Source of the DNA: an uncultured Litoreibacter sp.
GTDB lineage: Bacteria; Pseudomonadota; Alphaproteobacteria; Rhodobacterales; Rhodobacteraceae
DNA: 64,000 nucleotides
Direction: 5' to 3'
NCBI RefSeq assembly: GCF_947501785.1
Contig: NZ_CANMXB010000001.1
Location: 310,001-374,000, forward strand
Part shown: piece by piece, positions 1 through 64,000 of the stretch
Position numbering within the stretch: the stretch's first letter is position 1
Layout: the number at the start of each line of letters is the position of its first letter
Notes under the pieces: model-generated
Told to the model about the DNA's origin: nothing
The model's input: only the letters and a program-made list of their open reading frames with translations
Database searches by the model: none
Program-made: the position numbers and the translations under genes

Positions 1-626
1 TTGAACTTGGTCAGCCGCCGGTTGCGCGCCAGATCGAAACAGGCCTCCATAAAGCTGAGGTCCTTGTTCAGTCGAAAATCATGCGCTTTGGGCGGCATAT
101 CCCGCCAGGTTTCGGCGGGCAGTCCGGTAATAATCTGCACGTAGTCCACCGTCTCCTGCGCCAGGCCGCCGGTGCCCGCCAGAAAGCCCGCCGCGCGGGC
201 CTCCCCGCCATTATAGGCCACAGCCGCCATGCCAAAATTGCCAAATTCTTGGGTGAGGAACGCCAGATACTGCGCTGATCTTTCTAGGCTTTCCGCCGGG
301 TTGTAGCTGTCTTGCAGCCCGCGCAGCTTGGCGGTGCTGTCAATGAATTGCGCAATCCCGCGCGCATTGGCCGGGCTCAGCGCGTTGGGGTCAAACCGGC
401 TCTCCTGCCAGATCAGCCGCGCAAAGAAGCCCGGGTCCAGAAAATGCCGCCGGGCGGAGGTTTCCAGCATCTGGCAGGTGTCAAACACGAAATGCGCCGC
501 GCGGATGCATTGCACTGGCCCAAAGCTGCCGTCACTGCACAGCCGCCCGGGCGCGTCGGTCCGGTGCGCCTCCGCCAAAGCCGGGCCAGCACAGAGCGCC
601 CAGAACAGAAAAACCAAATATTTCAC
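1..626 (-). CDS. Lytic transglycosylase (SLT domain), partial at window edge
   Basis: Reading the minus strand from a GTG at 626 gives an uninterrupted frame of 208 codons that runs off the start of the window. It opens with a signal peptide (hydrophobic LVFLFWALCAGPALA, cleavage near residue 18-20). A soluble lytic transglycosylase core follows: WQESRFDP with the presumed catalytic Glu at residue 75, then GIAQF at about 90-94 and AAVAYNGG further on. Such enzymes cleave the MurNAc-GlcNAc bond of peptidoglycan in the periplasm. The gene is divergent from ftsY, with about 100 bp between the starts. The GTG is the first good start before the signal peptide, but no strong ribosome-binding site is seen. 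The C-terminus is missing from this window. Family assignment is firm; the exact subfamily is not. Confidence 0.85.
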   Translation of the reverse strand, partial: MKYLVFLFWALCAGPALAEAHRTDAPGRLCSDGSFGPVQCIRAAHFVFDTCQMLETSARRHFLDPGFFARLIWQESRFDPNALSPANARGIAQFIDSTAKLRGLQDSYNPAESLERSAQYLAFLTQEFGNFGMAAVAYNGGEARAAGFLAGTGGLAQETVDYVQIITGLPAETWRDMPPKAHDFRLNKDLSFMEACFDLARNRRLTKF

Positions 627-727
627 AACCCCAACGCTTGGGTCGCAGCGGTGAAACTGTCAACCAACACCTTTTCACCGGGTCGCCTGCGTATTAGGTG
701 GAAGGGACGCAAGATTTCCGGGTGGCC

Positions 728-2581
728 ATGTCCTTCTTCAAAAAGCTGAAAAACAAGCTCTTCAAATCCTCCAAGAAGCTGGATGAGGGGCTTGATGCCA
801 TTGTCGCCGATGGCGGTGTGGAGGAAGAGGTCGAGGTCACTGTCGAAGCTGACACGGCGGCAGAAGACGTCCTCGTCGCCGAAGACGCCCGCCTTGCCCA
901 ACAACAGGCCGAACAAGAAGCGCGCGCCGCCGAAGAGGCCCGCGCCGCCGAAGAAGCGCGTGCGGCAGAGGCGGCCCGTTTGGCGGAAGAGGCACAGCGA
1001 GCCGAAGAAGCTCGTTTGGCCGAGGAAGCGCGCCTTGCTGAAGAAGCCGAGACGGCAGCCCGCGAGGCACAAGCCGCCGCAGAGGCGGAACAGGCCCGTT
1101 TGGCCAAAGAAGCCGCCGCCCTGGAAGCCCGCCGCGTTCAAGAAGCAGAAGAGGCCCGCCTCGCACAGGAAGCCGAAGCCAAACGCCTGGCCGAAGCCAC
1201 TGAGCGCGAAGCGCAAGCCGCCGCCGAAGCCGCGCGCCTGGCGAAAGAGGCGAAAGACGCGCAAGACGCCGAACAAGCCCGTCTCGCCGAAGCGGCGCGC
1301 GCGGCAGAAGAGGCCGCCCGCCAGGCCCGCGAAGCCGAAGAAGCCCGCATCGCCGAGGAACGCGCCGCGCGGGAGGCAGAGGAAGCCAAAGCAGCCGCAG
1401 AAGCGGAACGCCTGGCCGAAGAAGCCCGCCAGGCCGCCGAACGCGAAAAGGCGCAGCAGGCCGAGGAGGCCGCCGCAAAGGCCCGCGCCGAAAAGGAAGC
1501 CGCCGAAGACGCCGCGCGCGCAGAAGCCGAAGCCGCGCGTCTGGCGGAAGAGGCCAAGTTGGCGGAAGAAAAAGCCGCCGCCGAGGATCAGGCGCTGAAA
1601 GACGCCAAGGCAAATGTGGCCGCAGCCCTTGATGCACCCGAAGCCGCCGCGTTGCTGCAAACCCCGGACGCGCCGCAGGAACCCGCCAAAAAACCCGGCC
1701 TCATTGGCCGGCTTCTGGGGCGCACGGAGAAGAAAACCGTCATCCGGCGGGAGCTTGATGATGACATGTTGGAAGCGCTCGAAGAGCTGCTGATCTCCGC
1801 CGACATGGGGGTCGAGACCGCGTTGCGCGTCACGGCCAACATGGCCGAGGGACGCTTTGGCAAGAAGCTGTCCACCGATGAGATCAAGCAGCTTTTAGCC
1901 CAGGAAATCGCCAAGATCATGGAGCCCGTGGCCAAACCGATGCCGCTCTACCCCAAACGCCCGCAGGTGGTGCTGGTGGTGGGCGTCAACGGGTCGGGCA
2001 AAACCACGACCATCGGCAAGCTGGCCAGCCAGTTCCAGCAAGCCGGCAAGAAGGTGGTGATCGCCGCCGGTGACACGTTCCGGGCCGCGGCCGTGGAGCA
2101 GTTGCAGGTCTGGGGGGACAGGGCAGGGGTTCCTGTGCTGACCGCGCCGGAAGGATCGGACCCGGCCAGCCTCGCCTTTGATGCCATGACCAAGGCCGAA
2201 GCCGATGGCGCGGACTTGCTGATGATCGACACGGCGGGCCGGCTGCAAAACCGCGCCGACCTGATGGAAGAACTCGCCAAGATCGTGCGCGTCATCCGCA
2301 AGAAAGACGACACCGCGCCGCATAACACGCTGCTGGTGCTGGATGCGACCACGGGGCAGAACGCGCTCAATCAGGTGGAGGTGTTCCAGAACATCTCGGA
2401 TGTCTCCGGTCTGGTGATGACCAAGCTTGATGGCACCGCCAAGGGCGGGGTTCTGGTTGCCTTGGCCGACAAATTCGGGCTGCCGATCCACGCCATCGGG
2501 GTGGGGGAACAGATCGACGACCTTGCCGCCTTTGACCCCGAAGAATTCGCGCAGGCCCTGACCGGTGCCACAACACATTAA
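728..2581 (+). CDS. ftsY: Signal recognition particle receptor FtsY
   Basis: FtsY is the membrane-associated SRP receptor GTPase that accepts ribosome-nascent chains from Ffh and passes them to SecYEG. The ATG at 728 is preferred over an upstream GTG at 698 because it gives the usual start MSFFKKLKNKLFKSSKK, a basic amphipathic membrane-binding segment. The protein is 617 aa. Residues about 48-300 are an Ala/Glu/Arg repeat of the AEEAR type, predicted to be a long charged helix. The N domain starts near 323. GTPase motifs follow: GVNGSGKTTTIGK at about 419, DTFRAAA at about 449, DTAGR at about 500 and TKLDGTAKGG at about 564. E. coli FtsY is about 497 aa, so the acidic A domain is expanded here. 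The NG core is intact. Confidence 0.97.
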   Translation: MSFFKKLKNKLFKSSKKLDEGLDAIVADGGVEEEVEVTVEADTAAEDVLVAEDARLAQQQAEQEARAAEEARAAEEARAAEAARLAEEAQRAEEARLAEEARLAEEAETAAREAQAAAEAEQARLAKEAAALEARRVQEAEEARLAQEAEAKRLAEATEREAQAAAEAARLAKEAKDAQDAEQARLAEAARAAEEAARQAREAEEARIAEERAAREAEEAKAAAEAERLAEEARQAAEREKAQQAEEAAAKARAEKEAAEDAARAEAEAARLAEEAKLAEEKAAAEDQALKDAKANVAAALDAPEAAALLQTPDAPQEPAKKPGLIGRLLGRTEKKTVIRRELDDDMLEALEELLISADMGVETALRVTANMAEGRFGKKLSTDEIKQLLAQEIAKIMEPVAKPMPLYPKRPQVVLVVGVNGSGKTTTIGKLASQFQQAGKKVVIAAGDTFRAAAVEQLQVWGDRAGVPVLTAPEGSDPASLAFDAMTKAEADGADLLMIDTAGRLQNRADLMEELAKIVRVIRKKDDTAPHNTLLVLDATTGQNALNQVEVFQNISDVSGLVMTKLDGTAKGGVLVALADKFGLPIHAIGVGEQIDDLAAFDPEEFAQALTGATTH

Positions 2582-2693
2582 CCCGACATTAAGGTTAACG
2601 CGCGCCCTTCAAAGGCAGCGCGCGCCGCATCCGGCTTCTTTCTGCCAAAAATATGCAAAATCCAACCGCGCCACCCGCGCGAAGTCCTGAATA

Positions 2694-3599
2694 GTGAGCT
2701 CCTGGATCACCTCCCTCGAAGGCTCGGCGGCGGGCCATCAGGCGGCCCTTGTTCTCGCCGTTATGGCGGCGCTTCTTCATGCGGTTTTCGGCGCGCTGCA
2801 AAAGGGCACACATGATCCGTGGCTGTCGCGCGGTGCGATTGACTTCAGCTACGGCGTGATCGCCGCCCCCTTCGCGCTGTTCGTCGTGCCCTGGCCCGAA
2901 CCGCATATGTGGCCGATCTTTGCGGGCGCCTACGTTATCCACGTGGCCTACAAGCTGCTGCAGGCCTGGGCCTATACCAAAGGGGCCTACATGGTGGTCT
3001 ACCCGGTGGTGCGCGGCACGGGGCCGCTCTTTGCCGTCATTGGCGCCTATCTGATCTTCGGGGAGACCTTCACTCTGGGCCAATGGGCGGGGGTGTTGCT
3101 GCTGCTCGGCGGGATTTACGGGCTGGCGGCCTACAATCTGCGCACAATCACGGTCGACCGCGATACGCTGGTCCCGGCCTTGTGGCTGGCGGTCGCCACC
3201 GGGCTGACGGTGGCGCTTTACACCACCTATGACGCCTACGGCATCCGGGCGACGGCGGACCCGTTCACCTTTCTGGCGTGGTTCTTTTTCATCGACGGGT
3301 TGTTCTTCATGCCGCCGCTGGCGGGCTATCTGTGGTTGAAAGACCCCAACCGCCCGGCGCTGGGGCCTTTGATGGCCCGCGGGCTGATCGGGGCCTTCGT
3401 GGCGTTCTTCTCCTTTGGGTCCATCATGCTGGCCACGCGGCTCGACAAGGTGGGGGAGGCGGCGGTGCTGCGTGAGACATCTGTGGTGTTTGCAGCGCTG
3501 ATCGGATGGCTTATCTTAGGTGAAAAGGTCGGCCCCAGAAGGTTGGCATTGATGGCATTGGTCGCCGCCGGCGCGGTGGTCGTGGAATTTGCAGGTTAG
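2694..3599 (+). CDS. EamA/DMT-superfamily membrane transporter
   Basis: A 301-aa hydrophobic protein with about ten membrane segments in two repeated halves, the layout of drug/metabolite transporters. The second half ends with the typical LIGWLILGEKVGPRRL pattern. The GTG at 2694 keeps the whole first membrane segment (ALVLAVMAALLHAVFGAL); an ATG at 2764 would cut into it. The gene lies 112 bp after ftsY and only 9 bp before yciB, so it is probably co-transcribed with yciB. The substrate cannot be read from the sequence. Confidence 0.85.
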   Translation: MSSWITSLEGSAAGHQAALVLAVMAALLHAVFGALQKGTHDPWLSRGAIDFSYGVIAAPFALFVVPWPEPHMWPIFAGAYVIHVAYKLLQAWAYTKGAYMVVYPVVRGTGPLFAVIGAYLIFGETFTLGQWAGVLLLLGGIYGLAAYNLRTITVDRDTLVPALWLAVATGLTVALYTTYDAYGIRATADPFTFLAWFFFIDGLFFMPPLAGYLWLKDPNRPALGPLMARGLIGAFVAFFSFGSIMLATRLDKVGEAAVLRETSVVFAALIGWLILGEKVGPRRLALMALVAAGAVVVEFAG

Positions 3600-3608
3600 A
3601 AGGCAGAC

Positions 3609-4217
3609 ATGGCAGAAAAGAAAATATCGCAGGGGCTGAAAACCGCCCTCGACCTTGGCCCCGTGCTGCTGTTCTTCGTGGCCTACACGCGGCTGAAGGA
3701 CGAAACCTACACCATCGGCGGCACGGAATATGACGGCTTCATCGTGGTCACCGCCGCCTTCGTGCCGCTGCTGCTGGCCTCCATCGCAATTCTGTGGAAG
3801 CTGACCGGCAAGATCAGTCGCATGCAGGTGATGACCGCGGTCATGGTGATCTTCTTTGGCGGGCTGACCGTGTGGTTCAACGACGAGAAGTTCTTCAAAA
3901 TCAAGACCACCATCGTCTACGGCTTTTTCGCCACGATGCTGGGCATCGGGCTGCTGTTGAAGAAGTCGTGGCTGGAATATGTGATGGATGATTTTCTGCC
4001 GCTCACCAATGAGGGTTGGATGATCTTTACCAAACGCCTGACGGCGGCCTTCGCGGCTCTGGCCGTGGCCAATGAGTTTGTCTGGCGCACCATGTCCACA
4101 GATGCCTGGGTGAAGATCGAAACCTTCGGCTTCCCCGCCGCTCTGTTCGTGTTCTTCATGAGCCAAAGCTGGCTGTTCCAGAAATACGCCGATGAGCCGG
4201 AAGAGCACGACGCGTAG
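3609..4217 (+). CDS. yciB: Inner membrane septation protein YciB/IspZ
   Basis: A 202-aa integral membrane protein matching the YciB (IspA/IspZ) family: LDLGPVLLFFVAYTR at the N-terminus, then KPTIVYG-like KTTIVYGFFATMLGIGLLL, and the late segment NEFVWRTMSTDAWV. In enterobacteria YciB takes part in envelope maintenance and septation; the molecular activity is unclear. It starts 9 bp after the upstream DMT gene and ends before a double hairpin shared with the convergent folE2. The family usually has about 180-200 aa, so the length fits. Confidence 0.9.
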   Translation: MAEKKISQGLKTALDLGPVLLFFVAYTRLKDETYTIGGTEYDGFIVVTAAFVPLLLASIAILWKLTGKISRMQVMTAVMVIFFGGLTVWFNDEKFFKIKTTIVYGFFATMLGIGLLLKKSWLEYVMDDFLPLTNEGWMIFTKRLTAAFAALAVANEFVWRTMSTDAWVKIETFGFPAALFVFFMSQSWLFQKYADEPEEHDA

Positions 4218-4232
4218 CGTCTGCTTCCGGCC

Positions 4233-4278
4233 CAAATCCTCGAAGAGGATTTGAAGTCAGACTTTCGGGGAAAGTCTG
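4233..4278. repeat. Double-hairpin element, copy A
   Basis: Two perfect 9-bp hairpins stand 4 bp apart: arms CAAATCCTC/GAGGATTTG with loop GAA (4233-4253), and CAGACTTTC/GAAAGTCTG with loop GGG (4258-4278). The element sits between the convergent ends of yciB and folE2. A second copy lies at 31546-31591 with the same arm lengths and spacing and compensatory base changes. There is no long T-tract, so it is not a textbook intrinsic terminator, but a two-way terminator or mRNA 3'-end stabiliser is the simplest reading. Confidence 0.8.
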
Positions 4279-4302
4279 CTGCCGTCCGTGTGAGCAATCG
4301 TG

Positions 4303-5418
4303 CTACCCCACATGGAACAGGGTGGAAAACAGTTTGGGATCAATGCTTTCCGCGGCGAAGGTCTCCCCTTCGGTCAGTACGGACACGGCGTCATGGGAAT
4401 GCAGCGATTCCTGATGCGACGCGATCACGCGGAAGTCGCCGATGCGGTCGTCAGATTGCAGCTGCTCGCAGAAGGACCGCGCCGCGTCTTCGACAAAGAT
4501 CGGGTTGGCGGCGTTCAATTCCGCAAAGGCCTGCTCGTCCTCGCGCTTCACCATCACCTGCGTTTCCGTGGGCACCGCCGCGCGGCAATGGTCGATCAGA
4601 TCCTCAAACCACAGGCAGTCCTTGTCGCACATGATCTCGACCGAGACGCGCGCCACCGACCGCTGCGAATGCGGCGTGGCCAATTGCCCGCGAAACTGCC
4701 GCGCATGCTCGCTCAATTCCAAAGAGCAGGGGCAGGTGGACGAATAGACATAGTCCAAATGCATGAACTTTTTCCGAACCCCGGCAACATCCACCACTTC
4801 CAAGGCGATGTCGTAATATTGATACCCCTCAAGGCCCGAGCGCAGCGACTGCACCTTCATCGGGAAGGAGAACCGCATCTGAATGCGGGCGTCAAAGCTT
4901 TCAAGGTCGGATTTGTAGGCGTCCAGCGTCTTCTCGATCACCCCGAACGAAAACGTCTCATCCGCCTGCTTGTAGAAGCTGCGCATGATGCGGGACATGT
5001 TGATGCCCTTCTTCTCGGCCTCCAAAGACACGGTGCCGGTGACCGACGTTTCCAGCCGCAACGGGCCCCCATTTTCAGACGTGTCGCGGGTCTGAAACTG
5101 AATGGGCAGGCGGAAATTGGAAATGCCCACATGTTCAATATGCTGCTTGGCCCCGCGGATCAGCGAGGACGGCCCGTTTTGCAAGTCGGGCATGGACGCT
5201 TTATAGGCGTCATCCACCTCAAATTCTTCGGGGTAGGCGCGCGCAAGGGCAGGGTAGTTGGGCAGTTCCTGACCAGGGACCAGACGGCCAACAAGCGGGT
5301 CTAGATCCGCAACTTCAATGTCAGAAGACTTCTCGGCCCACAGGCGGAGAAGTTTCAAGGCTGCTTCTGCTTCTTCCCGTGTGGGCAAGCGGTCAATTTC
5401 CGGCGTGTGGACGTTCAT
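4303..5418 (-). CDS. folE2: GTP cyclohydrolase FolE2 (type IB)
   Basis: FolE2 makes 7,8-dihydroneopterin triphosphate from GTP, the first step of folate synthesis, and can use metals other than zinc. The ATG at 5418 follows a GGGGGGAC ribosome-binding site and gives 371 aa starting MNVHTPEIDRLPTREEAEAA. Family landmarks include VGISNFRLPIQFQ and the conserved cysteine stretch STCPCSLELSEHARQFRG. An upstream in-frame start at 5478 adds non-conserved residues and was not used. An AT-rich 13-bp dyad lies at 5482-5494, either a -10 region or a repressor site. Later folate genes folB and folP are in the same window at 22.6-24.5 kb, but in another operon. Confidence 0.95.
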   Translation of the reverse strand: MNVHTPEIDRLPTREEAEAALKLLRLWAEKSSDIEVADLDPLVGRLVPGQELPNYPALARAYPEEFEVDDAYKASMPDLQNGPSSLIRGAKQHIEHVGISNFRLPIQFQTRDTSENGGPLRLETSVTGTVSLEAEKKGINMSRIMRSFYKQADETFSFGVIEKTLDAYKSDLESFDARIQMRFSFPMKVQSLRSGLEGYQYYDIALEVVDVAGVRKKFMHLDYVYSSTCPCSLELSEHARQFRGQLATPHSQRSVARVSVEIMCDKDCLWFEDLIDHCRAAVPTETQVMVKREDEQAFAELNAANPIFVEDAARSFCEQLQSDDRIGDFRVIASHQESLHSHDAVSVLTEGETFAAESIDPKLFSTLFHVG

Positions 5419-5511
5419 CGAAGTCCCCCCTTTGGTTCGCGCATTTAGAAACATGGGGCCTCGACGCCCGATTTCCAACTCATAAAATATTTATACGACG
5501 TTACCCGCCTG

Positions 5512-6690
5512 TCAGATCATGTCCAAGGCGGCTTTTATGTCGGCCAAAAGGTCATCCGTGTCCTCCAGCCCGATGGACAGCCGCACCAGCCCGTCGGTGA
5601 TCCCCAGCGAGGCCCGTTGCGCGTCGCTCAACCGCTGGTGCGTGGTGGTGGTCGGATGGGTCACCAGCGATTTGCTGTCGCCCAAGTTGTTGGAAATGGT
5701 CACGATTTGCAACGCGTTCAGGAAGCGGAACGCTTCCGCCTTGCCGCCTTTGATGTCCAGCGCGATGACCGTGCCGCCCTGTTCCATCTGCCGTTTGGCG
5801 GCGCCAAATTGCGGGTGTGACGGCAGATGCGGATAGGCGACATTTGCCAGCTTTTCATGGCCTTCCAAAGCCGTGGCAATTTTCAGCGCAGTTTGCGCCT
5901 GTGCGCCGCAGCGCAGATGCACGGTCTCCAGACCTTTCAGCATCACCCAGGCGTTGAACGGCGACAGCGCGCCGCCGGTGTGCTTTAGATAGGGCTCCGC
6001 CACCTTGCGGATGAAGTCCTTGGTGCCGCAGATCACCCCGCCCAGACAGCGGCCTTGCCCGTCAATATGTTTGGTGGCCGAATAGACAACCACATCCGCC
6101 CCGTCGCGCACCGCGTGGCCGAACACCGGCGTGGCAAAGACGTTGTCCACAATGACCAACGCGTCTTTGGCATGCGCAATCTCGGCGACGGCTTTGAGGT
6201 CTATGACCTCCAATGTCGGGTTGGCGACGGTTTCCAAAAACACCGCCCTCGTGTCGTCGCGCACCGCGTCGCGCCACGCGTCCAGGTCGGTGCCGTCCAC
6301 AAATGTCACGTCAACGCCGTAACGCGGCAGGATGTCTTCGAGAATGTACAGACAGGACCCAAACAAGGCGCGCGCGCTCACCACGTGGTCGCCTGCCTTC
6401 AGCATCGAACATAGCGCGCCGTTCACCGCAGCCATGCCGGACGCCGTGGCAAACGCGTCCTCCGTGCCCTCCAATGCCGCAATGCGGTCCTCGAACATGC
6501 GCACGGTCGGGTTGCCGTAACGGGCGTAGATATATTCGTCGTCGCCGGTTTCGATGAAGCGCGCCTCGGCCTGTTCGGCGGTGTCGTAGACAAAGCCTTG
6601 CGTCAGGTAGATCGCTTCCGAGACCTCACCATATTGCGAACGCCTTACGCCAGCGTGAACGGCCTTGGTGCGGGGGGACCAGTCAGTCAT
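5512..6690 (-). CDS. metZ: O-succinylhomoserine sulfhydrylase (MetZ)
   Basis: A PLP enzyme of the Cys/Met metabolism family that condenses O-succinylhomoserine with sulfide to give homocysteine. The 392-aa protein starts MTDWSPRTKAVHAG and has the family pattern YARYGNPTVRMFEDRIAALE, the PLP-facing VDNVFATPVFGHA and the lysine motif YSATKHIDGQGR at about 207. The ribosome-binding site GAAGGA precedes the ATG at 6690. The gene is preceded by a SAM-II riboswitch and a terminator, which fits feedback control by S-adenosylmethionine and supports a methionine role. Separating MetZ from cystathionine gamma-synthase relies on the overall sequence style (TQGFVYDTAEQAEARF) and context. Confidence 0.93.
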   Translation of the reverse strand: MTDWSPRTKAVHAGVRRSQYGEVSEAIYLTQGFVYDTAEQAEARFIETGDDEYIYARYGNPTVRMFEDRIAALEGTEDAFATASGMAAVNGALCSMLKAGDHVVSARALFGSCLYILEDILPRYGVDVTFVDGTDLDAWRDAVRDDTRAVFLETVANPTLEVIDLKAVAEIAHAKDALVIVDNVFATPVFGHAVRDGADVVVYSATKHIDGQGRCLGGVICGTKDFIRKVAEPYLKHTGGALSPFNAWVMLKGLETVHLRCGAQAQTALKIATALEGHEKLANVAYPHLPSHPQFGAAKRQMEQGGTVIALDIKGGKAEAFRFLNALQIVTISNNLGDSKSLVTHPTTTTHQRLSDAQRASLGITDGLVRLSIGLEDTDDLLADIKAALDMI

Positions 6691-6723
6691 AGTTCGTATC
6701 CTTCAATGGGGTCTCAAGCCCCA

Positions 6724-6759
6724 AAACAAAAAGCCTCCACCGGGAAAAGGGGGAGGCTT
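6724..6759 (-). terminator. Intrinsic terminator in the metZ leader
   Basis: On the minus strand the arms AAGCCTCC (6752-6759) and GGAGGCTT (6731-6738) pair and are followed by a T-rich tail, CTTTTTGTTTT. The hairpin lies between the SAM-II aptamer (6781-6834) and the metZ start (6690), the right place for an expression platform that stops transcription when SAM is bound. The switching partner was not modelled. Confidence 0.8.
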
Positions 6760-6780
6760 ATGCGTCTAGCGCGGCGGTCC

Positions 6781-6834
6781 GTCCTCTTTAGCGGCATGTT
6801 TAACGTGGCCCGCAATCCGGTAACAAATCGCCAC
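6781..6834 (-). promoter_or_regulatory. SAM-II riboswitch aptamer upstream of metZ
   Basis: Read on the minus strand: P1 arm GTGGC (6834-6830), a 20-nt loop GATTTGTTACCGGATTGCGG, closing arm GCCAC (6809-6805), then GTTAAACATGCCGCTAAAGAGG. This matches the SAM-II pattern in order and spacing (P1, GAUUU...ACCG...UUGC loop, closing arm, then ..UAAA..GCUAAA..). SAM-II is the alphaproteobacterial S-adenosylmethionine aptamer found ahead of methionine genes. It sits about 90 nt upstream of metZ with a terminator between them. Confidence 0.88.
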
Positions 6835-6907
6835 AAAAGGGGGAATACGCCTCTCGCCCAGCTTGGTCAAGATGGTCTGAGCACCGTTCGCAGGAAATCC
6901 CGAACCG

Positions 6908-7495
6908 CTACCGTGCGCGCTTGTAGAGGCTCATGAGGACGCCGTTTGGGGTGGGCTCGGCCCTCGTCAGCTCAAATTGGGCGGGCACGGTGCCGCCGCT
7001 GAACAATTGGCGGCCGGACCCAAGGATGGTGGGGAAGGTCCACAGCCGCAGCTCATCCACCAGATCGTGTTTCAAAAGCAGCTGGATCAGGGCGCAGCTG
7101 CCATGCACCTGCAACAGCTTTCCGTCTTCGGCCTTCAGCTTGGCGATCTCACCTGGAATATCGTCGCCCTGCACCTTGTGGGCGTAGGACCAGCCCAACG
7201 GCTCTTCGCGCGATGTCACCACGTATTTCTGCGAGCCGTTGATGGCCTTTGCCGCAGGGTCCGATTGGTCTTCCTTCGGCCAATGGGCGGAGAACATGTC
7301 AAACGTGTTGCCGCCAAACAGAAAGTCGTAAGGCTCGGCCATGGCGTGGGTTTGAACCTGTGCCATCACCTCGTCCCAATAGGGCTTTGCCCATCCGCCA
7401 AGCGCGAACCCGTCTGACCTGTCCTCCTCCGCAGTGCTAGGGCCTTGCATCACCCCATCAAGGGTGACGAAGGTCAAAATCGCTAATTTTCGCAT
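6908..7495 (-). CDS. Dihydrofolate reductase/RibD-C family protein
   Basis: A 195-aa protein with the RibD C-terminal/DHFR-like fold: MRKLAILTFVTLDGVMQGP at the N-terminus, FGGNTFDMF in the middle, and LQVHGSCALIQLLLKHDLVDELRLWTFP, the usual NADPH-binding and dimer segments. These stand-alone proteins are predicted reductases and are rarely characterised; this one should not be taken as the folate DHFR. The ATG at 7495 follows AAGGACAG; the frame extends to 7570 without a better start. It lies just beyond a strong terminator that closes the ArsR/AHSA1/YciI operon, so it is either separately expressed or reached by readthrough. Confidence 0.85.
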   Translation of the reverse strand: MRKLAILTFVTLDGVMQGPSTAEEDRSDGFALGGWAKPYWDEVMAQVQTHAMAEPYDFLFGGNTFDMFSAHWPKEDQSDPAAKAINGSQKYVVTSREEPLGWSYAHKVQGDDIPGEIAKLKAEDGKLLQVHGSCALIQLLLKHDLVDELRLWTFPTILGSGRQLFSGGTVPAQFELTRAEPTPNGVLMSLYKRAR

Positions 7496-7529
7496 GTTTA
7501 ACTGTCCTTGGACGAGGCCTGAATAGATC

Positions 7530-7567
7530 AAAACAAAAAAAGGGCCGGGGCGGCGGTTGCGCCCCGG
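7530..7567 (-). terminator. Intrinsic terminator after the YciI gene
   Basis: On the minus strand CCGGGGCG (7567-7560) pairs perfectly with CGCCCCGG (7552-7545) around a 7-nt loop, followed by CCC and a T-run, TTTTTTTGTTTT. This is a textbook rho-independent terminator. It ends the ArsR-AHSA1-YciI transcript about 35 bp before the reductase start. Confidence 0.88.
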
Positions 7568-7583
7568 CAATGGGTAGCGCGCG

Positions 7584-7904
7584 CTACATCTCGATGTGGT
7601 GCACCTCGGCCACCTCGACCGAGCCGTTGCCGTGTTTGACCATCGGGCAGCCTTTGGCCAATTCGGTGGCGGCGTCGATGCTGTCGGCCGAAATCACCGA
7701 GTAGCCCGAAAGCGGGTTCGCGCCGCCATTGTCGGCCACGCCGTCTTTTGACACGGTTTTCGACATGCCCACCGGGTTGCCGGGGTCGACGATGTTGGGG
7801 CCAAGTTCGCCGTACCATGCGCCCCATTCGGCCATCATCTTGGCCTGTTCTTCCTCGCCTTCGGGGGTGTGGCCGCCGTGAAAGGCGAAAACAAAATTGG
7901 GCAT
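7584..7904 (-). CDS. YciI-like (YCII/DGPF) domain protein
   Basis: A 106-aa single-domain protein with the ferredoxin-like YCII fold. Visible landmarks are the N-terminal FVFAFHGG, the central GYSVISADSIDAATELAKGCP and the C-terminal VEVAEVHHIEM. The ribosome-binding site GGAGGA precedes the ATG. It is 28 bp after the AHSA1 gene and is the last member of an ArsR-led operon. YCII proteins next to AHSA1 and ArsR genes are common; the substrate is unknown and no catalytic role is claimed. Confidence 0.88.
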   Translation of the reverse strand: MPNFVFAFHGGHTPEGEEEQAKMMAEWGAWYGELGPNIVDPGNPVGMSKTVSKDGVADNGGANPLSGYSVISADSIDAATELAKGCPMVKHGNGSVEVAEVHHIEM

Positions 7905-7932
7905 ATAAAATCCTCCAAGTTGCGGGCGGCGC

Positions 7933-8373
7933 TCAGGCCAGCCCTTTTTCCAGTTTGTCGTAAATGGACAGCCAGCCTTTTGTGTGACCCGCGCGGGCGG
8001 TGTCGGTGGTCAGTCCGTAATGGCTCAGGATCATGTTGGCCCTGTCGTCGCCTGCCTCAGAAATTTCGATTGTCACGCGGGTCTCGGTGCCGCGCGGCCC
8101 GCCCGGGCCGCCGTCATGCCAGGCCCAGGTGAAGGCGATGAAGCGCGGCGGGTCGACTTCCGTGACCTCGCCCGACACCATCTTGCGGGTGCCATCCGGC
8201 AGCTCCATCACCGAATGCCACGGGCCTGGGCGCGAGAAATTCAGGTCATGTTCGGGGATGATCATCCCGTCATGACCCCACCAGCGCACCATGTTTTGCG
8301 GCTGGCTGATCATTTCAAACACCCGGGTGGCGGAGGCGGGCATCACCCGCTGCAACGTGACGGCGTCGGTCAT
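7933..8373 (-). CDS. SRPBCC/AHSA1-domain protein
   Basis: A 146-aa START-like domain protein of the AHSA1 (activator of Hsp90 ATPase homologue) family. Typical segments are the N-terminal VMPASATRVFEMISQPQNMVRWWG, the strand region GEVTEVDPPRFIAFTW and the C-terminal helix GWLSIYDKLEKGLA. These small helix-grip proteins bind hydrophobic ligands. The ATG overlaps the ArsR stop by 4 bp, so the two are translationally coupled. Bacterial AHSA1 genes controlled by ArsR repressors are a recurrent pair; the ligand is not known. Confidence 0.9.
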   Translation of the reverse strand: MTDAVTLQRVMPASATRVFEMISQPQNMVRWWGHDGMIIPEHDLNFSRPGPWHSVMELPDGTRKMVSGEVTEVDPPRFIAFTWAWHDGGPGGPRGTETRVTIEISEAGDDRANMILSHYGLTTDTARAGHTKGWLSIYDKLEKGLA

Positions 8374-8690
8374 ATCTTGTCCTCCAGTAGCGCTTGTTCA
8401 AGCCGGTCCATGCTGGCTTCCCAAAATGCGCGGTGGTTCATGGTCCAATCCGACACTTCGCGGATTGCTTCGGGGCGCACGGAATACAGCCGCTGCTGGC
8501 CGTTGATGCGGCGCGTCACCAGCCCGGCCTTGTGCAGCACCGACAGGTGCCGGGAAATGGCGGGGCCGGATATGTCAAACATGTCGCTGATCGCGCCTGC
8601 GGGCGTTTCGCCGTCTTTCATCAGCCGTTCGATGATCTCGAACCGGTAGGGGTCGCTCAGCGCGGCAAAGAGGGGCGGTAACATGCTCAT
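8370..8690 (-). CDS. ArsR-family transcriptional regulator
   Basis: A 106-aa winged-helix repressor. It opens MSMLPPLFAALSDPYRFEIIERL and carries the recognition helix region SGPAISRHLSVLHKAGLV, followed by the wing RRINGQQRLYSV. No CxCxxC-type metal site is visible, so it is more likely a non-metal sensor, as is usual for ArsR genes paired with AHSA1. It heads an operon with the AHSA1 and YciI genes. A 24-bp palindrome (8697-8720) begins 6 bp upstream of its start and suggests autorepression. A second ATG at 8684 is possible. Confidence 0.92.
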   Translation of the reverse strand: MSMLPPLFAALSDPYRFEIIERLMKDGETPAGAISDMFDISGPAISRHLSVLHKAGLVTRRINGQQRLYSVRPEAIREVSDWTMNHRAFWEASMDRLEQALLEDKI

Positions 8691-8696
8691 GCCACT

Positions 8697-8720
8697 TTAT
8701 TTAGCACATTTGTTAAATAA
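8697..8720. promoter_or_regulatory. Probable ArsR operator
   Basis: TTATTTA and its exact reverse complement TAAATAA flank a 10-bp centre (GCACATTTGT), giving a 24-bp AT-rich dyad in GC-rich surroundings. It lies directly upstream of the arsR-type start codon, covering the place where the ribosome-binding site and probably the promoter should be. Size and position fit a winged-helix dimer site. Confidence 0.65.
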
Positions 8721-8752
8721 CGAAACCCTAAAATAAAGTTTTCTTCAATTTG

Positions 8753-9274
8753 CTAGAAAGGCAGGACGTATCCGGCCGCCATCAAGGTGCGGAATTCGGT
8801 GTAGGATAGGATCGCGTCCACGTAGTCGGGGGTGAATATCTGCGAAAACAGCTTTGGTTGCAGGTGAATGAGGTTGTGCATGCTGGCCACCATCACCGTG
8901 ACGCCCATGGTCTGCGCGCTGATCCATTCCGCGCCTTTCATGCGGAACGCCTGTTTGAACATGAAGCCGATGGCAAGCGCCATGGCGCCGTCGGCGGCGA
9001 AGGCCAGCATGATGTCGGTGTCAGGATCGGCCGTCCCCAGTAGGTGAATGCGGGCGAAGCGGCTGAAGAAAACCGCCAGAATGCCAAGCAGGAAGGCCCC
9101 AACAATGCTGAGCGGGTAGAGTGCGTTTCCCAGCAGGCCGCCGGTCAGTTTGACGTCCTTCACCTCGCGGCGTTCGGGGACAATCAGCCCGTCGGCGCTG
9201 TGCACCTCACCGTTGCTGATCCGCGCCAGCCGCGCCTGAAAGTCGTTTGACGCTACATAATCCGATTCACTCAT
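8753..9274 (-). CDS. Membrane protein of unknown function
   Basis: A 173-aa protein, start ATG at 9274 after GTGAGGGCAG (an upstream frame start at 9307 is weaker). Residues 1-50 are hydrophilic (MSESDYVASNDFQARLARIS and on). Then come about three to four hydrophobic segments: LYPLSIVGAFLLGILAVFF, MLAFAADGAMALAIGFMF, and TMGVTVMVASMHNLIHL. I do not recognise a family. It is divergent from trkH with about 150 bp between them. The minus-strand neighbour downstream is the ArsR operon, but a 60-bp gap and the ArsR operator separate them. Confidence 0.7.
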   Translation of the reverse strand: MSESDYVASNDFQARLARISNGEVHSADGLIVPERREVKDVKLTGGLLGNALYPLSIVGAFLLGILAVFFSRFARIHLLGTADPDTDIMLAFAADGAMALAIGFMFKQAFRMKGAEWISAQTMGVTVMVASMHNLIHLQPKLFSQIFTPDYVDAILSYTEFRTLMAAGYVLPF

Positions 9275-9422
9275 ACTGCCCTCACTTTGTGTCAATTTGG
9301 CAAGCATCGCCCCCCGACGGGGCGTTTTTGCGGCGGAAATGCGATTTTCGGGGGGAAATTAATCTGTCCTGAAGGGGCGGCTGGCGTTGACAGCAAAGCC
9401 CGACCGCGCCAACCCTTGCCCC

Positions 9423-10871
9423 ATGTTTGACCTGCGCCCGGTGGGCTATGTGATCGGCCTCTTGGTGGCCTGCCTTGGCGTCTCGATGCTGGTGCCAATG
9501 GTGGTGGATATGGCCGCCGCCAACGGGCATTGGCCCGCGTTTGCGCAGGCGGCGATCATCACCACGGTGACGGGGGCATTGCTGGCCATTTCCACGTCAA
9601 ACGGCATGGGGGCGGGGCTGACCATTCAGCAGACCTTCCTTTTGACCACCGGCGTCTGGCTGGCGCTGCCCCTATTTGGGGCGCTGCCCTTCGTGATGGG
9701 CGCGACCGATGCCCGCTTCATCGACGCGTTTTTCGAGGCGATGTCGGGCATGACCACCACCGGGTCAACGGTGTTTACCGGCCTTGCCAACCTGCCCGAG
9801 GGGCTGAAGCTGTGGCGCGGGTTGATGCAATGGTTTGGCGGCATCGGGATCATCATCGTGGCCATGGTGTTTTTGCCGGAACTCCGGGTCGGGGGCATGC
9901 AAATCTTCCGGTCCGAGGGCTTTGACACATTCGGGAAAATTCTCCCCCGCGCGGGGGAGATCGCGCGCAACATCTCCGTTATCTATCTGGGGCTGACCGT
10001 GGCCTGCATGTTGGCCTATCTCGCGGCGGGCATGGTGGTGCTGGATGCGGTCACCCATGCGATGACCACGATTGCCACCGGCGGGTTTGCCAATTCGGAC
10101 GCGTCATTCGGGGCCTATGGGGCCAATGCCGAATATGTGGGCGCGGTGTTCATGATGCTCGCAGCGCTGCCGTTCGTGCGTTACGTGCAGCTGCTGGCGG
10201 GCACCGCCAAGCCGCTGTTTCGCGACAGCCAGATCCAGACCTTCTTCGCAATCGCGCTGGTGTTGGTGGTGATGCTGGCGCTGTGGCAAATCGCAACCGG
10301 CTACGCCGAGGGGGAGCGGGCCTGGCGCAAAGCCATGTTCAACGCCGTCTCCATCCTGACGGGCACCGGCTATGCCTCCGCCAATTACGAGGTTTGGGGC
10401 TCTTTCGCCGTGGCGTTGTTCTTCCTGATGGGGCTGATCGGCGGCTGTGCGGGGTCGACGTCATGTTCCATCAAAGTGTTCCGGTTCCAGCTGCTCTTTT
10501 CCTCGATCAAGGCGCAGATCAGGCGCATCCACACGCCCCACGGCATCTTCAACCCGCGGTATCAGGGCCGCGCGGTGCCTGACGACGTCATCTCATCGGT
10601 GATGACCTTTTTCGTGCTCTTTGTGGTGTCGCTGGGGGTGCTGGCGATCTTGCTGGGCATGACCGGCCTTGATTTCATCACCTCCGTGTCCGGCGCCGCC
10701 ACGTCGCTGGCCAATATCGGCCCCGGGTTGGGCGACATCATTGGCCCCGCCGGCAATTTTTCGACGCTGAACGACACGGCCAAATGGCTGCTATGCGCGG
10801 GCATGTTGATCGGGCGGCTGGAATTGCTCGCCGTCTACGTGCTGTTCACCGCCAATTTCTGGCGGCCATGA
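9423..10871 (+). CDS. trkH: Potassium uptake protein TrkH
   Basis: The channel-like membrane subunit of the Trk/Ktr K+ uptake system. The 482-aa protein has the four expected P-loop filters: SGMTTTGSTVF, TTIATGGFANSDAS, SILTGTGYASANYE and AATSLANIGPG. An upstream TTG at 9387 opens the same frame, but the ATG at 9423 (MFDLRPVGYVIGLLV) starts right at the first membrane helix as in other alphaproteobacterial TrkH proteins; the ribosome-binding site is weak. The regulatory partner TrkA is not in the window, so the gene acts with a subunit encoded elsewhere. Confidence 0.93.
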   Translation: MFDLRPVGYVIGLLVACLGVSMLVPMVVDMAAANGHWPAFAQAAIITTVTGALLAISTSNGMGAGLTIQQTFLLTTGVWLALPLFGALPFVMGATDARFIDAFFEAMSGMTTTGSTVFTGLANLPEGLKLWRGLMQWFGGIGIIIVAMVFLPELRVGGMQIFRSEGFDTFGKILPRAGEIARNISVIYLGLTVACMLAYLAAGMVVLDAVTHAMTTIATGGFANSDASFGAYGANAEYVGAVFMMLAALPFVRYVQLLAGTAKPLFRDSQIQTFFAIALVLVVMLALWQIATGYAEGERAWRKAMFNAVSILTGTGYASANYEVWGSFAVALFFLMGLIGGCAGSTSCSIKVFRFQLLFSSIKAQIRRIHTPHGIFNPRYQGRAVPDDVISSVMTFFVLFVVSLGVLAILLGMTGLDFITSVSGAATSLANIGPGLGDIIGPAGNFSTLNDTAKWLLCAGMLIGRLELLAVYVLFTANFWRP

Positions 10872-11170
10872 CCGGGCTTTTCGCCCACACAAGCGCGAAT
10901 GAGCACCGCTCTTTGCGACACCTCCGCGTCCCCGCTATCATGCACCAAAGGCAACCCATCGTTGGGCCATGTGCCAATCGGGGGAGGGTGACACCGACCG
11001 GGATCCGCAAAGCCATCTGAGCGGGGTCTCGTGATCCAAAGCAATCACGAAGGCATGGAAAGCGCGCCCTGTTTGCAGGCGGCCCGTCGAAACCGCTTGA
11101 ATTGCGGCCCCGCTCCGTTCTTGATCGACGCAACACCGCGAACACACCCGACAGCAAAGAGATCGCCCGC
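10872..11170 (+). other. Intergenic stretch between trkH and the TPP enzyme
   Basis: About 300 bp without a supportable gene. A small hairpin CGTGAT/ATCACG sits at 11030-11049. The in-frame extension of the downstream gene back to 11102 has no better ribosome-binding site than the chosen start. I see no clear promoter or terminator. Confidence 0.5.
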
Positions 11171-12817
11171 ATGACCGCCACCCCTTCTCAAACATCCAAC
11201 CCGGCGGCGCAGCAAACGCGCCCCCTCGGTGCTCAAATCTCCCACATGCTCAAAGATCGCGGGGTGACCCACATTTTTGGCATCCCCGGCGTCCACAATC
11301 AGGAAATGTATCGCGGGATCGAGGAGGCCGGGCTGATCCACGTGCTCGCCCGTCACGAGCAGGGCGCGGGGTTCATGGCCGACGGCTATGCGCGCGCCAG
11401 CGGGCGGCCGGGGGTCTGCTATGTCATCACCGGCCCGGGCCTGTGCAACATCATGACGCCGATGGGGCAGGGCTATAGCGACAGCGTGTCGATGCTGGTG
11501 ATCTCGTCATGTCTGGACGAGGTGGCGGCCAAGCAAGGCCAGCTGCATCAGATGAAGGATCAGGAAATCGCTGCCGGTACGGTTTGCGACTGGTCCCACA
11601 CTGCGCTGAGTGCCCAGGCGGCCTACCAGCTGGTCGACCGCGCCTTCACCGAGTTTCAGACCGCCCGCAAACGGCCCAAACACATTCAGGTGCCGATCCG
11701 GCAATTGGAGGGGTTGGCCGAAGCCGCCCCCGCAAGACCGCCCGCGCGGGCGCTACCCGCTCAAGGTGAACCGGCAGTCTGGGAAACGCTGCGAAATCGT
11801 CTTGCCGCGTCCCGCCGCCCGATCTTCATCTTCGGCGGTGGTGCCGCGCCCCAGCGCGACCAGATGGCGGCCGACCAAAAGCCCGATTGGCTGGAAGCCT
11901 TCCGCGCGCTCGGTGGGGCCTCCTTCGCCACCTATGCCGGGCGCGGGGTCATCCCCGCTGATGACCCGCTGCATTTTGGGTCGTATCTGGCGCGACCGGA
12001 AAGCGCCGAGGTGATCGGCAGCGCCGATCTGGTGGTGGCTGTGGGGACATCCCTCAGCGAGGTCGATTTGTGGCGTGATCATTTGGGTCACCGTGCTGAA
12101 CTCATCAGAATCGATATTGACCCAGAAGTGTTAAGCGACGCTCAACGCGGCGACATCTTTGTCTGCGGTGATGCTGCCGGATTGGCCCAAGGGCTGCCGA
12201 ACGGGCCGCTCAACACCACGTGGACCGCGGAGGAGGTCGCCAAAGCCAAAGCCCGCTGGCGCGCGCAAACCGACGCCGAACGCCCGGGCATCGTGCCGCT
12301 CTGCGACGCGCTGAAGGACGCGGTCCCGGCCGACACGATGTATTATTCCGACATGACCCAATTTGCCTATGTGGCGAAGGAGGTTACGCCCATGGACCGC
12401 CCCCACCACTGGCATCACCCTTACGGGTTCGGCACGTTGGGCTACGCGCTGCCGGCCGCCATTGGCGGGGCGATTGCGCGTCCTGGTCTGCCCACGGTCT
12501 GCATCATCGGCGATTACGGCTTCCAATACACGATGATGGAGCTGGCCACGGCGGTCGAGCTGACGCTGCCGCTGCCGATCATCTTGTGGGACAATGGCAA
12601 GCTGGGCGAGATCGAGGCCTCCATGGTCCGCGCCCAAATCGCGCCAAATGCGGTGATCCAGCAAAACCCCGACTTCCTGAAGCTGGCCGAGGCCTTCGGG
12701 GCGTATGCAAAGGCCCCGCAAACAATCAAAGCGTTTCAGGAAGACCTGCAAACTGCGCTCAAGGCCGACCGACCGACGCTGATTAGGGTGACACCTGATA
12801 TCCATAGTGGCGACTAG
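11171..12817 (+). CDS. TPP-dependent decarboxylase, AruI-like (5-guanidino-2-oxopentanoate decarboxylase)
   Basis: A 548-aa thiamine-diphosphate enzyme with the acetolactate-synthase-like layout: N-terminal pyrimidine domain (IFGIPGVHNQEMYRGI, cofactor Glu in VLARHEQGAGFMADGYA), central Rossmann domain (FGGGAAPQ), and C-terminal pyrophosphate domain (IIGDYGFQYTMMELATAVE followed by LWDNGKLGEIE). The pyrophosphate motif is GDY...DN instead of GDG...NN, a variant I associate with AruI-type enzymes of the arginine transaminase pathway. The ATG at 11171 follows AAGAGAT. Alternatives are another 2-oxoacid decarboxylase or a sulfopyruvate-type enzyme. No other arginine-pathway gene is nearby. Confidence 0.75.
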   Translation: MTATPSQTSNPAAQQTRPLGAQISHMLKDRGVTHIFGIPGVHNQEMYRGIEEAGLIHVLARHEQGAGFMADGYARASGRPGVCYVITGPGLCNIMTPMGQGYSDSVSMLVISSCLDEVAAKQGQLHQMKDQEIAAGTVCDWSHTALSAQAAYQLVDRAFTEFQTARKRPKHIQVPIRQLEGLAEAAPARPPARALPAQGEPAVWETLRNRLAASRRPIFIFGGGAAPQRDQMAADQKPDWLEAFRALGGASFATYAGRGVIPADDPLHFGSYLARPESAEVIGSADLVVAVGTSLSEVDLWRDHLGHRAELIRIDIDPEVLSDAQRGDIFVCGDAAGLAQGLPNGPLNTTWTAEEVAKAKARWRAQTDAERPGIVPLCDALKDAVPADTMYYSDMTQFAYVAKEVTPMDRPHHWHHPYGFGTLGYALPAAIGGAIARPGLPTVCIIGDYGFQYTMMELATAVELTLPLPIILWDNGKLGEIEASMVRAQIAPNAVIQQNPDFLKLAEAFGAYAKAPQTIKAFQEDLQTALKADRPTLIRVTPDIHSGD

Positions 12818-12870
12818 CGCTCCCAACGTCAGCTATAGCGGACAAGCCGCCATTTGATCGACGCGCAGGC

Positions 12871-13050
12871 AGGCCCGGATTCAAGCCGTAGGCGCCGGGC
12901 CCATCGCTGACCCGCCCCACGGGGAAGCGATTTGGCAAACCGCGCCAAACGATGGAACGTCTCGCTACCATGGCGGGGATAAAGTGCCCGGACATGGATG
13001 TTGCATCGCATCCCCTCGGGTCAGCGACGGTCCCGGCTTATCTCGGGCCT
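12871..13050. repeat. Imperfect inverted repeat between convergent genes
   Basis: The left arm (12871-12931) contains AGGCCCGGATTCAAGCCG, then TCGCTGACCCG, then GGGGAAGCGAT. The right arm (13005-13050), read in reverse complement, contains AGGCCCGAGATAAGCCG, TCGCTGACCCG and AGGGGATGCGAT in the same order. The arms are separated by about 73 bp, which include a small TTTGGC/GCCAAA hairpin. The element fills the 261-bp space between two convergent genes. It looks like two diverged copies of one repeat facing each other, or a large transcript 3' structure. Confidence 0.6.
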
Positions 13051-13078
13051 GGACGCAAACCAGCGGTCCGGCGCGCCC

Positions 13079-14812
13079 TCACCAGCAGCTCACCAGAACC
13101 GTCATATCCGCAGCCGCCACCAGCAGCTCTTCCGCCGCCAGCCGGGGTTGGTCGTCGGAGGCCGCCGCCGTCACGCCGTTCTCGGACAGGAACCGGGCCA
13201 CCTCGGTGGATTTGGTGGCAAACATGGTGCCCTCGGGCAGGGCGCGGCCGCCGGCCTCGACAGGTTGCAGGATGCCGGTCACGGCGCCTGACATGTTCAG
13301 AACCGGGCCGCCAATGTCGCCGTCCAACGTGCCCACGTCCAGACGTTGCACGCGGTCGTCGCCGGTCAGCCCGCGGATGTCCTCCAGCGTGCCGTAGGTC
13401 ACCGTGGGCGCGCTCAAGGCGCCCTCGAACGAATAGCCCGACACGGCGACCGAGGATCGCAACCGGCCAAGCCCGGTGGCGAAACGCGCAAAGTTCAGCG
13501 GCACCAGGTTGTCCTTCGGGGTCAGCAGCGCCAGCCCGTCGGCGGTGGTTTGCAGTTCGGCCTCATAGGTGTCGTCCAGGGTAATGCGCTCGCAGCTTTG
13601 AACGGCGTCGGCCACGGTCAACACGCGGCCCCGGCCGTCCACGTAGAAGCCGGATCGCGACAGCTTGGGTTTGCGCAGCTCCAGCCCTGACAGCAGGTCA
13701 ACCGATTGCGCCTCTTCGTCGCCATCCGTGGGCTCCAGGGTGCCTTCGCTGGTGGCAAAGCTGTCTTGCATGATCTTGATCACCCGCTCCATGTCGCCGG
13801 CCTTGGCGGCGGGGTAGACTAGGGTGAACCCCTTGACGTAGCCGCCGGACAGTTTGGCGTAGGTGTAGCTTTGGATGGTGTCGCTGACGCCGCGCAGGGT
13901 GAAGTCGGACCGGCGCTTGCGGCGCTCGCCCTCCAGCGGCACAATTTCCAGCGTCTGCATGATCTCGTAAAGGCCCGCCAGCGTGCCCTCGTCGCCCGCC
14001 TGGCTGATCAGCAGCACCTGCACGCCGCTGCCGTCCTTTTCGCGGTATTGCACGAACGGGTATTCGTAGCCGTCAAATTCCACCAGGCCCGCGGGCATGG
14101 TGATCTGGATGCCGGCCTTTTGCTCGTCCACGGTGCCCAACCCCAACGCGGCCAGGGCGCTCTCATAATCCTGCAGCAGCACCGCGCGCTGCTTGGTGGT
14201 CAGGATGCCGGTGACGTCAAAGCCCTTGCTTTCCTGCCAGCGGCCCATGGAGGCGCGGGTGCCGCGCCCAAACGCGCCGTCAATGCCGGAGGTGTAGAAG
14301 CCGAACCATTTCAGGGCGACCTGCAGCGCTTCGCGCTGGCCGCGGTCAAGCGTGCGTTCGCTGACGCGGGCCTCGCGCGGGGTTTCGTCCAGCTCTACCG
14401 GTGCGGCCGGTTCCGCTTCGGCCACGGGGTCTTGCACGGCGGGCTCTTCAGGTGTCGCGGAAGGCGCTTCAGGGGTCACGGACCCAATGGCCGCGCCCAC
14501 GGGCCAGAACTGGTTGCGATAGGTCGCACCGTCCGAGATGTAGCTGTCTTGCGGGATCACCCCGCCGCGGCGCAGCTCCAGCAGGCGGGAGCGCGCCTCG
14601 TTGGGGGTCGGGTAGGGGCCAAGCGCCAGGGCGTACCAGCCGCCGGGCAGTCGGTAGCCCACAACTTCAGAAAAGGCGGTGGTGTAGGCGCGGGCGCGGT
14701 CCTCGGCGGTGCGCAGCGAGGGATGCGCCTCAACCTGCACCCAGGTCTGCTGCGCCCAGACGGCGCTGGCGGTCACGCATAGAAAAAAAGACGCAATAAT
14801 TGCTCGAAACAT
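13079..14812 (-). CDS. Secreted SPOR / peptidoglycan-binding / trypsin-like protein
   Basis: A 577-aa exported protein, ATG at 14812 after AGGGAT. A signal peptide (MFRAIIASFFLCVTASAVWA, cut after 20) is followed by a SPOR-like repeat (about 24-95), a Pro/Ala/Glu linker, a peptidoglycan-binding domain (about 158-212: LKWFGFYTSGIDGAFGRGTR), and a C-terminal trypsin-like domain (about 385-545). The C-terminal domain has the trypsin scaffold but lacks the catalytic residues: the GxSGGP motif reads GDIGGPV, the expected AH motif reads TVADAV, and the DLALL motif reads DGLALL. It is therefore probably a non-catalytic binding protein acting at the cell wall. It is divergent from glyQ. Confidence 0.8.
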   Translation of the reverse strand: MFRAIIASFFLCVTASAVWAQQTWVQVEAHPSLRTAEDRARAYTTAFSEVVGYRLPGGWYALALGPYPTPNEARSRLLELRRGGVIPQDSYISDGATYRNQFWPVGAAIGSVTPEAPSATPEEPAVQDPVAEAEPAAPVELDETPREARVSERTLDRGQREALQVALKWFGFYTSGIDGAFGRGTRASMGRWQESKGFDVTGILTTKQRAVLLQDYESALAALGLGTVDEQKAGIQITMPAGLVEFDGYEYPFVQYREKDGSGVQVLLISQAGDEGTLAGLYEIMQTLEIVPLEGERRKRRSDFTLRGVSDTIQSYTYAKLSGGYVKGFTLVYPAAKAGDMERVIKIMQDSFATSEGTLEPTDGDEEAQSVDLLSGLELRKPKLSRSGFYVDGRGRVLTVADAVQSCERITLDDTYEAELQTTADGLALLTPKDNLVPLNFARFATGLGRLRSSVAVSGYSFEGALSAPTVTYGTLEDIRGLTGDDRVQRLDVGTLDGDIGGPVLNMSGAVTGILQPVEAGGRALPEGTMFATKSTEVARFLSENGVTAAASDDQPRLAAEELLVAAADMTVLVSCW

Positions 14813-14991
14813 ACCCAAATCCCTGTGACGTCCGCGCACGCAAGCAGCTGGTCGCGAATCTTGAGCCGTAAGTTATCATCTGCGCCGCCAAGCGCACCCC
14901 CGAAAAGCCAAGGATAACGCACATGTTGCCGCGTTGACCGCCCCCCGCGGTTTGCCTATTGAAGCCCCAACGTAATGAAGGGCGACCCGTC

Positions 14992-15927
14992 ATGGCCGAC
15001 ACCACCACACCGACCTCCTTTCAGGAGATCATCCTGCGCCTGCAAACCTACTGGGCGGCGCAAGGCTGCGCGGTGATGCAGCCCTATGACATGGAGGTCG
15101 GCGCGGGCACGTTCCACCCCGCCACAACCCTGCGCTCGCTGGGCTCACAGCCATGGGCCGCGGCCTATGTGCAGCCGTCCCGCCGCCCCACCGATGGCCG
15201 GTATGGCGAGAACCCCAACCGGCTGCAGCACTACTACCAGTATCAGGTGCTGATCAAACCCAGCCCGCCGCAGATGCAGGACCTGTATCTCGGCTCCCTC
15301 AAAGCCATCGGCATCGACTTCACCGTGCACGACATCCGCTTCGTCGAAGACGACTGGGAAAGCCCCACCCTTGGCGCATGGGGCCTCGGCTGGGAGGTCT
15401 GGTGCGACGGCATGGAGGTCTCCCAATTCACCTATTTCCAGCAGGTCGGCGGCCACGACTGCAAACCCGTGTCAGGCGAGCTGACCTACGGCCTCGAGCG
15501 CCTCGCCATGTACATCCTGGGCGTCGATCACGTGATGGACATGCCCTATAACGACCCGCAATCCCCGATTGCGCTGACCTATGGCGACGTGTTCCGCCAG
15601 ACGGAGGAGGAATACTCCCGCTGGAACTTCGACGTGGCCGACACCGACACGCTGCTGCAGCATTTCAAGGACGCTGAGGCCGAATGCACCCGCATCCTGG
15701 CAGAGCCATACGACGACCCCAAAACCGGCAAACGCATCGTCATGGCGCACCCCGCCTATGACCAGGCCATCAAGGCGTCCCACCTGTTCAACCTCTTGGA
15801 CGCCCGCGGCGTCATCTCCGTCACCGAGCGGCAGGCCTATATCGGCCGCGTCCGCGCGCTGTCCAAAGCCTGCGCCGACGCCTTCGTGCAGTCGGAGGCC
15901 GGTGGCTGGACGCCGGAAGCAGCATGA
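14992..15927 (+). CDS. glyQ: Glycine--tRNA ligase alpha subunit
   Basis: The catalytic alpha subunit of bacterial heterotetrameric GlyRS, which charges tRNA-Gly. The 311-aa protein has the class II hallmarks [35 protein letters not shown], and [19 protein letters not shown]. The ATG at 14992 follows AAGGGCGA; an in-frame start at 14959 adds a non-conserved leader. The stop overlaps the next gene by 4 bp and glyS follows, so the two subunits are expressed from one operon with a small membrane protein between them. Confidence 0.97.
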
Positions 15928-16460
15928 GCGGAAAAATCGTAGGGATCGGATTTCTCATGGTCGCCATCATCACAGCCATCTCGCTCTATTACCTGCAGGT
16001 CTACCACTTCTACGAGGAGCCGCGCACGGGCGACACGGTGGAACTCACCTCCGTGGCCACCGGCGCGCCGGAGGAGATCATCGCCGACAACGTCACCTCC
16101 ATCGACGCGTCGTCCTCCCCCATCCGCTACCGCGCCTGCTTCACGACGCCCATGTCGCACAGCCTGCTGACCGAAACCTACCAGCTGGCGGATGGCGCGA
16201 TCCCCTTGGTCGCCCCCGACTGGTTCGACTGTTTTGATGCCACCGAAATCGGCGAGGCCCTTGAGGCCGGAACCGCCCTCGCGTTCCTCGGCGCGGAAAA
16301 TTTTGAGTACGGCGTCGATCGCATCGTCGCCATCATGGAGGACGGGCGCGGCTTCGTGTGGCACCAGCTGAATGATTGTGGCCGCAAACGCTATGACGGC
16401 ACGCCCACTGGCCCCGAATGTCCCGCCCTCCCTGACCAAGCTTCGCAAGAAAGCAACTGA
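15924..16460 (+). CDS. DUF6446-type single-pass membrane protein
   Basis: A 178-aa protein with one N-terminal membrane helix ([20 protein letters not shown]) and a periplasmic remainder with the segment [20 protein letters not shown] and, later, [20 protein letters not shown] recognise it as the small family found between glyQ and glyS in Rhodobacteraceae, DUF6446 as I recall. Function unknown. Its ATG overlaps the glyQ stop (ATGA) and its stop is 1 nt before the glyS ATG, so it is translationally coupled to both GlyRS subunits. Confidence 0.8.
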
Positions 16461-16461
16461 T

Positions 16462-18744
16462 ATGCCTGATCTGCTGATCGAACTCTTCTCCGAAGAAATC
16501 CCCGCCCGCATGCAGGCCCGTGCCGCGGCGGATCTGAAAAAGCTGGTCACCGACGGGCTGGTCGAGGCAGGTCTCACCTACGCCTCCGCAGGCAGCTTTT
16601 CGACCCCACGCCGCTTGGCCCTGACGGTCGAGGACCTGACGTCCGAGTCCAAAGCCGTCCGTGAGGAGCGCAAAGGCCCAAGGACGGACGCCCCGGAAAA
16701 AGCCTTGGAAGGCTTCTTACGCTCCACAGGTCTTTCGCAAGACCAGTTGGAGCGGCGCGACCTCGGCAAAAAAGGCGAAGTCTTCTTCGCCATCATCGAA
16801 AAGCCGGGCCGCCCCGCCGCCGATATCGTGGCCGAGGTGTTGGAAGCTGCAATCCGCAATTTCCCATGGCCCAAATCCATGAAATGGGGTTCCGGCAACC
16901 TGAAATGGGTCCGCCCCCTTCACCGCATCCTGTGCATCCTCACCGACGAGGCGGGCGCGGAAATCGTGCCGCTCGACGTGGACGGCATCCAATCCGCCGA
17001 CAAGACCGAGGGCCACCGTTTCATGGCCCCGCAGCCATTTTCTGTCTCTTCGTTCGAGGATTACTCCACCAAACTCAAACGCGCCCACGTGGTGCTCGAC
17101 CCGCAAGAACGTGCCGACCACATCTGGGCCGATGCCACCTCCGCCGCCTTCGCGCAAGGTCTGGAGATCGTCGAAGACAAGGGCCTGCTGGCCGAGGTCG
17201 CGGGCCTTGTCGAATGGCCCGTCGTCTTGATGGGCGATATTGACGAGACCTTCCTGGGCCTCCCCCCCGAGGTCCTGCAAACCTCAATGAAAGAGCACCA
17301 AAAATTCTTCTCCGTCCGCAATCCCAAGACGGGCCGGATCGAGAAATTCGTCACCGTCGCCAATGTCGAAACAGAAGACAACGGCGCGACCATCCTTGCG
17401 GGCAACCAAAAGGTGCTGTTCGCGCGGCTGTCGGATGCCAAATTCTTCTGGGAAAACGACCTGCGCATCGCCAAGGGCGAGAAGATGCAACCATGGCTCG
17501 ACGCGTTGGAGAATGTCACCTTCCACAATAAGCTTGGCAGCCAGAAAGAGCGTATTGACCGCATCGCAGCCCTCGCCCGCAAAATCGCGCCTGTCGTCGG
17601 CGCTGATCCCGACCTGGCCGAACAGGCGGCGAAAGTTGCCAAAGCCGACCTCAGCTCCGAGATGATCTACGAGTTCCCCGAACTCCAAGGCCTCATGGGC
17701 CGCTACTACGCCGAGGCCGCTGGCCTGCCAGCAGAGGTCGCCAACGCCGCCGAAGAACATTATTCCCCGCTTGGCCCATCCGATGACGTCCCAACTGCAC
17801 CCGTTTCGGTCGCGGTTGCGCTCGCCGACAAGATCGACACACTGACGGGTTTCTGGGCGATTGACGAGAAACCGACGGGCTCGAAAGACCCCTTTGCACT
17901 ACGCCGCGCTGCGCTCGGTGTCATTCGGCTGATTTTCGAAAATGAAAACTCTTTTCGTTTGCTTCCAGTAGCGGAAAAACATCTGGGCGGGATCATACTC
18001 ACCAAAGTTACTCCGGTCAGCGATGAAACGTGTAATGCAATTCTCAAACGCGCATTGGATTTAACAGGCTCTAATGTGGAATTCCTAGTTGCGCTAACTG
18101 ATGCGCTTTCAGAAATTCCGTGGGGTTCGGTTGACGAAGAAAATACTCCCGCTGAATATGAACAAGCGACTGATGCTATTGTTCAAAAGGGTCATGACCT
18201 CCTTTCTTTCTTCCACGATAGACTCAAAGTCTTTCTAAAGGATAAAGGCATCCGCCATGATGTCATCGACGCCTGCATCTCTACTTCAGATAGCGCGCCG
18301 GAAGGCGCGACGCCCCGCAACGACAACCTAACCCTCTTGGTCAAACGCGCCGAGGCCCTGTCGGAAACGCTTAAAACCGAGGACGGCGCGAACCTGATCC
18401 AAGGCTTCAAACGCGCCAACAACATCCTGTCCAAAGAGGAAGAAAAAGACGGCGTCAGCTACGAGCTCGATCCCAAAGTCGAACTGGCCGAAACCGACGA
18501 AGAAAAAACCCTCTTCGCAGCCCTCGATGCGGCGGAGGCCAAAATCACCCCCGCGATGGAGGCGGAGGATTTCACCACCGCCATGACCGCCATGGCCGAC
18601 CTGCGCGCGCCAATCGACGCCTTCTTCGAGGCCGTCAAAATCAATGCCGATGCGGAGATCGTCCGCCGCAATCGCCTCTGCCTGCTCAACCGCATCCGCG
18701 TCATCTGCGGCGGCGTGGCGGACCTGACGAAGCTGGAAGGCTGA
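16462..18744 (+). CDS. glyS: Glycine--tRNA ligase beta subunit
   Basis: The tRNA-binding beta subunit of GlyRS, 760 aa. It starts MPDLLIELFSEEIPARMQ at the ATG at 16462 after AAGAAAG; longer in-frame starts upstream lie inside the preceding gene. Recognisable blocks are GSFSTPRRLAL, KSMKWGSGNLKWVRPLHRILC, LPPEVLQTSMKEHQKFFSV, and the C-terminal anticodon-binding-like part ending RIRVICGGVADLTKLEG. A stretch at about 17930-18300 has markedly lower GC and different codon choice from the rest of the gene. It encodes the variable segment between ALGVIRLIFEN and SFFHDRLKVFLKDKG. Confidence 0.96.
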   Translation: MPDLLIELFSEEIPARMQARAAADLKKLVTDGLVEAGLTYASAGSFSTPRRLALTVEDLTSESKAVREERKGPRTDAPEKALEGFLRSTGLSQDQLERRDLGKKGEVFFAIIEKPGRPAADIVAEVLEAAIRNFPWPKSMKWGSGNLKWVRPLHRILCILTDEAGAEIVPLDVDGIQSADKTEGHRFMAPQPFSVSSFEDYSTKLKRAHVVLDPQERADHIWADATSAAFAQGLEIVEDKGLLAEVAGLVEWPVVLMGDIDETFLGLPPEVLQTSMKEHQKFFSVRNPKTGRIEKFVTVANVETEDNGATILAGNQKVLFARLSDAKFFWENDLRIAKGEKMQPWLDALENVTFHNKLGSQKERIDRIAALARKIAPVVGADPDLAEQAAKVAKADLSSEMIYEFPELQGLMGRYYAEAAGLPAEVANAAEEHYSPLGPSDDVPTAPVSVAVALADKIDTLTGFWAIDEKPTGSKDPFALRRAALGVIRLIFENENSFRLLPVAEKHLGGIILTKVTPVSDETCNAILKRALDLTGSNVEFLVALTDALSEIPWGSVDEENTPAEYEQATDAIVQKGHDLLSFFHDRLKVFLKDKGIRHDVIDACISTSDSAPEGATPRNDNLTLLVKRAEALSETLKTEDGANLIQGFKRANNILSKEEEKDGVSYELDPKVELAETDEEKTLFAALDAAEAKITPAMEAEDFTTAMTAMADLRAPIDAFFEAVKINADAEIVRRNRLCLLNRIRVICGGVADLTKLEG

Positions 18745-18756
18745 ACCGGACCGTAG

Positions 18757-18774
18757 GGCGGGGTTAACCCCGCC
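18757..18774. terminator. GC-rich palindrome after glyS
   Basis: GGCGGGG and CCCCGCC flank TTAA, giving a perfect 7-bp stem 13 bp after the glyS stop. No T-tract follows (TTGCCCC), so it could be a weak terminator or one of the dispersed GTAGGGCGGGG-type palindromes that I recall from Rhodobacteraceae intergenic regions. Confidence 0.5.
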
Positions 18775-18794
18775 TTGCCCCTCTCCCTTGTCAT

Positions 18795-18810
18795 CCCCGC
18801 GAAAGCGGGG
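18795..18810. repeat. CCCCGC-GAAA-GCGGGG palindrome
   Basis: A perfect 6-bp stem with a GAAA tetraloop, preceded by GTCAT and followed by ACCCC. The motif TCATCCCCGCGAAAGCGGGG is a widespread bacterial intergenic repeat. It is the second hairpin in the glyS 3' region and may help end or stabilise that transcript. Confidence 0.6.
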
Positions 18811-18862
18811 ACCCCGAGGTCACGCGCCGACCACCAAATATTAACCCACCTTTAACAAAAAA

Positions 18863-18949
18863 GTTTTGTCCCATTTTGGGGAAACGGCCAAAATGTTTTG
18901 TCCCAAAATGCCCCAAAACGCGCTTTGCGCATTGGGACACACAGTCCCA
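18863..18949. promoter_or_regulatory. Repeated TGTCCCA motifs upstream of the PPDK-like gene
   Basis: The 11-mer GTTTTGTCCCA occurs twice, at 18863-18873 and 18895-18905. The copies are 32 bp apart, close to three helical turns. A related dyad, TGGGAC-ACACA-GTCCCA, lies at 18933-18949. The cluster stands just upstream of a plausible promoter (18968-18995) for the PPDK-like gene and looks like a multi-site operator. The binding protein is unknown. Confidence 0.5.
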
Positions 18950-18967
18950 CTTTCCGCAATGTAACGG

Positions 18968-18995
18968 TTGATTGACACATTTATGCGTCTATGCT
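18968..18995 (+). promoter_or_regulatory. Candidate promoter of the PPDK-like gene
   Basis: TTGATT at 18968-18973 and TATGCT at 18990-18995 are 16 bp apart, a fair sigma-70 match, about 25 bp before the start codon at 19021. The assignment rests only on position and consensus. Confidence 0.4.
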
Positions 18996-19020
18996 GCACC
19001 GCAGTATAAGGACGTGTGTG

Positions 19021-21597
19021 ATGCTAGACTCGATCAATTTTGAGCTGATCACCCAGACGGCCGGCATCAGCCGCCGCCTGCACGGAACGCGTGCTAAGTG
19101 TCTGCAAAGATTGATAAGATTGGGCATGCCGGTCCCCGACACGGTGGCGCTGTCCATCCCCTTGGTGCGCAAAATCGCCTCTGGGCAGCGCCCTGATCTG
19201 AAGCAGCTGCTGGATCATTTCGGCAGCTGGCCCGTGCTAAGTGTCCGTGCCTCAACGGAAAAACCCGAATGGGGTGGCCCGTCCACCGTGCTCAACATCG
19301 GCATGAACCGCACCAACGAGGCCTTTTTCGCCTCCCGTTTGGGCGCAGATGCGGCCCGGAAACTGCACCTGAAATTCATCCAATCCTACGCGATCGAGGT
19401 CTCCCGTCTGGACGAGGACATGTTCGATGTCCCTGATTTAACAGTAGAAAAAGCTTACGAGGCCTATGAGCACGAAATGGAGGAGGAGTTCCCCCAGGAC
19501 ATCGAAGTGCAGCTGTTCGAGGTGCTGAAATCCATGGCCCGCGCGTGGGAGGGCACCTCCGCCCGATTGCTGCGCATGTCCAAAGGCGCCCCCGAAGACG
19601 CCGGCCTGGGCCTCGTTGTGCAACGCATGGCCTTCGGTCTGGGCAAAGGCGAAAGCGGCTCCGGCGTCATCCAGTTCATCAACCCCGAAGACGGCGCGCC
19701 CAAGCGGATGGGGCGGTATTTGCCGCAATCGCAGGGCCGCGATGCGCTGAGCGGTGAGGGGCGGGCGATGTACCTGACCTCCGATCCGCGCGGCGAAAGC
19801 CTGCAGGACAACCAGCCGGAAATATATCAGGAACTCAAGCGCTTGGGGGGTGTTTCTCGCACAGGTTTGCGCGAAGAAATGCAGATCGAATTCACGCTGG
19901 AAGGCGGCAAGCTGAGCATTCTGGACGCCGTGGTCGCCCCGCGCAGCGCGCGCGCATCGGTGGCGACCGCCGTGGCCTTGGCAAAAGACGACATCATCAG
20001 CGAAGCCGACGCGGTGCTGCGCATTGAGCCGAAAGCGATCCCCGATTTGTTGCACCAACAGGTGCATGTGGACGCCAAACGGGACGTGATCTCGCAAGGC
20101 ATCGCCGCCAGCCCCGGCGCTGCGACCGGCAAGCTTGTGTTCGACACGCTCGCCGCACAAGCCTCCGCCGCGCAGGGGGAGGCTTGTATCCTGGTGCGTC
20201 GCGAAACCTCGCCCGAGGATATTCGCGGCATGCACGCGGCCCGTGGCATCCTGACGGAACGCGGCGGGCAAACCAGCCATGCCGCTGTTATTGCTCGCGG
20301 ATTGGGGCTGCCTTGCGTGTCCGGCGCGTCTGACCTGGACATTGATCCCAAGGCGAAAATGCTCACCACCAAGGATGGCCGCGTCTTTGCGGCCGGCGAT
20401 ATCATCACGCTGGACGGGACTGCAGGGCAGGCGCTTGCGGGGCAGGTGCAGCTGGTTGAGGCTGGTATCGGCGGGCCGCTGGAAACGCTGCTGAGCTGGG
20501 CAGATGAGCATCGCGACATCGGCGTGCGCGCAAATGCGGATACGCCGACCGAAGCCGCTGTGGCCCGCAAGTTTGAGGCCGAAGGCATTGGACTGACCCG
20601 GACAGAGCACATGTTCTTTGCCGAAGACCGCCTGACCGTCCTGCGCGAGGCCATTTTTGCCGAAGACGGGTCAGATCGCACCGCTGCGCTTGCGCGGCTT
20701 TTGCCCATGCAGCGCGACGATTTTGCGGAATTGTTTACGATCATGTCGCATCGCCCCGTCTGCCTGCGCCTGTTCGATCCGCCATTGCACGAATTCCTGC
20801 CCTCCAGCCGTGGTGGCATCCGCGAGATGGCAGAGGCGATGGGGCTGAGTGCGAAGGAAGTCCAGCAACGTATTGACGGGCTTAAGGAATTCAATCCCAT
20901 GCTGGGGATGCGCGGCGTCCGTCTGGGCATCACAGTGCCCGAAATTTACGACATGCAGGCACGTGCCATTTTTGAGGCCGCCTTGCAGGCGCAAACCGAC
21001 GACAACCCGAAGGTGGTGCCAGAGATCATGATCCCGCTGGTCTCCGCCAAGCGTGAGGTGGAACTGGTGAAGTCGCGCATTGACGCGGTTGCCGCTGACA
21101 TCATGACGAAAACCGGCGAGACGTTGGATTACCGCTTGGGTGTCATGGTTGAAACGCCGCGCGCCGCGCTGCGGGCAGGTGACATTGCCACCCATGCCGG
21201 GTTCCTGAGCTTTGGCACCAACGACATGACCCAGATGACATATGGGCTGTCGCGCGATGATGCGGGGCGGTTCATGTCGGACTACGTCAAGAAAGGCGTG
21301 TTCCCCGAAGATCCGTTCCACGCTTTGGACCGCGACGGAGTTGGCGAGCTGCTGGAATTGGCGGTTGAGCGGGGGCGCAAGGTGCGTTCCAAGGTGACGC
21401 TGTCGGTTTGCGGGGAGCATGGCGGTGACCCCGACAGCATCGCGTTCTGCCGCAGCTTGGGGCTCGATTACGTGTCTTGTTCGCCTTACCGGGTGCCGAT
21501 TGCCCGATTGGCGGCGGCCCATCTGGCGATTCGCGATCCCAAAGCCGTCGAAGAGGATTTTGAATTCCCCGAAGACGGGTCATTTGTTCCTGAATAG
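19021..21597 (+). CDS. Divergent pyruvate phosphate dikinase-like protein
   Basis: An 858-aa protein of the PPDK/PEP-utilising family; the ATG at 19021 follows AAGGAC. The C-terminal two thirds are well conserved: phospho-histidine motif GGQTSHAAVIARGLGLP (His at about 420), GIGLTRTEHMFF, NPMLGMRGVRLG and the catalytic SVCGEHGGDP (Cys at about 797). The N-terminal ATP-grasp half is divergent: the usual SMPGMMDT stretch is ASTEKPEWGGPSTVLNIG, and the usual GVAFTRNPSTGE reads GVIQFINPEDGAPKRMG. It may therefore use another phosphate donor or substrate than canonical PPDK, which interconverts pyruvate and PEP. It lies downstream of glyS behind its own promoter region. Confidence 0.8.
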   Translation: MLDSINFELITQTAGISRRLHGTRAKCLQRLIRLGMPVPDTVALSIPLVRKIASGQRPDLKQLLDHFGSWPVLSVRASTEKPEWGGPSTVLNIGMNRTNEAFFASRLGADAARKLHLKFIQSYAIEVSRLDEDMFDVPDLTVEKAYEAYEHEMEEEFPQDIEVQLFEVLKSMARAWEGTSARLLRMSKGAPEDAGLGLVVQRMAFGLGKGESGSGVIQFINPEDGAPKRMGRYLPQSQGRDALSGEGRAMYLTSDPRGESLQDNQPEIYQELKRLGGVSRTGLREEMQIEFTLEGGKLSILDAVVAPRSARASVATAVALAKDDIISEADAVLRIEPKAIPDLLHQQVHVDAKRDVISQGIAASPGAATGKLVFDTLAAQASAAQGEACILVRRETSPEDIRGMHAARGILTERGGQTSHAAVIARGLGLPCVSGASDLDIDPKAKMLTTKDGRVFAAGDIITLDGTAGQALAGQVQLVEAGIGGPLETLLSWADEHRDIGVRANADTPTEAAVARKFEAEGIGLTRTEHMFFAEDRLTVLREAIFAEDGSDRTAALARLLPMQRDDFAELFTIMSHRPVCLRLFDPPLHEFLPSSRGGIREMAEAMGLSAKEVQQRIDGLKEFNPMLGMRGVRLGITVPEIYDMQARAIFEAALQAQTDDNPKVVPEIMIPLVSAKREVELVKSRIDAVAADIMTKTGETLDYRLGVMVETPRAALRAGDIATHAGFLSFGTNDMTQMTYGLSRDDAGRFMSDYVKKGVFPEDPFHALDRDGVGELLELAVERGRKVRSKVTLSVCGEHGGDPDSIAFCRSLGLDYVSCSPYRVPIARLAAAHLAIRDPKAVEEDFEFPEDGSFVPE

Positions 21598-21779
21598 GTG
21601 ACAGCCACCAGATATGGTGGAGCTTTGTCCATGAAGTGCGGCGTTTTGGCCCTGTGGCTAGACGCCTGCCGCCGAGGCCCCTATATCCCCCGAGACCTTA
21701 ATTATGTGTGAATTGCACCCGTTTGGGGGGCTGCAGGTCGGCGCAACTTGGCGCTGACCACAAAGATTAGGACGGTGTG

Positions 21780-22481
21780 ATGAGTACCAAGACCTCTGTG
21801 ATGGCGGCCCTTGCGGTCGCGGCTTTTGGCGCGATGCCAGCCTTTGCCGATGAAATTCTGAGCGGCGTCGGCTCGACCTCGGCCAACCCGAATGTGTCGG
21901 CGGTCCAGGAAGACACGGTGATCAGCCCGGCTTTCCTGAAATTGATCAATGCGGATCGCACCGGAAAAACCAGGTTGCGCAGCGCGCGGGTGGCCAAGAT
22001 CGCGACGCCAATTGAAGGCGCGGCGCCACGCGGATCAGGGGCGTTGACCTACCAATTGTCGGAATTGAATGCGCGGCCCCGGGCCACGGGCGATGCGCAA
22101 TGGCGGTGCCTGTCAGAGGCGCTGTATTTCGAGGCGCGTGGCGAATCCCTGAAAGGCCAGATCGCCGTGGCTGAGGTGATCCTCAACCGGGTCAGCTCTT
22201 CGCGTTTCCCAAACAGTGTTTGCGCCGTGATCAATCAAGGAACCGGGCGCAAATACGCCTGCCAATTCACCTATACCTGCGACGGGCGTCCAGAGACGGT
22301 TAGCGAGCCAGCGGCCTTCGCCCGCGTCGGCAAGATCGCCCGCATGATGCTGGACGGCGCGCCGCGCAAGCTGGCGGGTGGGGCGCTTTACTACCACACG
22401 ACCGCCGTGCGCCCCTCCTGGGCCCGCAAATTCCGCCGCACCGCGAAGATGGGTGTGCACCTGTTCTACAAACCGGCGTAA
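21780..22481 (+). CDS. Cell wall hydrolase (SleB/CwlJ family)
   Basis: A 233-aa secreted protein with a signal peptide (TSVMAALAVAAFGAMPAFA) and a C-terminal Hydrolase_2 domain: CLSEALYFEARGESLKGQ with the presumed catalytic Glu, AVAEVILNRVSSSRFPNSVC, and GALYYHTTAVRPSWA. Such enzymes cleave peptidoglycan; in non-sporulating alphaproteobacteria they probably serve wall remodelling. The ATG at 21780 directly follows a GTG and has AGGA upstream. The 180-bp space before it holds a small CCACCA/TGGTGG hairpin (21605-21620) after the PPDK-like stop. Confidence 0.88.
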   Translation: MSTKTSVMAALAVAAFGAMPAFADEILSGVGSTSANPNVSAVQEDTVISPAFLKLINADRTGKTRLRSARVAKIATPIEGAAPRGSGALTYQLSELNARPRATGDAQWRCLSEALYFEARGESLKGQIAVAEVILNRVSSSRFPNSVCAVINQGTGRKYACQFTYTCDGRPETVSEPAAFARVGKIARMMLDGAPRKLAGGALYYHTTAVRPSWARKFRRTAKMGVHLFYKPA

Positions 22482-22577
22482 CGTCGCTTTTGGCAGCTTT
22501 CAGACCGGCTTTCTCGGCGACATAGGGCGCCGAGAGCGCTACAGATGCCGCACAGACACTGAGCGAGGCCAAGGCAC

Positions 22578-23495
22578 ATGACATCCGAAATCAGACTGGC
22601 CTTTGCCCACCCCTCCGAACGGTCCGAGGCCATGGCCGATGAGCCCCGCGACCGCATCTCTTTGCGTGATCATATCCGCGAGGTGGAAATCGGGGCGTTT
22701 CAGGCCGAACGCGGCACCACGCAGCGCATCTGCTTCAACATCGTGGTCGAGGTGCGGCTGCCCGATGGGTTGGATGATGATGTAGACCGCATCATGAGCT
22801 ACGACACGATCACCGAAGCCATCGACCGCGAATTGTCGTCCGAGCGGTTGAACCTGCTCGAAACGCTGGCGGAACGCGTTGCCGAGGATATCTTGATTGA
22901 CCCGCGCGCGGCCCGCGTCTTCGTGCGTATCGAAAAGCTGGATCGCGGCCCCGGGGCCTTGGGCGTCGAAATCGTGCGCGACCGCGACATGGTCTCGCTG
23001 GTGGAGCCGGAAGATGAGGTGCAGCCGCTGGTGGCCTATCTCGGCAATGACATCTGCGTCAGCGATGACCTCGGCGGCGTCTTGGACCGGCTTGAGGGCC
23101 AGGGTCTGCCGCTGATCCTTTGCGTCGGAACGGGCGACACGGCTGCCCCGATTGCCGCGCATCCTGCCGCGCAACGCCGCATCGACCTGCTGGCGATTGA
23201 GCAAAACGCATGGGTGCTGGCCGGGCGCGACAAACGCTGCGTTGTGGTCGCCACCCGCACGGAATTGGATTGGGCCATGAAAAACGGCCAGATCAGCGTC
23301 TGGGCGCCCTCGAAAATCGTGCTGGATGCCACCGACGGCCCTGACCTGAGCGAGATGGACGCCGCCGCCCTGACGGATTGGTTTGCGCAGGAATTCGGTG
23401 CCAAAGGCACCATCTCGTTGGGGGAGGGCCTGCACGCGCCCGGCACCGCCATGCCAGTTTCGGCTTTACTGGCGGGGGATGCGCTTCCACTGTAG
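22578..23495 (+). CDS. folB: Dihydroneopterin aldolase with C-terminal extension
   Basis: The N-terminal part (about 25-145) is a dihydroneopterin aldolase domain: ISLRDHIREVEIGAFQAERG, MSYDTITEAIDRE, LNLLETLAERVAEDIL and the lysine region VRIEKLDRGPGALGVEI. It converts dihydroneopterin to hydroxymethyl-dihydropterin in folate synthesis. DHNA enzymes are normally about 120 aa; this 305-aa protein carries about 160 further residues (from LVAYLGNDICVSDDL on) with no motif I can name. Spacing to folP is only 4 bp, and glmM follows, making a folB-folP-glmM operon. Confidence 0.88.
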   Translation: MTSEIRLAFAHPSERSEAMADEPRDRISLRDHIREVEIGAFQAERGTTQRICFNIVVEVRLPDGLDDDVDRIMSYDTITEAIDRELSSERLNLLETLAERVAEDILIDPRAARVFVRIEKLDRGPGALGVEIVRDRDMVSLVEPEDEVQPLVAYLGNDICVSDDLGGVLDRLEGQGLPLILCVGTGDTAAPIAAHPAAQRRIDLLAIEQNAWVLAGRDKRCVVVATRTELDWAMKNGQISVWAPSKIVLDATDGPDLSEMDAAALTDWFAQEFGAKGTISLGEGLHAPGTAMPVSALLAGDALPL

Positions 23496-23499
23496 CGCC

Positions 23500-24519
23500 A
23501 TGACGACCTATTTCCGCCCGCTGGCCCAGACCGATCATCACCGCCCAGACGGCGCGTTGCCGCTGGCAGGCAACCCGCGCGTGTGGTTCACCCATGTCGA
23601 GCAGCTCAAGCGCGGCAAACCGCCAGAGTTGATAGGCCTGCGCGATGTGCCAAGCGACGTTCTGGTCCGCCTCAGCGCCCCGCGCGCGGATATTGCGGGT
23701 CTGAACATGGCCGCGCCCAAGCTGATGGGGGTGCTCAACACAACGCCCGACAGCTTTTCCGATGGCGGGCGCTTCACTACGACGGAGGCCGCGGTAGTCC
23801 ATGCCCAACGCATGGTCACTGAGGGGGCCGACATACTTGATATCGGAGGCGAGTCCACACGCCCCGGCGCGGCCTTCGTGCCGGTAGACGAGGAAATCGC
23901 CCGCACAGCACCAGTCATCGCCGCGCTGAAAACGGCGCAGGTGACGACGCCCGTCTCCATCGACACCCGCAAGGCCGCGGTTGCCCATGCGGCGGTGCAG
24001 GCGGGGGCGGGGCTGCTCAATGATGTCTCGGCGCTCAGCTTTGACGCGCAAATGGCTGACACCGCGGCAAAAACCGGCGCGCCGATTTGCCTGATGCATG
24101 CGCAGGGCGATCCGAAAACGATGCAGGATGACCCCAGCTACGACAACGTGCTGCTCGATGTGTATGACTACCTCGCCGCGCGCGTGGCGGCGGCGGAACA
24201 GGCGGGCATTGACCGCTCCAAGATTATCGTCGATCCGGGCATCGGCTTTGGCAAAACCGCCGCGCATAATCTGGCGCTGATCCAGGGCCTCAGCCTGTTT
24301 CACGGCATTGGCTGCCCGATCCTGCTGGGCGTGTCGCGCAAACGCTTCATTGGCACCATCGCGGATGAGCCGCAGGCTGACAAACGTGCATCAGGGTCGA
24401 TCGCAATTGCGCTGCATGGGCTTATGCAGGGTGTTCAGATCATCCGGGCACATGATATAGAGGAGCACGCGCAGGCATTCGCCCTTTGGCACGCGGTCAA
24501 TAATAACAAGCAGGACTAA
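23500..24519 (+). CDS. folP: Dihydropteroate synthase
   Basis: A 339-aa TIM-barrel enzyme joining hydroxymethyl-dihydropterin pyrophosphate with p-aminobenzoate; the sulfonamide target. Signatures are [42 protein letters not shown] and [11 protein letters not shown]. The start at 23500 lies 4 bp after the folB stop. Longer in-frame starts would run back inside folB. About 75 residues precede the barrel, longer than in E. coli FolP (282 aa). Confidence 0.96.
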
Positions 24520-24523
24520 GCAC

Positions 24524-25864
24524 ATGGCACGCAAGTTTTTTGGCACAGACGGGGTGCGCGGTCGCGCCAACACCTTCCCAATGACCGCCGAATTGGCGCT
24601 GAAACTGGGCGCGGCGGCGGGCCGCTACTTCCGCCAGGACGGCAACGAGCACCGTGTTGTCATCGGCAAGGACACCCGGCTATCAGGCTACATGCTGGAG
24701 AACGCGCTGACGGCGGGGCTGACCTCGACGGGGATGAATGTGTTCTTGCTGGGGCCAATGCCCACGCCGGCCATCGGTCTGCTGACCAAGTCGATGCGCG
24801 CTGATCTGGGCGTGATGATCTCCGCCAGCCACAACCCGCATTACGACAACGGCATCAAATTCTTCGGCCCCGACGGGTTCAAGCTGTCCGACGCGGCTGA
24901 GCACGAGATCGAGGCGCTGCTGGATGGTGACATCCTGCCCGCGCAGCCGCAAAACATCGGCCGCGCCAAGCGGATCGACGATGCCCGCGGCCGCTATGTG
25001 GAACGCGCCAAGGCCACTTTCCCCAGCGGGCTGCGGCTCGACGGGCTGAAAGTGGTCATCGACTGCGCCAACGGGGCCGCCTACAAGGCCGCGCCCGAAG
25101 TGCTGTGGGAATTGGGCGCAGAGGTGATCCCGGTCGGTGTCTCGCCCAACGGGTTCAACATCAACGAAGGCTGCGGCTCGACCAATACGTCACTGGCTGC
25201 CGAAACCGTGGTGGCGCATGGCGCGGATGTGGGCATTTGCCTCGACGGCGATGCAGACCGCGTGATGGTGCTGGACGAGACGGGGCAGGTGGCGGATGGC
25301 GACCAGCTGATGGCCCTGCTGGCGACCCGGTGGCACGAGGCTGGCCTTTTGAAAGGCGGCGCTTTGGTGGCCACGGTCATGTCCAATCTCGGGCTGGAGC
25401 GTCACATGCAGGCCCAGGGCCTGCGACTGGAACGCACCAATGTGGGCGACCGCTACGTGGTCGCCGCGATGCGTGAGAAGGGCTACAATCTGGGTGGTGA
25501 GCAATCCGGCCATATCGTGATGACCGACCATTCCACCACTGGCGACGGGCTGATGGCGGGCCTGCAATTCCTGGCCGCAATGGTGCAAACGGGGCAGGCG
25601 GCTTCGACCCTTGTGCGGCAGTTCGAAACCGTGCCGCAAAAGCTGGAAAATGTGCGCTTCGGCGCGGGCAAGCAGCCGTTGAACGAGGCGTCAGTGCAGG
25701 CCGCAATCGCGCAGGCGGAGGCCGATTTGCAAAGCAATGGCCGGCTGCTGATCCGCAAATCCGGGACCGAGCCGTTGATCCGCGTCATGGCCGAATGCGA
25801 AGATGAGGGGCATCTGAATGCCGTCGTCGCCTCGGTCGTGCAGGCGGTCGAAGCGGCGGTTTAG
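24524..25864 (+). CDS. glmM: Phosphoglucosamine mutase
   Basis: GlmM converts glucosamine-6-phosphate to glucosamine-1-phosphate for UDP-GlcNAc, peptidoglycan and LPS synthesis. The 446-aa protein starts [16 protein letters not shown] and has the phosphoserine loop [15 protein letters not shown] (Ser about 102), the Mg-binding LDGDADRV and the sugar loop GGEQSGHI. It starts 4 bp after folP, the same folP-glmM order as in many proteobacteria. Its stop overlaps the convergent EamA gene by 4 bp. Confidence 0.97.
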
Positions 25865-26781
25865 CGGGCAAACATTGCCCTCAATGCGCGCGATTGGCTG
25901 ATCGCAATGCCCGACAGGATCAACGCCAAGGCGATGAACAGTTGCGGCGGCAGGTCCTCGCCCAGCAACGCGACCCCGAAGATGACGGACCACACAGGCA
26001 CCTGGTAGCTGGTCAGTGACATGAACACGCTGCCCGCCGTCGTGATCACCCGCACGCGGATCACGGCAGCGGCTGCTGTGGGCAGTAAGGCCGCCAACAG
26101 GAGCGCGAGGCCGGGGCCGGCAGGAAATGCGGCGGGCAGGCCTTCTTTCACCAATGCGATCGGCACCAATATCAGGGACGCGACCAGCAAGGACCCGGTG
26201 GCGAAGGCCAGCGGCGGCATCTTCGGCGCGCGGCGGGTGATGATCGATCCGCAAGCGTAGCACGCGGCGGCCCCCATGCAGGCTATGCGGCCCCAGGTCT
26301 CTAAAGGCGCACCGGAAGGGTTCAACGCCTCCGGCCCCAACAAGATGGCCAACCCGATGAACCCCATGATCATCCCGATCACGCGGCGCGGCCCTATGCC
26401 TTCCTCTTTGGAGAATATCGCGGCCAGCGGCAGCACCAATAGCGGCACCACACCCATTGCCACGCCCGCAAAGGCGGACGGCACGTGCTGCTGGCCCCAA
26501 CTGAGCAATGCGAAGGGCAGGGCCACGGCGCCCGCGCCAATAATGGCGGAGAAAACGCAGGCCCGCGCGGATGGCAGGCTGCGCAGCCCTTGCCCCATAG
26601 CGGAGCCAACGGCCCATAAGATCAGCCCGCCCACCAGCGTCCGCCCGGCGGCAACGGTCCATGGCCCAAACCCGTCCAGCGCCAGACGCACCAGCATAAA
26701 GGCCGCGCCCCAGATGACGCCGAGGCTGATGATCAATATCCAGTTGGCCAGGCCGGGGTTTTCGGGGGAAGGGGTGCTCAT
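25861..26781 (-). CDS. EamA/DMT-family transporter (first of a tandem pair)
   Basis: A 306-aa ten-helix transporter: [22 protein letters not shown] at the start, [21 protein letters not shown] mid-way, and [21 protein letters not shown] in the second repeat. The neighbouring gene at 26853 is a clear paralogue ([40 protein letters not shown]), so the pair arose by duplication. Both are on the minus strand 71 bp apart. The substrate is unknown. Confidence 0.87.
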
Positions 26782-26852
26782 GTCACTGGCTTATCCGCTC
26801 TTGGTCGGCGCGGCGAGGGGGAACACGCATGCTTCGGTCGGCACCGTATCGT

Positions 26853-27767
26853 TCATGCGGACGGGTAACGGCCAAGGCGCTTCTGGGCGGCCTGGGTCAG
26901 CGCCAGCCCCCCAAGGATCAGCCCGAGAGCCAAGAGGAAACTGGCGGGCAAGGCCTCAGACATCAGGGCAACGCCGAAGAGCACCGACCAGACCGGCACC
27001 TGGTAGTTGACAAGGCTCATGAAGCTGGGCCCCGCGGACTGGATCACGCGGACCAGCAAGATCGTGGCCAATGCGGTCGGCAAGAGCGCCAGATAAAGCA
27101 GCGCGGCGATCGCATTGGCGGGCATGGCGCCGGGTAGGCCTTCAAACATCAAGGCAAGCGGCACCATGATGAGCGCGCCGATAACCAGCCCGCCGGTGGA
27201 GAAGGCGATAGGATGCGCGGGCGGGGCAAGCCGGGTGATGATCGACCCGATGGCGTAACAAAACGCGGCGCCGATGCAGGCCAGCTTGGGCAATGTGTCC
27301 CCGCCAGCCTCAAAGATCGACAGTCCACCGATGAGAATGAAAACGCCAACGAAACCAATGGCAAAGCCTGCGCACTTAATCCAACTCATGCGCTCACCCG
27401 GCACAAGAAAATGTGCCAATGGCAAGACCAGCAGCGGCACCGCAGCCATGGTCACACCCGCAAAGGCGGAGGGCACATATTGGATCGCCAACCCCAGCAG
27501 CGTGAAGGGCACGGCGTTGGAAAAGACGCCCATGCCAATGATGCACAACCAAAGCTTGCGGTCGGATCGAGGCGGCAGCCGGTGTCCCATCGCGCGGGCC
27601 ACGGCGAACAGAACCAAGGCACCGATGGCCAGCCTGATGGCTGACACGCTCAGCGGGCCGGCCCCCTGCAGCGCCACGGCAGTGGACATGAAGGACGCGC
27701 CCCAAATCAGGCCAAGAAGGCCAAGCGTGAGCCAGTTAATGAGACCGGGAGACTTGGAAGACGTCAT
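26853..27767 (-). CDS. EamA/DMT-family transporter (second of a tandem pair)
   Basis: A 304-aa ten-helix DMT protein. The ATG at 27767 (MTSSKSPGLINWLTLGLLG) fits the first helix and has TAGG upstream; the frame extends to 27848 but would cross the ilvC terminator. It is a paralogue of the next gene downstream and probably shares its transcript. The order ilvC, terminator, then two DMT genes suggests an independent unit, though readthrough from ilvC is possible. Confidence 0.87.
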   Translation of the reverse strand: MTSSKSPGLINWLTLGLLGLIWGASFMSTAVALQGAGPLSVSAIRLAIGALVLFAVARAMGHRLPPRSDRKLWLCIIGMGVFSNAVPFTLLGLAIQYVPSAFAGVTMAAVPLLVLPLAHFLVPGERMSWIKCAGFAIGFVGVFILIGGLSIFEAGGDTLPKLACIGAAFCYAIGSIITRLAPPAHPIAFSTGGLVIGALIMVPLALMFEGLPGAMPANAIAALLYLALLPTALATILLVRVIQSAGPSFMSLVNYQVPVWSVLFGVALMSEALPASFLLALGLILGGLALTQAAQKRLGRYPSA

Positions 27768-27780
27768 AAGCCGTGACCTA

Positions 27781-27811
27781 AATGAAAAAGGCATCGCAAG
27801 CGATGCCTTTT
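27781..27811 (-). terminator. ilvC terminator
   Basis: AAAAGGCATCGC (27786-27797) and its perfect 12-bp complement GCGATGCCTTTT (27800-27811) surround two bases; on the minus strand a T-rich tail TTTTTCATTT follows. It lies 38 bp after the ilvC stop. The A-tract on the other side would also make it active on the plus strand. Confidence 0.88.
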
Positions 27812-27848
27812 GTTGTTTTTGTCTACGCGCAGTCGCGCGGCGTGGCAC

Positions 27849-28955
<1,107 letters not shown>

Positions 28956-28980
28956 CTACAAAAAATCGACAGTGTTATTC

Positions 28981-29006
28981 GCAAAAATTCCGTGATATGC
29001 AAAAAT
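28981..29006. promoter_or_regulatory. Direct repeat GCAAAAAT ahead of the Lrp pair
   Basis: GCAAAAAT occurs at 28981-28988 and 28999-29006, 18 bp apart, ending 1 bp before the lrp start codon. Another A-run (CTACAAAAAATCGAC) lies further upstream. AT-rich repeats next to an Lrp-type gene fit an autoregulatory site also able to affect ilvC, but no motif for this regulator is known to me. Confidence 0.35.
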
Positions 29007-29007
29007 C

Positions 29008-29463
29008 ATGTTAGACGATACCGATCGACGCCTTCTGCGGCAGCTTCAGGCCGACCCGCTGGCCCCCATATCCGAGCTGGCGGAACGCTGTGCCATGCAG
29101 CCCGCAACCGCAACCCGCAGGCTGGATAAATTGACCCGCCAAGGGGTGCTGAAAGGCCAGCACGCCACCATCGACTGGGCCGCCTTGGGGTATGCGGTTG
29201 AGGTCTCGCTGCGCTTCACTTTGGACAAGACCCAATCAAATGCCTTTGACGACTTCCAAGCCGCCGCCCGCCAAATCCCCGAAGTCATCGCCATCCAGAC
29301 CTTCCTGGGTGTCGTCGATGTGCGTCTCTCTGTCGTGGCGCGCGACATGGCGCATTACCAGACGCTCTACCGCGACCACATCCTGACGCTGCCCCATATC
29401 GCGGAACTTGAGGCGCTGATGCATGTCGCCACCATCAAATCCTCCGAGACGCTGCCGATATGA
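29008..29463 (+). CDS. Lrp/AsnC-family regulator 1
   Basis: A 151-aa regulator with an N-terminal helix-turn-helix (LDDTDRRLLRQLQADPLAPISELAERC, then ATATRRLDKLTRQGVLKG) and a C-terminal RAM effector domain (AIQTFLGVVDVRLSVVARDM). The start codon comes 1 bp after an A-rich direct repeat. Its stop overlaps the next lrp gene by 4 bp. The relatedness of the two suggests a duplication and possibly a hetero-oligomer. It is divergent from ilvC. Confidence 0.9.
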   Translation: MLDDTDRRLLRQLQADPLAPISELAERCAMQPATATRRLDKLTRQGVLKGQHATIDWAALGYAVEVSLRFTLDKTQSNAFDDFQAAARQIPEVIAIQTFLGVVDVRLSVVARDMAHYQTLYRDHILTLPHIAELEALMHVATIKSSETLPI

Positions 29464-29918
29464 CCGATCTCGACACTACCGATTTCGCGATCCTCAAATC
29501 GCTGGCCCGGGATGCGACCCAAAGCGCGGGGGCGGTGGGCAAAGCCCTCGGCCTCAGCCAACCTGCCACGTGGCGGCGCATCCGCAAGCTGCAAGAGGAT
29601 GGCATCCTGACGGGCAGGCGGGTGGACCTCGACGCCGAAAAGCTGGGTTTCGGCGTGACCGTCTTTCTGGGCGTCAAGCTGGCCACCAAGGGCCGCGTGT
29701 CGCTGGAGGATTTTGAGCGCGCCGTCACCGCCATCCCCGAGGTGCAAACCGTGCAGCACGTGCTTGGGCTTTACGACTACCGCCTGCGCGTGGTTGCCCG
29801 GGACCTATCCGATTTCGAACGTGTGCTCAGGCGCCGCGTCATGACATTGCCGGGCGTCGGTAATGTGGAAGCCAACGTGCTGCTCAGCGAAGAACGTCTG
29901 GCGGGGCCGCTGGGATGA
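29460..29918 (+). CDS. Lrp/AsnC-family regulator 2
   Basis: A 152-aa paralogue of the preceding regulator: LDTTDFAILKSLARDATQSAG, HTH region SQPATWRRIRKLQEDGILTG, and RAM domain VQHVLGLYDYRLRVVARDL. It overlaps its neighbours on both sides by 4 bp (ATGA at each junction), so three genes form a tightly coupled operon. The effector is unknown. Confidence 0.9.
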   Translation: MTDLDTTDFAILKSLARDATQSAGAVGKALGLSQPATWRRIRKLQEDGILTGRRVDLDAEKLGFGVTVFLGVKLATKGRVSLEDFERAVTAIPEVQTVQHVLGLYDYRLRVVARDLSDFERVLRRRVMTLPGVGNVEANVLLSEERLAGPLG

Positions 29919-30283
29919 ACGACACGCAATCAGCGCGGGAACGGGTGTGGATCAACATGTCCGAGCTGTTTCTCGACACCGATATCAGCGATGAGTTGGA
30001 CTACATCGCAAGCGCTCTGGCGGCGTCGCCTTTCGATGAGGCGGAGCTGGACCGGATCTTGCTTGAAGAGGTCTACCCCGTCTGCATCCCAAACCTGCAT
30101 TCCATTGCGGGCATCTGGTCAGGCTTTGATGAGGCGGAGCTGGTCGCGGCGATCACCCGCCGCAATGCGCGCAAATTCCCGCTGTTGTGGCTCTGGATGC
30201 CGTTTCGTAGGCGGCATATGCGCAGGATGCTGCCGGAATGGGAAGAGATCAGGGACAAGATCGCGGCTATTCGGGCGGGGTAG
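29915..30283 (+). CDS. Small DUF7079-like protein
   Basis: A 122-aa soluble protein rich in acidic residues. The layout RVWINMSELFLDTDISDELDYIA, EVYPVCIPNLHSIAGIWSGF, then LLWLWMPFRRRHMRRML resembles a family I recall as DUF7079; this name is from memory. No catalytic motif is visible. It is the third gene of the Lrp operon, overlapping by 4 bp. Its function may be linked to those regulators or be incidental. Confidence 0.7.
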   Translation: MNDTQSARERVWINMSELFLDTDISDELDYIASALAASPFDEAELDRILLEEVYPVCIPNLHSIAGIWSGFDEAELVAAITRRNARKFPLLWLWMPFRRRHMRRMLPEWEEIRDKIAAIRAG

Positions 30284-30415
30284 TCCACCAAAGGAAACGT
30301 CTAGCGATCATCGGCCACGCGACGGGCGGCGCGACCGCCACAGTATACCAAGATAGACTTTGCCTTCCCCGTGCCGGCCCCATATCAAACACCCAAAGAC
30401 ATTGGAGGACTTCAA

Positions 30416-31540
30416 ATGGCATTGCTCGACACTGTGGACCCAACCGGCTTGGAAGAATTCAGCGTGGTCTTCACCGACCGCTCGCTCAACTCTATGTCAA
30501 AGGCGTTTCAGGGCGTCATGACCGACATCTCCAGCATGCTCAAAGACGTCTACAACGCGCAATCCGTGGCCCTGGTGCCGGGCGGCGGCACCTTCGGGAT
30601 GGAGGCCGTGGCGCGTCAGTTCGCCCGCGGCAAGAAGGCGCTGGTCGTGCGCAACGGCTGGTTCTCCTACCGCTGGTCGCAAATCTTTGAATCGGGTGGC
30701 CTGACCTCCGAGGCGGTCGTGATGAAAGCCCGCCAGACCGGCAACGACACCCGTTCGCCCTTCCACCCCGCGCCGATCGAGGACGTGGTGGCCCGCATCG
30801 CCAAAGAAAAACCCGACGTGGTCTTCGCCCCGCATGTGGAAACATCCGCAGGGGTGATCCTGCCCGATGACTACATCACGCAAATGGCTGACGCGGCCCA
30901 CAAGGTCGGCGCGTTGATGGTGCTCGATTGCATCGCGTCGGGCTGCGCTTGGGTGGACATGAAGGCCACGGGTGTGGATGTGTTGATCTCCGCCCCGCAA
31001 AAGGGGTGGTCGGCCACGCCCTGCGCCGGGATCGTGTGCATGTCCGCGCTTGCCCGTGAGCGGATCAACGAGACGACCTCGGACAGCTTCGCGGTCGACC
31101 TGAAAAAGTGGCTCGACATCATGGAGGTCTACGAGGGCGGGGGCCACGCGTATCACGCGACCATGCCCACGGACGGGCTGAAAGCCTTCCGCGACACAAT
31201 GATCGAGACGCGCGACTACGGGTTCGAACGCCTGCGCGAAGCGCAGTGGACGCTGGGCAATGGCGTGCGGGACTACATGAAGTCCAAGGGCATCGTGTCT
31301 GTCGCCGCCGACGGGTTTGGCGCGCCGGGCGTGGTGGTCAGCTACACGGATGATCCCGCGATCCAGAACGGGTCGAAATTCGCCGGTGAGGGGATGCAGA
31401 TCGCCGCCGGTGTGCCGCTGCAATGTGATGAGCCGGATGACTACAGGACCTTCCGCATCGGGCTCTTCGGGGTCGACAAGCTTTATGACGTGGATGGCAC
31501 TTTGGCGCGGTTCAAAGCCACGGCGGACAAGGTTCTTTGA
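30416..31540 (+). CDS. Class V PLP-dependent aminotransferase (alanine/serine-glyoxylate type)
   Basis: A 374-aa fold-type I enzyme, ATG at 30416 after GGAGGA. Motifs are ALVPGGGTFGMEAVARQF, VVFAPHVETSAGVILPDDY, MVLDCIASGCAWVDMKATG and the PLP-lysine stretch ISAPQKGWSATPCAG (Lys about 195). The C-terminal part binds substrate carboxylate (FRIGLFGVDKLYDVDGTL). The family includes alanine-, serine- and aspartate-glyoxylate aminotransferases; the specific donor cannot be read off. A 133-bp leader separates it from the DUF7079 gene. The gene ends at double-hairpin copy B. Confidence 0.85.
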   Translation: MALLDTVDPTGLEEFSVVFTDRSLNSMSKAFQGVMTDISSMLKDVYNAQSVALVPGGGTFGMEAVARQFARGKKALVVRNGWFSYRWSQIFESGGLTSEAVVMKARQTGNDTRSPFHPAPIEDVVARIAKEKPDVVFAPHVETSAGVILPDDYITQMADAAHKVGALMVLDCIASGCAWVDMKATGVDVLISAPQKGWSATPCAGIVCMSALARERINETTSDSFAVDLKKWLDIMEVYEGGGHAYHATMPTDGLKAFRDTMIETRDYGFERLREAQWTLGNGVRDYMKSKGIVSVAADGFGAPGVVVSYTDDPAIQNGSKFAGEGMQIAAGVPLQCDEPDDYRTFRIGLFGVDKLYDVDGTLARFKATADKVL

Positions 31541-31545
31541 GGCGC

Positions 31546-31591
31546 CAAATTCTCATCGAGAATTTGAATTCAAACTTTCCTCGAAAGTTTG
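31546..31591. repeat. Double-hairpin element, copy B
   Basis: Two perfect 9-bp hairpins separated by 4 bp: CAAATTCTC/GAGAATTTG with loop ATC (31546-31566), and CAAACTTTC/GAAAGTTTG with loop CTC (31571-31591). It starts 5 bp after the aminotransferase stop and ends 7 bp before the convergent ubiH-type stop. Geometry is identical to copy A at 4233-4278; each stem differs by one base pair, changed on both arms. Confidence 0.8.
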
Positions 31592-31598
31592 GCTCCGC

Positions 31599-32786
31599 CT
31601 AGCGCAAGCCTAGTCCCATATTCATCAATGTGGTCCGCACTGGCTTGGCGTCGTGAATGACGCCAATGCCCCAGCTGCGCAATTCGCGGACCCAATCGGC
31701 CTCTGACTGCGAGGTGCGGTTCAGCAGATCGATGCCGGCCACCCGCAAAGCCACATTGCGGCGCCGCTCTTTGTCATAGGCGTCCAGCATGTCGTCGCTG
31801 CCCAAGGGGTGTTTGCCGCTCAGCTCCAACAGCGATTGCAGGTCGGCAAGGCTCATGTTCAGCCCCTGCGCCCCAATCGGCGGCACCACATGTGCGGCTT
31901 CGGCAACCAAGGCCAAGCGGCGGTCGGAAAAGCGCGAGGCCACCTGGCTGATGATAGGCCAGATCGACCTTTTGGACGCCAGCGTTAGCGGCCCGAACAT
32001 GTGGCAGGACCGTTCCGACATGGCGGCGTTTAGCGCGGCGTCATCCAAGGCGAACAGGTCTTGCGCTTTGGGGCCGTCCTCCATCCACACGACGGCAGAG
32101 CTTGGCACGCCCTCGTAATCGGGCAGCGGCACCAGTGTGAACGGCCCGCCGGTGCGGTGAATTTCGGTCGACACATGGTCATGCGGGATCGGGTGTGTCA
32201 CGGCAAAGGCCATGGCCTTTTGCCCGTAGCGCTTGGTTTTGACCTCGATCCCCGCCGCCTGCCGCAACGGCGACCCGCGCCCATCGGCGGCGATCACCAG
32301 ATCGGCCTGTATTTGTTCCCCATTGCTCAACCAAACCTTCGCACCGGAAGAACGCGCCAGCATCCGCTGCGTCGCCACGCCGGGGCGGAAATCGACATTG
32401 GTCAATGCCTCAATCCGCTTCACCAATTCGCGCCGGATCAGCCAGTTGGGCAGGTTCCAGCCAAAGGGCAGTTCAGAAATGTCGGAGGCGTCAAAGGCCC
32501 GCGCGATGCGCGGCTGCCCGTCCTCGCCGGCATCCACAATCTGCATGGTCTGCAGCGCGGTCGCATGGTTGCTGAGCTGGTGCCAGACGCCGGCACGTTC
32601 CAGCACATGAACTGAGGGTTGCAAAAACGCCGTGGACCGCAAATCTGCGCCATCCGTGTCGCGATCCGTGATGGGCGGGGCGGGGTCCACGCAGACGACG
32701 TCAAAGCCGTTGCTGCCAAACAGGCACGCGGCCGTCAGGCCCGCCACGCCGCCGCCGGAGATCAGGATTTTGGTGTTCTCACTCAT
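31599..32786 (-). CDS. UbiH/COQ6-family FAD-dependent hydroxylase
   Basis: A 395-aa flavoprotein monooxygenase: dinucleotide-binding ISGGGVAGLTAACLFGSNG, the DG motif VIAADGRGSPLRQAAGI, and the FAD-ribityl segment LVAEAAHVVPPIGAQGLNMS. The family hydroxylates the ubiquinone ring; the alphaproteobacterial UbiH/UbiL/UbiM group covers several positions, so the exact step is left open. The start ATG is at 32786. It shares a convergent terminator region with the upstream aminotransferase. A 37-bp gap separates it from the HAD gene upstream, so they are probably co-transcribed. Confidence 0.88.
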   Translation of the reverse strand: MSENTKILISGGGVAGLTAACLFGSNGFDVVCVDPAPPITDRDTDGADLRSTAFLQPSVHVLERAGVWHQLSNHATALQTMQIVDAGEDGQPRIARAFDASDISELPFGWNLPNWLIRRELVKRIEALTNVDFRPGVATQRMLARSSGAKVWLSNGEQIQADLVIAADGRGSPLRQAAGIEVKTKRYGQKAMAFAVTHPIPHDHVSTEIHRTGGPFTLVPLPDYEGVPSSAVVWMEDGPKAQDLFALDDAALNAAMSERSCHMFGPLTLASKRSIWPIISQVASRFSDRRLALVAEAAHVVPPIGAQGLNMSLADLQSLLELSGKHPLGSDDMLDAYDKERRRNVALRVAGIDLLNRTSQSEADWVRELRSWGIGVIHDAKPVRTTLMNMGLGLR

Positions 32787-32823
32787 ACGCCAAACCTAAG
32801 CCCTTAACGCCGCGTTCCAAGGC

Positions 32824-33468
32824 TCAATCGACCACCTGCGCCAGAAAGCCGCTGAGGTCTTTCGTGTGGTGGTCGATGTAGGGCATCGGGTCCGGCTGGG
32901 GCGCAACATGCACGGTGCGCAGCCCCATTGCATGGGGCACCTCCAGATTGCGCCCCTCATCTTCGAACATGGCCGCCGTGGTGCCATCCAACCCGTCCAA
33001 CCCGAAGACCCGCTCAAAGGCGGCAGCCTCCGGCTTGGGGCGGTATTGCGCATGTTCCACGCCATAAACCGCATCAAAGAGGCCGGATAACCCTCTGGCA
33101 AGCAACACGTTTTCTGCGTAAGGCGCTGAGCCGTTGGTGTAGACAATTTTGCGCCCCGGCAGCTTCGATATCTGGCCGCGCAGCGCCGTATCGGGGCGAA
33201 GAACGGTGAAATCAATGTCATGTACGTCGACCATGAACGGTTCCGGGTCGATGTCATGCTCGGCCATCAGCCCCGCCAAAGTGGTGCCATGCGCGTGCCA
33301 GTAGTCGCGGCGCAGCCGGTCAGCCTTCGCACGGTCCACATTCAGCACATCCATCACATAGGCCACCATCCGCGCCTCGATCTGGTCGAACAGCCGCATC
33401 GCTGGCGGGTAGAGCGTGTTGTCGAGGTCAAACACCCAGGTGTCGACATGATCGAAGCCGTCTTTCAT
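32824..33468 (-). CDS. HAD-family pyrimidine 5'-nucleotidase
   Basis: A 214-aa haloacid-dehalogenase-type phosphatase of the SDT1-like pyrimidine 5'-nucleotidase group. Motif I is TWVFDLDNTLYPPAMRLFDQ (nucleophile Asp), motif II KIVYTNGSAPYAENVL, and the late motif FEDEGRNLEVPHAMGLRTV. It dephosphorylates UMP/CMP-like nucleotides in characterised relatives. It is upstream of, and probably in one operon with, the UbiH-type gene. Confidence 0.88.
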   Translation of the reverse strand: MKDGFDHVDTWVFDLDNTLYPPAMRLFDQIEARMVAYVMDVLNVDRAKADRLRRDYWHAHGTTLAGLMAEHDIDPEPFMVDVHDIDFTVLRPDTALRGQISKLPGRKIVYTNGSAPYAENVLLARGLSGLFDAVYGVEHAQYRPKPEAAAFERVFGLDGLDGTTAAMFEDEGRNLEVPHAMGLRTVHVAPQPDPMPYIDHHTKDLSGFLAQVVD

Positions 33469-33576
33469 GTCGCGGACGCTAACCCGTTGGAAGCCATGCC
33501 GAAAGCGGGAAATGCTTGTGTGCCTTGCGGCAAGTGTCTAGCTTTTCTGACAGCATAATGCGGGGACAAGACTGAC

Positions 33577-34215
33577 ATGGCCAAACCGGTGGAAAGCAAC
33601 ACGTATAAGGCAATTCTGCATGCAATCGATGTTGGCGTCTACAAACCCGGTGACCGGCTGGTGGAAAGCGAGCTGGCCAATCGGTTTGGCGGCTCCCGCA
33701 CCCCAATTCGCGAGGCTTTACAAAGGCTTGAGACGCAATCCTTGCTTGCGCGGGATGGCCGATCCCTGATCGTGGCCTCGCTGGACCACGACCAGATGGC
33801 CGAACTTTACACGGTGCGCGGCGCGCTGGAGGGGCTCGCCGCTGAGCTGGCAGCGCAACACGCCGCGCCTGAAGAAATCAAGGTGCTCTACGATATGGTC
33901 GAGCGGGACCGCGAGCTGTTGGACAAGCCTGCGGAGCTGAGCCAATCGAACCGCAGGTTCCACCGGCAGCTGCACCGCGCGTCGCATAACCGCTATCTGG
34001 TGCAGCAGCTAGACCTCGTTTACCGCTCGATGGCGCTGCTGGCCTCGACCTCTTTGGCGGCTGACGGGCGCGGCGCGGTTGCTTTGGACGAGCACCACGC
34101 GATTGTCCGCGCGATCGAGGCGCGGGATGCTGTCGCCGCGTCCAAGGCGCTGAAAGACCACCTTTCCATCGCGTATGAGGTCAGGCTCAAGATCGACGCC
34201 GCCGGCGATCTTTGA
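33577..34215 (+). CDS. GntR-family regulator (FadR/FCD type)
   Basis: A 212-aa regulator: winged-helix N-terminus (VYKPGDRLVESELANRFGGSRTPIREALQRLE) followed by an all-helical FCD ligand domain (DQMAELYTVRGALEGLAAELA and, at the end, DEHHAIVRAIEARDAVAASKALKDHL). FCD regulators respond to organic acids. The last 207 bp overlap, on the opposite strand, the 3' end of the convergent glycosyltransferase. The conserved FCD sequence reads through to the stop, so this gene is real to its end. Confidence 0.9.
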   Translation: MAKPVESNTYKAILHAIDVGVYKPGDRLVESELANRFGGSRTPIREALQRLETQSLLARDGRSLIVASLDHDQMAELYTVRGALEGLAAELAAQHAAPEEIKVLYDMVERDRELLDKPAELSQSNRRFHRQLHRASHNRYLVQQLDLVYRSMALLASTSLAADGRGAVALDEHHAIVRAIEARDAVAASKALKDHLSIAYEVRLKIDAAGDL

Positions 34216-36105
34216 GGCTGGTGCCTCTGCAGGGCTGACGCCATGTTCGGTCTTGTCCCAGAAAAACGGTTTCCACGTCATCTCTGCCACCCCTTTGTAG
34301 GCGGCGAGGGTGCCCAGCATAAAGTAGACGGGCAGGGTGAAGATCCACGCCAAGGCGGGCCTGTGATCCAATTTGCAGCCAGCAACAAGAAACAAGGACA
34401 GGGTCACCGCCTCGCAGGCGAGGAAGAGCATGGACAGGCTCGACATATGACCACCGCTGAGCCCCGCGACCGCCGGGACCCGGCCGCCGCTGAGAAAATG
34501 CGCGGCGGTCCACCACAAGACCGGGGCAAGGCAGAAGGCCAGCAATGTGCCAAGGAACAATATCTGGAAGCCCACAAATTGCCTTGGACCCAGATCCCGC
34601 CATAAAACCAGCGGGTTACGCATATGCACGCAATAGGTCATCGCGTAGCCCTTCAGCCAGCGGGACCTTTGCCGCACCCAGGGCCAGAACCGGTTATTGG
34701 CCTCTTCCCCGGTGATCGTGTCGAGCATCTCGCAGCGGTAGCCATGACGCGCCAGCCGCATGCCCAAATCGGCATCCTCCGTCACGTTATGCGCGTCCCA
34801 CCGCCCAAGGCGGATCAAAGCATCGCGCCGGAAAAACAGCGTGGTGCCGCCCAGCGGGATCGCGAAGCCCAGCGCCTGCAGGCCGGGCAACATCACCCGA
34901 AACCACCCCGCATATTCAAAGGTGAAACACCGCGCCAGCCAACCGGCGCGCGGGTTGTAGAAGCTGAGCACGCCCTGAATGCAGGCGAGTTTGGGGTCCG
35001 CGCGCCGGAACTTGGCGGCAACGCGCGTCAGCTGGTCCCGGTCCGGCGCGTCCTCGGCATCATAGACCCCGATGATCGAGCCGGAGGTGAAATCCAGCGC
35101 GTAATTCATCGCCCGTGGCTTGGTTTTCAGCAGCCCGGTCGGCACGGTGATCACCTTCATGCCGTCGGGCAAGGTGGCGTCGCGCACGGCGCGGCGGGTC
35201 AGCATGTCATCGGCCTCCACCACCAGGCACAGCTCCAGCAGTGGGGCGGGGTAGTCGATCCTGTCGAGCCGCTTGATCAGGTTGGCGGCGACGTTGGCCT
35301 CCTTGAAGAGCGGCACCAGGATTGAGATTTTGGGCAATTTCGAGGGGGTCGATGTGCTCAAATGCCTAAATGAAGACGGCGCGGCGGCCTTCCTGAGCGA
35401 GATCACGACGCAGACGGCCTTGAGTGCTGTGTTGACCAAAAGGGTCGCGGTCGCCGTCCAGAACAGCACCGCGCCCAGCAACGCCGGGGCCGTGGCAAGC
35501 ATTGCAACCGCGAGCAAGGCCAACACGATCACAACGCCAAGCATCCGTTTGCCCGACCAGTCGCGGCAACTTTGGTGGAGCGGCGTGTGGGTTTCCGACA
35601 AAGCGGCCAGGGCGCGCCCATGCATGGCGGCGATTGCGTGATGCAGGGCGTCCCGGTTGGCCACCACAAACCGGATTGGGCCCGCCGTTTCAGATAGCTG
35701 GCGCGCAAGCGGGGCCGCCTGATCGAGGCTGGTGCAGGCCAGAACCGTGATCCCGCCGCGCCGCTGCCACGGGATGGCCTGATAGCGCAGGCAATCGGCG
35801 GGGTTGACCAGTTCGGCAAGTCGGGGATCTGGCCGGTCGCGGGCCAGATCGACGGTCGAGGTGTCATGCATCCGCGCAAGAGCCCGGGTGATCGCGTTGC
35901 GGCTGAGCATCCCGCGATCGGCGATGATCTCGCCCAACGGCGCTTCGACCCCGGTCTGCAATCGCAGCGTTTCGGCGACCTGGTCAGGGCGCAGGGCGCC
36001 GTCGCGGATCAGCAGGTCACCAAGGCGCAACTTCCCCGTCTTGCGGGGCAGGTCGGGCAGACCGGCGGACCGGCGTTGCCGGAAGTGGAAATTGAGCGCG
36101 TTCAT
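34009..36105 (-). CDS. Glycosyltransferase family 2 with N-terminal GspE-N (MshEN) domain
   Basis: A 698-aa membrane protein. Residues about 25-130 resemble the GspE/PilB N-terminal domain (LRLGDLLIRDGALRPDQVAETLRLQ; QAIPWQRRGGITVLA), a module that often binds c-di-GMP. A membrane segment (190-235) follows, then a processive GT2 domain: ISILVPLFKEANV, DAEDAPD at 349-355, TEDADLG at 442-448 and RQRSRWLKG at 478-486, then more membrane helices. This fits synthesis and export of an exopolysaccharide. The conserved part ends near residue 622 (FFWDKTEHG); the remaining Arg-rich tail lies mostly antisense to gntR (residues 631-698). Confidence 0.85.
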   Translation of the reverse strand: MNALNFHFRQRRSAGLPDLPRKTGKLRLGDLLIRDGALRPDQVAETLRLQTGVEAPLGEIIADRGMLSRNAITRALARMHDTSTVDLARDRPDPRLAELVNPADCLRYQAIPWQRRGGITVLACTSLDQAAPLARQLSETAGPIRFVVANRDALHHAIAAMHGRALAALSETHTPLHQSCRDWSGKRMLGVVIVLALLAVAMLATAPALLGAVLFWTATATLLVNTALKAVCVVISLRKAAAPSSFRHLSTSTPSKLPKISILVPLFKEANVAANLIKRLDRIDYPAPLLELCLVVEADDMLTRRAVRDATLPDGMKVITVPTGLLKTKPRAMNYALDFTSGSIIGVYDAEDAPDRDQLTRVAAKFRRADPKLACIQGVLSFYNPRAGWLARCFTFEYAGWFRVMLPGLQALGFAIPLGGTTLFFRRDALIRLGRWDAHNVTEDADLGMRLARHGYRCEMLDTITGEEANNRFWPWVRQRSRWLKGYAMTYCVHMRNPLVLWRDLGPRQFVGFQILFLGTLLAFCLAPVLWWTAAHFLSGGRVPAVAGLSGGHMSSLSMLFLACEAVTLSLFLVAGCKLDHRPALAWIFTLPVYFMLGTLAAYKGVAEMTWKPFFWDKTEHGVSPAEAPASKIAGGVDLEPDLIRDGKVVFQRLGRGDSIPRLDRADNRVVLVQSNRAAPVSRQRGRGQQRHRAVNEV

Positions 36106-36150
36106 GTCAGGGGCAAATTGCCCCCACCAGGGTTAAACGCAGGTTAATGC

Positions 36151-37305
<1,155 letters not shown>

Positions 37306-37487
37306 GTGGCGATTCCCTCTGAAGCTGCTATGGGCAAAATTTGTCGGAACCTAAGGAGTGGGGCAGGTGGGGTCAACCGCCACTAGGGGTTGTTTTGGCC
37401 TGAGAACGACGTTGGGTTATGGTGACTTGTGATATTGACCATTTGTGATAGTTAGCTGCGTTCCGAAACCGCTGTGAGGCACTTTTG

Positions 37488-37946
37488 ATGTCGAAAGACA
37501 AACGCACCGAGATCACCGACGCGCTGAAAGAGGCCATGAAAGCCAAGGACGCCGACCGTCTGGGCACTTTGCGGCTGATCAACGCCGCCATCAAGGACCG
37601 CGACATTGATCTGCGCAGCGAGGGCCGCGAGGTCAGCGACGACGAAATTCTGGCGATCCTGGGCAAGATGGTAAAGCAGCGGCAGGAAAGCACCAAAGCC
37701 TATGAAGAGGGCGGGCGGCTGGAACTGGCGGAGCGTGAACAGGCGGAGATCAAGGTGATCAACGATTTCCTGCCCGCGCAGCTGGACGCCGCCGCCTCGG
37801 AGGCGGCCGTGGACGCCGCGATTGCCGAAGTGGGCGCCCAAAGCATCCGCGACATGGGCAAGGTCATGGGCATCCTGAAGGGCAAATACACCGGCCAGAT
37901 GGATTTCGGGGCCGTTGGCCCGATGGTGAAGGCGCGGCTGGGATAA
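37488..37946 (+). CDS. GatB/YqeY domain protein
   Basis: A 152-aa protein of the YqeY family: KRTEITDALKEAMKAKDADRLGTLRLINAAIKD, KQRQESTKAYEEGGRLELAEREQAEI, and DMGKVMGILKGKYTGQMDFG. These are related to the tail domain of the amidotransferase subunit GatB and may bind tRNA. Position next to carA, and often near rpsU/dnaG/rpoD in other genomes, is common. The ATG at 37488 follows GAGGC; a TTG one codon upstream is weaker. TTGTGATA repeats at 37427 and 37443 may belong to its promoter. Confidence 0.92.
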   Translation: MSKDKRTEITDALKEAMKAKDADRLGTLRLINAAIKDRDIDLRSEGREVSDDEILAILGKMVKQRQESTKAYEEGGRLELAEREQAEIKVINDFLPAQLDAAASEAAVDAAIAEVGAQSIRDMGKVMGILKGKYTGQMDFGAVGPMVKARLG

Positions 37947-38362
37947 CGCGCGCACATTTGACCCGCGCGAGCCTTGGGCTGGCGGGATCATCCTGCTCGA
38001 TCTTGAAAGAGTTCCATAGAGAGGCGGCGCCGCCGAGATGTGGTTCACGCCTTGCTTGAGGGTTGGTATGCCCTTTCGCCTGAAATCACCGGTGACTTCG
38101 GAGAAGGGCGCGGGAGACATCAGAGCAATCTGACGGCTGCGCCCTCCCAAGAAACCACGAATGGATACGACGACACGTCTTGATGCGCCGAAGGTTCGAA
38201 CGGCTGCGGGTATAGCGGGCGCGGGGTTGTATTTGGTTAACGATGCGTGCGGTGATCTGATTGTGCGGCAACAGCCGCGCATGATTGTTTCGCGCTCGCC
38301 GCGCAGGCATGGGGGCTCTGCCCCCAAACCCCCGGGATACTTATGAACGAAGGAAAGGGACC
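37947..38362. other. Intergenic region with several palindromes
   Basis: A 416-bp gap between yqeY and the DUF2244 gene with no convincing gene. It contains a 12-bp palindrome GGCGGCGCCGCC (38023-38034), a dyad GAAATCACC/GGTGACTTC (38082-38099) and a GGGGGC-TCT-GCCCCC hairpin (38311-38325). A 61-codon open frame at 38161 has no recognisable content and runs into the last hairpin, so I do not call it. Confidence 0.6.
38311..38325. repeat. GGGGGCTCTGCCCCC palindrome
   Basis: A 6-bp perfect stem with loop TCT, followed by AAACCCCCGGGATACTT. I recall this string as a dispersed intergenic repeat in Rhodobacteraceae genomes. It lies 38 bp beyond the DUF2244 stop and may serve as its 3'-end structure. 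Confidence 0.6.
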
Positions 38363-38893
38363 CTAAGCGGCGAGGTTTTTAAGCTCGTCCTCGAGCTGGT
38401 GCTTCAACGCGATGCGCTCTTCGGCGGAGAGGAACGCGCCCAGCTCGACCTCGCGCGGGCCGCCTTTCAGCGTGAGGTAGTGCTTCACCGGCTTTTTATG
38501 CTCTGCCACCTGCACCCAGTAGGGATTGGCTTGCCAGTCCTTGCGGGTGCCCTTGGGGTCGATATGGACCAGCGTCAGCCGGTCCTGCCACAGGGTCAGC
38601 TCCTCCACGATATGGCCGTCGCGGTAGTTGCGCATGATGAAACCCCACAGAGCGGCGACCGTGATGATCAGGAAGGGGAGAACGCCCCAGAAAGCGGCGG
38701 TGCCGAAGACGCCGAAAAGCGGGACGGACAGGCCGCAGCACAGGACGGCGATCACCCAGACAAAGCCCGTCGCGGGCAGGGACCGGTGCGGGTACAGCAG
38801 CACCCGCCATTCAGGCGTTTTGTCGTTGTAAGTAGAAAGGGCCTCGGGATAATCCGAGGCCCTTCCTGCAAGGTCTATGTGCTGGATGGGCAC
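38363..38893 (-). CDS. DUF2244 membrane protein
   Basis: A protein of up to 176 aa with two adjacent membrane helices (GFVWVIAVLCCGLSVPLFGV and TAAFWGVLPFLIITVAALWG) framed by YPHRSLPATGF and ANPYWVQVAEH, the DUF2244 pattern. Function unknown; the gene is often near cytochrome oxidase genes. The earliest start, a GTG at 38893, directly abuts the ctaD stop and lacks a good ribosome-binding site. A strong hairpin covers codons 10-19. A GTG further in (VLLYPHRSL, 38803) is a possible alternative, so the N-terminus is uncertain. Confidence 0.8.
   Translation of the reverse strand: MPIQHIDLAGRASDYPEALSTYNDKTPEWRVLLYPHRSLPATGFVWVIAVLCCGLSVPLFGVFGTAAFWGVLPFLIITVAALWGFIMRNYRDGHIVEELTLWQDRLTLVHIDPKGTRKDWQANPYWVQVAEHKKPVKHYLTLKGGPREVELGAFLSAEERIALKHQLEDELKNLAA
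38837..38864 (-). terminator. Perfect 11-bp hairpin just after ctaD
   Basis: AAGGGCCTCGG pairs perfectly with CCGAGGCCCTT around a 6-nt loop (GATAAT on the plus strand); on the minus strand TCTACTT follows. It starts 29 bp after the ctaD stop and lies inside the earliest reading of the DUF2244 gene. It probably terminates or attenuates the ctaD transcript. Confidence 0.7.
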
Positions 38894-40561
38894 CTAGTGG
38901 TGCGCCTTGTCCCAGTCTTCCTGCTTTGGCAGGATTTCGAACGTGTGCTCCGGTGGAGGGGACGGCAGGGTCCATTCCAGCGTGTCCGCATATTCGTTCC
39001 ACGGGTTGGCTTCCGTCACGCGGCGGCCTTTGGTCAGGGTGTAGACCATGACGCCGATGAAGAAGAGGAACGACGCGAAGCTGAGGAACGCGCCCCAGGA
39101 GGAGACGTAGTTCCAGTAGGCAAACGCCTCAGGGTAGTCGATGTAGCGACGTGGCATACCTTGCCTCCCGAGGAAGTGCTGCGGGAAGAAGGTGATGTTT
39201 GCGCCGATGAACATCGTCCAGAAGTGCAGCTTGCCCGCCCATTCAGGATACATGCGGCCCGACATTTTCGGCAGGTAGAAGTAGATACCCGCAAAGATCG
39301 AGAACACGGCCCCGAGGCTCATCACGTAGTGGAAGTGAGCCACCACGTAGTAAGTGTCGTGATAGGCGCGGTCGATGCCCGCTTGGCTGAGCACGATGCC
39401 CGTTACGCCGCCTGCGGTGAACAGGAACAGGAAGCCCATGGCCCACAGCATCGGGGTTTTGAACTCGATCGAGCCGCCCCACATTGTCGCGATCCATGAG
39501 AAGATCTTGATGCCTGTCGGCACCGCGATCACCATCGTGGCCAGCATGAAGTAGGACTGCTGCGTCAGCGACATGCCCACGGTGTACATGTGGTGCGCCC
39601 AGACCACGAAGCCCAGCGCGCCAATGGCGACCATCGCGTAAACCATCGGCAGGTAACCAAAGACCGGCTTGCGCGAGAAGGTGGCGATCACGTGGGAGAT
39701 GATGCCGAAGCCCGGAACAACCACGATATACACCTCGGGGTGCCCGAAGAACCACAGCAAGTGCTGGTACAGGATCGGGTCACCGCCGCCAGCGGCGTCG
39801 AAGAAGGTTGTGCCGAAGTTACGGTCGGTCAGCAGCATGGTGATGGCGCCCGCCAGAACCGGCAGGGACAACAGGATCAGCCACGCGGTCACGAAGATCG
39901 ACCACGAGAACAGCGGCACCTTGTGCAGGGTCATGCCCGGCGTGCGCATGTTCAGGAAGGTGGTGATCATGTTGATCGCGCCAAGGATCGAAGACGCCCC
40001 CGACATGTGCACCGCGAAGATCGCGAAGTCGGTCGACATGCCTTGTTCCGTCGTCGACAGCGGCGCGTAGAGCACCCAGCCAATGCCGGAGCCGGCCTGA
40101 TCGTTACCGCCGGGAACCAACAACGACGCGACAGCAAGCGCACAGGCGGCCACATACATCCAGTAGGACAGGTTGTTCATGCGTGGGAACGCCATGTCAG
40201 GCGCGCCGATCTGCAATGGCATGAAGTAGTTGCCGAAGCCGCCAAACAGGGCGGGGATCACGACGAGGAACATCATCAAGATGCCGTGGCCGGTGATCAA
40301 AACGTTCCAGAGGTGGCCGTTTGGCGTACAATCTGCGGTTGCCGCAGCGGTGAAACGTGCGCCTTCAAGGCACATGTACTGCACACCGGGTTCCATCAGC
40401 TCCAACCGCATGTAGACGGTGAACGCCACGGAGATGAACCCCATCAGCGCGGCGGTGAAGAGGTACAGAATACCGATATCTTTGTGGTTGGTGGACATGA
40501 ACCAACGGGTGAAGAAGCCCCGTTCGTCGTGATCGTGTCCCTCGATGGCGGCGTCGGCCAT
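38894..40561 (-). CDS. ctaD: Cytochrome c oxidase subunit I (aa3 type)
   Basis: The heme-copper catalytic subunit of the terminal oxidase, reducing O2 with electrons from cytochrome c and pumping protons. The 555-aa, twelve-helix protein shows [21 protein letters not shown] (heme a ligand His), the CuB site [10 protein letters not shown] with the K/D-pathway Glu, WAHHMYTVG, and the late heme ligands [10 protein letters not shown]. The start follows a long leader of about 450 bp shared with the divergent DMT gene. The other subunits are not in the window, as is usual when ctaD is separate in Rhodobacterales. Confidence 0.97.
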
Positions 40562-41011
40562 GGGTGTCTCCCAATTCTTATGTAGTTAAGTCTCGACATT
40601 TGCGCAGGCGACAGAATCCGCCCGTTGGGTGACGGTTTAGTGCCTTGGGGCGGGCAGGGCAATGTTGCAAGGGGCAACAGGGGTGGAAAAAATGTCGCGG
40701 GGCGGCGAGATATCCCCTTTTTTGCGGAACATCCGGGCTTGCGTTCCACGGTCGGGATAGGCCACAGCGCGCAGATTTGAGAAATTCGTATCTGAATGTT
40801 TGCTTTGAGCCCAATGTGTCGATTGTAGCGGCTTGCTTGAACTTCCGCTTTGGACCAAAAATGCTGGACCAAGTCGCGGGGTTTAGCAGCGTTTCTAAAA
40901 ACCACGTCTTCTAACCAGAAGCCATGAGAGCAAAAGCGACACCTGCGTCGATTCCCGGCGAGACACTGCATGGCAAAGAGGCGAACACTAAGCATGTACC
41001 TAAGGTAGGGG
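40562..41011. other. 450-bp intergenic region upstream of ctaD
   Basis: No gene can be supported. It must hold the ctaD promoter (minus) and that of the DMT gene (plus). A degenerate direct repeat is visible: units starting at 40794 and 40839 share GAA..T...GCTTTG..CC. GC drops from here to about 47.7 kb in the lines I sampled, so this may mark the border of an accessory segment. Confidence 0.5.
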
Positions 41012-41974
41012 ATGCTTCCTGTGAGCAAAATAACGACAAGTAATACTCCAGTTGGCACTGATAGGGCGCTGCATAGCAACGTCATTTGCATCACGGCAAT
41101 TGCGCTATTTGCGACCGGTTTCCCGGCTGCTGATGTGTTGTTGAAGACTTGGGGGCCTATCTCGCTCATCACTGCGCGGATCGTCCTCGCTTGCGCATTG
41201 ATGTTGCCATTGTGGTTGATCATTGATGGTCCCATGCGGGTCATTAACGCACCCTGGTCGCGCGCTCTTGCTATTGGCGCATTAGGTTTCGGCACTGGCA
41301 CAATACTTCTGCTGGTTGTCCAAGACATGACGGACCCGGTTTCCGCAGCGTTAATTGCGGCAACAATGCCCATAAGTGCAGTGGTTCTTGAAATCATGTT
41401 TGATGGTCGAAAGTTGACGCTGAACTTTGCTGGAGGAGCGATACTTGTCCTGATCGGCGGGTTTCTTGCGGCAGGTGCAGATTTGCGAGGCGGTACGTTT
41501 GGAAGCGCTATTGTCCTTGGTAGCACCGCTTCGGTGATGTTTGCTTGGGGGTCTCGCAAGACGGTAAAAGGGTTGCCAGAAATGACCTCGCTCGGGCAAG
41601 CCACCTCAACATTCATTGGTGCGATGATCTTTTGCGTTGCGACCTTTGCGCTTTTCAAGTTCATGGGCTGGGAGGGAACTCAGTCGGCCCAGCTGGGGCT
41701 TTGGGGCTGGTCAATGATGTTGACTTACGCTTGGGGTGCTATGGCGTTGAGCCAAGCCTTCTGGATCCTTGGCGTCTCTCGATTGGGCATCGGCATTGCG
41801 TCTTTCCACCTTAACGCAGCCCCTTTCTATGTGATGCTGATCCTCTTAGTTGCAGGCGGGGGTTGGGATTGGGGACGCGCTCTCGGTGCTGCCCTGCTCG
41901 CTCTTGGTGTTGTACTTGCACAGAAAAAGAGAGCGACGGAACGCCAACCGGAACCGCTTGGTGCCGGCAGCTAG
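41012..41974 (+). CDS. EamA/DMT-family transporter
   Basis: A 320-aa protein with ten predicted helices, EamA type: ATGFPAADVLLKTWGPISLITARIVLA, then PVSAALIAATMPISAVVLEI and the late QAFWILGVSRLGIGIASFHLN. The ATG at 41012 follows AAGGTAGGGG. It is not close to the two other DMT genes at 26-28 kb. Codon use is less GC-biased than in the flanking housekeeping genes (29 of 60 bases are G or C at 41041-41100), which supports recent acquisition. The substrate is unknown. Confidence 0.85.
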   Translation: MLPVSKITTSNTPVGTDRALHSNVICITAIALFATGFPAADVLLKTWGPISLITARIVLACALMLPLWLIIDGPMRVINAPWSRALAIGALGFGTGTILLLVVQDMTDPVSAALIAATMPISAVVLEIMFDGRKLTLNFAGGAILVLIGGFLAAGADLRGGTFGSAIVLGSTASVMFAWGSRKTVKGLPEMTSLGQATSTFIGAMIFCVATFALFKFMGWEGTQSAQLGLWGWSMMLTYAWGAMALSQAFWILGVSRLGIGIASFHLNAAPFYVMLILLVAGGGWDWGRALGAALLALGVVLAQKKRATERQPEPLGAGS

Positions 41975-42612
41975 TTGAAGGTGGCGACGACGGTACAATG
42001 CTTTTGACCTAGTGCGGCGCAAGCAGAAATAAATCTGCCACATCCGGCTCGTTCTCATTTTCTCTGCGGCCTGCCTGCGCCGACTGCCGGGCGTGGCCAG
42101 ATTCCGATCAAACCTGTCGTTGAAGGAACTGAAAGCGTCGAACAAATTGCTCGCTGGGTCATGTAAAGCCTGAATGCTGCGCGGCACATACGATTAGAAG
42201 TGACCAATTCCTGAAAGCGGTCTTTGGCGCAACTGCAGCGAAAGCTCCGTTTGTCCCGCACAACCGACATTAACTTAACGCTCCAACATGTTGACCAAGG
42301 TATGCAACGGTCGATCAAGGCGCCAATGTTTTGCCAAAAACCCAGTCTTCGAAATGCTGCAATGCAAGAAAGTGCCTGCTTACTTGGCGCGCCGCAGGCG
42401 GGCACATTGGTACGAAGCCTTGTTCGTGCCGCTCCGGTTTCGAACTTCAAATACGGCAACAGGAGAGGGGGGGGGGCGTCTCAGCCTAAGACGGGTCGCC
42501 CGCTTGATGTGCCCATGACAGATTTGACGATAGTTTGTTGAAACTGGAGCAAGCTTTTTCTGGACGTCTGTTTGTTCCCCGGTGTTGCTCTGATCGAAGT
42601 CTTTCCCGGTTG
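41975..42612. other. 640-bp gene-poor region with a G10 run
   Basis: No supportable gene on either strand. Short open frames overlap in several frames without family character. A run of ten G lies at 42467-42476. The stretch around 42219-42262 (AAGCGGTCTTTGGCGCAAC, then GCAGCGAAAGCTCCGTTTG) resembles non-coding fossil sequence I recall from other Rhodobacterales. It separates a DMT gene from a TetR/MFS unit and may be decayed foreign DNA. Confidence 0.5.
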
Positions 42613-43260
42613 CTAGGTGGCTCGCTGCAATTCATCCGTGAGGATTGAGACGACCGCCTGAACGGTTGGATCTACGAGGTCGGCGGGTCTTGATGGGCGC
42701 GCGTGCTTTCTGGCGAACACCGGGATGGTTCCTTCCGTCACCGTTAACATCAGATATGCCGCCTGGTGACGCGGCTCATCGGTTGATGTCGGAAACAGGG
42801 CGGCCAGTACATCAACCAGCCATGCGATCGCCAACTCATACGAGCGTTCGATGATCTGTGTCCCAAAGCCATGATGCTTTGCGAGAATCCAGAACTCCAG
42901 GAACAGCCCATTTGTTTCCGGCACCATCGCATCATCAATCATCCAAGCGAGAATGCGGCGCAGCTCGCTGATGGGATCGGCGTCGCTTCCGAAAACTGGA
43001 ACCTCCGGCCTGACCTTGGCATATCGTTCGCAGACGTCATGCATCACTTCTTCGACCAGAAGGATCTTGCTTGGGAAGTGGTAGGTCAAATTGCCTGGGC
43101 TGATGCCGCAGGCCGCTGCGACTTTGCGTGTGCTCAGCTCATGGTAGCCGTCCTCAAGCAGCAGCTTCTCTGCTGCTTCGATGATCTGGTCGCGTGAGGC
43201 GCGTCCCAGACGGTTGCTGCTTCGCGCGCTGACCTTCGAACTGTTCCCATCCAAACTCAT
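42613..43260 (-). CDS. TetR-family repressor of the adjacent MFS pump
   Basis: A 215-aa TetR regulator: RASRDQIIEAAEKLLLEDGYHELSTRKVAAACGIS, then GNLTYHFPSKILLVEEV is the helix-turn-helix, followed by an all-alpha ligand domain. It is divergent from a Bcr/CflA-type MFS gene. The 61-bp space between them holds two copies of the palindrome TTAG[T/G]AC-N4-GT[C/A]CTAA, so it probably represses both the pump and itself. Confidence 0.9.
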   Translation of the reverse strand: MSLDGNSSKVSARSSNRLGRASRDQIIEAAEKLLLEDGYHELSTRKVAAACGISPGNLTYHFPSKILLVEEVMHDVCERYAKVRPEVPVFGSDADPISELRRILAWMIDDAMVPETNGLFLEFWILAKHHGFGTQIIERSYELAIAWLVDVLAALFPTSTDEPRHQAAYLMLTVTEGTIPVFARKHARPSRPADLVDPTVQAVVSILTDELQRAT

Positions 43261-43269
43261 ATTGACAGG

Positions 43270-43287
43270 TTAGTACATCTGTCCTAA
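43270..43287. promoter_or_regulatory. TetR operator 1
   Basis: TTAGTAC-ATCT-GTCCTAA, an 18-bp dyad 10 bp upstream of the tetR start. It is nearly the reverse complement of operator 2 at 43303-43320; the centres are 33 bp apart, about three helical turns, so both dimers would sit on one face of the DNA. Confidence 0.7.
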
Positions 43288-43302
43288 CCGTCAAGCAAAC
43301 AA

Positions 43303-43320
43303 TTAGGACACTCGTACTAA
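43303..43320. promoter_or_regulatory. TetR operator 2
   Basis: TTAGGAC-ACTC-GTACTAA, 18 bp, ending 1 bp before the GTG start of the MFS gene. Its arms match those of operator 1 with the two variable positions swapped. Confidence 0.7.
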
Positions 43321-43321
43321 G

Positions 43322-44530
43322 GTGAAAAATCAGATTTCAGTCATCTTCACCTTTGGGTTGGTTATGATGCTGGCCCCCTTCGCGATCGACCTCTACTTGC
43401 CGGCCTTGCCGACGATCAGTGATCAGCTTGGGACGGAGATCGACCAACTTGAAGCATCAGTCGCGATCTTCCTGATCGGATTTGCAGCAGGTCAGCTCGT
43501 ATTGGGCCCTCTCTCTGATGCCATCGGACGGATGCGGGTTCTCGTAGGGGGCTTGGCCGTTTTTGCGGTCGCGTCCGGCATCATTGCGACTGTCGACAGT
43601 GTTAACGAACTGTTTGTGTGGCGCTTTGTCCAAGCGGTCGGGGCCGCAGGTTCGGTGACTGTGTTCCCCATGGTGCAGGACCGGTTCAGGCAGCAGGACG
43701 CAGCGCGTGTGATCTCGATCCTGATGGCGTTGATCATTGTCGCCCCGCTCGTTGCACCGCTTCTCGGGGGATACATTCTCATCTTCGCGGGGTGGCCGAC
43801 GATCTTCCTGCTCTTGTCGGCCCTTGGAGTTGTGTCGCTATTGCTCGCGTTCAAGGCGTCGCCGCCGTCGACCGAACCACGCCGCCGGATCACGCTCCGC
43901 ATGCTTTCCGGCCAATACGCTACCGTCCTCAAGGAGCGGCGCGTTGTCTTGGCAATCCTGACAGGAAGCTTTGCGTTCGGAGGCCTGTTCGCCTTCGTAG
44001 CGGGGTCGCCTTTCGTGTACATTACCTATTTCGACGTACCCGAAGAGCGTTACGGCCTTCTGGTCGGTTTGAATGCCGCCGCCATGATCATCGTAAACTT
44101 GGCCAATGCATCCATGCTCGCAAAGTTTCCGGCCATCAGAAAAATTGCTGTCGGAGCGGTTTTCCTGGCACTGGCGGGCGTTGCGATGCTTGCAGCAGCG
44201 CTGCTTGGTCAGGGATTGGTGATGATCGTCGCCATTGCCATTGTGTTCTTCGCCGCCTTGGCATTGGTGGAAACCAACGCCGCCATTGTCGCCTTCTCAG
44301 TCCTGCAGGAGGAGAATGGCACAGTCGCGTCGCTCAACGGGGCGTTGCAATTTGGCATTGGGGGGCTGTCGAGCATGCTGGTCAGCACACTGGCATCGAC
44401 CAACGCCGTTCCGCTTGCCATTGTAATGGCCGCAAGCGGATTGGCTGTGTTGTTGTGTGCGGTCCGGTTGGTTTTCTTCGACAGAGCGTCCGAGCCCGGG
44501 TCAAAATCACGCGGTTCTCAAACCAGTTGA
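43322..44530 (+). CDS. MFS multidrug efflux transporter (Bcr/CflA type)
   Basis: A 402-aa, twelve-helix major facilitator protein. The first helix ends APFAIDLYLPALPTISDQL, the Bcr/CflA signature, and the loop GPLSDAIGRMRVLVGG is the MFS motif A. It would expel drugs by proton antiport. The GTG at 43322 is the earliest start, because an in-frame stop lies just upstream within the operator. No room remains for a normal ribosome-binding site. The gene is divergent from its likely TetR repressor and ends in a strong hairpin. Confidence 0.9.
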   Translation: MKNQISVIFTFGLVMMLAPFAIDLYLPALPTISDQLGTEIDQLEASVAIFLIGFAAGQLVLGPLSDAIGRMRVLVGGLAVFAVASGIIATVDSVNELFVWRFVQAVGAAGSVTVFPMVQDRFRQQDAARVISILMALIIVAPLVAPLLGGYILIFAGWPTIFLLLSALGVVSLLLAFKASPPSTEPRRRITLRMLSGQYATVLKERRVVLAILTGSFAFGGLFAFVAGSPFVYITYFDVPEERYGLLVGLNAAAMIIVNLANASMLAKFPAIRKIAVGAVFLALAGVAMLAAALLGQGLVMIVAIAIVFFAALALVETNAAIVAFSVLQEENGTVASLNGALQFGIGGLSSMLVSTLASTNAVPLAIVMAASGLAVLLCAVRLVFFDRASEPGSKSRGSQTS

Positions 44531-44538
44531 GAACCGCG
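44510..44538 (+). terminator. Hairpin overlapping the MFS stop codon
   Basis: CGCGGTTCTCAA and TTGAGAACCGCG form a perfect 12-bp stem around ACCAG; the stop codon is inside the right arm. No T-tract follows (CTAACGTCTTG), so termination may be weak or rho-assisted, possibly for the convergent azoreductase as well. Confidence 0.65.
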
Positions 44539-44569
44539 CTAACGTCTTGTTGGTCTTCGACCCGCCGGG

Positions 44570-45211
44570 TCAGTTCACACCAGCTTTTGTAGCAGGGCGC
44601 AGGCGATCATCCTTTGGCAGACCTAACTGATCCACCCACGCGTCAACCTCACCTTCGGCACGTGCAATGGCCGTGTCGTCCATGAAGTGCCTATTGGCGG
44701 CGACAAATGTGACATCCGTAATTCCCACGAAGCCCAATATGTGGCGTAGGTAGCCGCTTGCAAAATCAATGTCGGATCCAAAGTCCGTCCCGCCCGAGGC
44801 AAAGCACACGATTGCCGTTTTGCCGGACAACAACCCTTTGGGGCCGGTATCGGAATATGCGAAGGTTTTTCGCGCGCGGCAGATCAAATCAATCCAAAGC
44901 TTGAGGCTTGCCGGGATCGAAAAGTTGTAAACGGGGGCCCCGATGATCAACGTGTCGGCGGCGTCAATCTCGGCGATCAGCGTATCGGATAGGGCCAGCA
45001 CATCCTTTTGTTGGTCGGTGCGGTCTTCTTCTGGCGTCGAATTGGCATTGATCCAAGCGTGATCCAGAAGTGGTAGGGGATTGTTCAGGTCCCGCACGGT
45101 CACATCGAACGGTTTTCCCGTGTCGGTGAGCCTGTCGATGATGCGATCCGCCAGGTGGCGGCTTTGCCCTGTTTCTGTTTGTGCACTGCAGTCGATGCGA
45201 AGGATTTTCAT
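44570..45211 (-). CDS. azoR: FMN-dependent NADH-azoreductase (AzoR type)
   Basis: A 213-aa flavodoxin-fold protein: MKILRIDCSAQTETGQSRHLADRI, the FMN-side GAPVYNFSIPASLKLWIDLICRARKTFAYS and SGKTAIVCFASGG. AzoR-type enzymes reduce quinones and azo dyes with NADH and protect against thiol-specific stress. The ATG at 45211 overlaps the SDR stop (ATGA); the frame extends 4 codons further without need. It forms an operon with the SDR gene, divergent from a TetR gene. Confidence 0.88.
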   Translation of the reverse strand: MKILRIDCSAQTETGQSRHLADRIIDRLTDTGKPFDVTVRDLNNPLPLLDHAWINANSTPEEDRTDQQKDVLALSDTLIAEIDAADTLIIGAPVYNFSIPASLKLWIDLICRARKTFAYSDTGPKGLLSGKTAIVCFASGGTDFGSDIDFASGYLRHILGFVGITDVTFVAANRHFMDDTAIARAEGEVDAWVDQLGLPKDDRLRPATKAGVN

Positions 45212-45966
45212 AGCGAGGTCCACCCACCATCGACGGCAATTTCAGCACCACGCATGTAGGAAGATGCATCCGAAGCAAGAAACAGCACGGCGTTCGCGAT
45301 CTCTTCTGCTGTGCCGAACCGGCCCGCCGGCACCTGCGCCACGATGCCAGATGCCATTTCTTCCAGCTGTTCTTCTGTCATGCCGATTTTGCCATAAAGC
45401 GGTGTTTCAATCGGGCCCGGAGCAACGGCGTTCACCCGAATTTGCTGCTCTCCAAGCTCTGCAGAAAGAGTACGTGTTGCCGAGCGCAAGGCCGCCTTGG
45501 AGGCTGAATACACCGCCATTCCAGGCATCCCCAATTCATCAAGGCAAGAGGTGTTCATAACGATTGACCCGCCTGCGTTCATAAGTGGGGCCAACGACTG
45601 CACCAACATCAGCGGTGCGGTAAAGTTGATCATGATCTGTGCTTGCGCCCGAGCGGCGTCGATTTGACCCAAAGGGGCCGGCCACGTGACGCCAGCATTC
45701 GCAAACAGAATGTCGATTGATCCAAATTCCGCCTTCAAATGCTGCGATAGGGCAAGACTGTCTTCTGAATGTTCAGCGCGCCAGCGGATGGCCACGACAT
45801 TTGTGTCGCCGTTGGCCAATTTTGAACGCGCCGCGTCAAGGCGGGCCTCATCTTGGCCTGTGATGATCAGGGTTTTTACACCCTCGGCAATGAACCGTTC
45901 GGCAGCGGCAAAACCGATGCCAGACGTCGCCCCCGTTATGACTGCGATCTTGTCTTTGAGTTGCAT
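45208..45966 (-). CDS. Short-chain dehydrogenase/reductase
   Basis: A 252-aa classical SDR: cofactor motif TGATSGIG, NAG motif ILFANAGVTWPAPL, catalytic Ser in NTSCLDEL, Tyr/Lys in AVYSASKAALR, and PGPIETPLYG. After the first beta strand the sequence VKTLIITGQDEARLD does not point clearly to NADP or NAD. It is the first gene of an operon with the azoreductase and starts opposite a TetR gene with a palindrome between them. Confidence 0.9.
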   Translation of the reverse strand: MQLKDKIAVITGATSGIGFAAAERFIAEGVKTLIITGQDEARLDAARSKLANGDTNVVAIRWRAEHSEDSLALSQHLKAEFGSIDILFANAGVTWPAPLGQIDAARAQAQIMINFTAPLMLVQSLAPLMNAGGSIVMNTSCLDELGMPGMAVYSASKAALRSATRTLSAELGEQQIRVNAVAPGPIETPLYGKIGMTEEQLEEMASGIVAQVPAGRFGTAEEIANAVLFLASDASSYMRGAEIAVDGGWTSL

Positions 45967-45986
45967 AGTCTGTTCCTTGAATTTAA

Positions 45987-46007
45987 TTTACTGATCGGTT
46001 AGGTAAA
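45987..46007. promoter_or_regulatory. Candidate TetR operator between SDR and TetR genes
   Basis: TTTAC and GTAAA flank TGATCGGTTAG, a 21-bp dyad in the 87-bp divergent spacer. GATCGGTAAA, a related half site, occurs again about 40 bp further on, near the tetR start. Placement favours control of both directions by the adjacent TetR protein. Confidence 0.55.
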
Positions 46008-46053
46008 TGCGAAATAGACCACTGTCCACAATTAAATGCAGATCGGTAAAATA

Positions 46054-46692
46054 ATGGCAAAACCCAGCTCTCCCGCACGGCGCGGCAAAGGCCGCCCGCC
46101 GTCAATCGACCGTATCGCGGCACTTGATGCCGCTGTGCTGACCTTTTGGGAAAAGGGGTATGAGGGGGCGTCATTGACAGATTTGACGAACGCGATGAAC
46201 CTGTCGCGGCCGTCGCTGTATTCCGGGTTTGGGGACAAAGCCCAGCTTTTTGACGCAGCCCTGATGCGATACGCGCAAACAATCGGAAGCGCGCCAATGG
46301 CTGCATTTGAGGCAGAGCCAGACATATCGAAGGCAGTACGCGCGTTTCTGAGCGAGGCAGCCGCTGGCAACACAACGCCAGGCAACCCTTGCGGATGTCT
46401 GATCGGGTGTTGCGCCGCAACTGCCGCTGAATCCGACCCGAATGTCCGCAGGCGCTTGAACCAATTGCTGTCAGATACGCAAAGCCGTCTGGCCAAGCGG
46501 TTCGAAGCGGAACCGAAGCTACCTGGGCATTTCTCGGCGCGCAGCCGCGCAGCGATGATGCTTGATTTCATGAACGCGCAGGCAATCCGCGCCCGCTCCG
46601 GTGCGACACAGGACGAACTGATGGAAGATTTGGATATGAAAGTTCACGCGGTGCTTGGGGCGCAAGACAATTCCGAGCGGTCACTCACATGA
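46054..46692 (+). CDS. TetR-family regulator of the SDR/azoreductase unit
   Basis: A 212-aa regulator beginning MAKPSSPARRGKGRPPSID. Its helix-turn-helix (ALDAAVLTFWEKGYEGASLTDLT, then NLSRPSLYSGFGDKAQLFDAAL) is of the AcrR/YcdC-like group; the effector domain contains the Cys-rich stretch GNPCGCLIGCC, which could sense electrophiles. An ATG at 46036 in the same frame is also possible; neither has a strong ribosome-binding site. It overlaps the downstream hydroquinone reductase by 4 bp and is divergent from SDR/azoR. Confidence 0.88.
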   Translation: MAKPSSPARRGKGRPPSIDRIAALDAAVLTFWEKGYEGASLTDLTNAMNLSRPSLYSGFGDKAQLFDAALMRYAQTIGSAPMAAFEAEPDISKAVRAFLSEAAAGNTTPGNPCGCLIGCCAATAAESDPNVRRRLNQLLSDTQSRLAKRFEAEPKLPGHFSARSRAAMMLDFMNAQAIRARSGATQDELMEDLDMKVHAVLGAQDNSERSLT

Positions 46693-47699
46693 CGAAAGAT
46701 GCAGCGACCCAAGAGGCGCAAACGGGGATCAAAGAACGGCGCGAAAGTGGGGAATTCGTGCGCGGCGTCAGCGGCCTCCGCCATTCCATAGGAGACCCGG
46801 AGTTTCCCCCTGAGGCAGGCCGATATCACCTGTTTGTTGCCCTCAATTGCCCCTGGTGTCACCGCGTGACGTTGGCTCGCAGCATTCTTGGATTGCAAGA
46901 CAGCATCACTATGGATGTCGCATTTCCCAACCGGACAAATGAGGACGATCCCGAGGGGCCCAACCTATGGGAATTCGCGCCGGACCGTGTGGCATCGTTA
47001 ACGCGAGAACCGCTGCCCGAATGCACGGGTGAAACCGGGACGGGGAAAGAACTGCGTTTGACCAGAGACATCTACCGGGAGGAGGGGTCGTCGGAGCAAT
47101 CAGTCCCGATCCTTTACGACAAACTCGCCAAGCGCATCGTAAACAATGAAAGCGCTGACATCCTCCGTATGCTCAACCGCCATGCCCGTGCTCTTGGCGG
47201 CACCCCGTCCGACCCCGGGCTTTTGCCCGACGACACACGCAAACGCGATGAGATCGATGCGCTCAATGAACGCATTTACGTCACCATCAACAACGGGGCC
47301 TACAAAGCTGGTTTCTCGTCGGATCAGGAAATCTATGAAAACGCCTTTCATGCCTATTTTGAAACGTTGAGCTTTCTAGATGAGTTGCTCTCGGACGGTC
47401 GGTTGTTTCTGACGGGCAATGATTTCACCGAAGCCGACCTGCGGCTGTTTCCCACCCTCTACCGTCATGACCCGGTCTATTACGTAAGGATGAAACTAAA
47501 TGGGGCTCATATTTACGACTACCCAAATCTATGGCGTTGGGTATGCCGGGTTTACGCCCTGGATGGTGTTGCCCAATCGGGATCATTGATTCATTGCCGC
47601 CAAGGCTATTTTGGGCGGTCTTGGAATGGCGTCATTCCCGCAGGGCCGATTAAGCCCATGCAATACCCAAACGCCTACATGCAGCTGGAGGAGCCATAA
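46689..47699 (+). CDS. Glutathionyl-hydroquinone reductase (Xi-class GST)
   Basis: A 336-aa protein of the YqjG/PcpF family. The active site NCPWCHRVTLARSILGL carries the catalytic Cys, WNGVIPAGPIKPMQYPNAY closes the protein, and ADLRLFPTLYRHDPVYY belongs to the all-alpha domain. These enzymes remove glutathione from glutathionyl-hydroquinones. It is translationally coupled to the TetR gene upstream and stands next to SDR/azoreductase, which supports a role in quinone detoxification. Confidence 0.93.
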   Translation: MTKDAATQEAQTGIKERRESGEFVRGVSGLRHSIGDPEFPPEAGRYHLFVALNCPWCHRVTLARSILGLQDSITMDVAFPNRTNEDDPEGPNLWEFAPDRVASLTREPLPECTGETGTGKELRLTRDIYREEGSSEQSVPILYDKLAKRIVNNESADILRMLNRHARALGGTPSDPGLLPDDTRKRDEIDALNERIYVTINNGAYKAGFSSDQEIYENAFHAYFETLSFLDELLSDGRLFLTGNDFTEADLRLFPTLYRHDPVYYVRMKLNGAHIYDYPNLWRWVCRVYALDGVAQSGSLIHCRQGYFGRSWNGVIPAGPIKPMQYPNAYMQLEEP

Positions 47700-47780
47700 G
47701 AACGAGGGAGGCAATCCAGAAATTGAGGGAGTTCAGTGACATCGGGCTTTGCCCGTCAGGGGCGCATCGGCTTAGATAGC

Positions 47781-48494
47781 TTAAATATCCGTCACCTCAC
47801 CCACCGCAAGCACCGCGCCTGTGGGCGCGCCGGTGGGGGAGCCGCCGTCAGGTTCGTCGGAAATCGCCAACACCATGCCGCCAACCACGCCTTGCAGGTC
47901 CTCCGGCAACGCGATGTTGCCGGTGCCGTCATCGGTAAGCACGCCGAGCGAGCGGGGGGGATTGTCGCCCACGATGGCCCAAAGTTCAAAGTCGCGGCCC
48001 GTGGCCGGCTCGCCTGCAGTGCGGGTGACGCGTAACCCGCCAGTGGACCCGTCATAGACGGCCAGCACGCGCAGGCTGTCATCCTCAGCCGCAATCTCGC
48101 TGACAAAGAGCGGGCCGGAGGCGGGGGCTTCAGGCGCCGTTTGGGTGACAAGCATTACAGCCATAACGGCAGCAGCCGCCGTCGCGACGAGGGAAAAGCC
48201 CTGCCACAGCCCCAACCGCCCCCAGAGAGAGGCCGGCTTATCGGGCGCACCGAACAAATCATTCGTCAGGCGGGCTTTCAGCGCTTTGGGTGGCACCACG
48301 GGCGCAAAATCCTCTGCCAGGTCTGAGAAATGCGCGACCCATTCGGCGACGTCGCGCTCGAGCGCGCGGTCTTGGGCCAAACGGGCCTCGAAGCTGCGTT
48401 CTTCATCCGCCGTCATCAGCCGCAACGTGTATTCGGCGGCGAGCACTCGGTTTTCTTCTTCCGGCGTCAGTGGGGTGTCTGGGCTGTCGGTCAT
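47781..48494 (-). CDS. Anti-sigma factor (RskA type)
   Basis: A 237-aa membrane protein. The cytoplasmic N-terminus (LTPEEENRVLAAEYTLRLMTADEERSFEARL) is the anti-sigma domain, a membrane helix lies at about 105-125 (GFSLVATAAAAVMAVMLVTQ), and the periplasmic C-terminus has the RskA pattern DFELWAIVGDNPPRSLGVL. It would hold the ECF sigma factor encoded just upstream until a periplasmic signal releases it. Its ATG overlaps the sigma stop by 4 bp; a longer in-frame start lies inside the sigma gene. Confidence 0.88.
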   Translation of the reverse strand: MTDSPDTPLTPEEENRVLAAEYTLRLMTADEERSFEARLAQDRALERDVAEWVAHFSDLAEDFAPVVPPKALKARLTNDLFGAPDKPASLWGRLGLWQGFSLVATAAAAVMAVMLVTQTAPEAPASGPLFVSEIAAEDDSLRVLAVYDGSTGGLRVTRTAGEPATGRDFELWAIVGDNPPRSLGVLTDDGTGNIALPEDLQGVVGGMVLAISDEPDGGSPTGAPTGAVLAVGEVTDI

Positions 48495-49033
48495 TGGGTC
48501 ATGCACTCCCTGAGCGCGATCAGCGAGCGTCGCAGCCATGTGCGCATCGTGTTCAGCGGCACGTCAAATTTCGCCGCGAGATCGGCGTAGCTGTCCCCCT
48601 CCAGATAAGCGCCGCGGACGGCAGCCCTGCGGTCGTCGGGCAACTGGTCCAGACAGCCGATGATGCGCGTGGCCTCAGAGCCTGCAATGGCCGATTGCTC
48701 CGGCGTGGGGCCGGATGCAGCCATGCGGTCCTCGACATCTGCGATGTCGTCGGCCTGCTTGGTGGCGCGCAGACGGTCGATCGCCGTGTTCCGCGCGATT
48801 GTGATTAGCCATGTCATCGGGCTTAACCCATTGCTTGCGTATCTATCCGCGTAGCGCCAGATCTTCATGTAGGTCTCTTGCAAGACGTCCTCGGCACTGG
48901 CGGTATTGTTCAACACACGCAGCGCCACCCCAAAAAGTTTCGCGCTTGTCGCATCATAAAGTTCCGAGAAGGCGGATCGGTCGCCCAATGCGACCCGGGA
49001 TATCATCCGGTCAATATCTGCCATGGTGGTCAT
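48491..49033 (-). CDS. ECF-type RNA polymerase sigma factor
   Basis: A 180-aa sigma-70 family protein with region 2 (SAFSELYDATSAKLFGVALRVL; AEDVLQETYMKIWRYADRY; PMTWLITIARNTAIDRLRA) and region 4 (LPDDRRAAVRGAYLEGDSYADLAAKFDVPLNTMRTWLRRSL). The ATG at 49033 has GGAGAG upstream; a second ATG three codons later is possible. It is co-transcribed with its anti-sigma partner and divergent from a small secreted DUF7282 protein, a likely target gene. Confidence 0.92.
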   Translation of the reverse strand: MTTMADIDRMISRVALGDRSAFSELYDATSAKLFGVALRVLNNTASAEDVLQETYMKIWRYADRYASNGLSPMTWLITIARNTAIDRLRATKQADDIADVEDRMAASGPTPEQSAIAGSEATRIIGCLDQLPDDRRAAVRGAYLEGDSYADLAAKFDVPLNTMRTWLRRSLIALRECMTQ

Positions 49034-49222
49034 GCGCGCGGCTCTCCAGTTCTCATGTCCCCGACCCCCGGACCGAGCGCATCTGGCGCACGGCGCGGGG
49101 ATGTTCTTCGTCTGCGACCTGCGCCGTTGGGGCTGACACAAGCTGGGAGAGGCGAATGTTGTCCCCTAAAGTGGCGAAAAACCTAGATAAGTCAATTTTT
49201 TCCACAACAAATTGAACCGGGC

Positions 49223-49253
49223 TGAAACTTTGCGGGGGCTGGCTCCGTATCTT
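49223..49253 (+). promoter_or_regulatory. Candidate ECF promoter for the DUF7282 gene
   Basis: TGAAACTT (49223-49230) and GTATCTT (49247-49253) are 16 bp apart, similar in layout to a GAACTT-N16-TCTGA ECF promoter, about 45 bp before the start at 49299. The match is loose and rests on spacing and position opposite the sigma gene. Confidence 0.25.
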
Positions 49254-49298
49254 CACCAATGGCCGCAAAACGTGGCCTTGAATGGAGGAACTGATCAC

Positions 49299-49709
49299 AT
49301 GAAAACGTTGAGAATTGCTGCGGCGCTAAGTCTAGTGGCAACCGCCGCCTTTGCGGACGGGCATGCCGCCCCGATGGTCATGGCCACCGACCAATCCGTG
49401 GCCAATGGCGTTGTGAGCGCCGAAAAGATTGTTGCCGGTGAAAACGGCTGGTTGGTGGTGCATCGCACCGATGCCGAGATGACCCCCGGCCTCGTGGTGG
49501 GCCATGCCCCGATCCGCGCAGGTGAAACGGCGGATGTCGCGGCGATCCTGACCGAGGAGGTCAACCCCGGCGAGATGTTGATGCTGATGGTGCATTCGGA
49601 GGCAGGCGGCACCGAGACCGGCATCTTTGAATACACGTTAGGCGCCAAGGAAGACGGCCCGATCAAGCCCGATGGGAAACTGGTTATGACGGTCATCACC
49701 GCTCAATAA
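49299..49709 (+). CDS. Small secreted DUF7282-like protein
   Basis: A 136-aa exported protein with signal peptide MKTLRIAAALSLVATAAFA and a beta-rich domain: DQSVANGVVSAEKIVAGENG, WLVVHRTDAEMTPGLVVGHAPI and LMLMVHSEAGGTETGIFEY, which resembles the DUF7282 fold. The ATG follows GGAGGAA; the frame extends to 49212 without merit. Function unknown. It lies opposite the ECF sigma/anti-sigma pair and is followed by a strong terminator, so it is a single-gene unit. Confidence 0.82.
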   Translation: MKTLRIAAALSLVATAAFADGHAAPMVMATDQSVANGVVSAEKIVAGENGWLVVHRTDAEMTPGLVVGHAPIRAGETADVAAILTEEVNPGEMLMLMVHSEAGGTETGIFEYTLGAKEDGPIKPDGKLVMTVITAQ

Positions 49710-49733
49710 GGGGATCAATCCCTGAGCTGTGAG

Positions 49734-49769
49734 AGAGGCGGCCTTTTGGGAGAGGGGCCGCCTCTTTTT
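49734..49769 (+). terminator. Terminator of the DUF7282 gene
   Basis: AGAGGCGGCC (49734-49743) pairs perfectly with GGCCGCCTCT (49756-49765), followed by TTTT. It lies 25 bp after the stop codon and 16 bp before the convergent lipB end. Confidence 0.88.
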
Positions 49770-49784
49770 CGTGGGGCGGGCAGG

Positions 49785-50438
49785 TTATGGGGCTGGGAAA
49801 TGCGCGCCGAAAGTGCGTTTCAGCGCGTCGTCCACATCGCCCATTGTCACCGGCAGCCCCAGATCGACCAGCGAGGTCACCCCCTGATCGGAGATGCCGC
49901 AAGGGACGATACCGCTGAAATGGTCCAGATCAGGTTCGACATTGATCGACAGCCCGTGAAAGCTGACCCATTTGCGCAAACGCACCCCGATGGCCGCGAC
50001 TTTGTCTTCGCGCGGGGTGCCGTCGGGCAGGGGGGGCTTTTCGGGGCGGGGGACCCAGACACCGACGCGGCCCTCACGGATTTCGCCGGTGACGTTGAAT
50101 TCGGCCAGCGTGGCGATGACCCAGGCCTCCAGATTTTGCACAAATTTGCGCACATCCTTGCCGCGGGTGTTGAGGTCCAACAGCACATAGGCGACCCGCT
50201 GTCCGGGCCCGTGATAGGTGTATTGCCCGCCGCGCCGCGTTTCGTGCACCTCGAACCGGTCCGGATCGGTCAAATCCTCGCGCTTGGCGGAGGTGCCTGC
50301 AGTATAGAGCGGCGGGTGCTCCACCAGCCAGATCGCCTCGCGCGCGGTGCCCGCGGCAATGGCGGCGGCGCGGGTCTCCATCCAGGTCACCGCGTCGGAG
50401 TATTGGGTCAGCCCTTGAGAGGTAATCCATTCGGGCAA
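49785..50438 (-). CDS. lipB: Lipoyl(octanoyl) transferase LipB
   Basis: LipB moves octanoate from acyl carrier protein to the lipoyl domains of 2-oxoacid dehydrogenases and GcvH. Motifs are [33 protein letters not shown] with the catalytic Lys, and [14 protein letters not shown] with the catalytic Cys. The start chosen is a TTG at 50438, preceded by AAGGGAA and giving [13 protein letters not shown] (217 aa) as in related proteins; another TTG at 50459 gives a longer form without a ribosome-binding site. Confidence 0.93.
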
Positions 50439-50509
50439 TTTTTCGTTCCCTTGCGGCAATACCCCATGTTACGCTGAGGCAATTGGTTTTTACACTTCGG
50501 AGGAATGGC

Positions 50510-51877
50510 ATGTTTATCAAACAATTTACAATGGCTTGCGCGGCGGCAGCGGTCATGTCGGTGCCGGCGATGACGCCCGCAAAAGCCGACTCAGGCGACT
50601 TTGCCGCTGGCATCGTGGCCGGCGTGATTGGCAGCGCGGTGGTCCGCAACGCCAACAAACCCAAGCGCACCGTGCGCCGGTCGACCCGGTCAACCCGCGC
50701 CGCCAAGCCTCGTATTTCGAGCGCCCAACGCGCCGAGAACCGCGAAGTGCAAACCGCATTGAACTATTTTGGTTTCCCGTCAGGTTCCCCCGACGGGGTG
50801 TTCGGCAAAAAGACCCGCGCCGCGGTGTCCAACTACCAGGTGCATCTGGGATACGCGGCGACGGGCCAGCTGACATCCTACGAGAAGGACTTCCTGCTGC
50901 AATCCTACCGCCGCGCCTTGGCTGGCGGGCCCACGACGACGCAGCAGATCGCCGCGAACCCGCTTGGCCCACGCGGTCTACTGAATACCTACCGCGACCA
51001 GGCGGCAGGGGTGGTGACCGCAGCCGCGCCGACCGTTCAGGCCGCGCCGTCCACCACCACCGTGGTGGCGCTGCAACCGCAAGTGCTGCCACTGCAGGGC
51101 GGAACGACAACCACAACGACGACCACCGTGTCGGGCACCGGCGCGGCGGCGACAACTGGCGCGGCGCTGCCGAATTTTCTTGGCACGACCGAAGTCGCCT
51201 CGTTGGCGTCACATTGCAATCAGGTGTCGCTGATCACCTCGACCAATGGCGGCTTCACCACGGAGGCCAACATCGTTGACGCGTCCTTCGCGTTGAACGA
51301 GCAGTTCTGCCTGGCACGCACCTATGCGATTGCAGAAGGTGAACAGCTGGTGGCCTCGGTACAAGGCTTCACCCCGCAGCAGATCGAACAGCAATGTGCA
51401 GGCTTCGGCCCGGCAATGGCGCCGCATGTGGCCGCGCTGTCGGTCAAACCGTCTGATCAGGTCTCTGCGGATGTGGGCAAGTTTGTTCTGAACTCGGGCA
51501 TGGCCCCCGCACAATTGGCGGGCACCGCGAAGATTTGCCTGTCCGTGGGCTACCGCACCGACAACATGGATGTGGCCATCGGGTCCGCGCTGATCCTGAG
51601 CGTTTTGGGCGAGCAAGCTTACGGCGAGCTGATGGGCCACCACTTGGCGCAGGGCTTCGGCGTGACCAAGCGGGCCGATTTGTCCACGGCATGGTACGAG
51701 ATGGGGCTGAACGCCGTCGAGCAAGGCGCGACGCCGGTCTTCAACCCGGGCGACCCGCAGCGCAGCGCGCTGATCCGCAAGGCCGTGTTCTCGGGCACCA
51801 GCCAGTCGCAGAATGGGACCCAGCCTTTGGTCCAGCCTGCAGGGGCGGCATTGCCGACCTTCAGCATCCAGAACTAG
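50510..51877 (+). CDS. Secreted peptidoglycan-binding protein
   Basis: A 455-aa exported protein, ATG at 50510 after GGAGGA. After a signal peptide (cut near residue 26) a Gly-rich GDFAAGIVAGVIGSAVV and a basic region lead into a peptidoglycan-binding domain (NREVQTALNYFGFPSGSPDG, VFGKKTRAAVSNYQ, about 77-130). A Thr-rich low-complexity linker (TTTTTTTT at about 200-212) follows, then a C-terminal domain of about 230 aa without a family I can name (LASHCNQVSLITSTNGG; YRTDNMDVAIGSALILSVLGEQAYGE). It is probably anchored to the cell wall. Confidence 0.82.
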   Translation: MFIKQFTMACAAAAVMSVPAMTPAKADSGDFAAGIVAGVIGSAVVRNANKPKRTVRRSTRSTRAAKPRISSAQRAENREVQTALNYFGFPSGSPDGVFGKKTRAAVSNYQVHLGYAATGQLTSYEKDFLLQSYRRALAGGPTTTQQIAANPLGPRGLLNTYRDQAAGVVTAAAPTVQAAPSTTTVVALQPQVLPLQGGTTTTTTTTVSGTGAAATTGAALPNFLGTTEVASLASHCNQVSLITSTNGGFTTEANIVDASFALNEQFCLARTYAIAEGEQLVASVQGFTPQQIEQQCAGFGPAMAPHVAALSVKPSDQVSADVGKFVLNSGMAPAQLAGTAKICLSVGYRTDNMDVAIGSALILSVLGEQAYGELMGHHLAQGFGVTKRADLSTAWYEMGLNAVEQGATPVFNPGDPQRSALIRKAVFSGTSQSQNGTQPLVQPAGAALPTFSIQN

Positions 51878-51896
51878 GTTTTCGAACCACAAACAG

Positions 51897-51934
51897 AAGG
51901 GCCGGGGGCAGCGTTGCCTCCGGCCTTTTCTTTT
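51897..51934 (+). terminator. Terminator after the peptidoglycan-binding protein gene
   Basis: GGCCGG and CCGGCC pair around an inner GGCA/TGCC stem with one mismatch, followed by TTTTCTTTT. It lies about 20 bp after the stop and about 60 bp before tRNA-Leu. Confidence 0.82.
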
Positions 51935-51995
51935 GCCTGCATTTTGCCCTTCACAAGGACGAGGCCCTCGGCTAAACCGCCCCCAGCCTAGACTT

Positions 51996-52082
51996 GCGGT
52001 CGTGGCGGAATTGGTAGACGCGCAGCGTTGAGGTCGCTGTTCTGTAACAAGAGTGAGGGTTCGAGTCCCTCCGACCGCACCA
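51996..52082 (+). tRNA. tRNA-Leu (anticodon GAG)
   Basis: A complete class II tRNA: acceptor arms GCGGTCG and CGACCGC, D-arm TGGCGGAATTGGTAGACGC, anticodon stem CAGCG/CGCTG with loop TTGAGGT (GAG at 52030-52032), a long variable arm, TPsiC loop GGTTCGAGTCC and an encoded CCA (52080-52082). It decodes CUC/CUU. Nothing next to it (no integrase, no second copy of its 3' end in view) suggests use as an integration site. Confidence 0.97.
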
Positions 52083-52084
52083 GG

Positions 52085-52103
52085 CTTTTTGCCTCGCAAA
52101 AAG
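52085..52103 (+). terminator. Hairpin directly after tRNA-Leu
   Basis: CTTTTTGC and GCAAAAAG form a perfect 8-bp stem with loop CTC, 2 bp after the tRNA CCA. It may end the tRNA transcript or guide 3' processing; no clear T-tract follows. Confidence 0.5.
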
Positions 52104-52177
52104 TCGACCAGCGCCAAACTTCCATAACAGACATCTCGCGGCAGGTCGGTCGCAGACCTACCGAGAGCACGCGCGCC

Positions 52178-54265
52178 CTAGACAAACGCCTCCGGCATTT
52201 CAAACACGAAGTCATCCTCCGTCAGGTCCGCCACATCAAGGTTGCGGATCACCATGCGTTCGCCATTGCCCAATCTGACTTCGGCGTCGTTGCTGCCATA
52301 GGCCAAAATGGTCAGGTCGTTGAAGTCGACGCCGTCAACCAGGATGCGGTCCAGGCCGTCCTCATAGTCGTAGATGATGTTCAGACCCGACCCGTCGCGG
52401 AAGGCAAAGACATCAGCCCCGCCGCCGCCATAGAGCCGGTCTGTGCCAGCACCGCCTTCAAACAGCTCATCCAGCGCGGTGCCGCGCAAAGTGTCGCTGC
52501 CCTCAGTGCCCGTCAGGATGCCTACGGTGGCGATGGGGTTGGTGATGGCGACGAGCCCCGCATCCTCCAACGCCACATTGCGCAGGATCAACCGGTCGCC
52601 ATCCGGCGTCCGGATTTCAAGGTCGCTTCCATTGTACTGGCTGAATGTCAGCTCATCAATTGTGACCCCGCGCAGCGCAATGGCGTCTTCGGCCAGGTTG
52701 AAATCATAGACCACATTGGTGTCGTAGCCGGTGCCGAAGATGACGGTGTCGGCACCTTCGCCGGTGGTGATGCGATCCGTGCCCGCTCCGCTGTCGATGA
52801 TGTCGTCGCCGCCGTAGGCGAAGATCCGGTCTGCGCCGTCCCACCCGTGAAGCGTGTTGTCGCCAGCCGTGCCCAGCATGTGAAACCTCAGGTTGCCTGC
52901 ATCCGCGATGTCGACATTGAGCAGGACAATGCTTTGGCCACCCTCGGTCGTGATGCTGAGATCGGTGCCGTTTACCGCGGTAATCGTGAGGTTGGCTGCG
53001 GAAAAGCCAAGCAAACCAACGCTGTCCTGCGCAACGTTGAAGTCATGAACAGTGTCAGTCGCGGTGTCGGGCCCCATCACGAACGTATCTTGGCCCGCGC
53101 CTCCATGAAGCTGGTCCGCGCCCCAGCCGCCGACCAACATGTCATGGCCGGCATTCCCGTAAAGCGTGTCATCGCTGGACAATCCGGTGACGGTTTCGCT
53201 GAGATGGCTGCCGTCAATTTGCAGCCCCGTGCCTTGCTCAACCACGTCTAATGCCGGGGGCGCAGGGCTGACGATGAAGGGCAGGACGGGGACCGTCGCA
53301 TTTGGTCCGGTTGCGAACAGGAAATCGCCTGGCTCCATCTCGGAGCTTTGGGCGACGCCGCCGTAGCTGACAGTGGGTTGGGTGACCGGGTCGACAGTGA
53401 TGATCCGCAGCAACCCTTCGGGCGTGACGGTCGCAGACTGGGTGCCGACCTCGGAGCCGTTGTCAGTCACCACGAAGCCACCGAGATCAAAGGTGCCGCC
53501 TACGGTTTGCCCCGGGGCCAGGTCGAGCTGGATCAGCAGGGTCGTGTCATTGAGCAAAAGAGCTTCTCCCGCCGCCGGTGACGTTTCGCCGGTGGAAATG
53601 GCGATTGCCATGCGGATGGCTGCGATTTCGTAGGCGGCGTCGGTCAAATGCACCGAGTCGCGCAATGGCAGATCGAAGATCGTGGTCGCGAGTGTGACCG
53701 CGTCGGACGCGTCGGCTATCGCTTCTTGCGCGGCGCGGATCGCGGCAGTGCCTCCATGCAAGGCCTCAGAATAGAAGGCGCGATCGCCCAAAGCCTGCAT
53801 GAACACGGACGGCGCGCCGCTGGCCTCCACCAACGCGTCGAGCACGAATTGCAGCCCCTCGGCATAGTCCGCCGCGCCGTTTGCGCCGACATATGTGGTG
53901 TCGGCCTCGCCCTGCGCCCAGATGACCCCTAGAAATTCCGTTCCATTTGCAACCTCGGCGGCAATGCGGCCGGTGAACAGGTCCAGATTGGGGCCGCCAG
54001 TGCCGGTGTCCTCATCATACCAGTAATTCGCCGCGATGCGGGCATTCAGCTCGGGGTCGTCGGGCGCGCGGGTATCGGCGTAGTCAGAGGCCGACCCGCT
54101 GAGTATGGCCGACCCGCCGCGCGCGGCATCGAAGAACTGCACATCCGTGTATTGCGGATTACGGGCCAAGAATTCAGCGCGAAATGCGTCCAGCGCCGCC
54201 CCGTTATCTGCGTTGAACCATTCGTCCATGTTGGATTGGCCGGCCAAAACAAAATGCGCGATCAT
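52178..54265 (-). CDS. RTX (hemolysin-type) protein with N-terminal SGNH/sialate O-acetylesterase-like domain
   Basis: A 695-aa protein without a Sec signal. Residues 1-225 form an SGNH-hydrolase domain: HFVLAGQSNMDEWF (Ser11), GVIWAQGEADTTY, and DSVHLTDAAY with the Asp/His pair at about 208-211. Then come three calcium-binding RTX blocks (GNAGHDMLVGGWGADQLHGG; GYGGDD-like AYGGDDIIDSGAGTDRI; GGAGTDRLYGGGGADVF), each followed by a DF....D module. The acidic C-terminus (LTEDDFVFEMPEAFV) fits a type I secretion signal. It is probably a secreted carbohydrate esterase; no T1SS genes are next to it. Confidence 0.87.
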   Translation of the reverse strand: MIAHFVLAGQSNMDEWFNADNGAALDAFRAEFLARNPQYTDVQFFDAARGGSAILSGSASDYADTRAPDDPELNARIAANYWYDEDTGTGGPNLDLFTGRIAAEVANGTEFLGVIWAQGEADTTYVGANGAADYAEGLQFVLDALVEASGAPSVFMQALGDRAFYSEALHGGTAAIRAAQEAIADASDAVTLATTIFDLPLRDSVHLTDAAYEIAAIRMAIAISTGETSPAAGEALLLNDTTLLIQLDLAPGQTVGGTFDLGGFVVTDNGSEVGTQSATVTPEGLLRIITVDPVTQPTVSYGGVAQSSEMEPGDFLFATGPNATVPVLPFIVSPAPPALDVVEQGTGLQIDGSHLSETVTGLSSDDTLYGNAGHDMLVGGWGADQLHGGAGQDTFVMGPDTATDTVHDFNVAQDSVGLLGFSAANLTITAVNGTDLSITTEGGQSIVLLNVDIADAGNLRFHMLGTAGDNTLHGWDGADRIFAYGGDDIIDSGAGTDRITTGEGADTVIFGTGYDTNVVYDFNLAEDAIALRGVTIDELTFSQYNGSDLEIRTPDGDRLILRNVALEDAGLVAITNPIATVGILTGTEGSDTLRGTALDELFEGGAGTDRLYGGGGADVFAFRDGSGLNIIYDYEDGLDRILVDGVDFNDLTILAYGSNDAEVRLGNGERMVIRNLDVADLTEDDFVFEMPEAFV

Positions 54266-54335
54266 CGTTACGAATCCCTAAATGACGCCCCCGCCGAACC
54301 TTGTAGAGGGTTGTTTTCAGGATGCAAATCAGTGT

Positions 54336-55226
54336 TTAGCGATTGAGGCGCCCAATGCTGTCGCGGGTGAAACTTGCGTACCCCTTGCTTGTCACCGCCA
54401 GCTGGTCGCGCAGATGCGCATTCAACGCGGGCAGCTTGTGGAACGGCACCTGCGGGGCAGCGTGGTGTTCCGCATGGTAGGGCATGTTCCAGGCGATGAA
54501 GCGGATGACGCGGTTTGTGTAAGTGGTGCGGGTGTTTTCCAGCATATTGGCCACAAAGGCGCAGCGGCTGTGTTCGGCCAAAAGGTAGAAGCGCAGGAAG
54601 GGCTGGCCCAAAAGCATCGGCAGGAGCCAGACCCAGAAGAGCAATGGCGTCAAGAAAAGGCTGATCGCGGCGAGCAGATAAAGACCCAGCATCATGCGGG
54701 CCTCCCGTTGCAGGCGCGGTTTGGCGCGATCAGGGATGTAGGGGGCGTCGGCATTGCCCGTTGCATTTGCCAAAAGCTGCAGGGGCAGCTTGGTCCAGTA
54801 GGTGTAGCCGGAGACGTTGATGAGATAGGCGCTCCAAGTTTCGGGTTTGCCGCCGGACAGAAGCTCTGGGTCCTTCTCGGGGTCATTGGTGTGGCGGTGG
54901 TGGGCGAGGTGGAAATAGCGGAACCACTCGAAGGGCAGCAGCAGCACCAGCCCGCAGGCGCGACCGACCCAGTCGTTGAATGTGGCGTTTGCAAAGGGGG
55001 TCTGATGCGTGGCCTCGTGTTCCAGTGTGAAGAGGAAAACAAGGAGGATGCCTTGAACGGGCAGCAGCAGCGGCCATAACGGCGCTTTGAGGCCAATCCA
55101 CAGACCCACGAGGCAGATGAGCCCGACATGACCCGCGAGGTGGATCAGCCCCGCGCGATTCTCTCGCTCATTCAACGCGGAGGTGACGTCGGCTGGGATA
55201 CGGGCGAGGGCGGCTTTGTGATCCAT
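54336..55226 (-). CDS. Membrane fatty-acid desaturase/hydroxylase family protein
   Basis: A 296-aa membrane protein with the three histidine boxes of di-iron desaturases: EHEATHQTPF, FHLAHHRHTND, and PYHAEHHAAPQVPFHKLP. At least four membrane segments are visible (LAGHVGLICLVGLWIGL; LLLPVQGILLVFLFTL; MMLGLYLLAAISLFLTPLLFW). The group includes acyl desaturases and related hydroxylases; the substrate is open. It is divergent from the ABC transporter operon, separated by about 240 bp. Confidence 0.85.
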   Translation of the reverse strand: MDHKAALARIPADVTSALNERENRAGLIHLAGHVGLICLVGLWIGLKAPLWPLLLPVQGILLVFLFTLEHEATHQTPFANATFNDWVGRACGLVLLLPFEWFRYFHLAHHRHTNDPEKDPELLSGGKPETWSAYLINVSGYTYWTKLPLQLLANATGNADAPYIPDRAKPRLQREARMMLGLYLLAAISLFLTPLLFWVWLLPMLLGQPFLRFYLLAEHSRCAFVANMLENTRTTYTNRVIRFIAWNMPYHAEHHAAPQVPFHKLPALNAHLRDQLAVTSKGYASFTRDSIGRLNR

Positions 55227-55465
55227 GCACCAAAATGAGCGCAGCGGCGAGAAGATGAAAACCCCAAATCTGCTGCTCTAATGGACAAAACAGGCACCAA
55301 AACGCCGCGAACAGCGCCAATTCTGCGTTTTCCGGCTGGTTCCAAAAAATGAGACAGAACTTGGTTGAAACGTATGACAATTCGCGCTTTAGTTTGCGAC
55401 GGACCGGCCCGACCAAACAGGGTGGCCACACAACCTGGGGAGAGTCCTACTTGCTGGACACTGAT

Positions 55466-56542
55466 ATGACAGACGCCTTCGTGGCGTTTGACCGCGTGCA
55501 AAAAAGCTATGACGGCGAAACACTAGTCGTCAAAGACCTTAACCTTGCAATGCCGAAAGGCGAGTTCTTGACCATGCTTGGGCCGTCCGGCTCTGGCAAG
55601 ACCACCTGCCTGATGATGCTGGCAGGCTTTGAGACCGCGACCCATGGCGAAATCCGGCTGGACGGGCGGGAGATCAACAACATCCCCCCACATAAGCGCG
55701 GCATCGGCATGGTGTTCCAAAACTACGCGCTGTTTCCGCATATGACGGTGGGGGAGAACCTTGCCTTCCCACTGGAAGTGCGTGGTCTTAGCAAGGACGA
55801 GCGCGAAACCAAAGTGAAACGCGCGCTGGAGATGGTTGAGCTTGGCGATTTCGCCGCCCGCCGGCCCGCGCAACTCTCCGGCGGCCAACAGCAACGTGTG
55901 GCCTTGGCCCGCGCATTGGTGTTTGAGCCTGAGCTGGTGCTGATGGACGAGCCACTGGGCGCGCTGGACAAGCAGCTGCGCGAGCAGATGCAGTTTGAGA
56001 TCACCAACATCTCGCACCAGCTGGGCGTGACGGTGGTCTACGTGACCCACGACCAGACGGAGGCGCTGACTATGTCGGACCGCGTCGCCGTTTTTGAAGA
56101 CGGGCGCATCCAGCAGCTGGCCCCGCCGGAAGACCTGTATGAACGTCCCGACAACAGCTTTGTTGCGCAGTTTATTGGCGAAAACAACAAGTTGGCAGGC
56201 AAAGTTAAGTCGGTTGCGCGCGACATCGCCACAGTAGAATTGGCCAGCGGCAAGACCACCAAGGCATTGGCCGTCAATTGCGGGCCTGCGGGAAGCGAGA
56301 CATTGATCTCGATCCGGCCAGAGCGGGTGAATATCGGCGGCAAGGGCGCGAATGTGACCGAGGCGCATGTGAAAGAGCTGATCTATCTCGGCGACCACAT
56401 CCGCTGCCGACTGGATGTGCATGGAAATGACGAATTTGTGGTGAAAGTGCCGAACTCGGCGGGCCACGAACACCTGTCAGTGGGGGAAACCACCAAGATT
56501 TCGTGGGCGGCGGAAGACGCCCGCGCGCTTGATGCCCTCTGA
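55466..56542 (+). CDS. ABC transporter ATP-binding protein, spermidine/putrescine (PotA) type
   Basis: A 358-aa ATPase: Walker A LGPSGSGKTT (about 37-45), Q-loop NYALFPHMTV, signature QLSGGQQQRVALARAL, Walker B LVLMDEPLGALD, switch His in VTHDQTEA, and a C-terminal TOBE-like domain (SIRPERVNIGG). The ATG at 55466 (MTDAFVAFDRVQKSY) is preferred; the open frame reaches back to 55349 with non-conserved sequence. It energises the transporter formed with the two permeases at 58-60.3 kb. All five genes run in one direction with short gaps. Confidence 0.92.
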   Translation: MTDAFVAFDRVQKSYDGETLVVKDLNLAMPKGEFLTMLGPSGSGKTTCLMMLAGFETATHGEIRLDGREINNIPPHKRGIGMVFQNYALFPHMTVGENLAFPLEVRGLSKDERETKVKRALEMVELGDFAARRPAQLSGGQQQRVALARALVFEPELVLMDEPLGALDKQLREQMQFEITNISHQLGVTVVYVTHDQTEALTMSDRVAVFEDGRIQQLAPPEDLYERPDNSFVAQFIGENNKLAGKVKSVARDIATVELASGKTTKALAVNCGPAGSETLISIRPERVNIGGKGANVTEAHVKELIYLGDHIRCRLDVHGNDEFVVKVPNSAGHEHLSVGETTKISWAAEDARALDAL

Positions 56543-56605
56543 TCAGTAAACGACCGCCGCGCTATGGTGCGCGGCACAAAAGAAGACCAACTGGGAGACT
56601 ACCAA

Positions 56606-57676
56606 ATGAAAAAGACACTTATCCTGACGACAGCGCTTGTCGGCACGGCTTTCGCAGCAAACGCTGCCGAAGTGACCGTCATGAGCTGGGGCGGCGCCTA
56701 CACCAAGTCGCAAGTCGAAGCGTATCACAAACCGTTCACTGCTGAGACCGGCATTGCCGTAAACTCCGTGGACAGCGACAACCCTGCGACCCCAATCAAG
56801 GCGCAAGTGGAAGCCGGCAACGTGACCGTTGACGTGGCGGACGTTGAATTCTCCGACGCCGTGCGTCTGTGCGACGAAGGCCTGCTGGAAGAAATCGACA
56901 CCTCCGCGCTGCCAGCGGCACCTGATGGCACACCTGCCGCTGACGACTTCATCGAAGGCGCGCTGCAGGATTGCGCCGTGGCGAACATCGTTTGGTCCAC
57001 TGTTTTTGCATACAACAAGGACAACAACCCAACCGCGCCTGACAGCATCGACGACTTCTTCAACATTGCCGACTTCCCCGGCAAGCGCGGCCTGCGCAAG
57101 TCGGCCAAAGCAACGCTGGAAATGGCCCTGATGGCGGACGGCGTTCCGGCTGATGAAGTCTATGGCATCCTCGAAACTGACGAAGGTGTGGACCGGGCAT
57201 TTGCCAAGCTCGACACCATCAAGGACGACATCGTCTGGTGGGAAGCCGGCGCGCAGCCTCCACAGCTGTTGGCTGATGGCGAAGTCACCATGTCCACTGC
57301 TTATAACGGCCGTATCTTCAACGCAGCCGTTGCCGAAGGTCAGCCTTTGGAAGTTGTCTGGGACGGCCAAATTCTGGACTTCGACCTGTTCGTGATCCCG
57401 AAGGGCGCGCCGAACAAAGAAGAAGCTCTGAAGTTCATCTCCTTCTCGACAGACACACAGCGTCTGGCAGACCAAGCGTCCTGGATTTCCTACGGGCCTG
57501 CCCGTAAGTCCTCCGGCGCGCTGGTTGGCAAATACTCGGACGGCGAAACCGACATGGCACCTCACATGCCAACGGCTGCAGCCAACCTGGGCAACGCCCT
57601 GGTCAACAACTTCGAGTTCTGGGTTGACCGGGACGCCGAGTTGAACGAGCGCTTCAACGCTTGGTTGGCTCAATAA
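56606..57676 (+). CDS. Periplasmic solute-binding protein, spermidine/putrescine (PotD) type
   Basis: A 356-aa exported protein; signal peptide MKKTLILTTALVGTAFAANA, cut after 20. The mature start AEVTVMSWGGAYTKSQVEAYHKPF and the later NIVWSTVFAYNKD, FPGKRGLRKSAKATLEMAL and WISYGPARKSSGAL follow the PotD/PotF group. The ligand could be a polyamine or another cation or amine. The ATG follows GGGAG. Codon choice is strongly optimised, as expected for an abundant binding protein. A hairpin right after the stop probably protects its mRNA end. Confidence 0.92.
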   Translation: MKKTLILTTALVGTAFAANAAEVTVMSWGGAYTKSQVEAYHKPFTAETGIAVNSVDSDNPATPIKAQVEAGNVTVDVADVEFSDAVRLCDEGLLEEIDTSALPAAPDGTPAADDFIEGALQDCAVANIVWSTVFAYNKDNNPTAPDSIDDFFNIADFPGKRGLRKSAKATLEMALMADGVPADEVYGILETDEGVDRAFAKLDTIKDDIVWWEAGAQPPQLLADGEVTMSTAYNGRIFNAAVAEGQPLEVVWDGQILDFDLFVIPKGAPNKEEALKFISFSTDTQRLADQASWISYGPARKSSGALVGKYSDGETDMAPHMPTAAANLGNALVNNFEFWVDRDAELNERFNAWLAQ

Positions 57677-57686
57677 GCCAACCTTC

Positions 57687-57714
57687 GCGGCGCCCTTTGG
57701 GAGGAGGGCGCCGC
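57687..57714 (+). terminator. Intercistronic hairpin after the binding-protein gene
   Basis: GCGGCGCCCT and AGGGCGCCGC form a perfect 10-bp stem with an 8-nt loop, 10 bp after the stop. No T-tract follows. It would act as a partial terminator or block 3' decay, raising binding protein over permease levels. Confidence 0.7.
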
Positions 57715-57743
57715 ACTTTCACATCTTGGACAAGGGGAACAAG

Positions 57744-58031
57744 ATGCCCAAAGGTTACTGGATGGTGCATGTCACCGTGACCGACCCGGAAAATTATGCG
57801 GAATATGTGCGCCTTGATACCCCCATTGTGGAGCGGTTCGGCGGCAAATTCCTCGTGCGCGGCGGCACATCGGAGGCCCCTGAGGCCCCGCAGAAGGACC
57901 GCCATGTCGTGGTGGAATTCCCCAGCTACCAAGCCGCACTCGATTGCTACAACTCGGACGACTACCTTGCTGCGGCCAAAATCCGCATCGCCAATTCGGA
58001 CAGCGACATTGTCGTTGTCGAGGGGACATAA
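57744..58031 (+). CDS. DUF1330 protein encoded inside the ABC operon
   Basis: A 95-aa ferredoxin-like protein: GYWMVHVTVTDPENYAEYVRL, then FGGKFLVRGG and VVVEFPSYQAALDCYNSDDY are the DUF1330 pattern. ATG at 57744 after AGGGGA; the stop is directly followed by the permease ATG. DUF1330 proteins are small dimers of unknown activity, some perhaps isomerase-like. Placement between the binding protein and permeases suggests a role in handling the imported compound. Confidence 0.9.
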   Translation: MPKGYWMVHVTVTDPENYAEYVRLDTPIVERFGGKFLVRGGTSEAPEAPQKDRHVVVEFPSYQAALDCYNSDDYLAAAKIRIANSDSDIVVVEGT

Positions 58032-59348
58032 ATGGCTGACGCTACCTATGCCGGACCCATGGGCACGGAGGGGGCCGCGGGCACCCTGACCACCGCTGAT
58101 GGGAAGCCGTTGAAGGCCGCGCTGAACGCGGCGCAATCCAAGGCCCGCTGGCGCGCGTTCTTCCTGGTGGCCCCGCTGTTCATATTCGTGCTGTTCACCT
58201 TTGTGGCCCCGATTGGCCAGCTGTTGCACCGCTCCGTCCACAACCCCGGCTTCACCACCCATACCGACCTGAGCACCAAGGTGGAGACGCCGATCATGGT
58301 GGACCTGCGCGCGTGGTTCAAAGACAACCCGCGCGGCACTGAACCGGACGAGGCGGCCTATGCCGCGCTGGTCAGCGACCTGGTGGTGTTGCGGGAGATG
58401 AAGGCCCCGGGTTCGGTGGGGACGCGGATCAACTACGAGCGCTCCGGCTCCCGGTCCATGTTCACCAAAGCGGCCCGTCGCGCGGCGAAATTGGAGCCGC
58501 CCTTCAAGGAGGCGATGCTGGAACTGGATGAAGACTGGGCCGACCCCGAAATGTGGTCCGCCATGCGCGGCGCGTCATCCGCCTATACGGGGAATTTCTA
58601 CTACGCGGCTTTGGACCGGACCATTGGGTTGGACGGCGGCGTCACACAAGTGGACCCCAAACGGCAAGTCTATGTGAAGCTGTTTCAGCGCACCCTGTTC
58701 CTGTCGCTGCTGATCACCTTCGTCTGCTTCGTGCTGGCCTACCCAATCGCGCATCTGCTGGCGACGCTGCCCTTGCGCTACTCCAACCTGTTGATGATTT
58801 TCGTGCTGCTGCCCTTTTGGACATCGCTTTTGGTGAGGACCACCAGTTGGATGGTGCTCCTGCAATCGCAAGGCGTGGTCAACGACGCGTTGGTGGGGTC
58901 AGGCGTGCTGGCCGACGAGAGCCGCATACAGATGATGTACAATCAGACCGGAACCATTGTGGCGATGGTGCATATCCTGCTACCCTTCATGGTGCTGCCG
59001 CTTTATTCCGTGATGCGACCCATCAACCCGAGCTATGTGCGCGCCGCGCGCTCGCTGGGGGCCACCAGCTGGACCGCGTTTCGGCGTATCTATTTTCCGC
59101 AGACCGTCCCGGGTATCGGGGCAGGGGCGCTGCTCGTGTTCATCCTGGCTGTGGGCTACTATATCACGCCGGCGCTGGTTGGCGGGGCTGACGGGCAGCT
59201 TATCTCGAACCTCATCGCATTCCACATGCAGAAATCGCTGAATTGGTCGCTGGCGGCCGCGCTCGCGTCGATCCTGCTCTTTGGGGTGCTTGTTCTCTAC
59301 TGGCTCTACGACCGGCTCGTGGGCATCGACAATCTGAAGCTGGGATAA
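58032..59348 (+). CDS. ABC transporter permease (PotB-like) with large periplasmic insert
   Basis: A 438-aa inner-membrane permease. Helix 1 (AFFLVAPLFIFVLFTFVAPIG, about 46-66) is followed by about 150 hydrophilic residues (VDLRAWFKDNPRGTEPDEAAY and on) before the core helices from about 220. The coupling EAA loop is YVRAARSLGATSWTAFRRIY. PotB proteins are usually about 285-300 aa, so the insert is unusual. It directly abuts the DUF1330 stop and is 4 bp before the partner permease. Confidence 0.92.
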   Translation: MADATYAGPMGTEGAAGTLTTADGKPLKAALNAAQSKARWRAFFLVAPLFIFVLFTFVAPIGQLLHRSVHNPGFTTHTDLSTKVETPIMVDLRAWFKDNPRGTEPDEAAYAALVSDLVVLREMKAPGSVGTRINYERSGSRSMFTKAARRAAKLEPPFKEAMLELDEDWADPEMWSAMRGASSAYTGNFYYAALDRTIGLDGGVTQVDPKRQVYVKLFQRTLFLSLLITFVCFVLAYPIAHLLATLPLRYSNLLMIFVLLPFWTSLLVRTTSWMVLLQSQGVVNDALVGSGVLADESRIQMMYNQTGTIVAMVHILLPFMVLPLYSVMRPINPSYVRAARSLGATSWTAFRRIYFPQTVPGIGAGALLVFILAVGYYITPALVGGADGQLISNLIAFHMQKSLNWSLAAALASILLFGVLVLYWLYDRLVGIDNLKLG

Positions 59349-59352
59349 CGCC

Positions 59353-60264
59353 ATGGCCTTACCAACACATGCCGATACTCTTGAGCGCGTCTGGCACTAC
59401 GCTTACCTGATCATCTGCGCGCTGATCTTCCTGTTCTTGATCGCGCCAATCCTGATCGTGATTCCGTTGTCGTTCAACGCCGAGCCCTATTTCACCTTCA
59501 CCGAGAAAATGCTGAAGCTGGATCCAACGGGCTATTCGTCTCGCTGGTACGACCTGCTTCTAACCTTCGGGATGCAAGAGCCTGATAGCACGCGTGACGG
59601 CAGCTGGTGGGCGGATGCCTGGCAGAACTCGGCCTGGATCGGAGCGGCCTGGAACTCGATTGTCATCGGCTTTTTCTCGACCCTGCTGGCCACCGTTCTG
59701 GGCACGATTGCTGCGCTGGGCCTGTCGCGTCCCGAGATGCCTTATCGCCGCGCTATCATGGCCATTTTGATCTCGCCGATGATCGTACCGATCATCATTA
59801 CTGCGACGGGGCTGTTCTTCTTCTACTCGGCCGTGGGGCTTGCCAATAGCTACCCCGGCATCGTGATGGCGCATGCGACGCTGGGCATCCCCTTTGTGAT
59901 CATCACAGTCACGGCCACTCTGGTGGGTTTTGACCATTCGCTGACCCGTGCGGCGGCCAACCTTGGGGCAAACCCGACCACCACGTTTTTCAAGATCACC
60001 ATGCCGCTGATCCTGCCAGGCGTCATCTCCGGCGCGCTTTTCGCCTTTGTGACAAGCTTTGACGAGGTTGTTGTGGTGTTGTTCGTCGCAGCCCATGACC
60101 AGCAAACCATTCCACGCCAGATGTGGAACGGCATCCGCGAACAGATCAGCCCGGCGATCCTGTCGGTCGCGACCATTCTGGTCATCATCTCGATCCTGCT
60201 GCTGACCACGGTGGAGATATTGCGCCGCCGCTCCGAGCGGCTACGCGGCATTTCCCCAGGTTAA
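59353..60264 (+). CDS. ABC transporter permease (PotC-like)
   Basis: A 303-aa permease with helix 1 YLIICALIFLFLIAPILIVIPLSF, an inner-membrane core from about 95, and EAA loop LTRAAANLGANPTTTFFKITMPL. It pairs with the larger permease just upstream. It is the last gene of the transporter operon; the following 144 bp hold no obvious terminator. Confidence 0.92.
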   Translation: MALPTHADTLERVWHYAYLIICALIFLFLIAPILIVIPLSFNAEPYFTFTEKMLKLDPTGYSSRWYDLLLTFGMQEPDSTRDGSWWADAWQNSAWIGAAWNSIVIGFFSTLLATVLGTIAALGLSRPEMPYRRAIMAILISPMIVPIIITATGLFFFYSAVGLANSYPGIVMAHATLGIPFVIITVTATLVGFDHSLTRAAANLGANPTTTFFKITMPLILPGVISGALFAFVTSFDEVVVVLFVAAHDQQTIPRQMWNGIREQISPAILSVATILVIISILLLTTVEILRRRSERLRGISPG

Positions 60265-60408
60265 GGTCCTCACGCCGAACGACCAGTATTTACAGGTGGT
60301 TTTGGCGCATTTGCCTTGGGTTTTGCCCCGAAAAAGCTGGCATGCGGTCACTCCGACGCCCGGTTTCCCCGCGAAAGAGCCTTACTGAGCTCTTAAATTG
60401 TGGTCCGG

Positions 60409-61449
60409 ATGCCCAATTACGACATATATATTTTGCCCGAATCCGAGATTTCGATCTCGGGGGGAGAGCAGCTTGACGGCGTCACTCAGGGCGACGGTTC
60501 TCACCTTGTGGGCGAAACCATCACGCTGAATTCGAATATGTGGCAGGCGGTTGGGATCACCGACAACAATAACAATTTCGCCGACAGTCAGGGATCGAAC
60601 CAGACGCTGACCGATGCGGTGACACTGGATGACCCCGTGACAGGCGTGCCCGAGACCTTTGCGGCCGGCACCAATGTGGAAGCCGAATACGCGCTGACGG
60701 TGACGGATGGGACGAACACCTACACCGTAATCGCGTTCAACATCTCTACCGGGTCACCCGCCTATGGCACGGTTGAGGCATTGGCCTTCATCGGCCCAGT
60801 GGCCGGTTTCCCGCCCATTGGGGTGCCGCTGACTGTTGTCTCCAATCAGGAAGGACCGTCCAACCCATCAGAAGACCACGCGTCCCCACCTTGTTTTGGC
60901 AAGGGCACTATGATCCGCACTCCGGATGGGGAGCGGCCTGTAGAAGAGCTACGGGTCGGTGACTTGGTTGAAACGCTGGAACACGGCGCCCGCCCGATAG
61001 TTTGGACGGGGACCTGCACTTATCCTGCGGCGGGCCGGTTTGCGCCGATCCGCTTTGACGCGGGGGTGCTGGGCAACAGCCGGGCCTTGTGGCTGTCACC
61101 GCAGCACCGGGTGCAATTCAAGGGCTGGCAGGCGGACTACCTGTTTGGGGAGCGCGCTGTTCTGGTGGCTGCGCATAGCTTTGTGGACGGCCGCACGGTG
61201 CGCCGGGTCGAAGGGAGCTTTGTTACCTATTTCCACGTGATGTTTGATCGTCACGAGATCATCTTCTCGGAAGGTGTACCAACCGAAAGCTTCTTCGCCG
61301 GTGACACCACGTTGCGTGCGATGGATGAGGACACAAGGGCGGAGCTGCGGCTGCTGTTTCCCGACTTAGAGCAGGGGGTCGACATGCACGCGCGGACCGT
61401 GCTGAAAACGCTAAAGGCGCCTGAAGCAAGGGTTTTGCTGGACCTTTAA
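60409..61449 (+). CDS. Hint (Hedgehog/intein-like) domain protein
   Basis: A 346-aa protein. Residues 1-150 are a beta-rich, Thr/Asn-rich region without a signal peptide. A Hint_2 domain starts at Cys162: PCFGKGTMIRTPDGERPVEELRVGDLV, then HGARPIVWTGTCTY and LWLSPQHRVQF. No C-terminal intein-type His-Asn or following extein is present. Such proteins are frequent in Rhodobacteraceae and may self-cleave at the Cys. The ATG at 60409 (MPNYDIYILPESE) is used; a GTG three codons upstream is possible. It overlaps the convergent AEC gene by 4 bp. Confidence 0.82.
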   Translation: MPNYDIYILPESEISISGGEQLDGVTQGDGSHLVGETITLNSNMWQAVGITDNNNNFADSQGSNQTLTDAVTLDDPVTGVPETFAAGTNVEAEYALTVTDGTNTYTVIAFNISTGSPAYGTVEALAFIGPVAGFPPIGVPLTVVSNQEGPSNPSEDHASPPCFGKGTMIRTPDGERPVEELRVGDLVETLEHGARPIVWTGTCTYPAAGRFAPIRFDAGVLGNSRALWLSPQHRVQFKGWQADYLFGERAVLVAAHSFVDGRTVRRVEGSFVTYFHVMFDRHEIIFSEGVPTESFFAGDTTLRAMDEDTRAELRLLFPDLEQGVDMHARTVLKTLKAPEARVLLDL

Positions 61450-62375
61450 GGCAGCACCAGCAGCCAGCCTGTAATGGTCAGCACCGAAAGCGCCGTCGCC
61501 GCCAGCACGGCTGACGCGGCGACGCGCATCGCGACACCGTACATGCTGGCAAAAATGTAGGCGTTTACGCCCGGCGCCATTGCGGCCGTCAGGACGGAAG
61601 ACCGCATGGCCTCGGTGCTCAGGCTCAGTTGATCCGACAACCCGAAAGACAGCGCCGGGCGCAGCAAGAGCGCCAAGAGGCAAATCATGATGACGGGACC
61701 CAGATCGCCCTCGAATTTATACTGCGCCAGCATCCCGCCCAGCGCGAAAATCGCGGCAGGCAGAGCCGCCCGGATCATCAACCCAAGCGCATCATCGGCG
61801 ACCTTGGGGATGGTCAGGTCCATCAGGTTGACGACAAAGCCCAACGCAATCGCGAGGATCAGCACGTTGTGGAAAATGGCGCTGATCACGGCTTTGATGG
61901 TGGCAAGCGGGGCCTCGCCACGATGTTTGACCGTCTCCATCACCAAAATGCCCAGCCCGTAGCAAATCGGGGCGTTTAGCGCGACAATGGCATAGTTGGG
62001 ATCAAGCGCCTCCGCGCCATAGGCGCGTTCGGTGATGGGCAAGCCCAACAGCACCGAATTGGCGAACATGCAGCAAAACCCGATGGCGACGCTGTCCTCC
62101 AGCGGGCGTTTGAACAGAATGCGCGCGCCGATCATGCCGAGGAAGAACATCAAGATGGTGGGGCCATAGTAGGAGGACAGCAGCCGCGGCTCGAAATAGG
62201 CGCTCAGTTCCAGCCCGGCAATGGCCTTGAACAGCAAGCAAGGGATCGCGAATTGCTGAGTGAATTTCATCAGCCCGTCGACGCCAGAAGTTGGGAAGGC
62301 TTTGTATTTGACTGCGAGATACCCTGCGCCGATCACCAGAAAGACCGGCAAGATGATCTCGAGAAGGACACTCAC
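61446..62375 (-). CDS. AEC (auxin efflux carrier) family transporter
   Basis: A 309-aa, ten-helix transporter: LEIILPVFLVIGAGYLAV, VDGLMKFTQQFAIPCLLFKAIAG, and the repeat half HNVLILAIALGFVVNLM, with ALPAAIFALGGMLAQYKFEG late. AEC proteins export organic anions such as malate. Last gene of a three-gene minus-strand operon (TatD, MBL hydrolase, AEC) with 4-bp overlaps. Confidence 0.88.
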   Translation of the reverse strand: MSVLLEIILPVFLVIGAGYLAVKYKAFPTSGVDGLMKFTQQFAIPCLLFKAIAGLELSAYFEPRLLSSYYGPTILMFFLGMIGARILFKRPLEDSVAIGFCCMFANSVLLGLPITERAYGAEALDPNYAIVALNAPICYGLGILVMETVKHRGEAPLATIKAVISAIFHNVLILAIALGFVVNLMDLTIPKVADDALGLMIRAALPAAIFALGGMLAQYKFEGDLGPVIMICLLALLLRPALSFGLSDQLSLSTEAMRSSVLTAAMAPGVNAYIFASMYGVAMRVAASAVLAATALSVLTITGWLLVLP

Positions 62376-63166
62376 GCGGTGGGGACCTCGATGACCATGC
62401 CGTCATAGGCTGGGGTGATGTGGTCGGGGGTTTCGGCCTCAACCGTGTCATAGTCCAGATCGATATGCATGTTGGTCAGGATGGCCTGTTTCGGCTCCAG
62501 ATCCGCGATCCAGCCGAGCGTGTTTTCCAGATGCGAGTGGCTGGGATGCGGCGTGCGTCTGAGCGCGTCGATGATCAATACATCCAGCCCGTGCATGGCT
62601 TTCCTTCCGCTGTCCAGATCAGACACGTCGGGTAAATAGGCCACATCATCTATGCGGAAGCCGAGCGAGCGGATCGTCCCGTGCTGCACCTCGAAGGGCG
62701 TGAAGGTGATCGGCCCGCCGGGGCCGGTGATCGTCGTGTCACCTTCAATAGCGTTGAGGTCCAGAATGGGCGGGTAGCCTGACCCGGGCGGCGTTTCAAA
62801 CACGTAGCCAAAGCGGGCGAGCAGCGCCTCTGATGTCGGCGCATCTGCCCAGACCTTCACCCGCTCGCGCATGTTGAACACCACCATGCGCAGGTCATCA
62901 ATGCCGTGCACATGGTCCGCGTGTGGGTGGGTGTAGATCACGCCATCCAGCCGCCCGACACCCGCGCCAAGCAGCTGTTCGCGCAGGTCGGGCGAGCTGT
63001 CGATCAGCACCGTGGTGGTGCCCTCAGGGCCGTCCTGTTCCACCAGCAACGAACACCGGCGGCGGCGGTTCTTTGGGTTTTCGGGATCGCAATCGCCCCA
63101 ATGGCCGCCGAGGCGGGGCACCCCGCCGGAGGAGCCGCAGCCCAATATGGTGAAGCGGCGGGTCAT
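62372..63166 (-). CDS. MBL-fold metallohydrolase (PhnP-like)
   Basis: A 264-aa metallo-beta-lactamase-fold protein: FTILGCGSSGGVPRLGGHWG at the start, LIDSSPDLREQLL, and the metal motif IYTHPHADHVHGIDDLR; later DVLIIDALRRTPHPSHSHL gives further metal ligands. Sequence style resembles PhnP-like phosphodiesterases (a cyclic phosphate hydrolase in E. coli). Overlaps TatD upstream and AEC downstream by 4 bp each. Probably hydrolyses a cyclic nucleotide-like or phosphodiester substrate; not certain. Confidence 0.9.
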   Translation of the reverse strand: MTRRFTILGCGSSGGVPRLGGHWGDCDPENPKNRRRRCSLLVEQDGPEGTTTVLIDSSPDLREQLLGAGVGRLDGVIYTHPHADHVHGIDDLRMVVFNMRERVKVWADAPTSEALLARFGYVFETPPGSGYPPILDLNAIEGDTTITGPGGPITFTPFEVQHGTIRSLGFRIDDVAYLPDVSDLDSGRKAMHGLDVLIIDALRRTPHPSHSHLENTLGWIADLEPKQAILTNMHIDLDYDTVEAETPDHITPAYDGMVIEVPTA

Positions 63167-63954
63167 GCCGCTTTGGTGAACAGGCGGTTGAAATTGGCCT
63201 GCGTTTGGGCTGCGAAATCGGCGTAGTTCATGCCAAACACCTCCGCGCCGACTTTCGCGGTGTGGGCCGTGTAGGCAGGCTCGTTGCGCTTGCCGCGATA
63301 GGGCGGGGGCGCGAGGTAGGGGGCGTCGGTTTCGACCAACACGCGGTCCACGGGGGCAGACGCGAAGATGTCGCGCAGTTCTTGGCTTTTGGGGAAGGCG
63401 GAGATGCCGGACATGGACAGATAGAAGCCCAGATCAAGTGCGGCTGTAGCCAGCTCGGCAGACGACGAAAAGCAATGCATGACGCAAGAATATGCGCCCT
63501 TGGCGTGTTCTTCGCTGAGGATCCGCGCCATGTCCTCATCCGCCGCGCGGGCGTGGATGATCAGGGGCAGGCCGGTTTGGCGTGCAGCCTCGATATGCAC
63601 GCGCAGGCTTTCCTGTTGGATGGCCTTGCTGTCGGCTGTGTAGTGGTAGTCCAGACCGCTTTCACCGATGCCCACGAATTTGGGGTGCTCGGCCAACTTC
63701 ACCAGCTCGTCCACCGTGGCCAATGGCTCGTCCGCGGCGCTCATTGGGTGGGTGCCTGCGGCGTAGAACACGCTGTCATAGCTCTCCGCAATGGCGCGCA
63801 CCTGCGGTTCCAGTCGCAGCTTGGTGCAGATGGTGACCATGCGGGTCACGCCTGCCTCATGCGCGCTGGCGACGATGCCGTCGCGATCCTCGTCAAAATC
63901 GGGAAAGTCGAGGTGGCAATGGCTGTCTGTGATCTCTGGAATTTCTGGAGTCAT
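63163..63954 (-). CDS. TatD-family metal-dependent hydrolase
   Basis: A 263-aa TIM-barrel deoxyribonuclease of the TatD group: metal ligands in TDSHCHLDFPDF, GIGESGLDYHY, LIIHARAADEDM, VMHCFSSS, and LVETDAPYLAPPPYRGKRNEP. Related proteins degrade DNA ends exonucleolytically. It leads a TatD-MBL-AEC operon. In relatives the order dnaX-clamp gene/tatD/MBL is common, which fits the fragment upstream. Confidence 0.94.
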   Translation of the reverse strand: MTPEIPEITDSHCHLDFPDFDEDRDGIVASAHEAGVTRMVTICTKLRLEPQVRAIAESYDSVFYAAGTHPMSAADEPLATVDELVKLAEHPKFVGIGESGLDYHYTADSKAIQQESLRVHIEAARQTGLPLIIHARAADEDMARILSEEHAKGAYSCVMHCFSSSAELATAALDLGFYLSMSGISAFPKSQELRDIFASAPVDRVLVETDAPYLAPPPYRGKRNEPAYTAHTAKVGAEVFGMNYADFAAQTQANFNRLFTKAA

Positions 63955-63963
63955 TCCCGCCTC

Positions 63964-64000
63964 TTACGCTGCGGTTTTGCCCGCCACTTCGTTCATCGTC
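63964..64000 (-). CDS. 3' end of an upstream gene, partial
   Basis: The last codons of a minus-strand gene, ending TMNEVAGKTAA and a TAA stop at 63964-63966, run off the window end. It lies 9 bp before the TatD start in the same direction, so it is the preceding operon gene. In related genomes this place is often holB (DNA polymerase III delta') or metG, but the fragment is too short to decide. Confidence 0.5.
   Translation of the reverse strand, partial: TMNEVAGKTAA

Follow-up and report, generated by a model that had tools for sequence, protein, structure and literature searches.

Tandem hairpins behind gene ends in Rhodobacteraceae: a dispersed repeat family with a possible role at mRNA 3' ends

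Introduction

A 46-bp double hairpin occurs twice in a 64,000-nucleotide stretch of DNA from an uncultured Litoreibacter sp. (this whole stretch is called the window below). Its presence raises the question of whether the two copies belong to a wider family, and of what such an element does to the genes that it follows. Here we describe the copies, their relatives within and beyond this genome, and the readings that their pairing, gain and placement allow.

The two copies and their neighbouring genes

The elements and the genes on either side are, in order along the window:

3609..4217, + strand: yciB/ispA-like septation protein (PF04279); stop codon 15 nt before copy 1
4233..4253, no strand assigned: copy 1, hairpin 1; 9-bp stem CAAATCCTC, loop GAA
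4254..4257, no strand assigned: copy 1, linker; 4 nt, AAGT
4258..4278, no strand assigned: copy 1, hairpin 2; 9-bp stem CAGACTTTC, loop GGG
4303..5421, - strand: folE2 (PF02649); stop codon 24 nt from copy 1; start codon at 5421 provisional, longest ORF to 5478
30371..31540, + strand: class-V aminotransferase (PF00266); stop codon 5 nt before copy 2
31546..31566, no strand assigned: copy 2, hairpin 1; 9-bp stem CAAATTCTC, loop ATC
31567..31570, no strand assigned: copy 2, linker; 4 nt, AATT
31571..31591, no strand assigned: copy 2, hairpin 2; 9-bp stem CAAACTTTC, loop CTC
31599..32786, - strand: FAD-binding monooxygenase, UbiH-like (PF01494); stop codon 7 nt from copy 2

Copy 1 (4233-4278) reads CAAATCCTC-GAA-GAGGATTTG / AAGT / CAGACTTTC-GGG-GAAAGTCTG, and copy 2 (31546-31591) reads CAAATTCTC-ATC-GAGAATTTG / AATT / CAAACTTTC-CTC-GAAAGTTTG. 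Both 46-bp copies consist of two perfect 9-bp stems with 3-nt loops and a 4-nt linker, and they differ from each other by one compensatory pair change in each stem, exactly as a first-pass annotation of this DNA had described them. The same annotation had placed both copies between convergent gene ends and had seen no T-tracts; ORFs and Pfam agree on the former, and the sequence on the latter, as no T-tract follows either copy on either strand. The stems are AT-rich in a window of 61% GC. With up to three mismatches allowed, the hairpin 1 and hairpin 2 patterns occur in the window only at these two copies (expected 0.06 and 0.04), and a count of 2 was reached in 0 of 100 shuffles. Neither copy matched Rfam at the gathering score, and at E <=5 the elements L002 and L009 gave a single chance-level match, which adjoined the element rather than lying over it.

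A dispersed family

The window copies are members of a dispersed tandem-hairpin family of Rhodobacteraceae, which bears out the earlier suggestion of a family of small structured elements. At least 24 strong places are found in the 3.9-Mb genome itself, a lower bound since scoring covered 150 of the roughly 1000 first-look candidates, and about eight weaker, uninspected candidates lie beyond them at E <=1e-3. The architecture is nearly fixed, with a 9-bp stem, a 3-nt loop, a 4-nt linker and a 25-bp period, and sometimes three hairpins follow one another. A pattern scan of Rhodobacteraceae yielded at least 120 stretches, which were used as a sample; the commonest stem words in it hold 3-4 G/C per 9 positions, and the stem energies of the ten commonest range from -4.7 to -9.8 kcal/mol. 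In a 26-row alignment (A2) CA...TG encloses the stems and the flanks are G/C-rich and variable; a shared foot tetranucleotide, GTAG or CGTC, is absent from these rows.

Many marine members of the family have the element, and its presence is patchy: 11 of the 16 genomes compared within the genus and at least 34 of 296 in the family carry it, the latter figure being a lower bound at 19 scored candidates per genome. The exact pattern, the only form tried there, had 0 matches in viral contigs. No published description of the family was found in open-access full texts, which is weak evidence given that subscription journals lay largely outside that coverage.

Pairing and covariation

The covariation first noticed between two copies extends through the family. 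Where five positions per stem were left free in the pattern scan, 240 of the 248 hairpins among the matches listed pair perfectly at those positions (10.2 expected). In the covariance alignment all 468 of 468 cells are paired, with a covariation of 0.490 against 0.151 in shuffled alignments; this alignment excludes L024 and one of the registers of L023, which differ in length, and enters the triples L008, L016 and L018 as two rows each. Because paired copies were the basis of the models R1 and R2, the copies found by covariance model lean towards pairing, and the pattern scan is the less biased test. At orthologous junctions 95 of 1476 stem sites differ (6%), as against 141 of 246 loop sites (57%) and 107 of 164 linker sites (65%); these are pairwise comparisons rather than independent events, and L191 was left out as a duplicate of L054. 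The argument from conserved pairing and free loops to selection on structure thus stands on a much larger set than the one on which it was first made, and that selection acts on pairing is well supported.

Which molecule is paired is less straightforward. If selection acted on sense RNA alone, G-U pairs should be tolerated. On the sense strand of tandem contexts, G-U occupies 5 of 2016 cells and A-C 6 of 2016, so that G-U is no commoner and pairing in sense RNA alone is an insufficient explanation. A dimeric protein binding the dyad was considered and rejected, as variation in one half-site of a copy is matched in the other.

One alternative is that pairing matters in DNA, instead of or besides RNA, with extruded or single-stranded hairpins being copied or mobilised and with template switching from arm to arm keeping the arms identical. 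The nearly exclusive Watson-Crick pairing, with its lack of a G-U excess in the transcribed sense, fits such a process, as does the joint variation of half-sites that a dimeric DNA-binding protein leaves unexplained. Of the pair changes within ortholog groups, counted pairwise, 47 lead from one Watson-Crick pair to another and 1 leads to a non-pair. In addition, two elements of this genome, L006 and L009 (the latter at rpoB-rpoC), match at 18 of 18 free positions, and their single difference is a base pair replaced in both arms, C-G in one and G-C in the other. However, intermediates exist: among the 15 closest pairs (<=3/18 free differences), four show one-sided changes, five in all and located at terminal or loop-closing pairs, compared with one double change, and since the elements compared were chosen with at most one mismatch, decayed copies are hidden. 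Moreover, the conservation of stem words at orthologous junctions needs selection on sequence as well, and a candidate enzyme, the Y1 transposase, was found in none of 17 congeneric genomes. We regard pairing at the DNA level as rather unlikely to be the main explanation.

Gain of copies

Elements are gained at given junctions. Copy 2, at the ubiH junction, is absent in 15 of 15 readable congeners, and recent gain is seen at two junctions, the second being rpoB-rpoC of this genome, where L009 is the near-identical partner of L006 described above. Filled and empty ubiH junctions and one more site were compared for the target-site duplication that a MITE would leave, and their flanks proved too diverged to define a duplication. 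The Y1/RAYT transposase (PF01797) was found in none of the 17 genomes searched within the genus, this genome included and 2 of the 17 being less than 90% complete, while the control search was positive in 5 of 14 named genomes. A RAYT-driven REP is rejected on the basis of these 17 genomes.

Patchy presence in the genus and family, together with recent gain, would also suit a purely selfish palindromic repeat that sits behind stop codons because insertion is tolerated there. Orthologous stems have, however, diverged about one-tenth as much as loops and linkers, a difference not expected of a dead insertion, and we consider this reading disfavoured and very improbable. A further proposal is that of a repeat class spreading by some route other than a known transposase, in which hairpin modules would be copied into the first nucleotides after stop codons, including those in essential operons, and the arms would evolve in concert. 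Template switching in a DNA hairpin would rewrite one arm from the other, and a compensatory change would thus need no more than a single event. We hold this to be doubtful, although it would carry wide consequences (see below).

Placement at gene ends and in operons

Recurrence at other gene ends is found both in this genome and in its relatives. According to our own codon-bias gene caller, which was used for gene contexts in place of annotation, 14 of the 24 places in this genome lie between convergent genes; the others are tandem, with one inside an ORF. Sixteen of the 24 elements lie within 10 nt of a stop codon, and the remaining eight are farther than 10 nt, inside an ORF or in an ambiguous context. 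Among the matches listed for the same 120 loci, the median distance to the stop codon is 7.5 nt for elements (n=128) and 23.5 nt for canonical terminators (n=32). Placement between divergent genes, where no upstream stop codon exists, accounts for 5 of 105 classified elements and for 9 of 224 in another set.

The element is also found inside operons. The rpoB-rpoC junction carries it in this genome (L009) and in five others (L158, L169, L177, L191, L192), and further copies occupy nuoJ-nuoK, hslV-hslU, pyrC-pyrE and cysS-citramalate synthase, often 17-40 bp ahead of the next start codon. Co-transcription of these pairs is established in other bacteria and presumed here. Efficient transcription termination by the elements is thus unlikely, and in view of the operon-junction copies we reject termination as the general function. 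The two-way rho-assisted terminators envisaged in the first-pass annotation are not supported in that general role, since not all places are convergent and members lie within operons, rpoB-rpoC of this genome among them.

The nearest published form of a bidirectional, possibly rho-assisted terminator is the clustered-hairpin intrinsic terminator, which, in the accessible part of its description, comprises at least two adjacent hairpins, separated by fewer than 15 bases and lying within about 20 nt of the stop codon, needs no U-tract and was defined in inter-operon regions (PMC8355165). Our elements resemble it in that part of the description, with 4-nt linkers, a stop-close position (median 7.5 nt among the matches listed) and no U-tract; the 14 convergent places and the rarity with which element and canonical terminator occur together (3 of 99 element-bearing gene pairs among the matches listed) also agree with termination. 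Unlike the terminators described there, however, they form a sequence family with covariation and are also located inside operons, where termination would be harmful. Moreover, some copies (L029, L043, L011) adjoin a canonical terminator hairpin with a T-tract, the stems are AT-rich with no T-tract of their own, and one copy is inside an ORF. The GC-rich stem and U-tract of an intrinsic terminator are lacking, and, in contrast to both intrinsic and rho-dependent terminators, the elements are not confined to the ends of transcription units and occur in essential operons. Taken together, a terminator role appears quite improbable.

Closeness to stop codons could also point to translation, with the hairpin meeting the terminating ribosome, slowing termination or recycling, and thereby lowering or tuning the upstream gene or insulating the next cistron. 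Many elements lie 0-10 nt behind stop codons, nearer than canonical terminators, and there is a precedent in E. coli, where, in the accessible part of the source, REPs are placed 1-20 nt from ORF ends and those closer than 16 nt to a stop codon lower translation and cause ribosomes to stall (PMC12306157). Nevertheless, a third of the elements in this genome (8 of 24) do not clearly have this position, short spacers at convergent junctions would force closeness to stops anyway, and the lack of a G-U excess counts against any pure sense-RNA mechanism. An effect on translation may be entertained, at a low probability.

At the rpoB-rpoC gap of many genera, stop-proximal hairpins of other sequence occur in 41 of 61 cases, as if a hairpin were useful there regardless of its sequence. 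The between-family comparison of this gap (mean z -1.30 vs -2.11) is weak, the rpoB stop being located in 13 of 29 class-sample loci (one of the same family) and 30 of 70 family loci, and it does not allow stop-proximal structure at rpoB to be called special to Rhodobacteraceae. The outer stem closed by the flanks, as seen at rpoB, is not general: across 206 elements the flanks form a mean of 2.96 pairs (2.93 permuted), with outer stems of at least 5 pairs in 13.1% (8.7% permuted).

Comparison with known systems and a possible mechanism

The closest known counterparts are the REP/BIME sequences of enterobacteria and pseudomonads, described in the accessible parts of two reports as short, dispersed intergenic palindromes, imperfect to perfect, often paired and often behind stop codons and between cistrons; REPs fall there into the GTAG and CGTC superfamilies, the latter likewise lacking a dedicated transposase, and neither report mentions Rhodobacter or Roseobacter (PMC3733652, PMC12306157). 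More than 100 REPs per genome are given in the accessible part of another (PMC2817692). Our element shares the layout of REP/BIME, but it has no GTAG or CGTC foot, its perfect 9-bp stems covary around no single consensus with a strict 25-bp period, its copy number is lower (at least 24 strong places), and the 17 genomes of the genus hold no Y1/RAYT gene. A second likeness is to the puf hairpins of Rhodobacter capsulatus, which belongs to the same bacterial family and in which hairpins also lie directly behind an upstream operon cistron, although puf is a single locus and our element a dispersed family. Klug et al. reportedly considered in 1987 that the puf intercistronic hairpins confer segment-specific mRNA stability, and this classic case is the model for the barrier proposed below.

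We tentatively favour a REP-like, stop-proximal element that acts on the mRNA 3' end of the upstream cistron, a reading that we consider quite possible and to which the annotation's idea of processing signals comes close. New copies would derive from existing ones, copied into the few nucleotides that follow a stop codon, after which selection would preserve the stems and let loops and linkers drift. In the mechanism that we infer, the hairpins form a barrier in the message: Rho or an endonuclease would end or cut it farther downstream, and 3'-to-5' exonucleases would halt at the double hairpin, leaving the upstream cistron with a defined, protected end. Between convergent genes the same palindromic DNA could serve both messages; inside an operon, transcription would pass through and the upstream segment would gain in stability over the downstream one. 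The stem energies would in principle suffice for an exonuclease barrier.

Some observations sit less easily with a barrier. AT-rich stems would not be the choice for the strongest one, the copies between divergent genes have no upstream stop codon and one copy in this genome is within an ORF, and G-U in the sense strand is no commoner than A-C.

Implications

What appeared as a two-copy curiosity is a family in which one and the same module occurs both where genes converge and within rpoB-rpoC; at the latter site its effect on the rpoB and rpoC messages would be directly measurable. An annotator could readily take such elements for terminators, and inside operons that label would be mistaken. 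The family also offers a natural test of whether strict Watson-Crick covariation always means selection at the RNA level or may reflect arm-to-arm copying of DNA, since many dated copies can be compared between operonic places, where one strand is transcribed, and convergent ones, where both are. If arms do evolve in concert, covariation would be partly a mutational signature rather than proof of RNA selection, which would bear on how covariation in small bacterial hairpins is read generally. As the elements usually sit close behind gene ends, sometimes inside essential operons, they are probably not a transcriptional off-switch but rather a repeat acting on mRNA ends, REP-like without the known enzyme of REPs.

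A double-hairpin family and its distribution

The 46-bp double hairpins of the window, copy 1 (4233-4278) and copy 2 (31546-31591), match the sequence exactly as the first-pass annotation had located and described them. Copy 1 is flanked by a convergent yciB/ispA-like gene and folE2, and copy 2 by convergent genes for a class-V aminotransferase and a UbiH-like FAD monooxygenase. Allowing at most three mismatches, the window has neither hairpin pattern anywhere but at these two copies (chance expectation 0.06 and 0.04), and Rfam contains no family for the double-hairpin element. A covariance model built from the two copies retrieves 24 distinct places in the 3.89-Mb genome (E about 2e-5 or better); a 26-row model recovers the same 24 at 2e-9 or better, together with about eight weaker candidate places (E up to 1e-3). 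The build is nearly constant, with a 9-bp stem, a 3-nt loop and a 4-nt linker, and a third hairpin follows in the same 25-bp period at five of the 24 places. In the 26-row alignment all 468 pair cells hold standard pairs, only one of them G-U, both partners have changed at 12 of 18 pairs, and the covariation score is 0.490 versus 0.151 for shuffled alignments and at most 0.148 with the partners slid.

Other structured features of the window
6767-6844 (-): SAM-alpha riboswitch RF00521 (59.8 bits), upstream of the minus-strand gene 5512-6690, presumably an O-succinylhomoserine/O-acetylhomoserine sulfhydrylase by resemblance
51996-52103: tRNA and, after it, CTTTTTGCCTCGCAAAAAG (52085-52103), which forms a perfect 8-bp stem with a 3-nt loop, in a style like the element
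57663-57714: two GC-rich perfect hairpins (8 and 10 bp) separated by 3 nt, another kind of tandem hairpin

Matches at E up to 1e-3 were found in 11 of 16 genomes of the genus sample and in none of the other five, and the same search gave no match in nine genomes of other families. Within the family, matches at E up to 1e-5 are present in at least 34 of 296 genomes; more may carry them, as the scoring covered 19 candidates per genome. One congener (G006) has clusters in which at least four hairpins share a gene end (loci L047 and L032). A degenerate pattern, fixing the outer and apical positions only and scanned against 84,980 species, each represented by a single genome, matched at least 120 stretches. 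All but two titles among the matches listed name Rhodobacteraceae, Paracoccaceae or one of their genera (Litoreibacter, Octadecabacter, Pseudooctadecabacter, Yoonia, Loktanella, Anianabacter, Sulfitobacter, Rhodobacter sp.), the two giving Alphaproteobacteria only; viral contigs yielded no exact pattern match.

Placement at gene ends

A codon-bias gene caller assigned 14 of the 24 own-genome elements to convergent contexts and 10 to tandem ones; of the latter, L021 really lies within a 507-aa ORF of a photolyase-related family. A stop codon is within 10 nt at 16 of the 24. The wider sample comprises 38 convergent, 61 tandem and five divergent contexts, with 19 too close to the locus end and one undetermined. 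In 120 loci selected because they carry elements, the elements lie a median of 7.5 nt from the stop codon (n=128), and canonical hairpin-plus-T-tract terminators in the same loci lie at a median of 23.5 nt (n=32).

Short tandem junctions with elements are classic operon joints, whose co-transcription is established in other bacteria. Gene names were confirmed by NCBIfam for one member of each pair type.

Elements between tandem genes or within a gene
rpoB-rpoC: L158; homologous pairs in L169, L177, L191 and L192
nuoJ-nuoK: L103
hslV-hslU: L172
pyrC-pyrE: L171
cysS-citramalate synthase: L140; also L144 and L198
unnamed 98-aa protein, then sulfite/nitrite reductase family protein: L142 and six homologous loci
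G000:C1:1989067-1989120 (L009, own genome): after rpoB (NCBIfam) and before an RpoC-like gene, presumably rpoC from the start of its product
L014, own genome: between two ABC-transporter permease genes, the second starting 29 nt on
C1:3323754-3323807 (L021 1505-1550, own genome): double hairpin inside the Pfam match to the deoxyribodipyrimidine photolyase-related family

An efficient terminator between rpoB and rpoC would be very costly. The two-way rho-assisted terminator, one role proposed in the first-pass annotation, is unlikely to be the general role; the element does not pass terminator tests.

Hairpins behind stop codons extend beyond this family of elements. In 100 Rhodobacteraceae genomes searched, 91 had an rpoB match and 70 rpoB 3' ends were taken, 61 of them with the rpoC start within 250 bp. 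A perfect hairpin of at least 6 bp opens within 15 nt of the rpoB stop codon in 41 of these 61, and nine have a double hairpin there. Their sequences are diverse, with small GC hairpins, AT-rich doubles and long palindromes among them, as though place rather than sequence were conserved at this gene end. A weak comparison with other families gives rpoB ends a mean z of -1.30 in a draw from the class sample (13 of 29 loci usable, one of them from the same family) versus -2.11 for the family (30 of 70 loci). When regions 10-50 nt behind stop codons were folded against mononucleotide shuffles, in the window and 60 of the 120 loci, ends bearing an element showed 6.4 kcal/mol of structure beyond the shuffles, and ends lacking one showed 2.9 (tandem) and 3.8 kcal/mol (convergent). 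A different long palindrome, GGTGCGTG...CACGCACC containing an internal inverted repeat, occupies rpoB-rpoC gaps of other genera (L315 in G081, L325 in G123, L327 in G044, L338 in G096) and is apparently another repeat family.

Gain and copying

The aminotransferase/ubiH junction itself exists in the genus sample, and the double hairpin is absent there in all 15 readable other genomes, the sixteenth being cut by a contig end; 14 of these have no perfect hairpin of at least 7 bp within 100 nt, and the remaining one has a single 8-bp hairpin in the neighbouring coding region. Downstream of folE2, no such hairpin occurs within 150 nt in any of 14 readable others, most of which have lost yciB as neighbour. 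At the rpoB end, 12 of 15 other congeners carry a small GC-rich hairpin starting at the stop codon, and among the congeners compared only the own genome has a double AT-rich element. This element (L009) and that at C1:128000 (L006) are identical at 18 of 18 free positions, their sole difference being one base pair altered on both sides. Absence from the congeners' junctions and this near-identity indicate that copies are gained, at least one of them recently by copying. Older elements also exist, forming ortholog groups within the genus and across genera. The flanks of the L009 element (1465-1560, GGGGGC...GCGCCCC) resemble both arms of the congeners' small hairpin, as if it had landed in the loop; such flank resemblance is not general across elements.

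Selection on the stems

Eight ortholog groups (26 rows) gave 41 pairwise, non-independent comparisons, in which 95 of 1476 stem sites, 141 of 246 loop sites and 107 of 164 linker sites differ; 47 pairwise pair changes replaced a Watson-Crick pair by a different one, and a single change left a non-pair. The degenerate scan gives a test of pairing with less bias than the covariance models. Among the 124 distinct elements in its listed matches, 240 of 248 hairpins pair perfectly at the five free positions per stem, versus 10.2 expected from shuffles. Only 22 of the 96 stem words allowed by the pattern are used in these matches, CAGACTTTC (59) and CAAATCCTC (49) being the commonest, and thus sequence is constrained beyond pairing.

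Five one-sided changes in four of the 15 closest pairs of elements, every one at terminal or loop-closing base pairs, speak against a simple concerted change of arms. If the sense RNA hairpin alone were relevant, one would expect more tolerance of G-U than of A-C. A scan tolerating three mismatches at most gave 224 elements. Read in gene sense, the 112 in tandem contexts (2016 cells) contain 1989 Watson-Crick pairs, five G-U, six A-C and 16 others; in convergent contexts (1620 cells) the counts are 1590, nine, 12 and nine, respectively. In these small numbers G-U is not better tolerated than A-C in the sense strand. Possible reasons are a role of both strands, in operons too, a contribution of pairing in DNA or of copying from arm to arm, or a reading of the stem words as sequence.

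Relation to known repeats and probable role

Dispersal and placement make the element similar to REP repeats. It departs from the REP definition in three points: no Y1 transposase was found in 17 genomes, its stems are without the GTAG/CGTC foot and its copy number is low. A translational variant, in which a stop-proximal element would lower translation, can be offered by analogy with Escherichia coli, where REPs less than 16 nt from the stop codon have this effect according to PMC12306157. The element is most likely a stop-proximal mRNA element protecting or defining the upstream cistron's 3' end. At convergent junctions such an element would serve the 3' ends of both messages, and inside operons it would act on the upstream segment. 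The puf operon has intercistronic hairpins, and these, from the same bacterial family, may provide the model for the proposed role.
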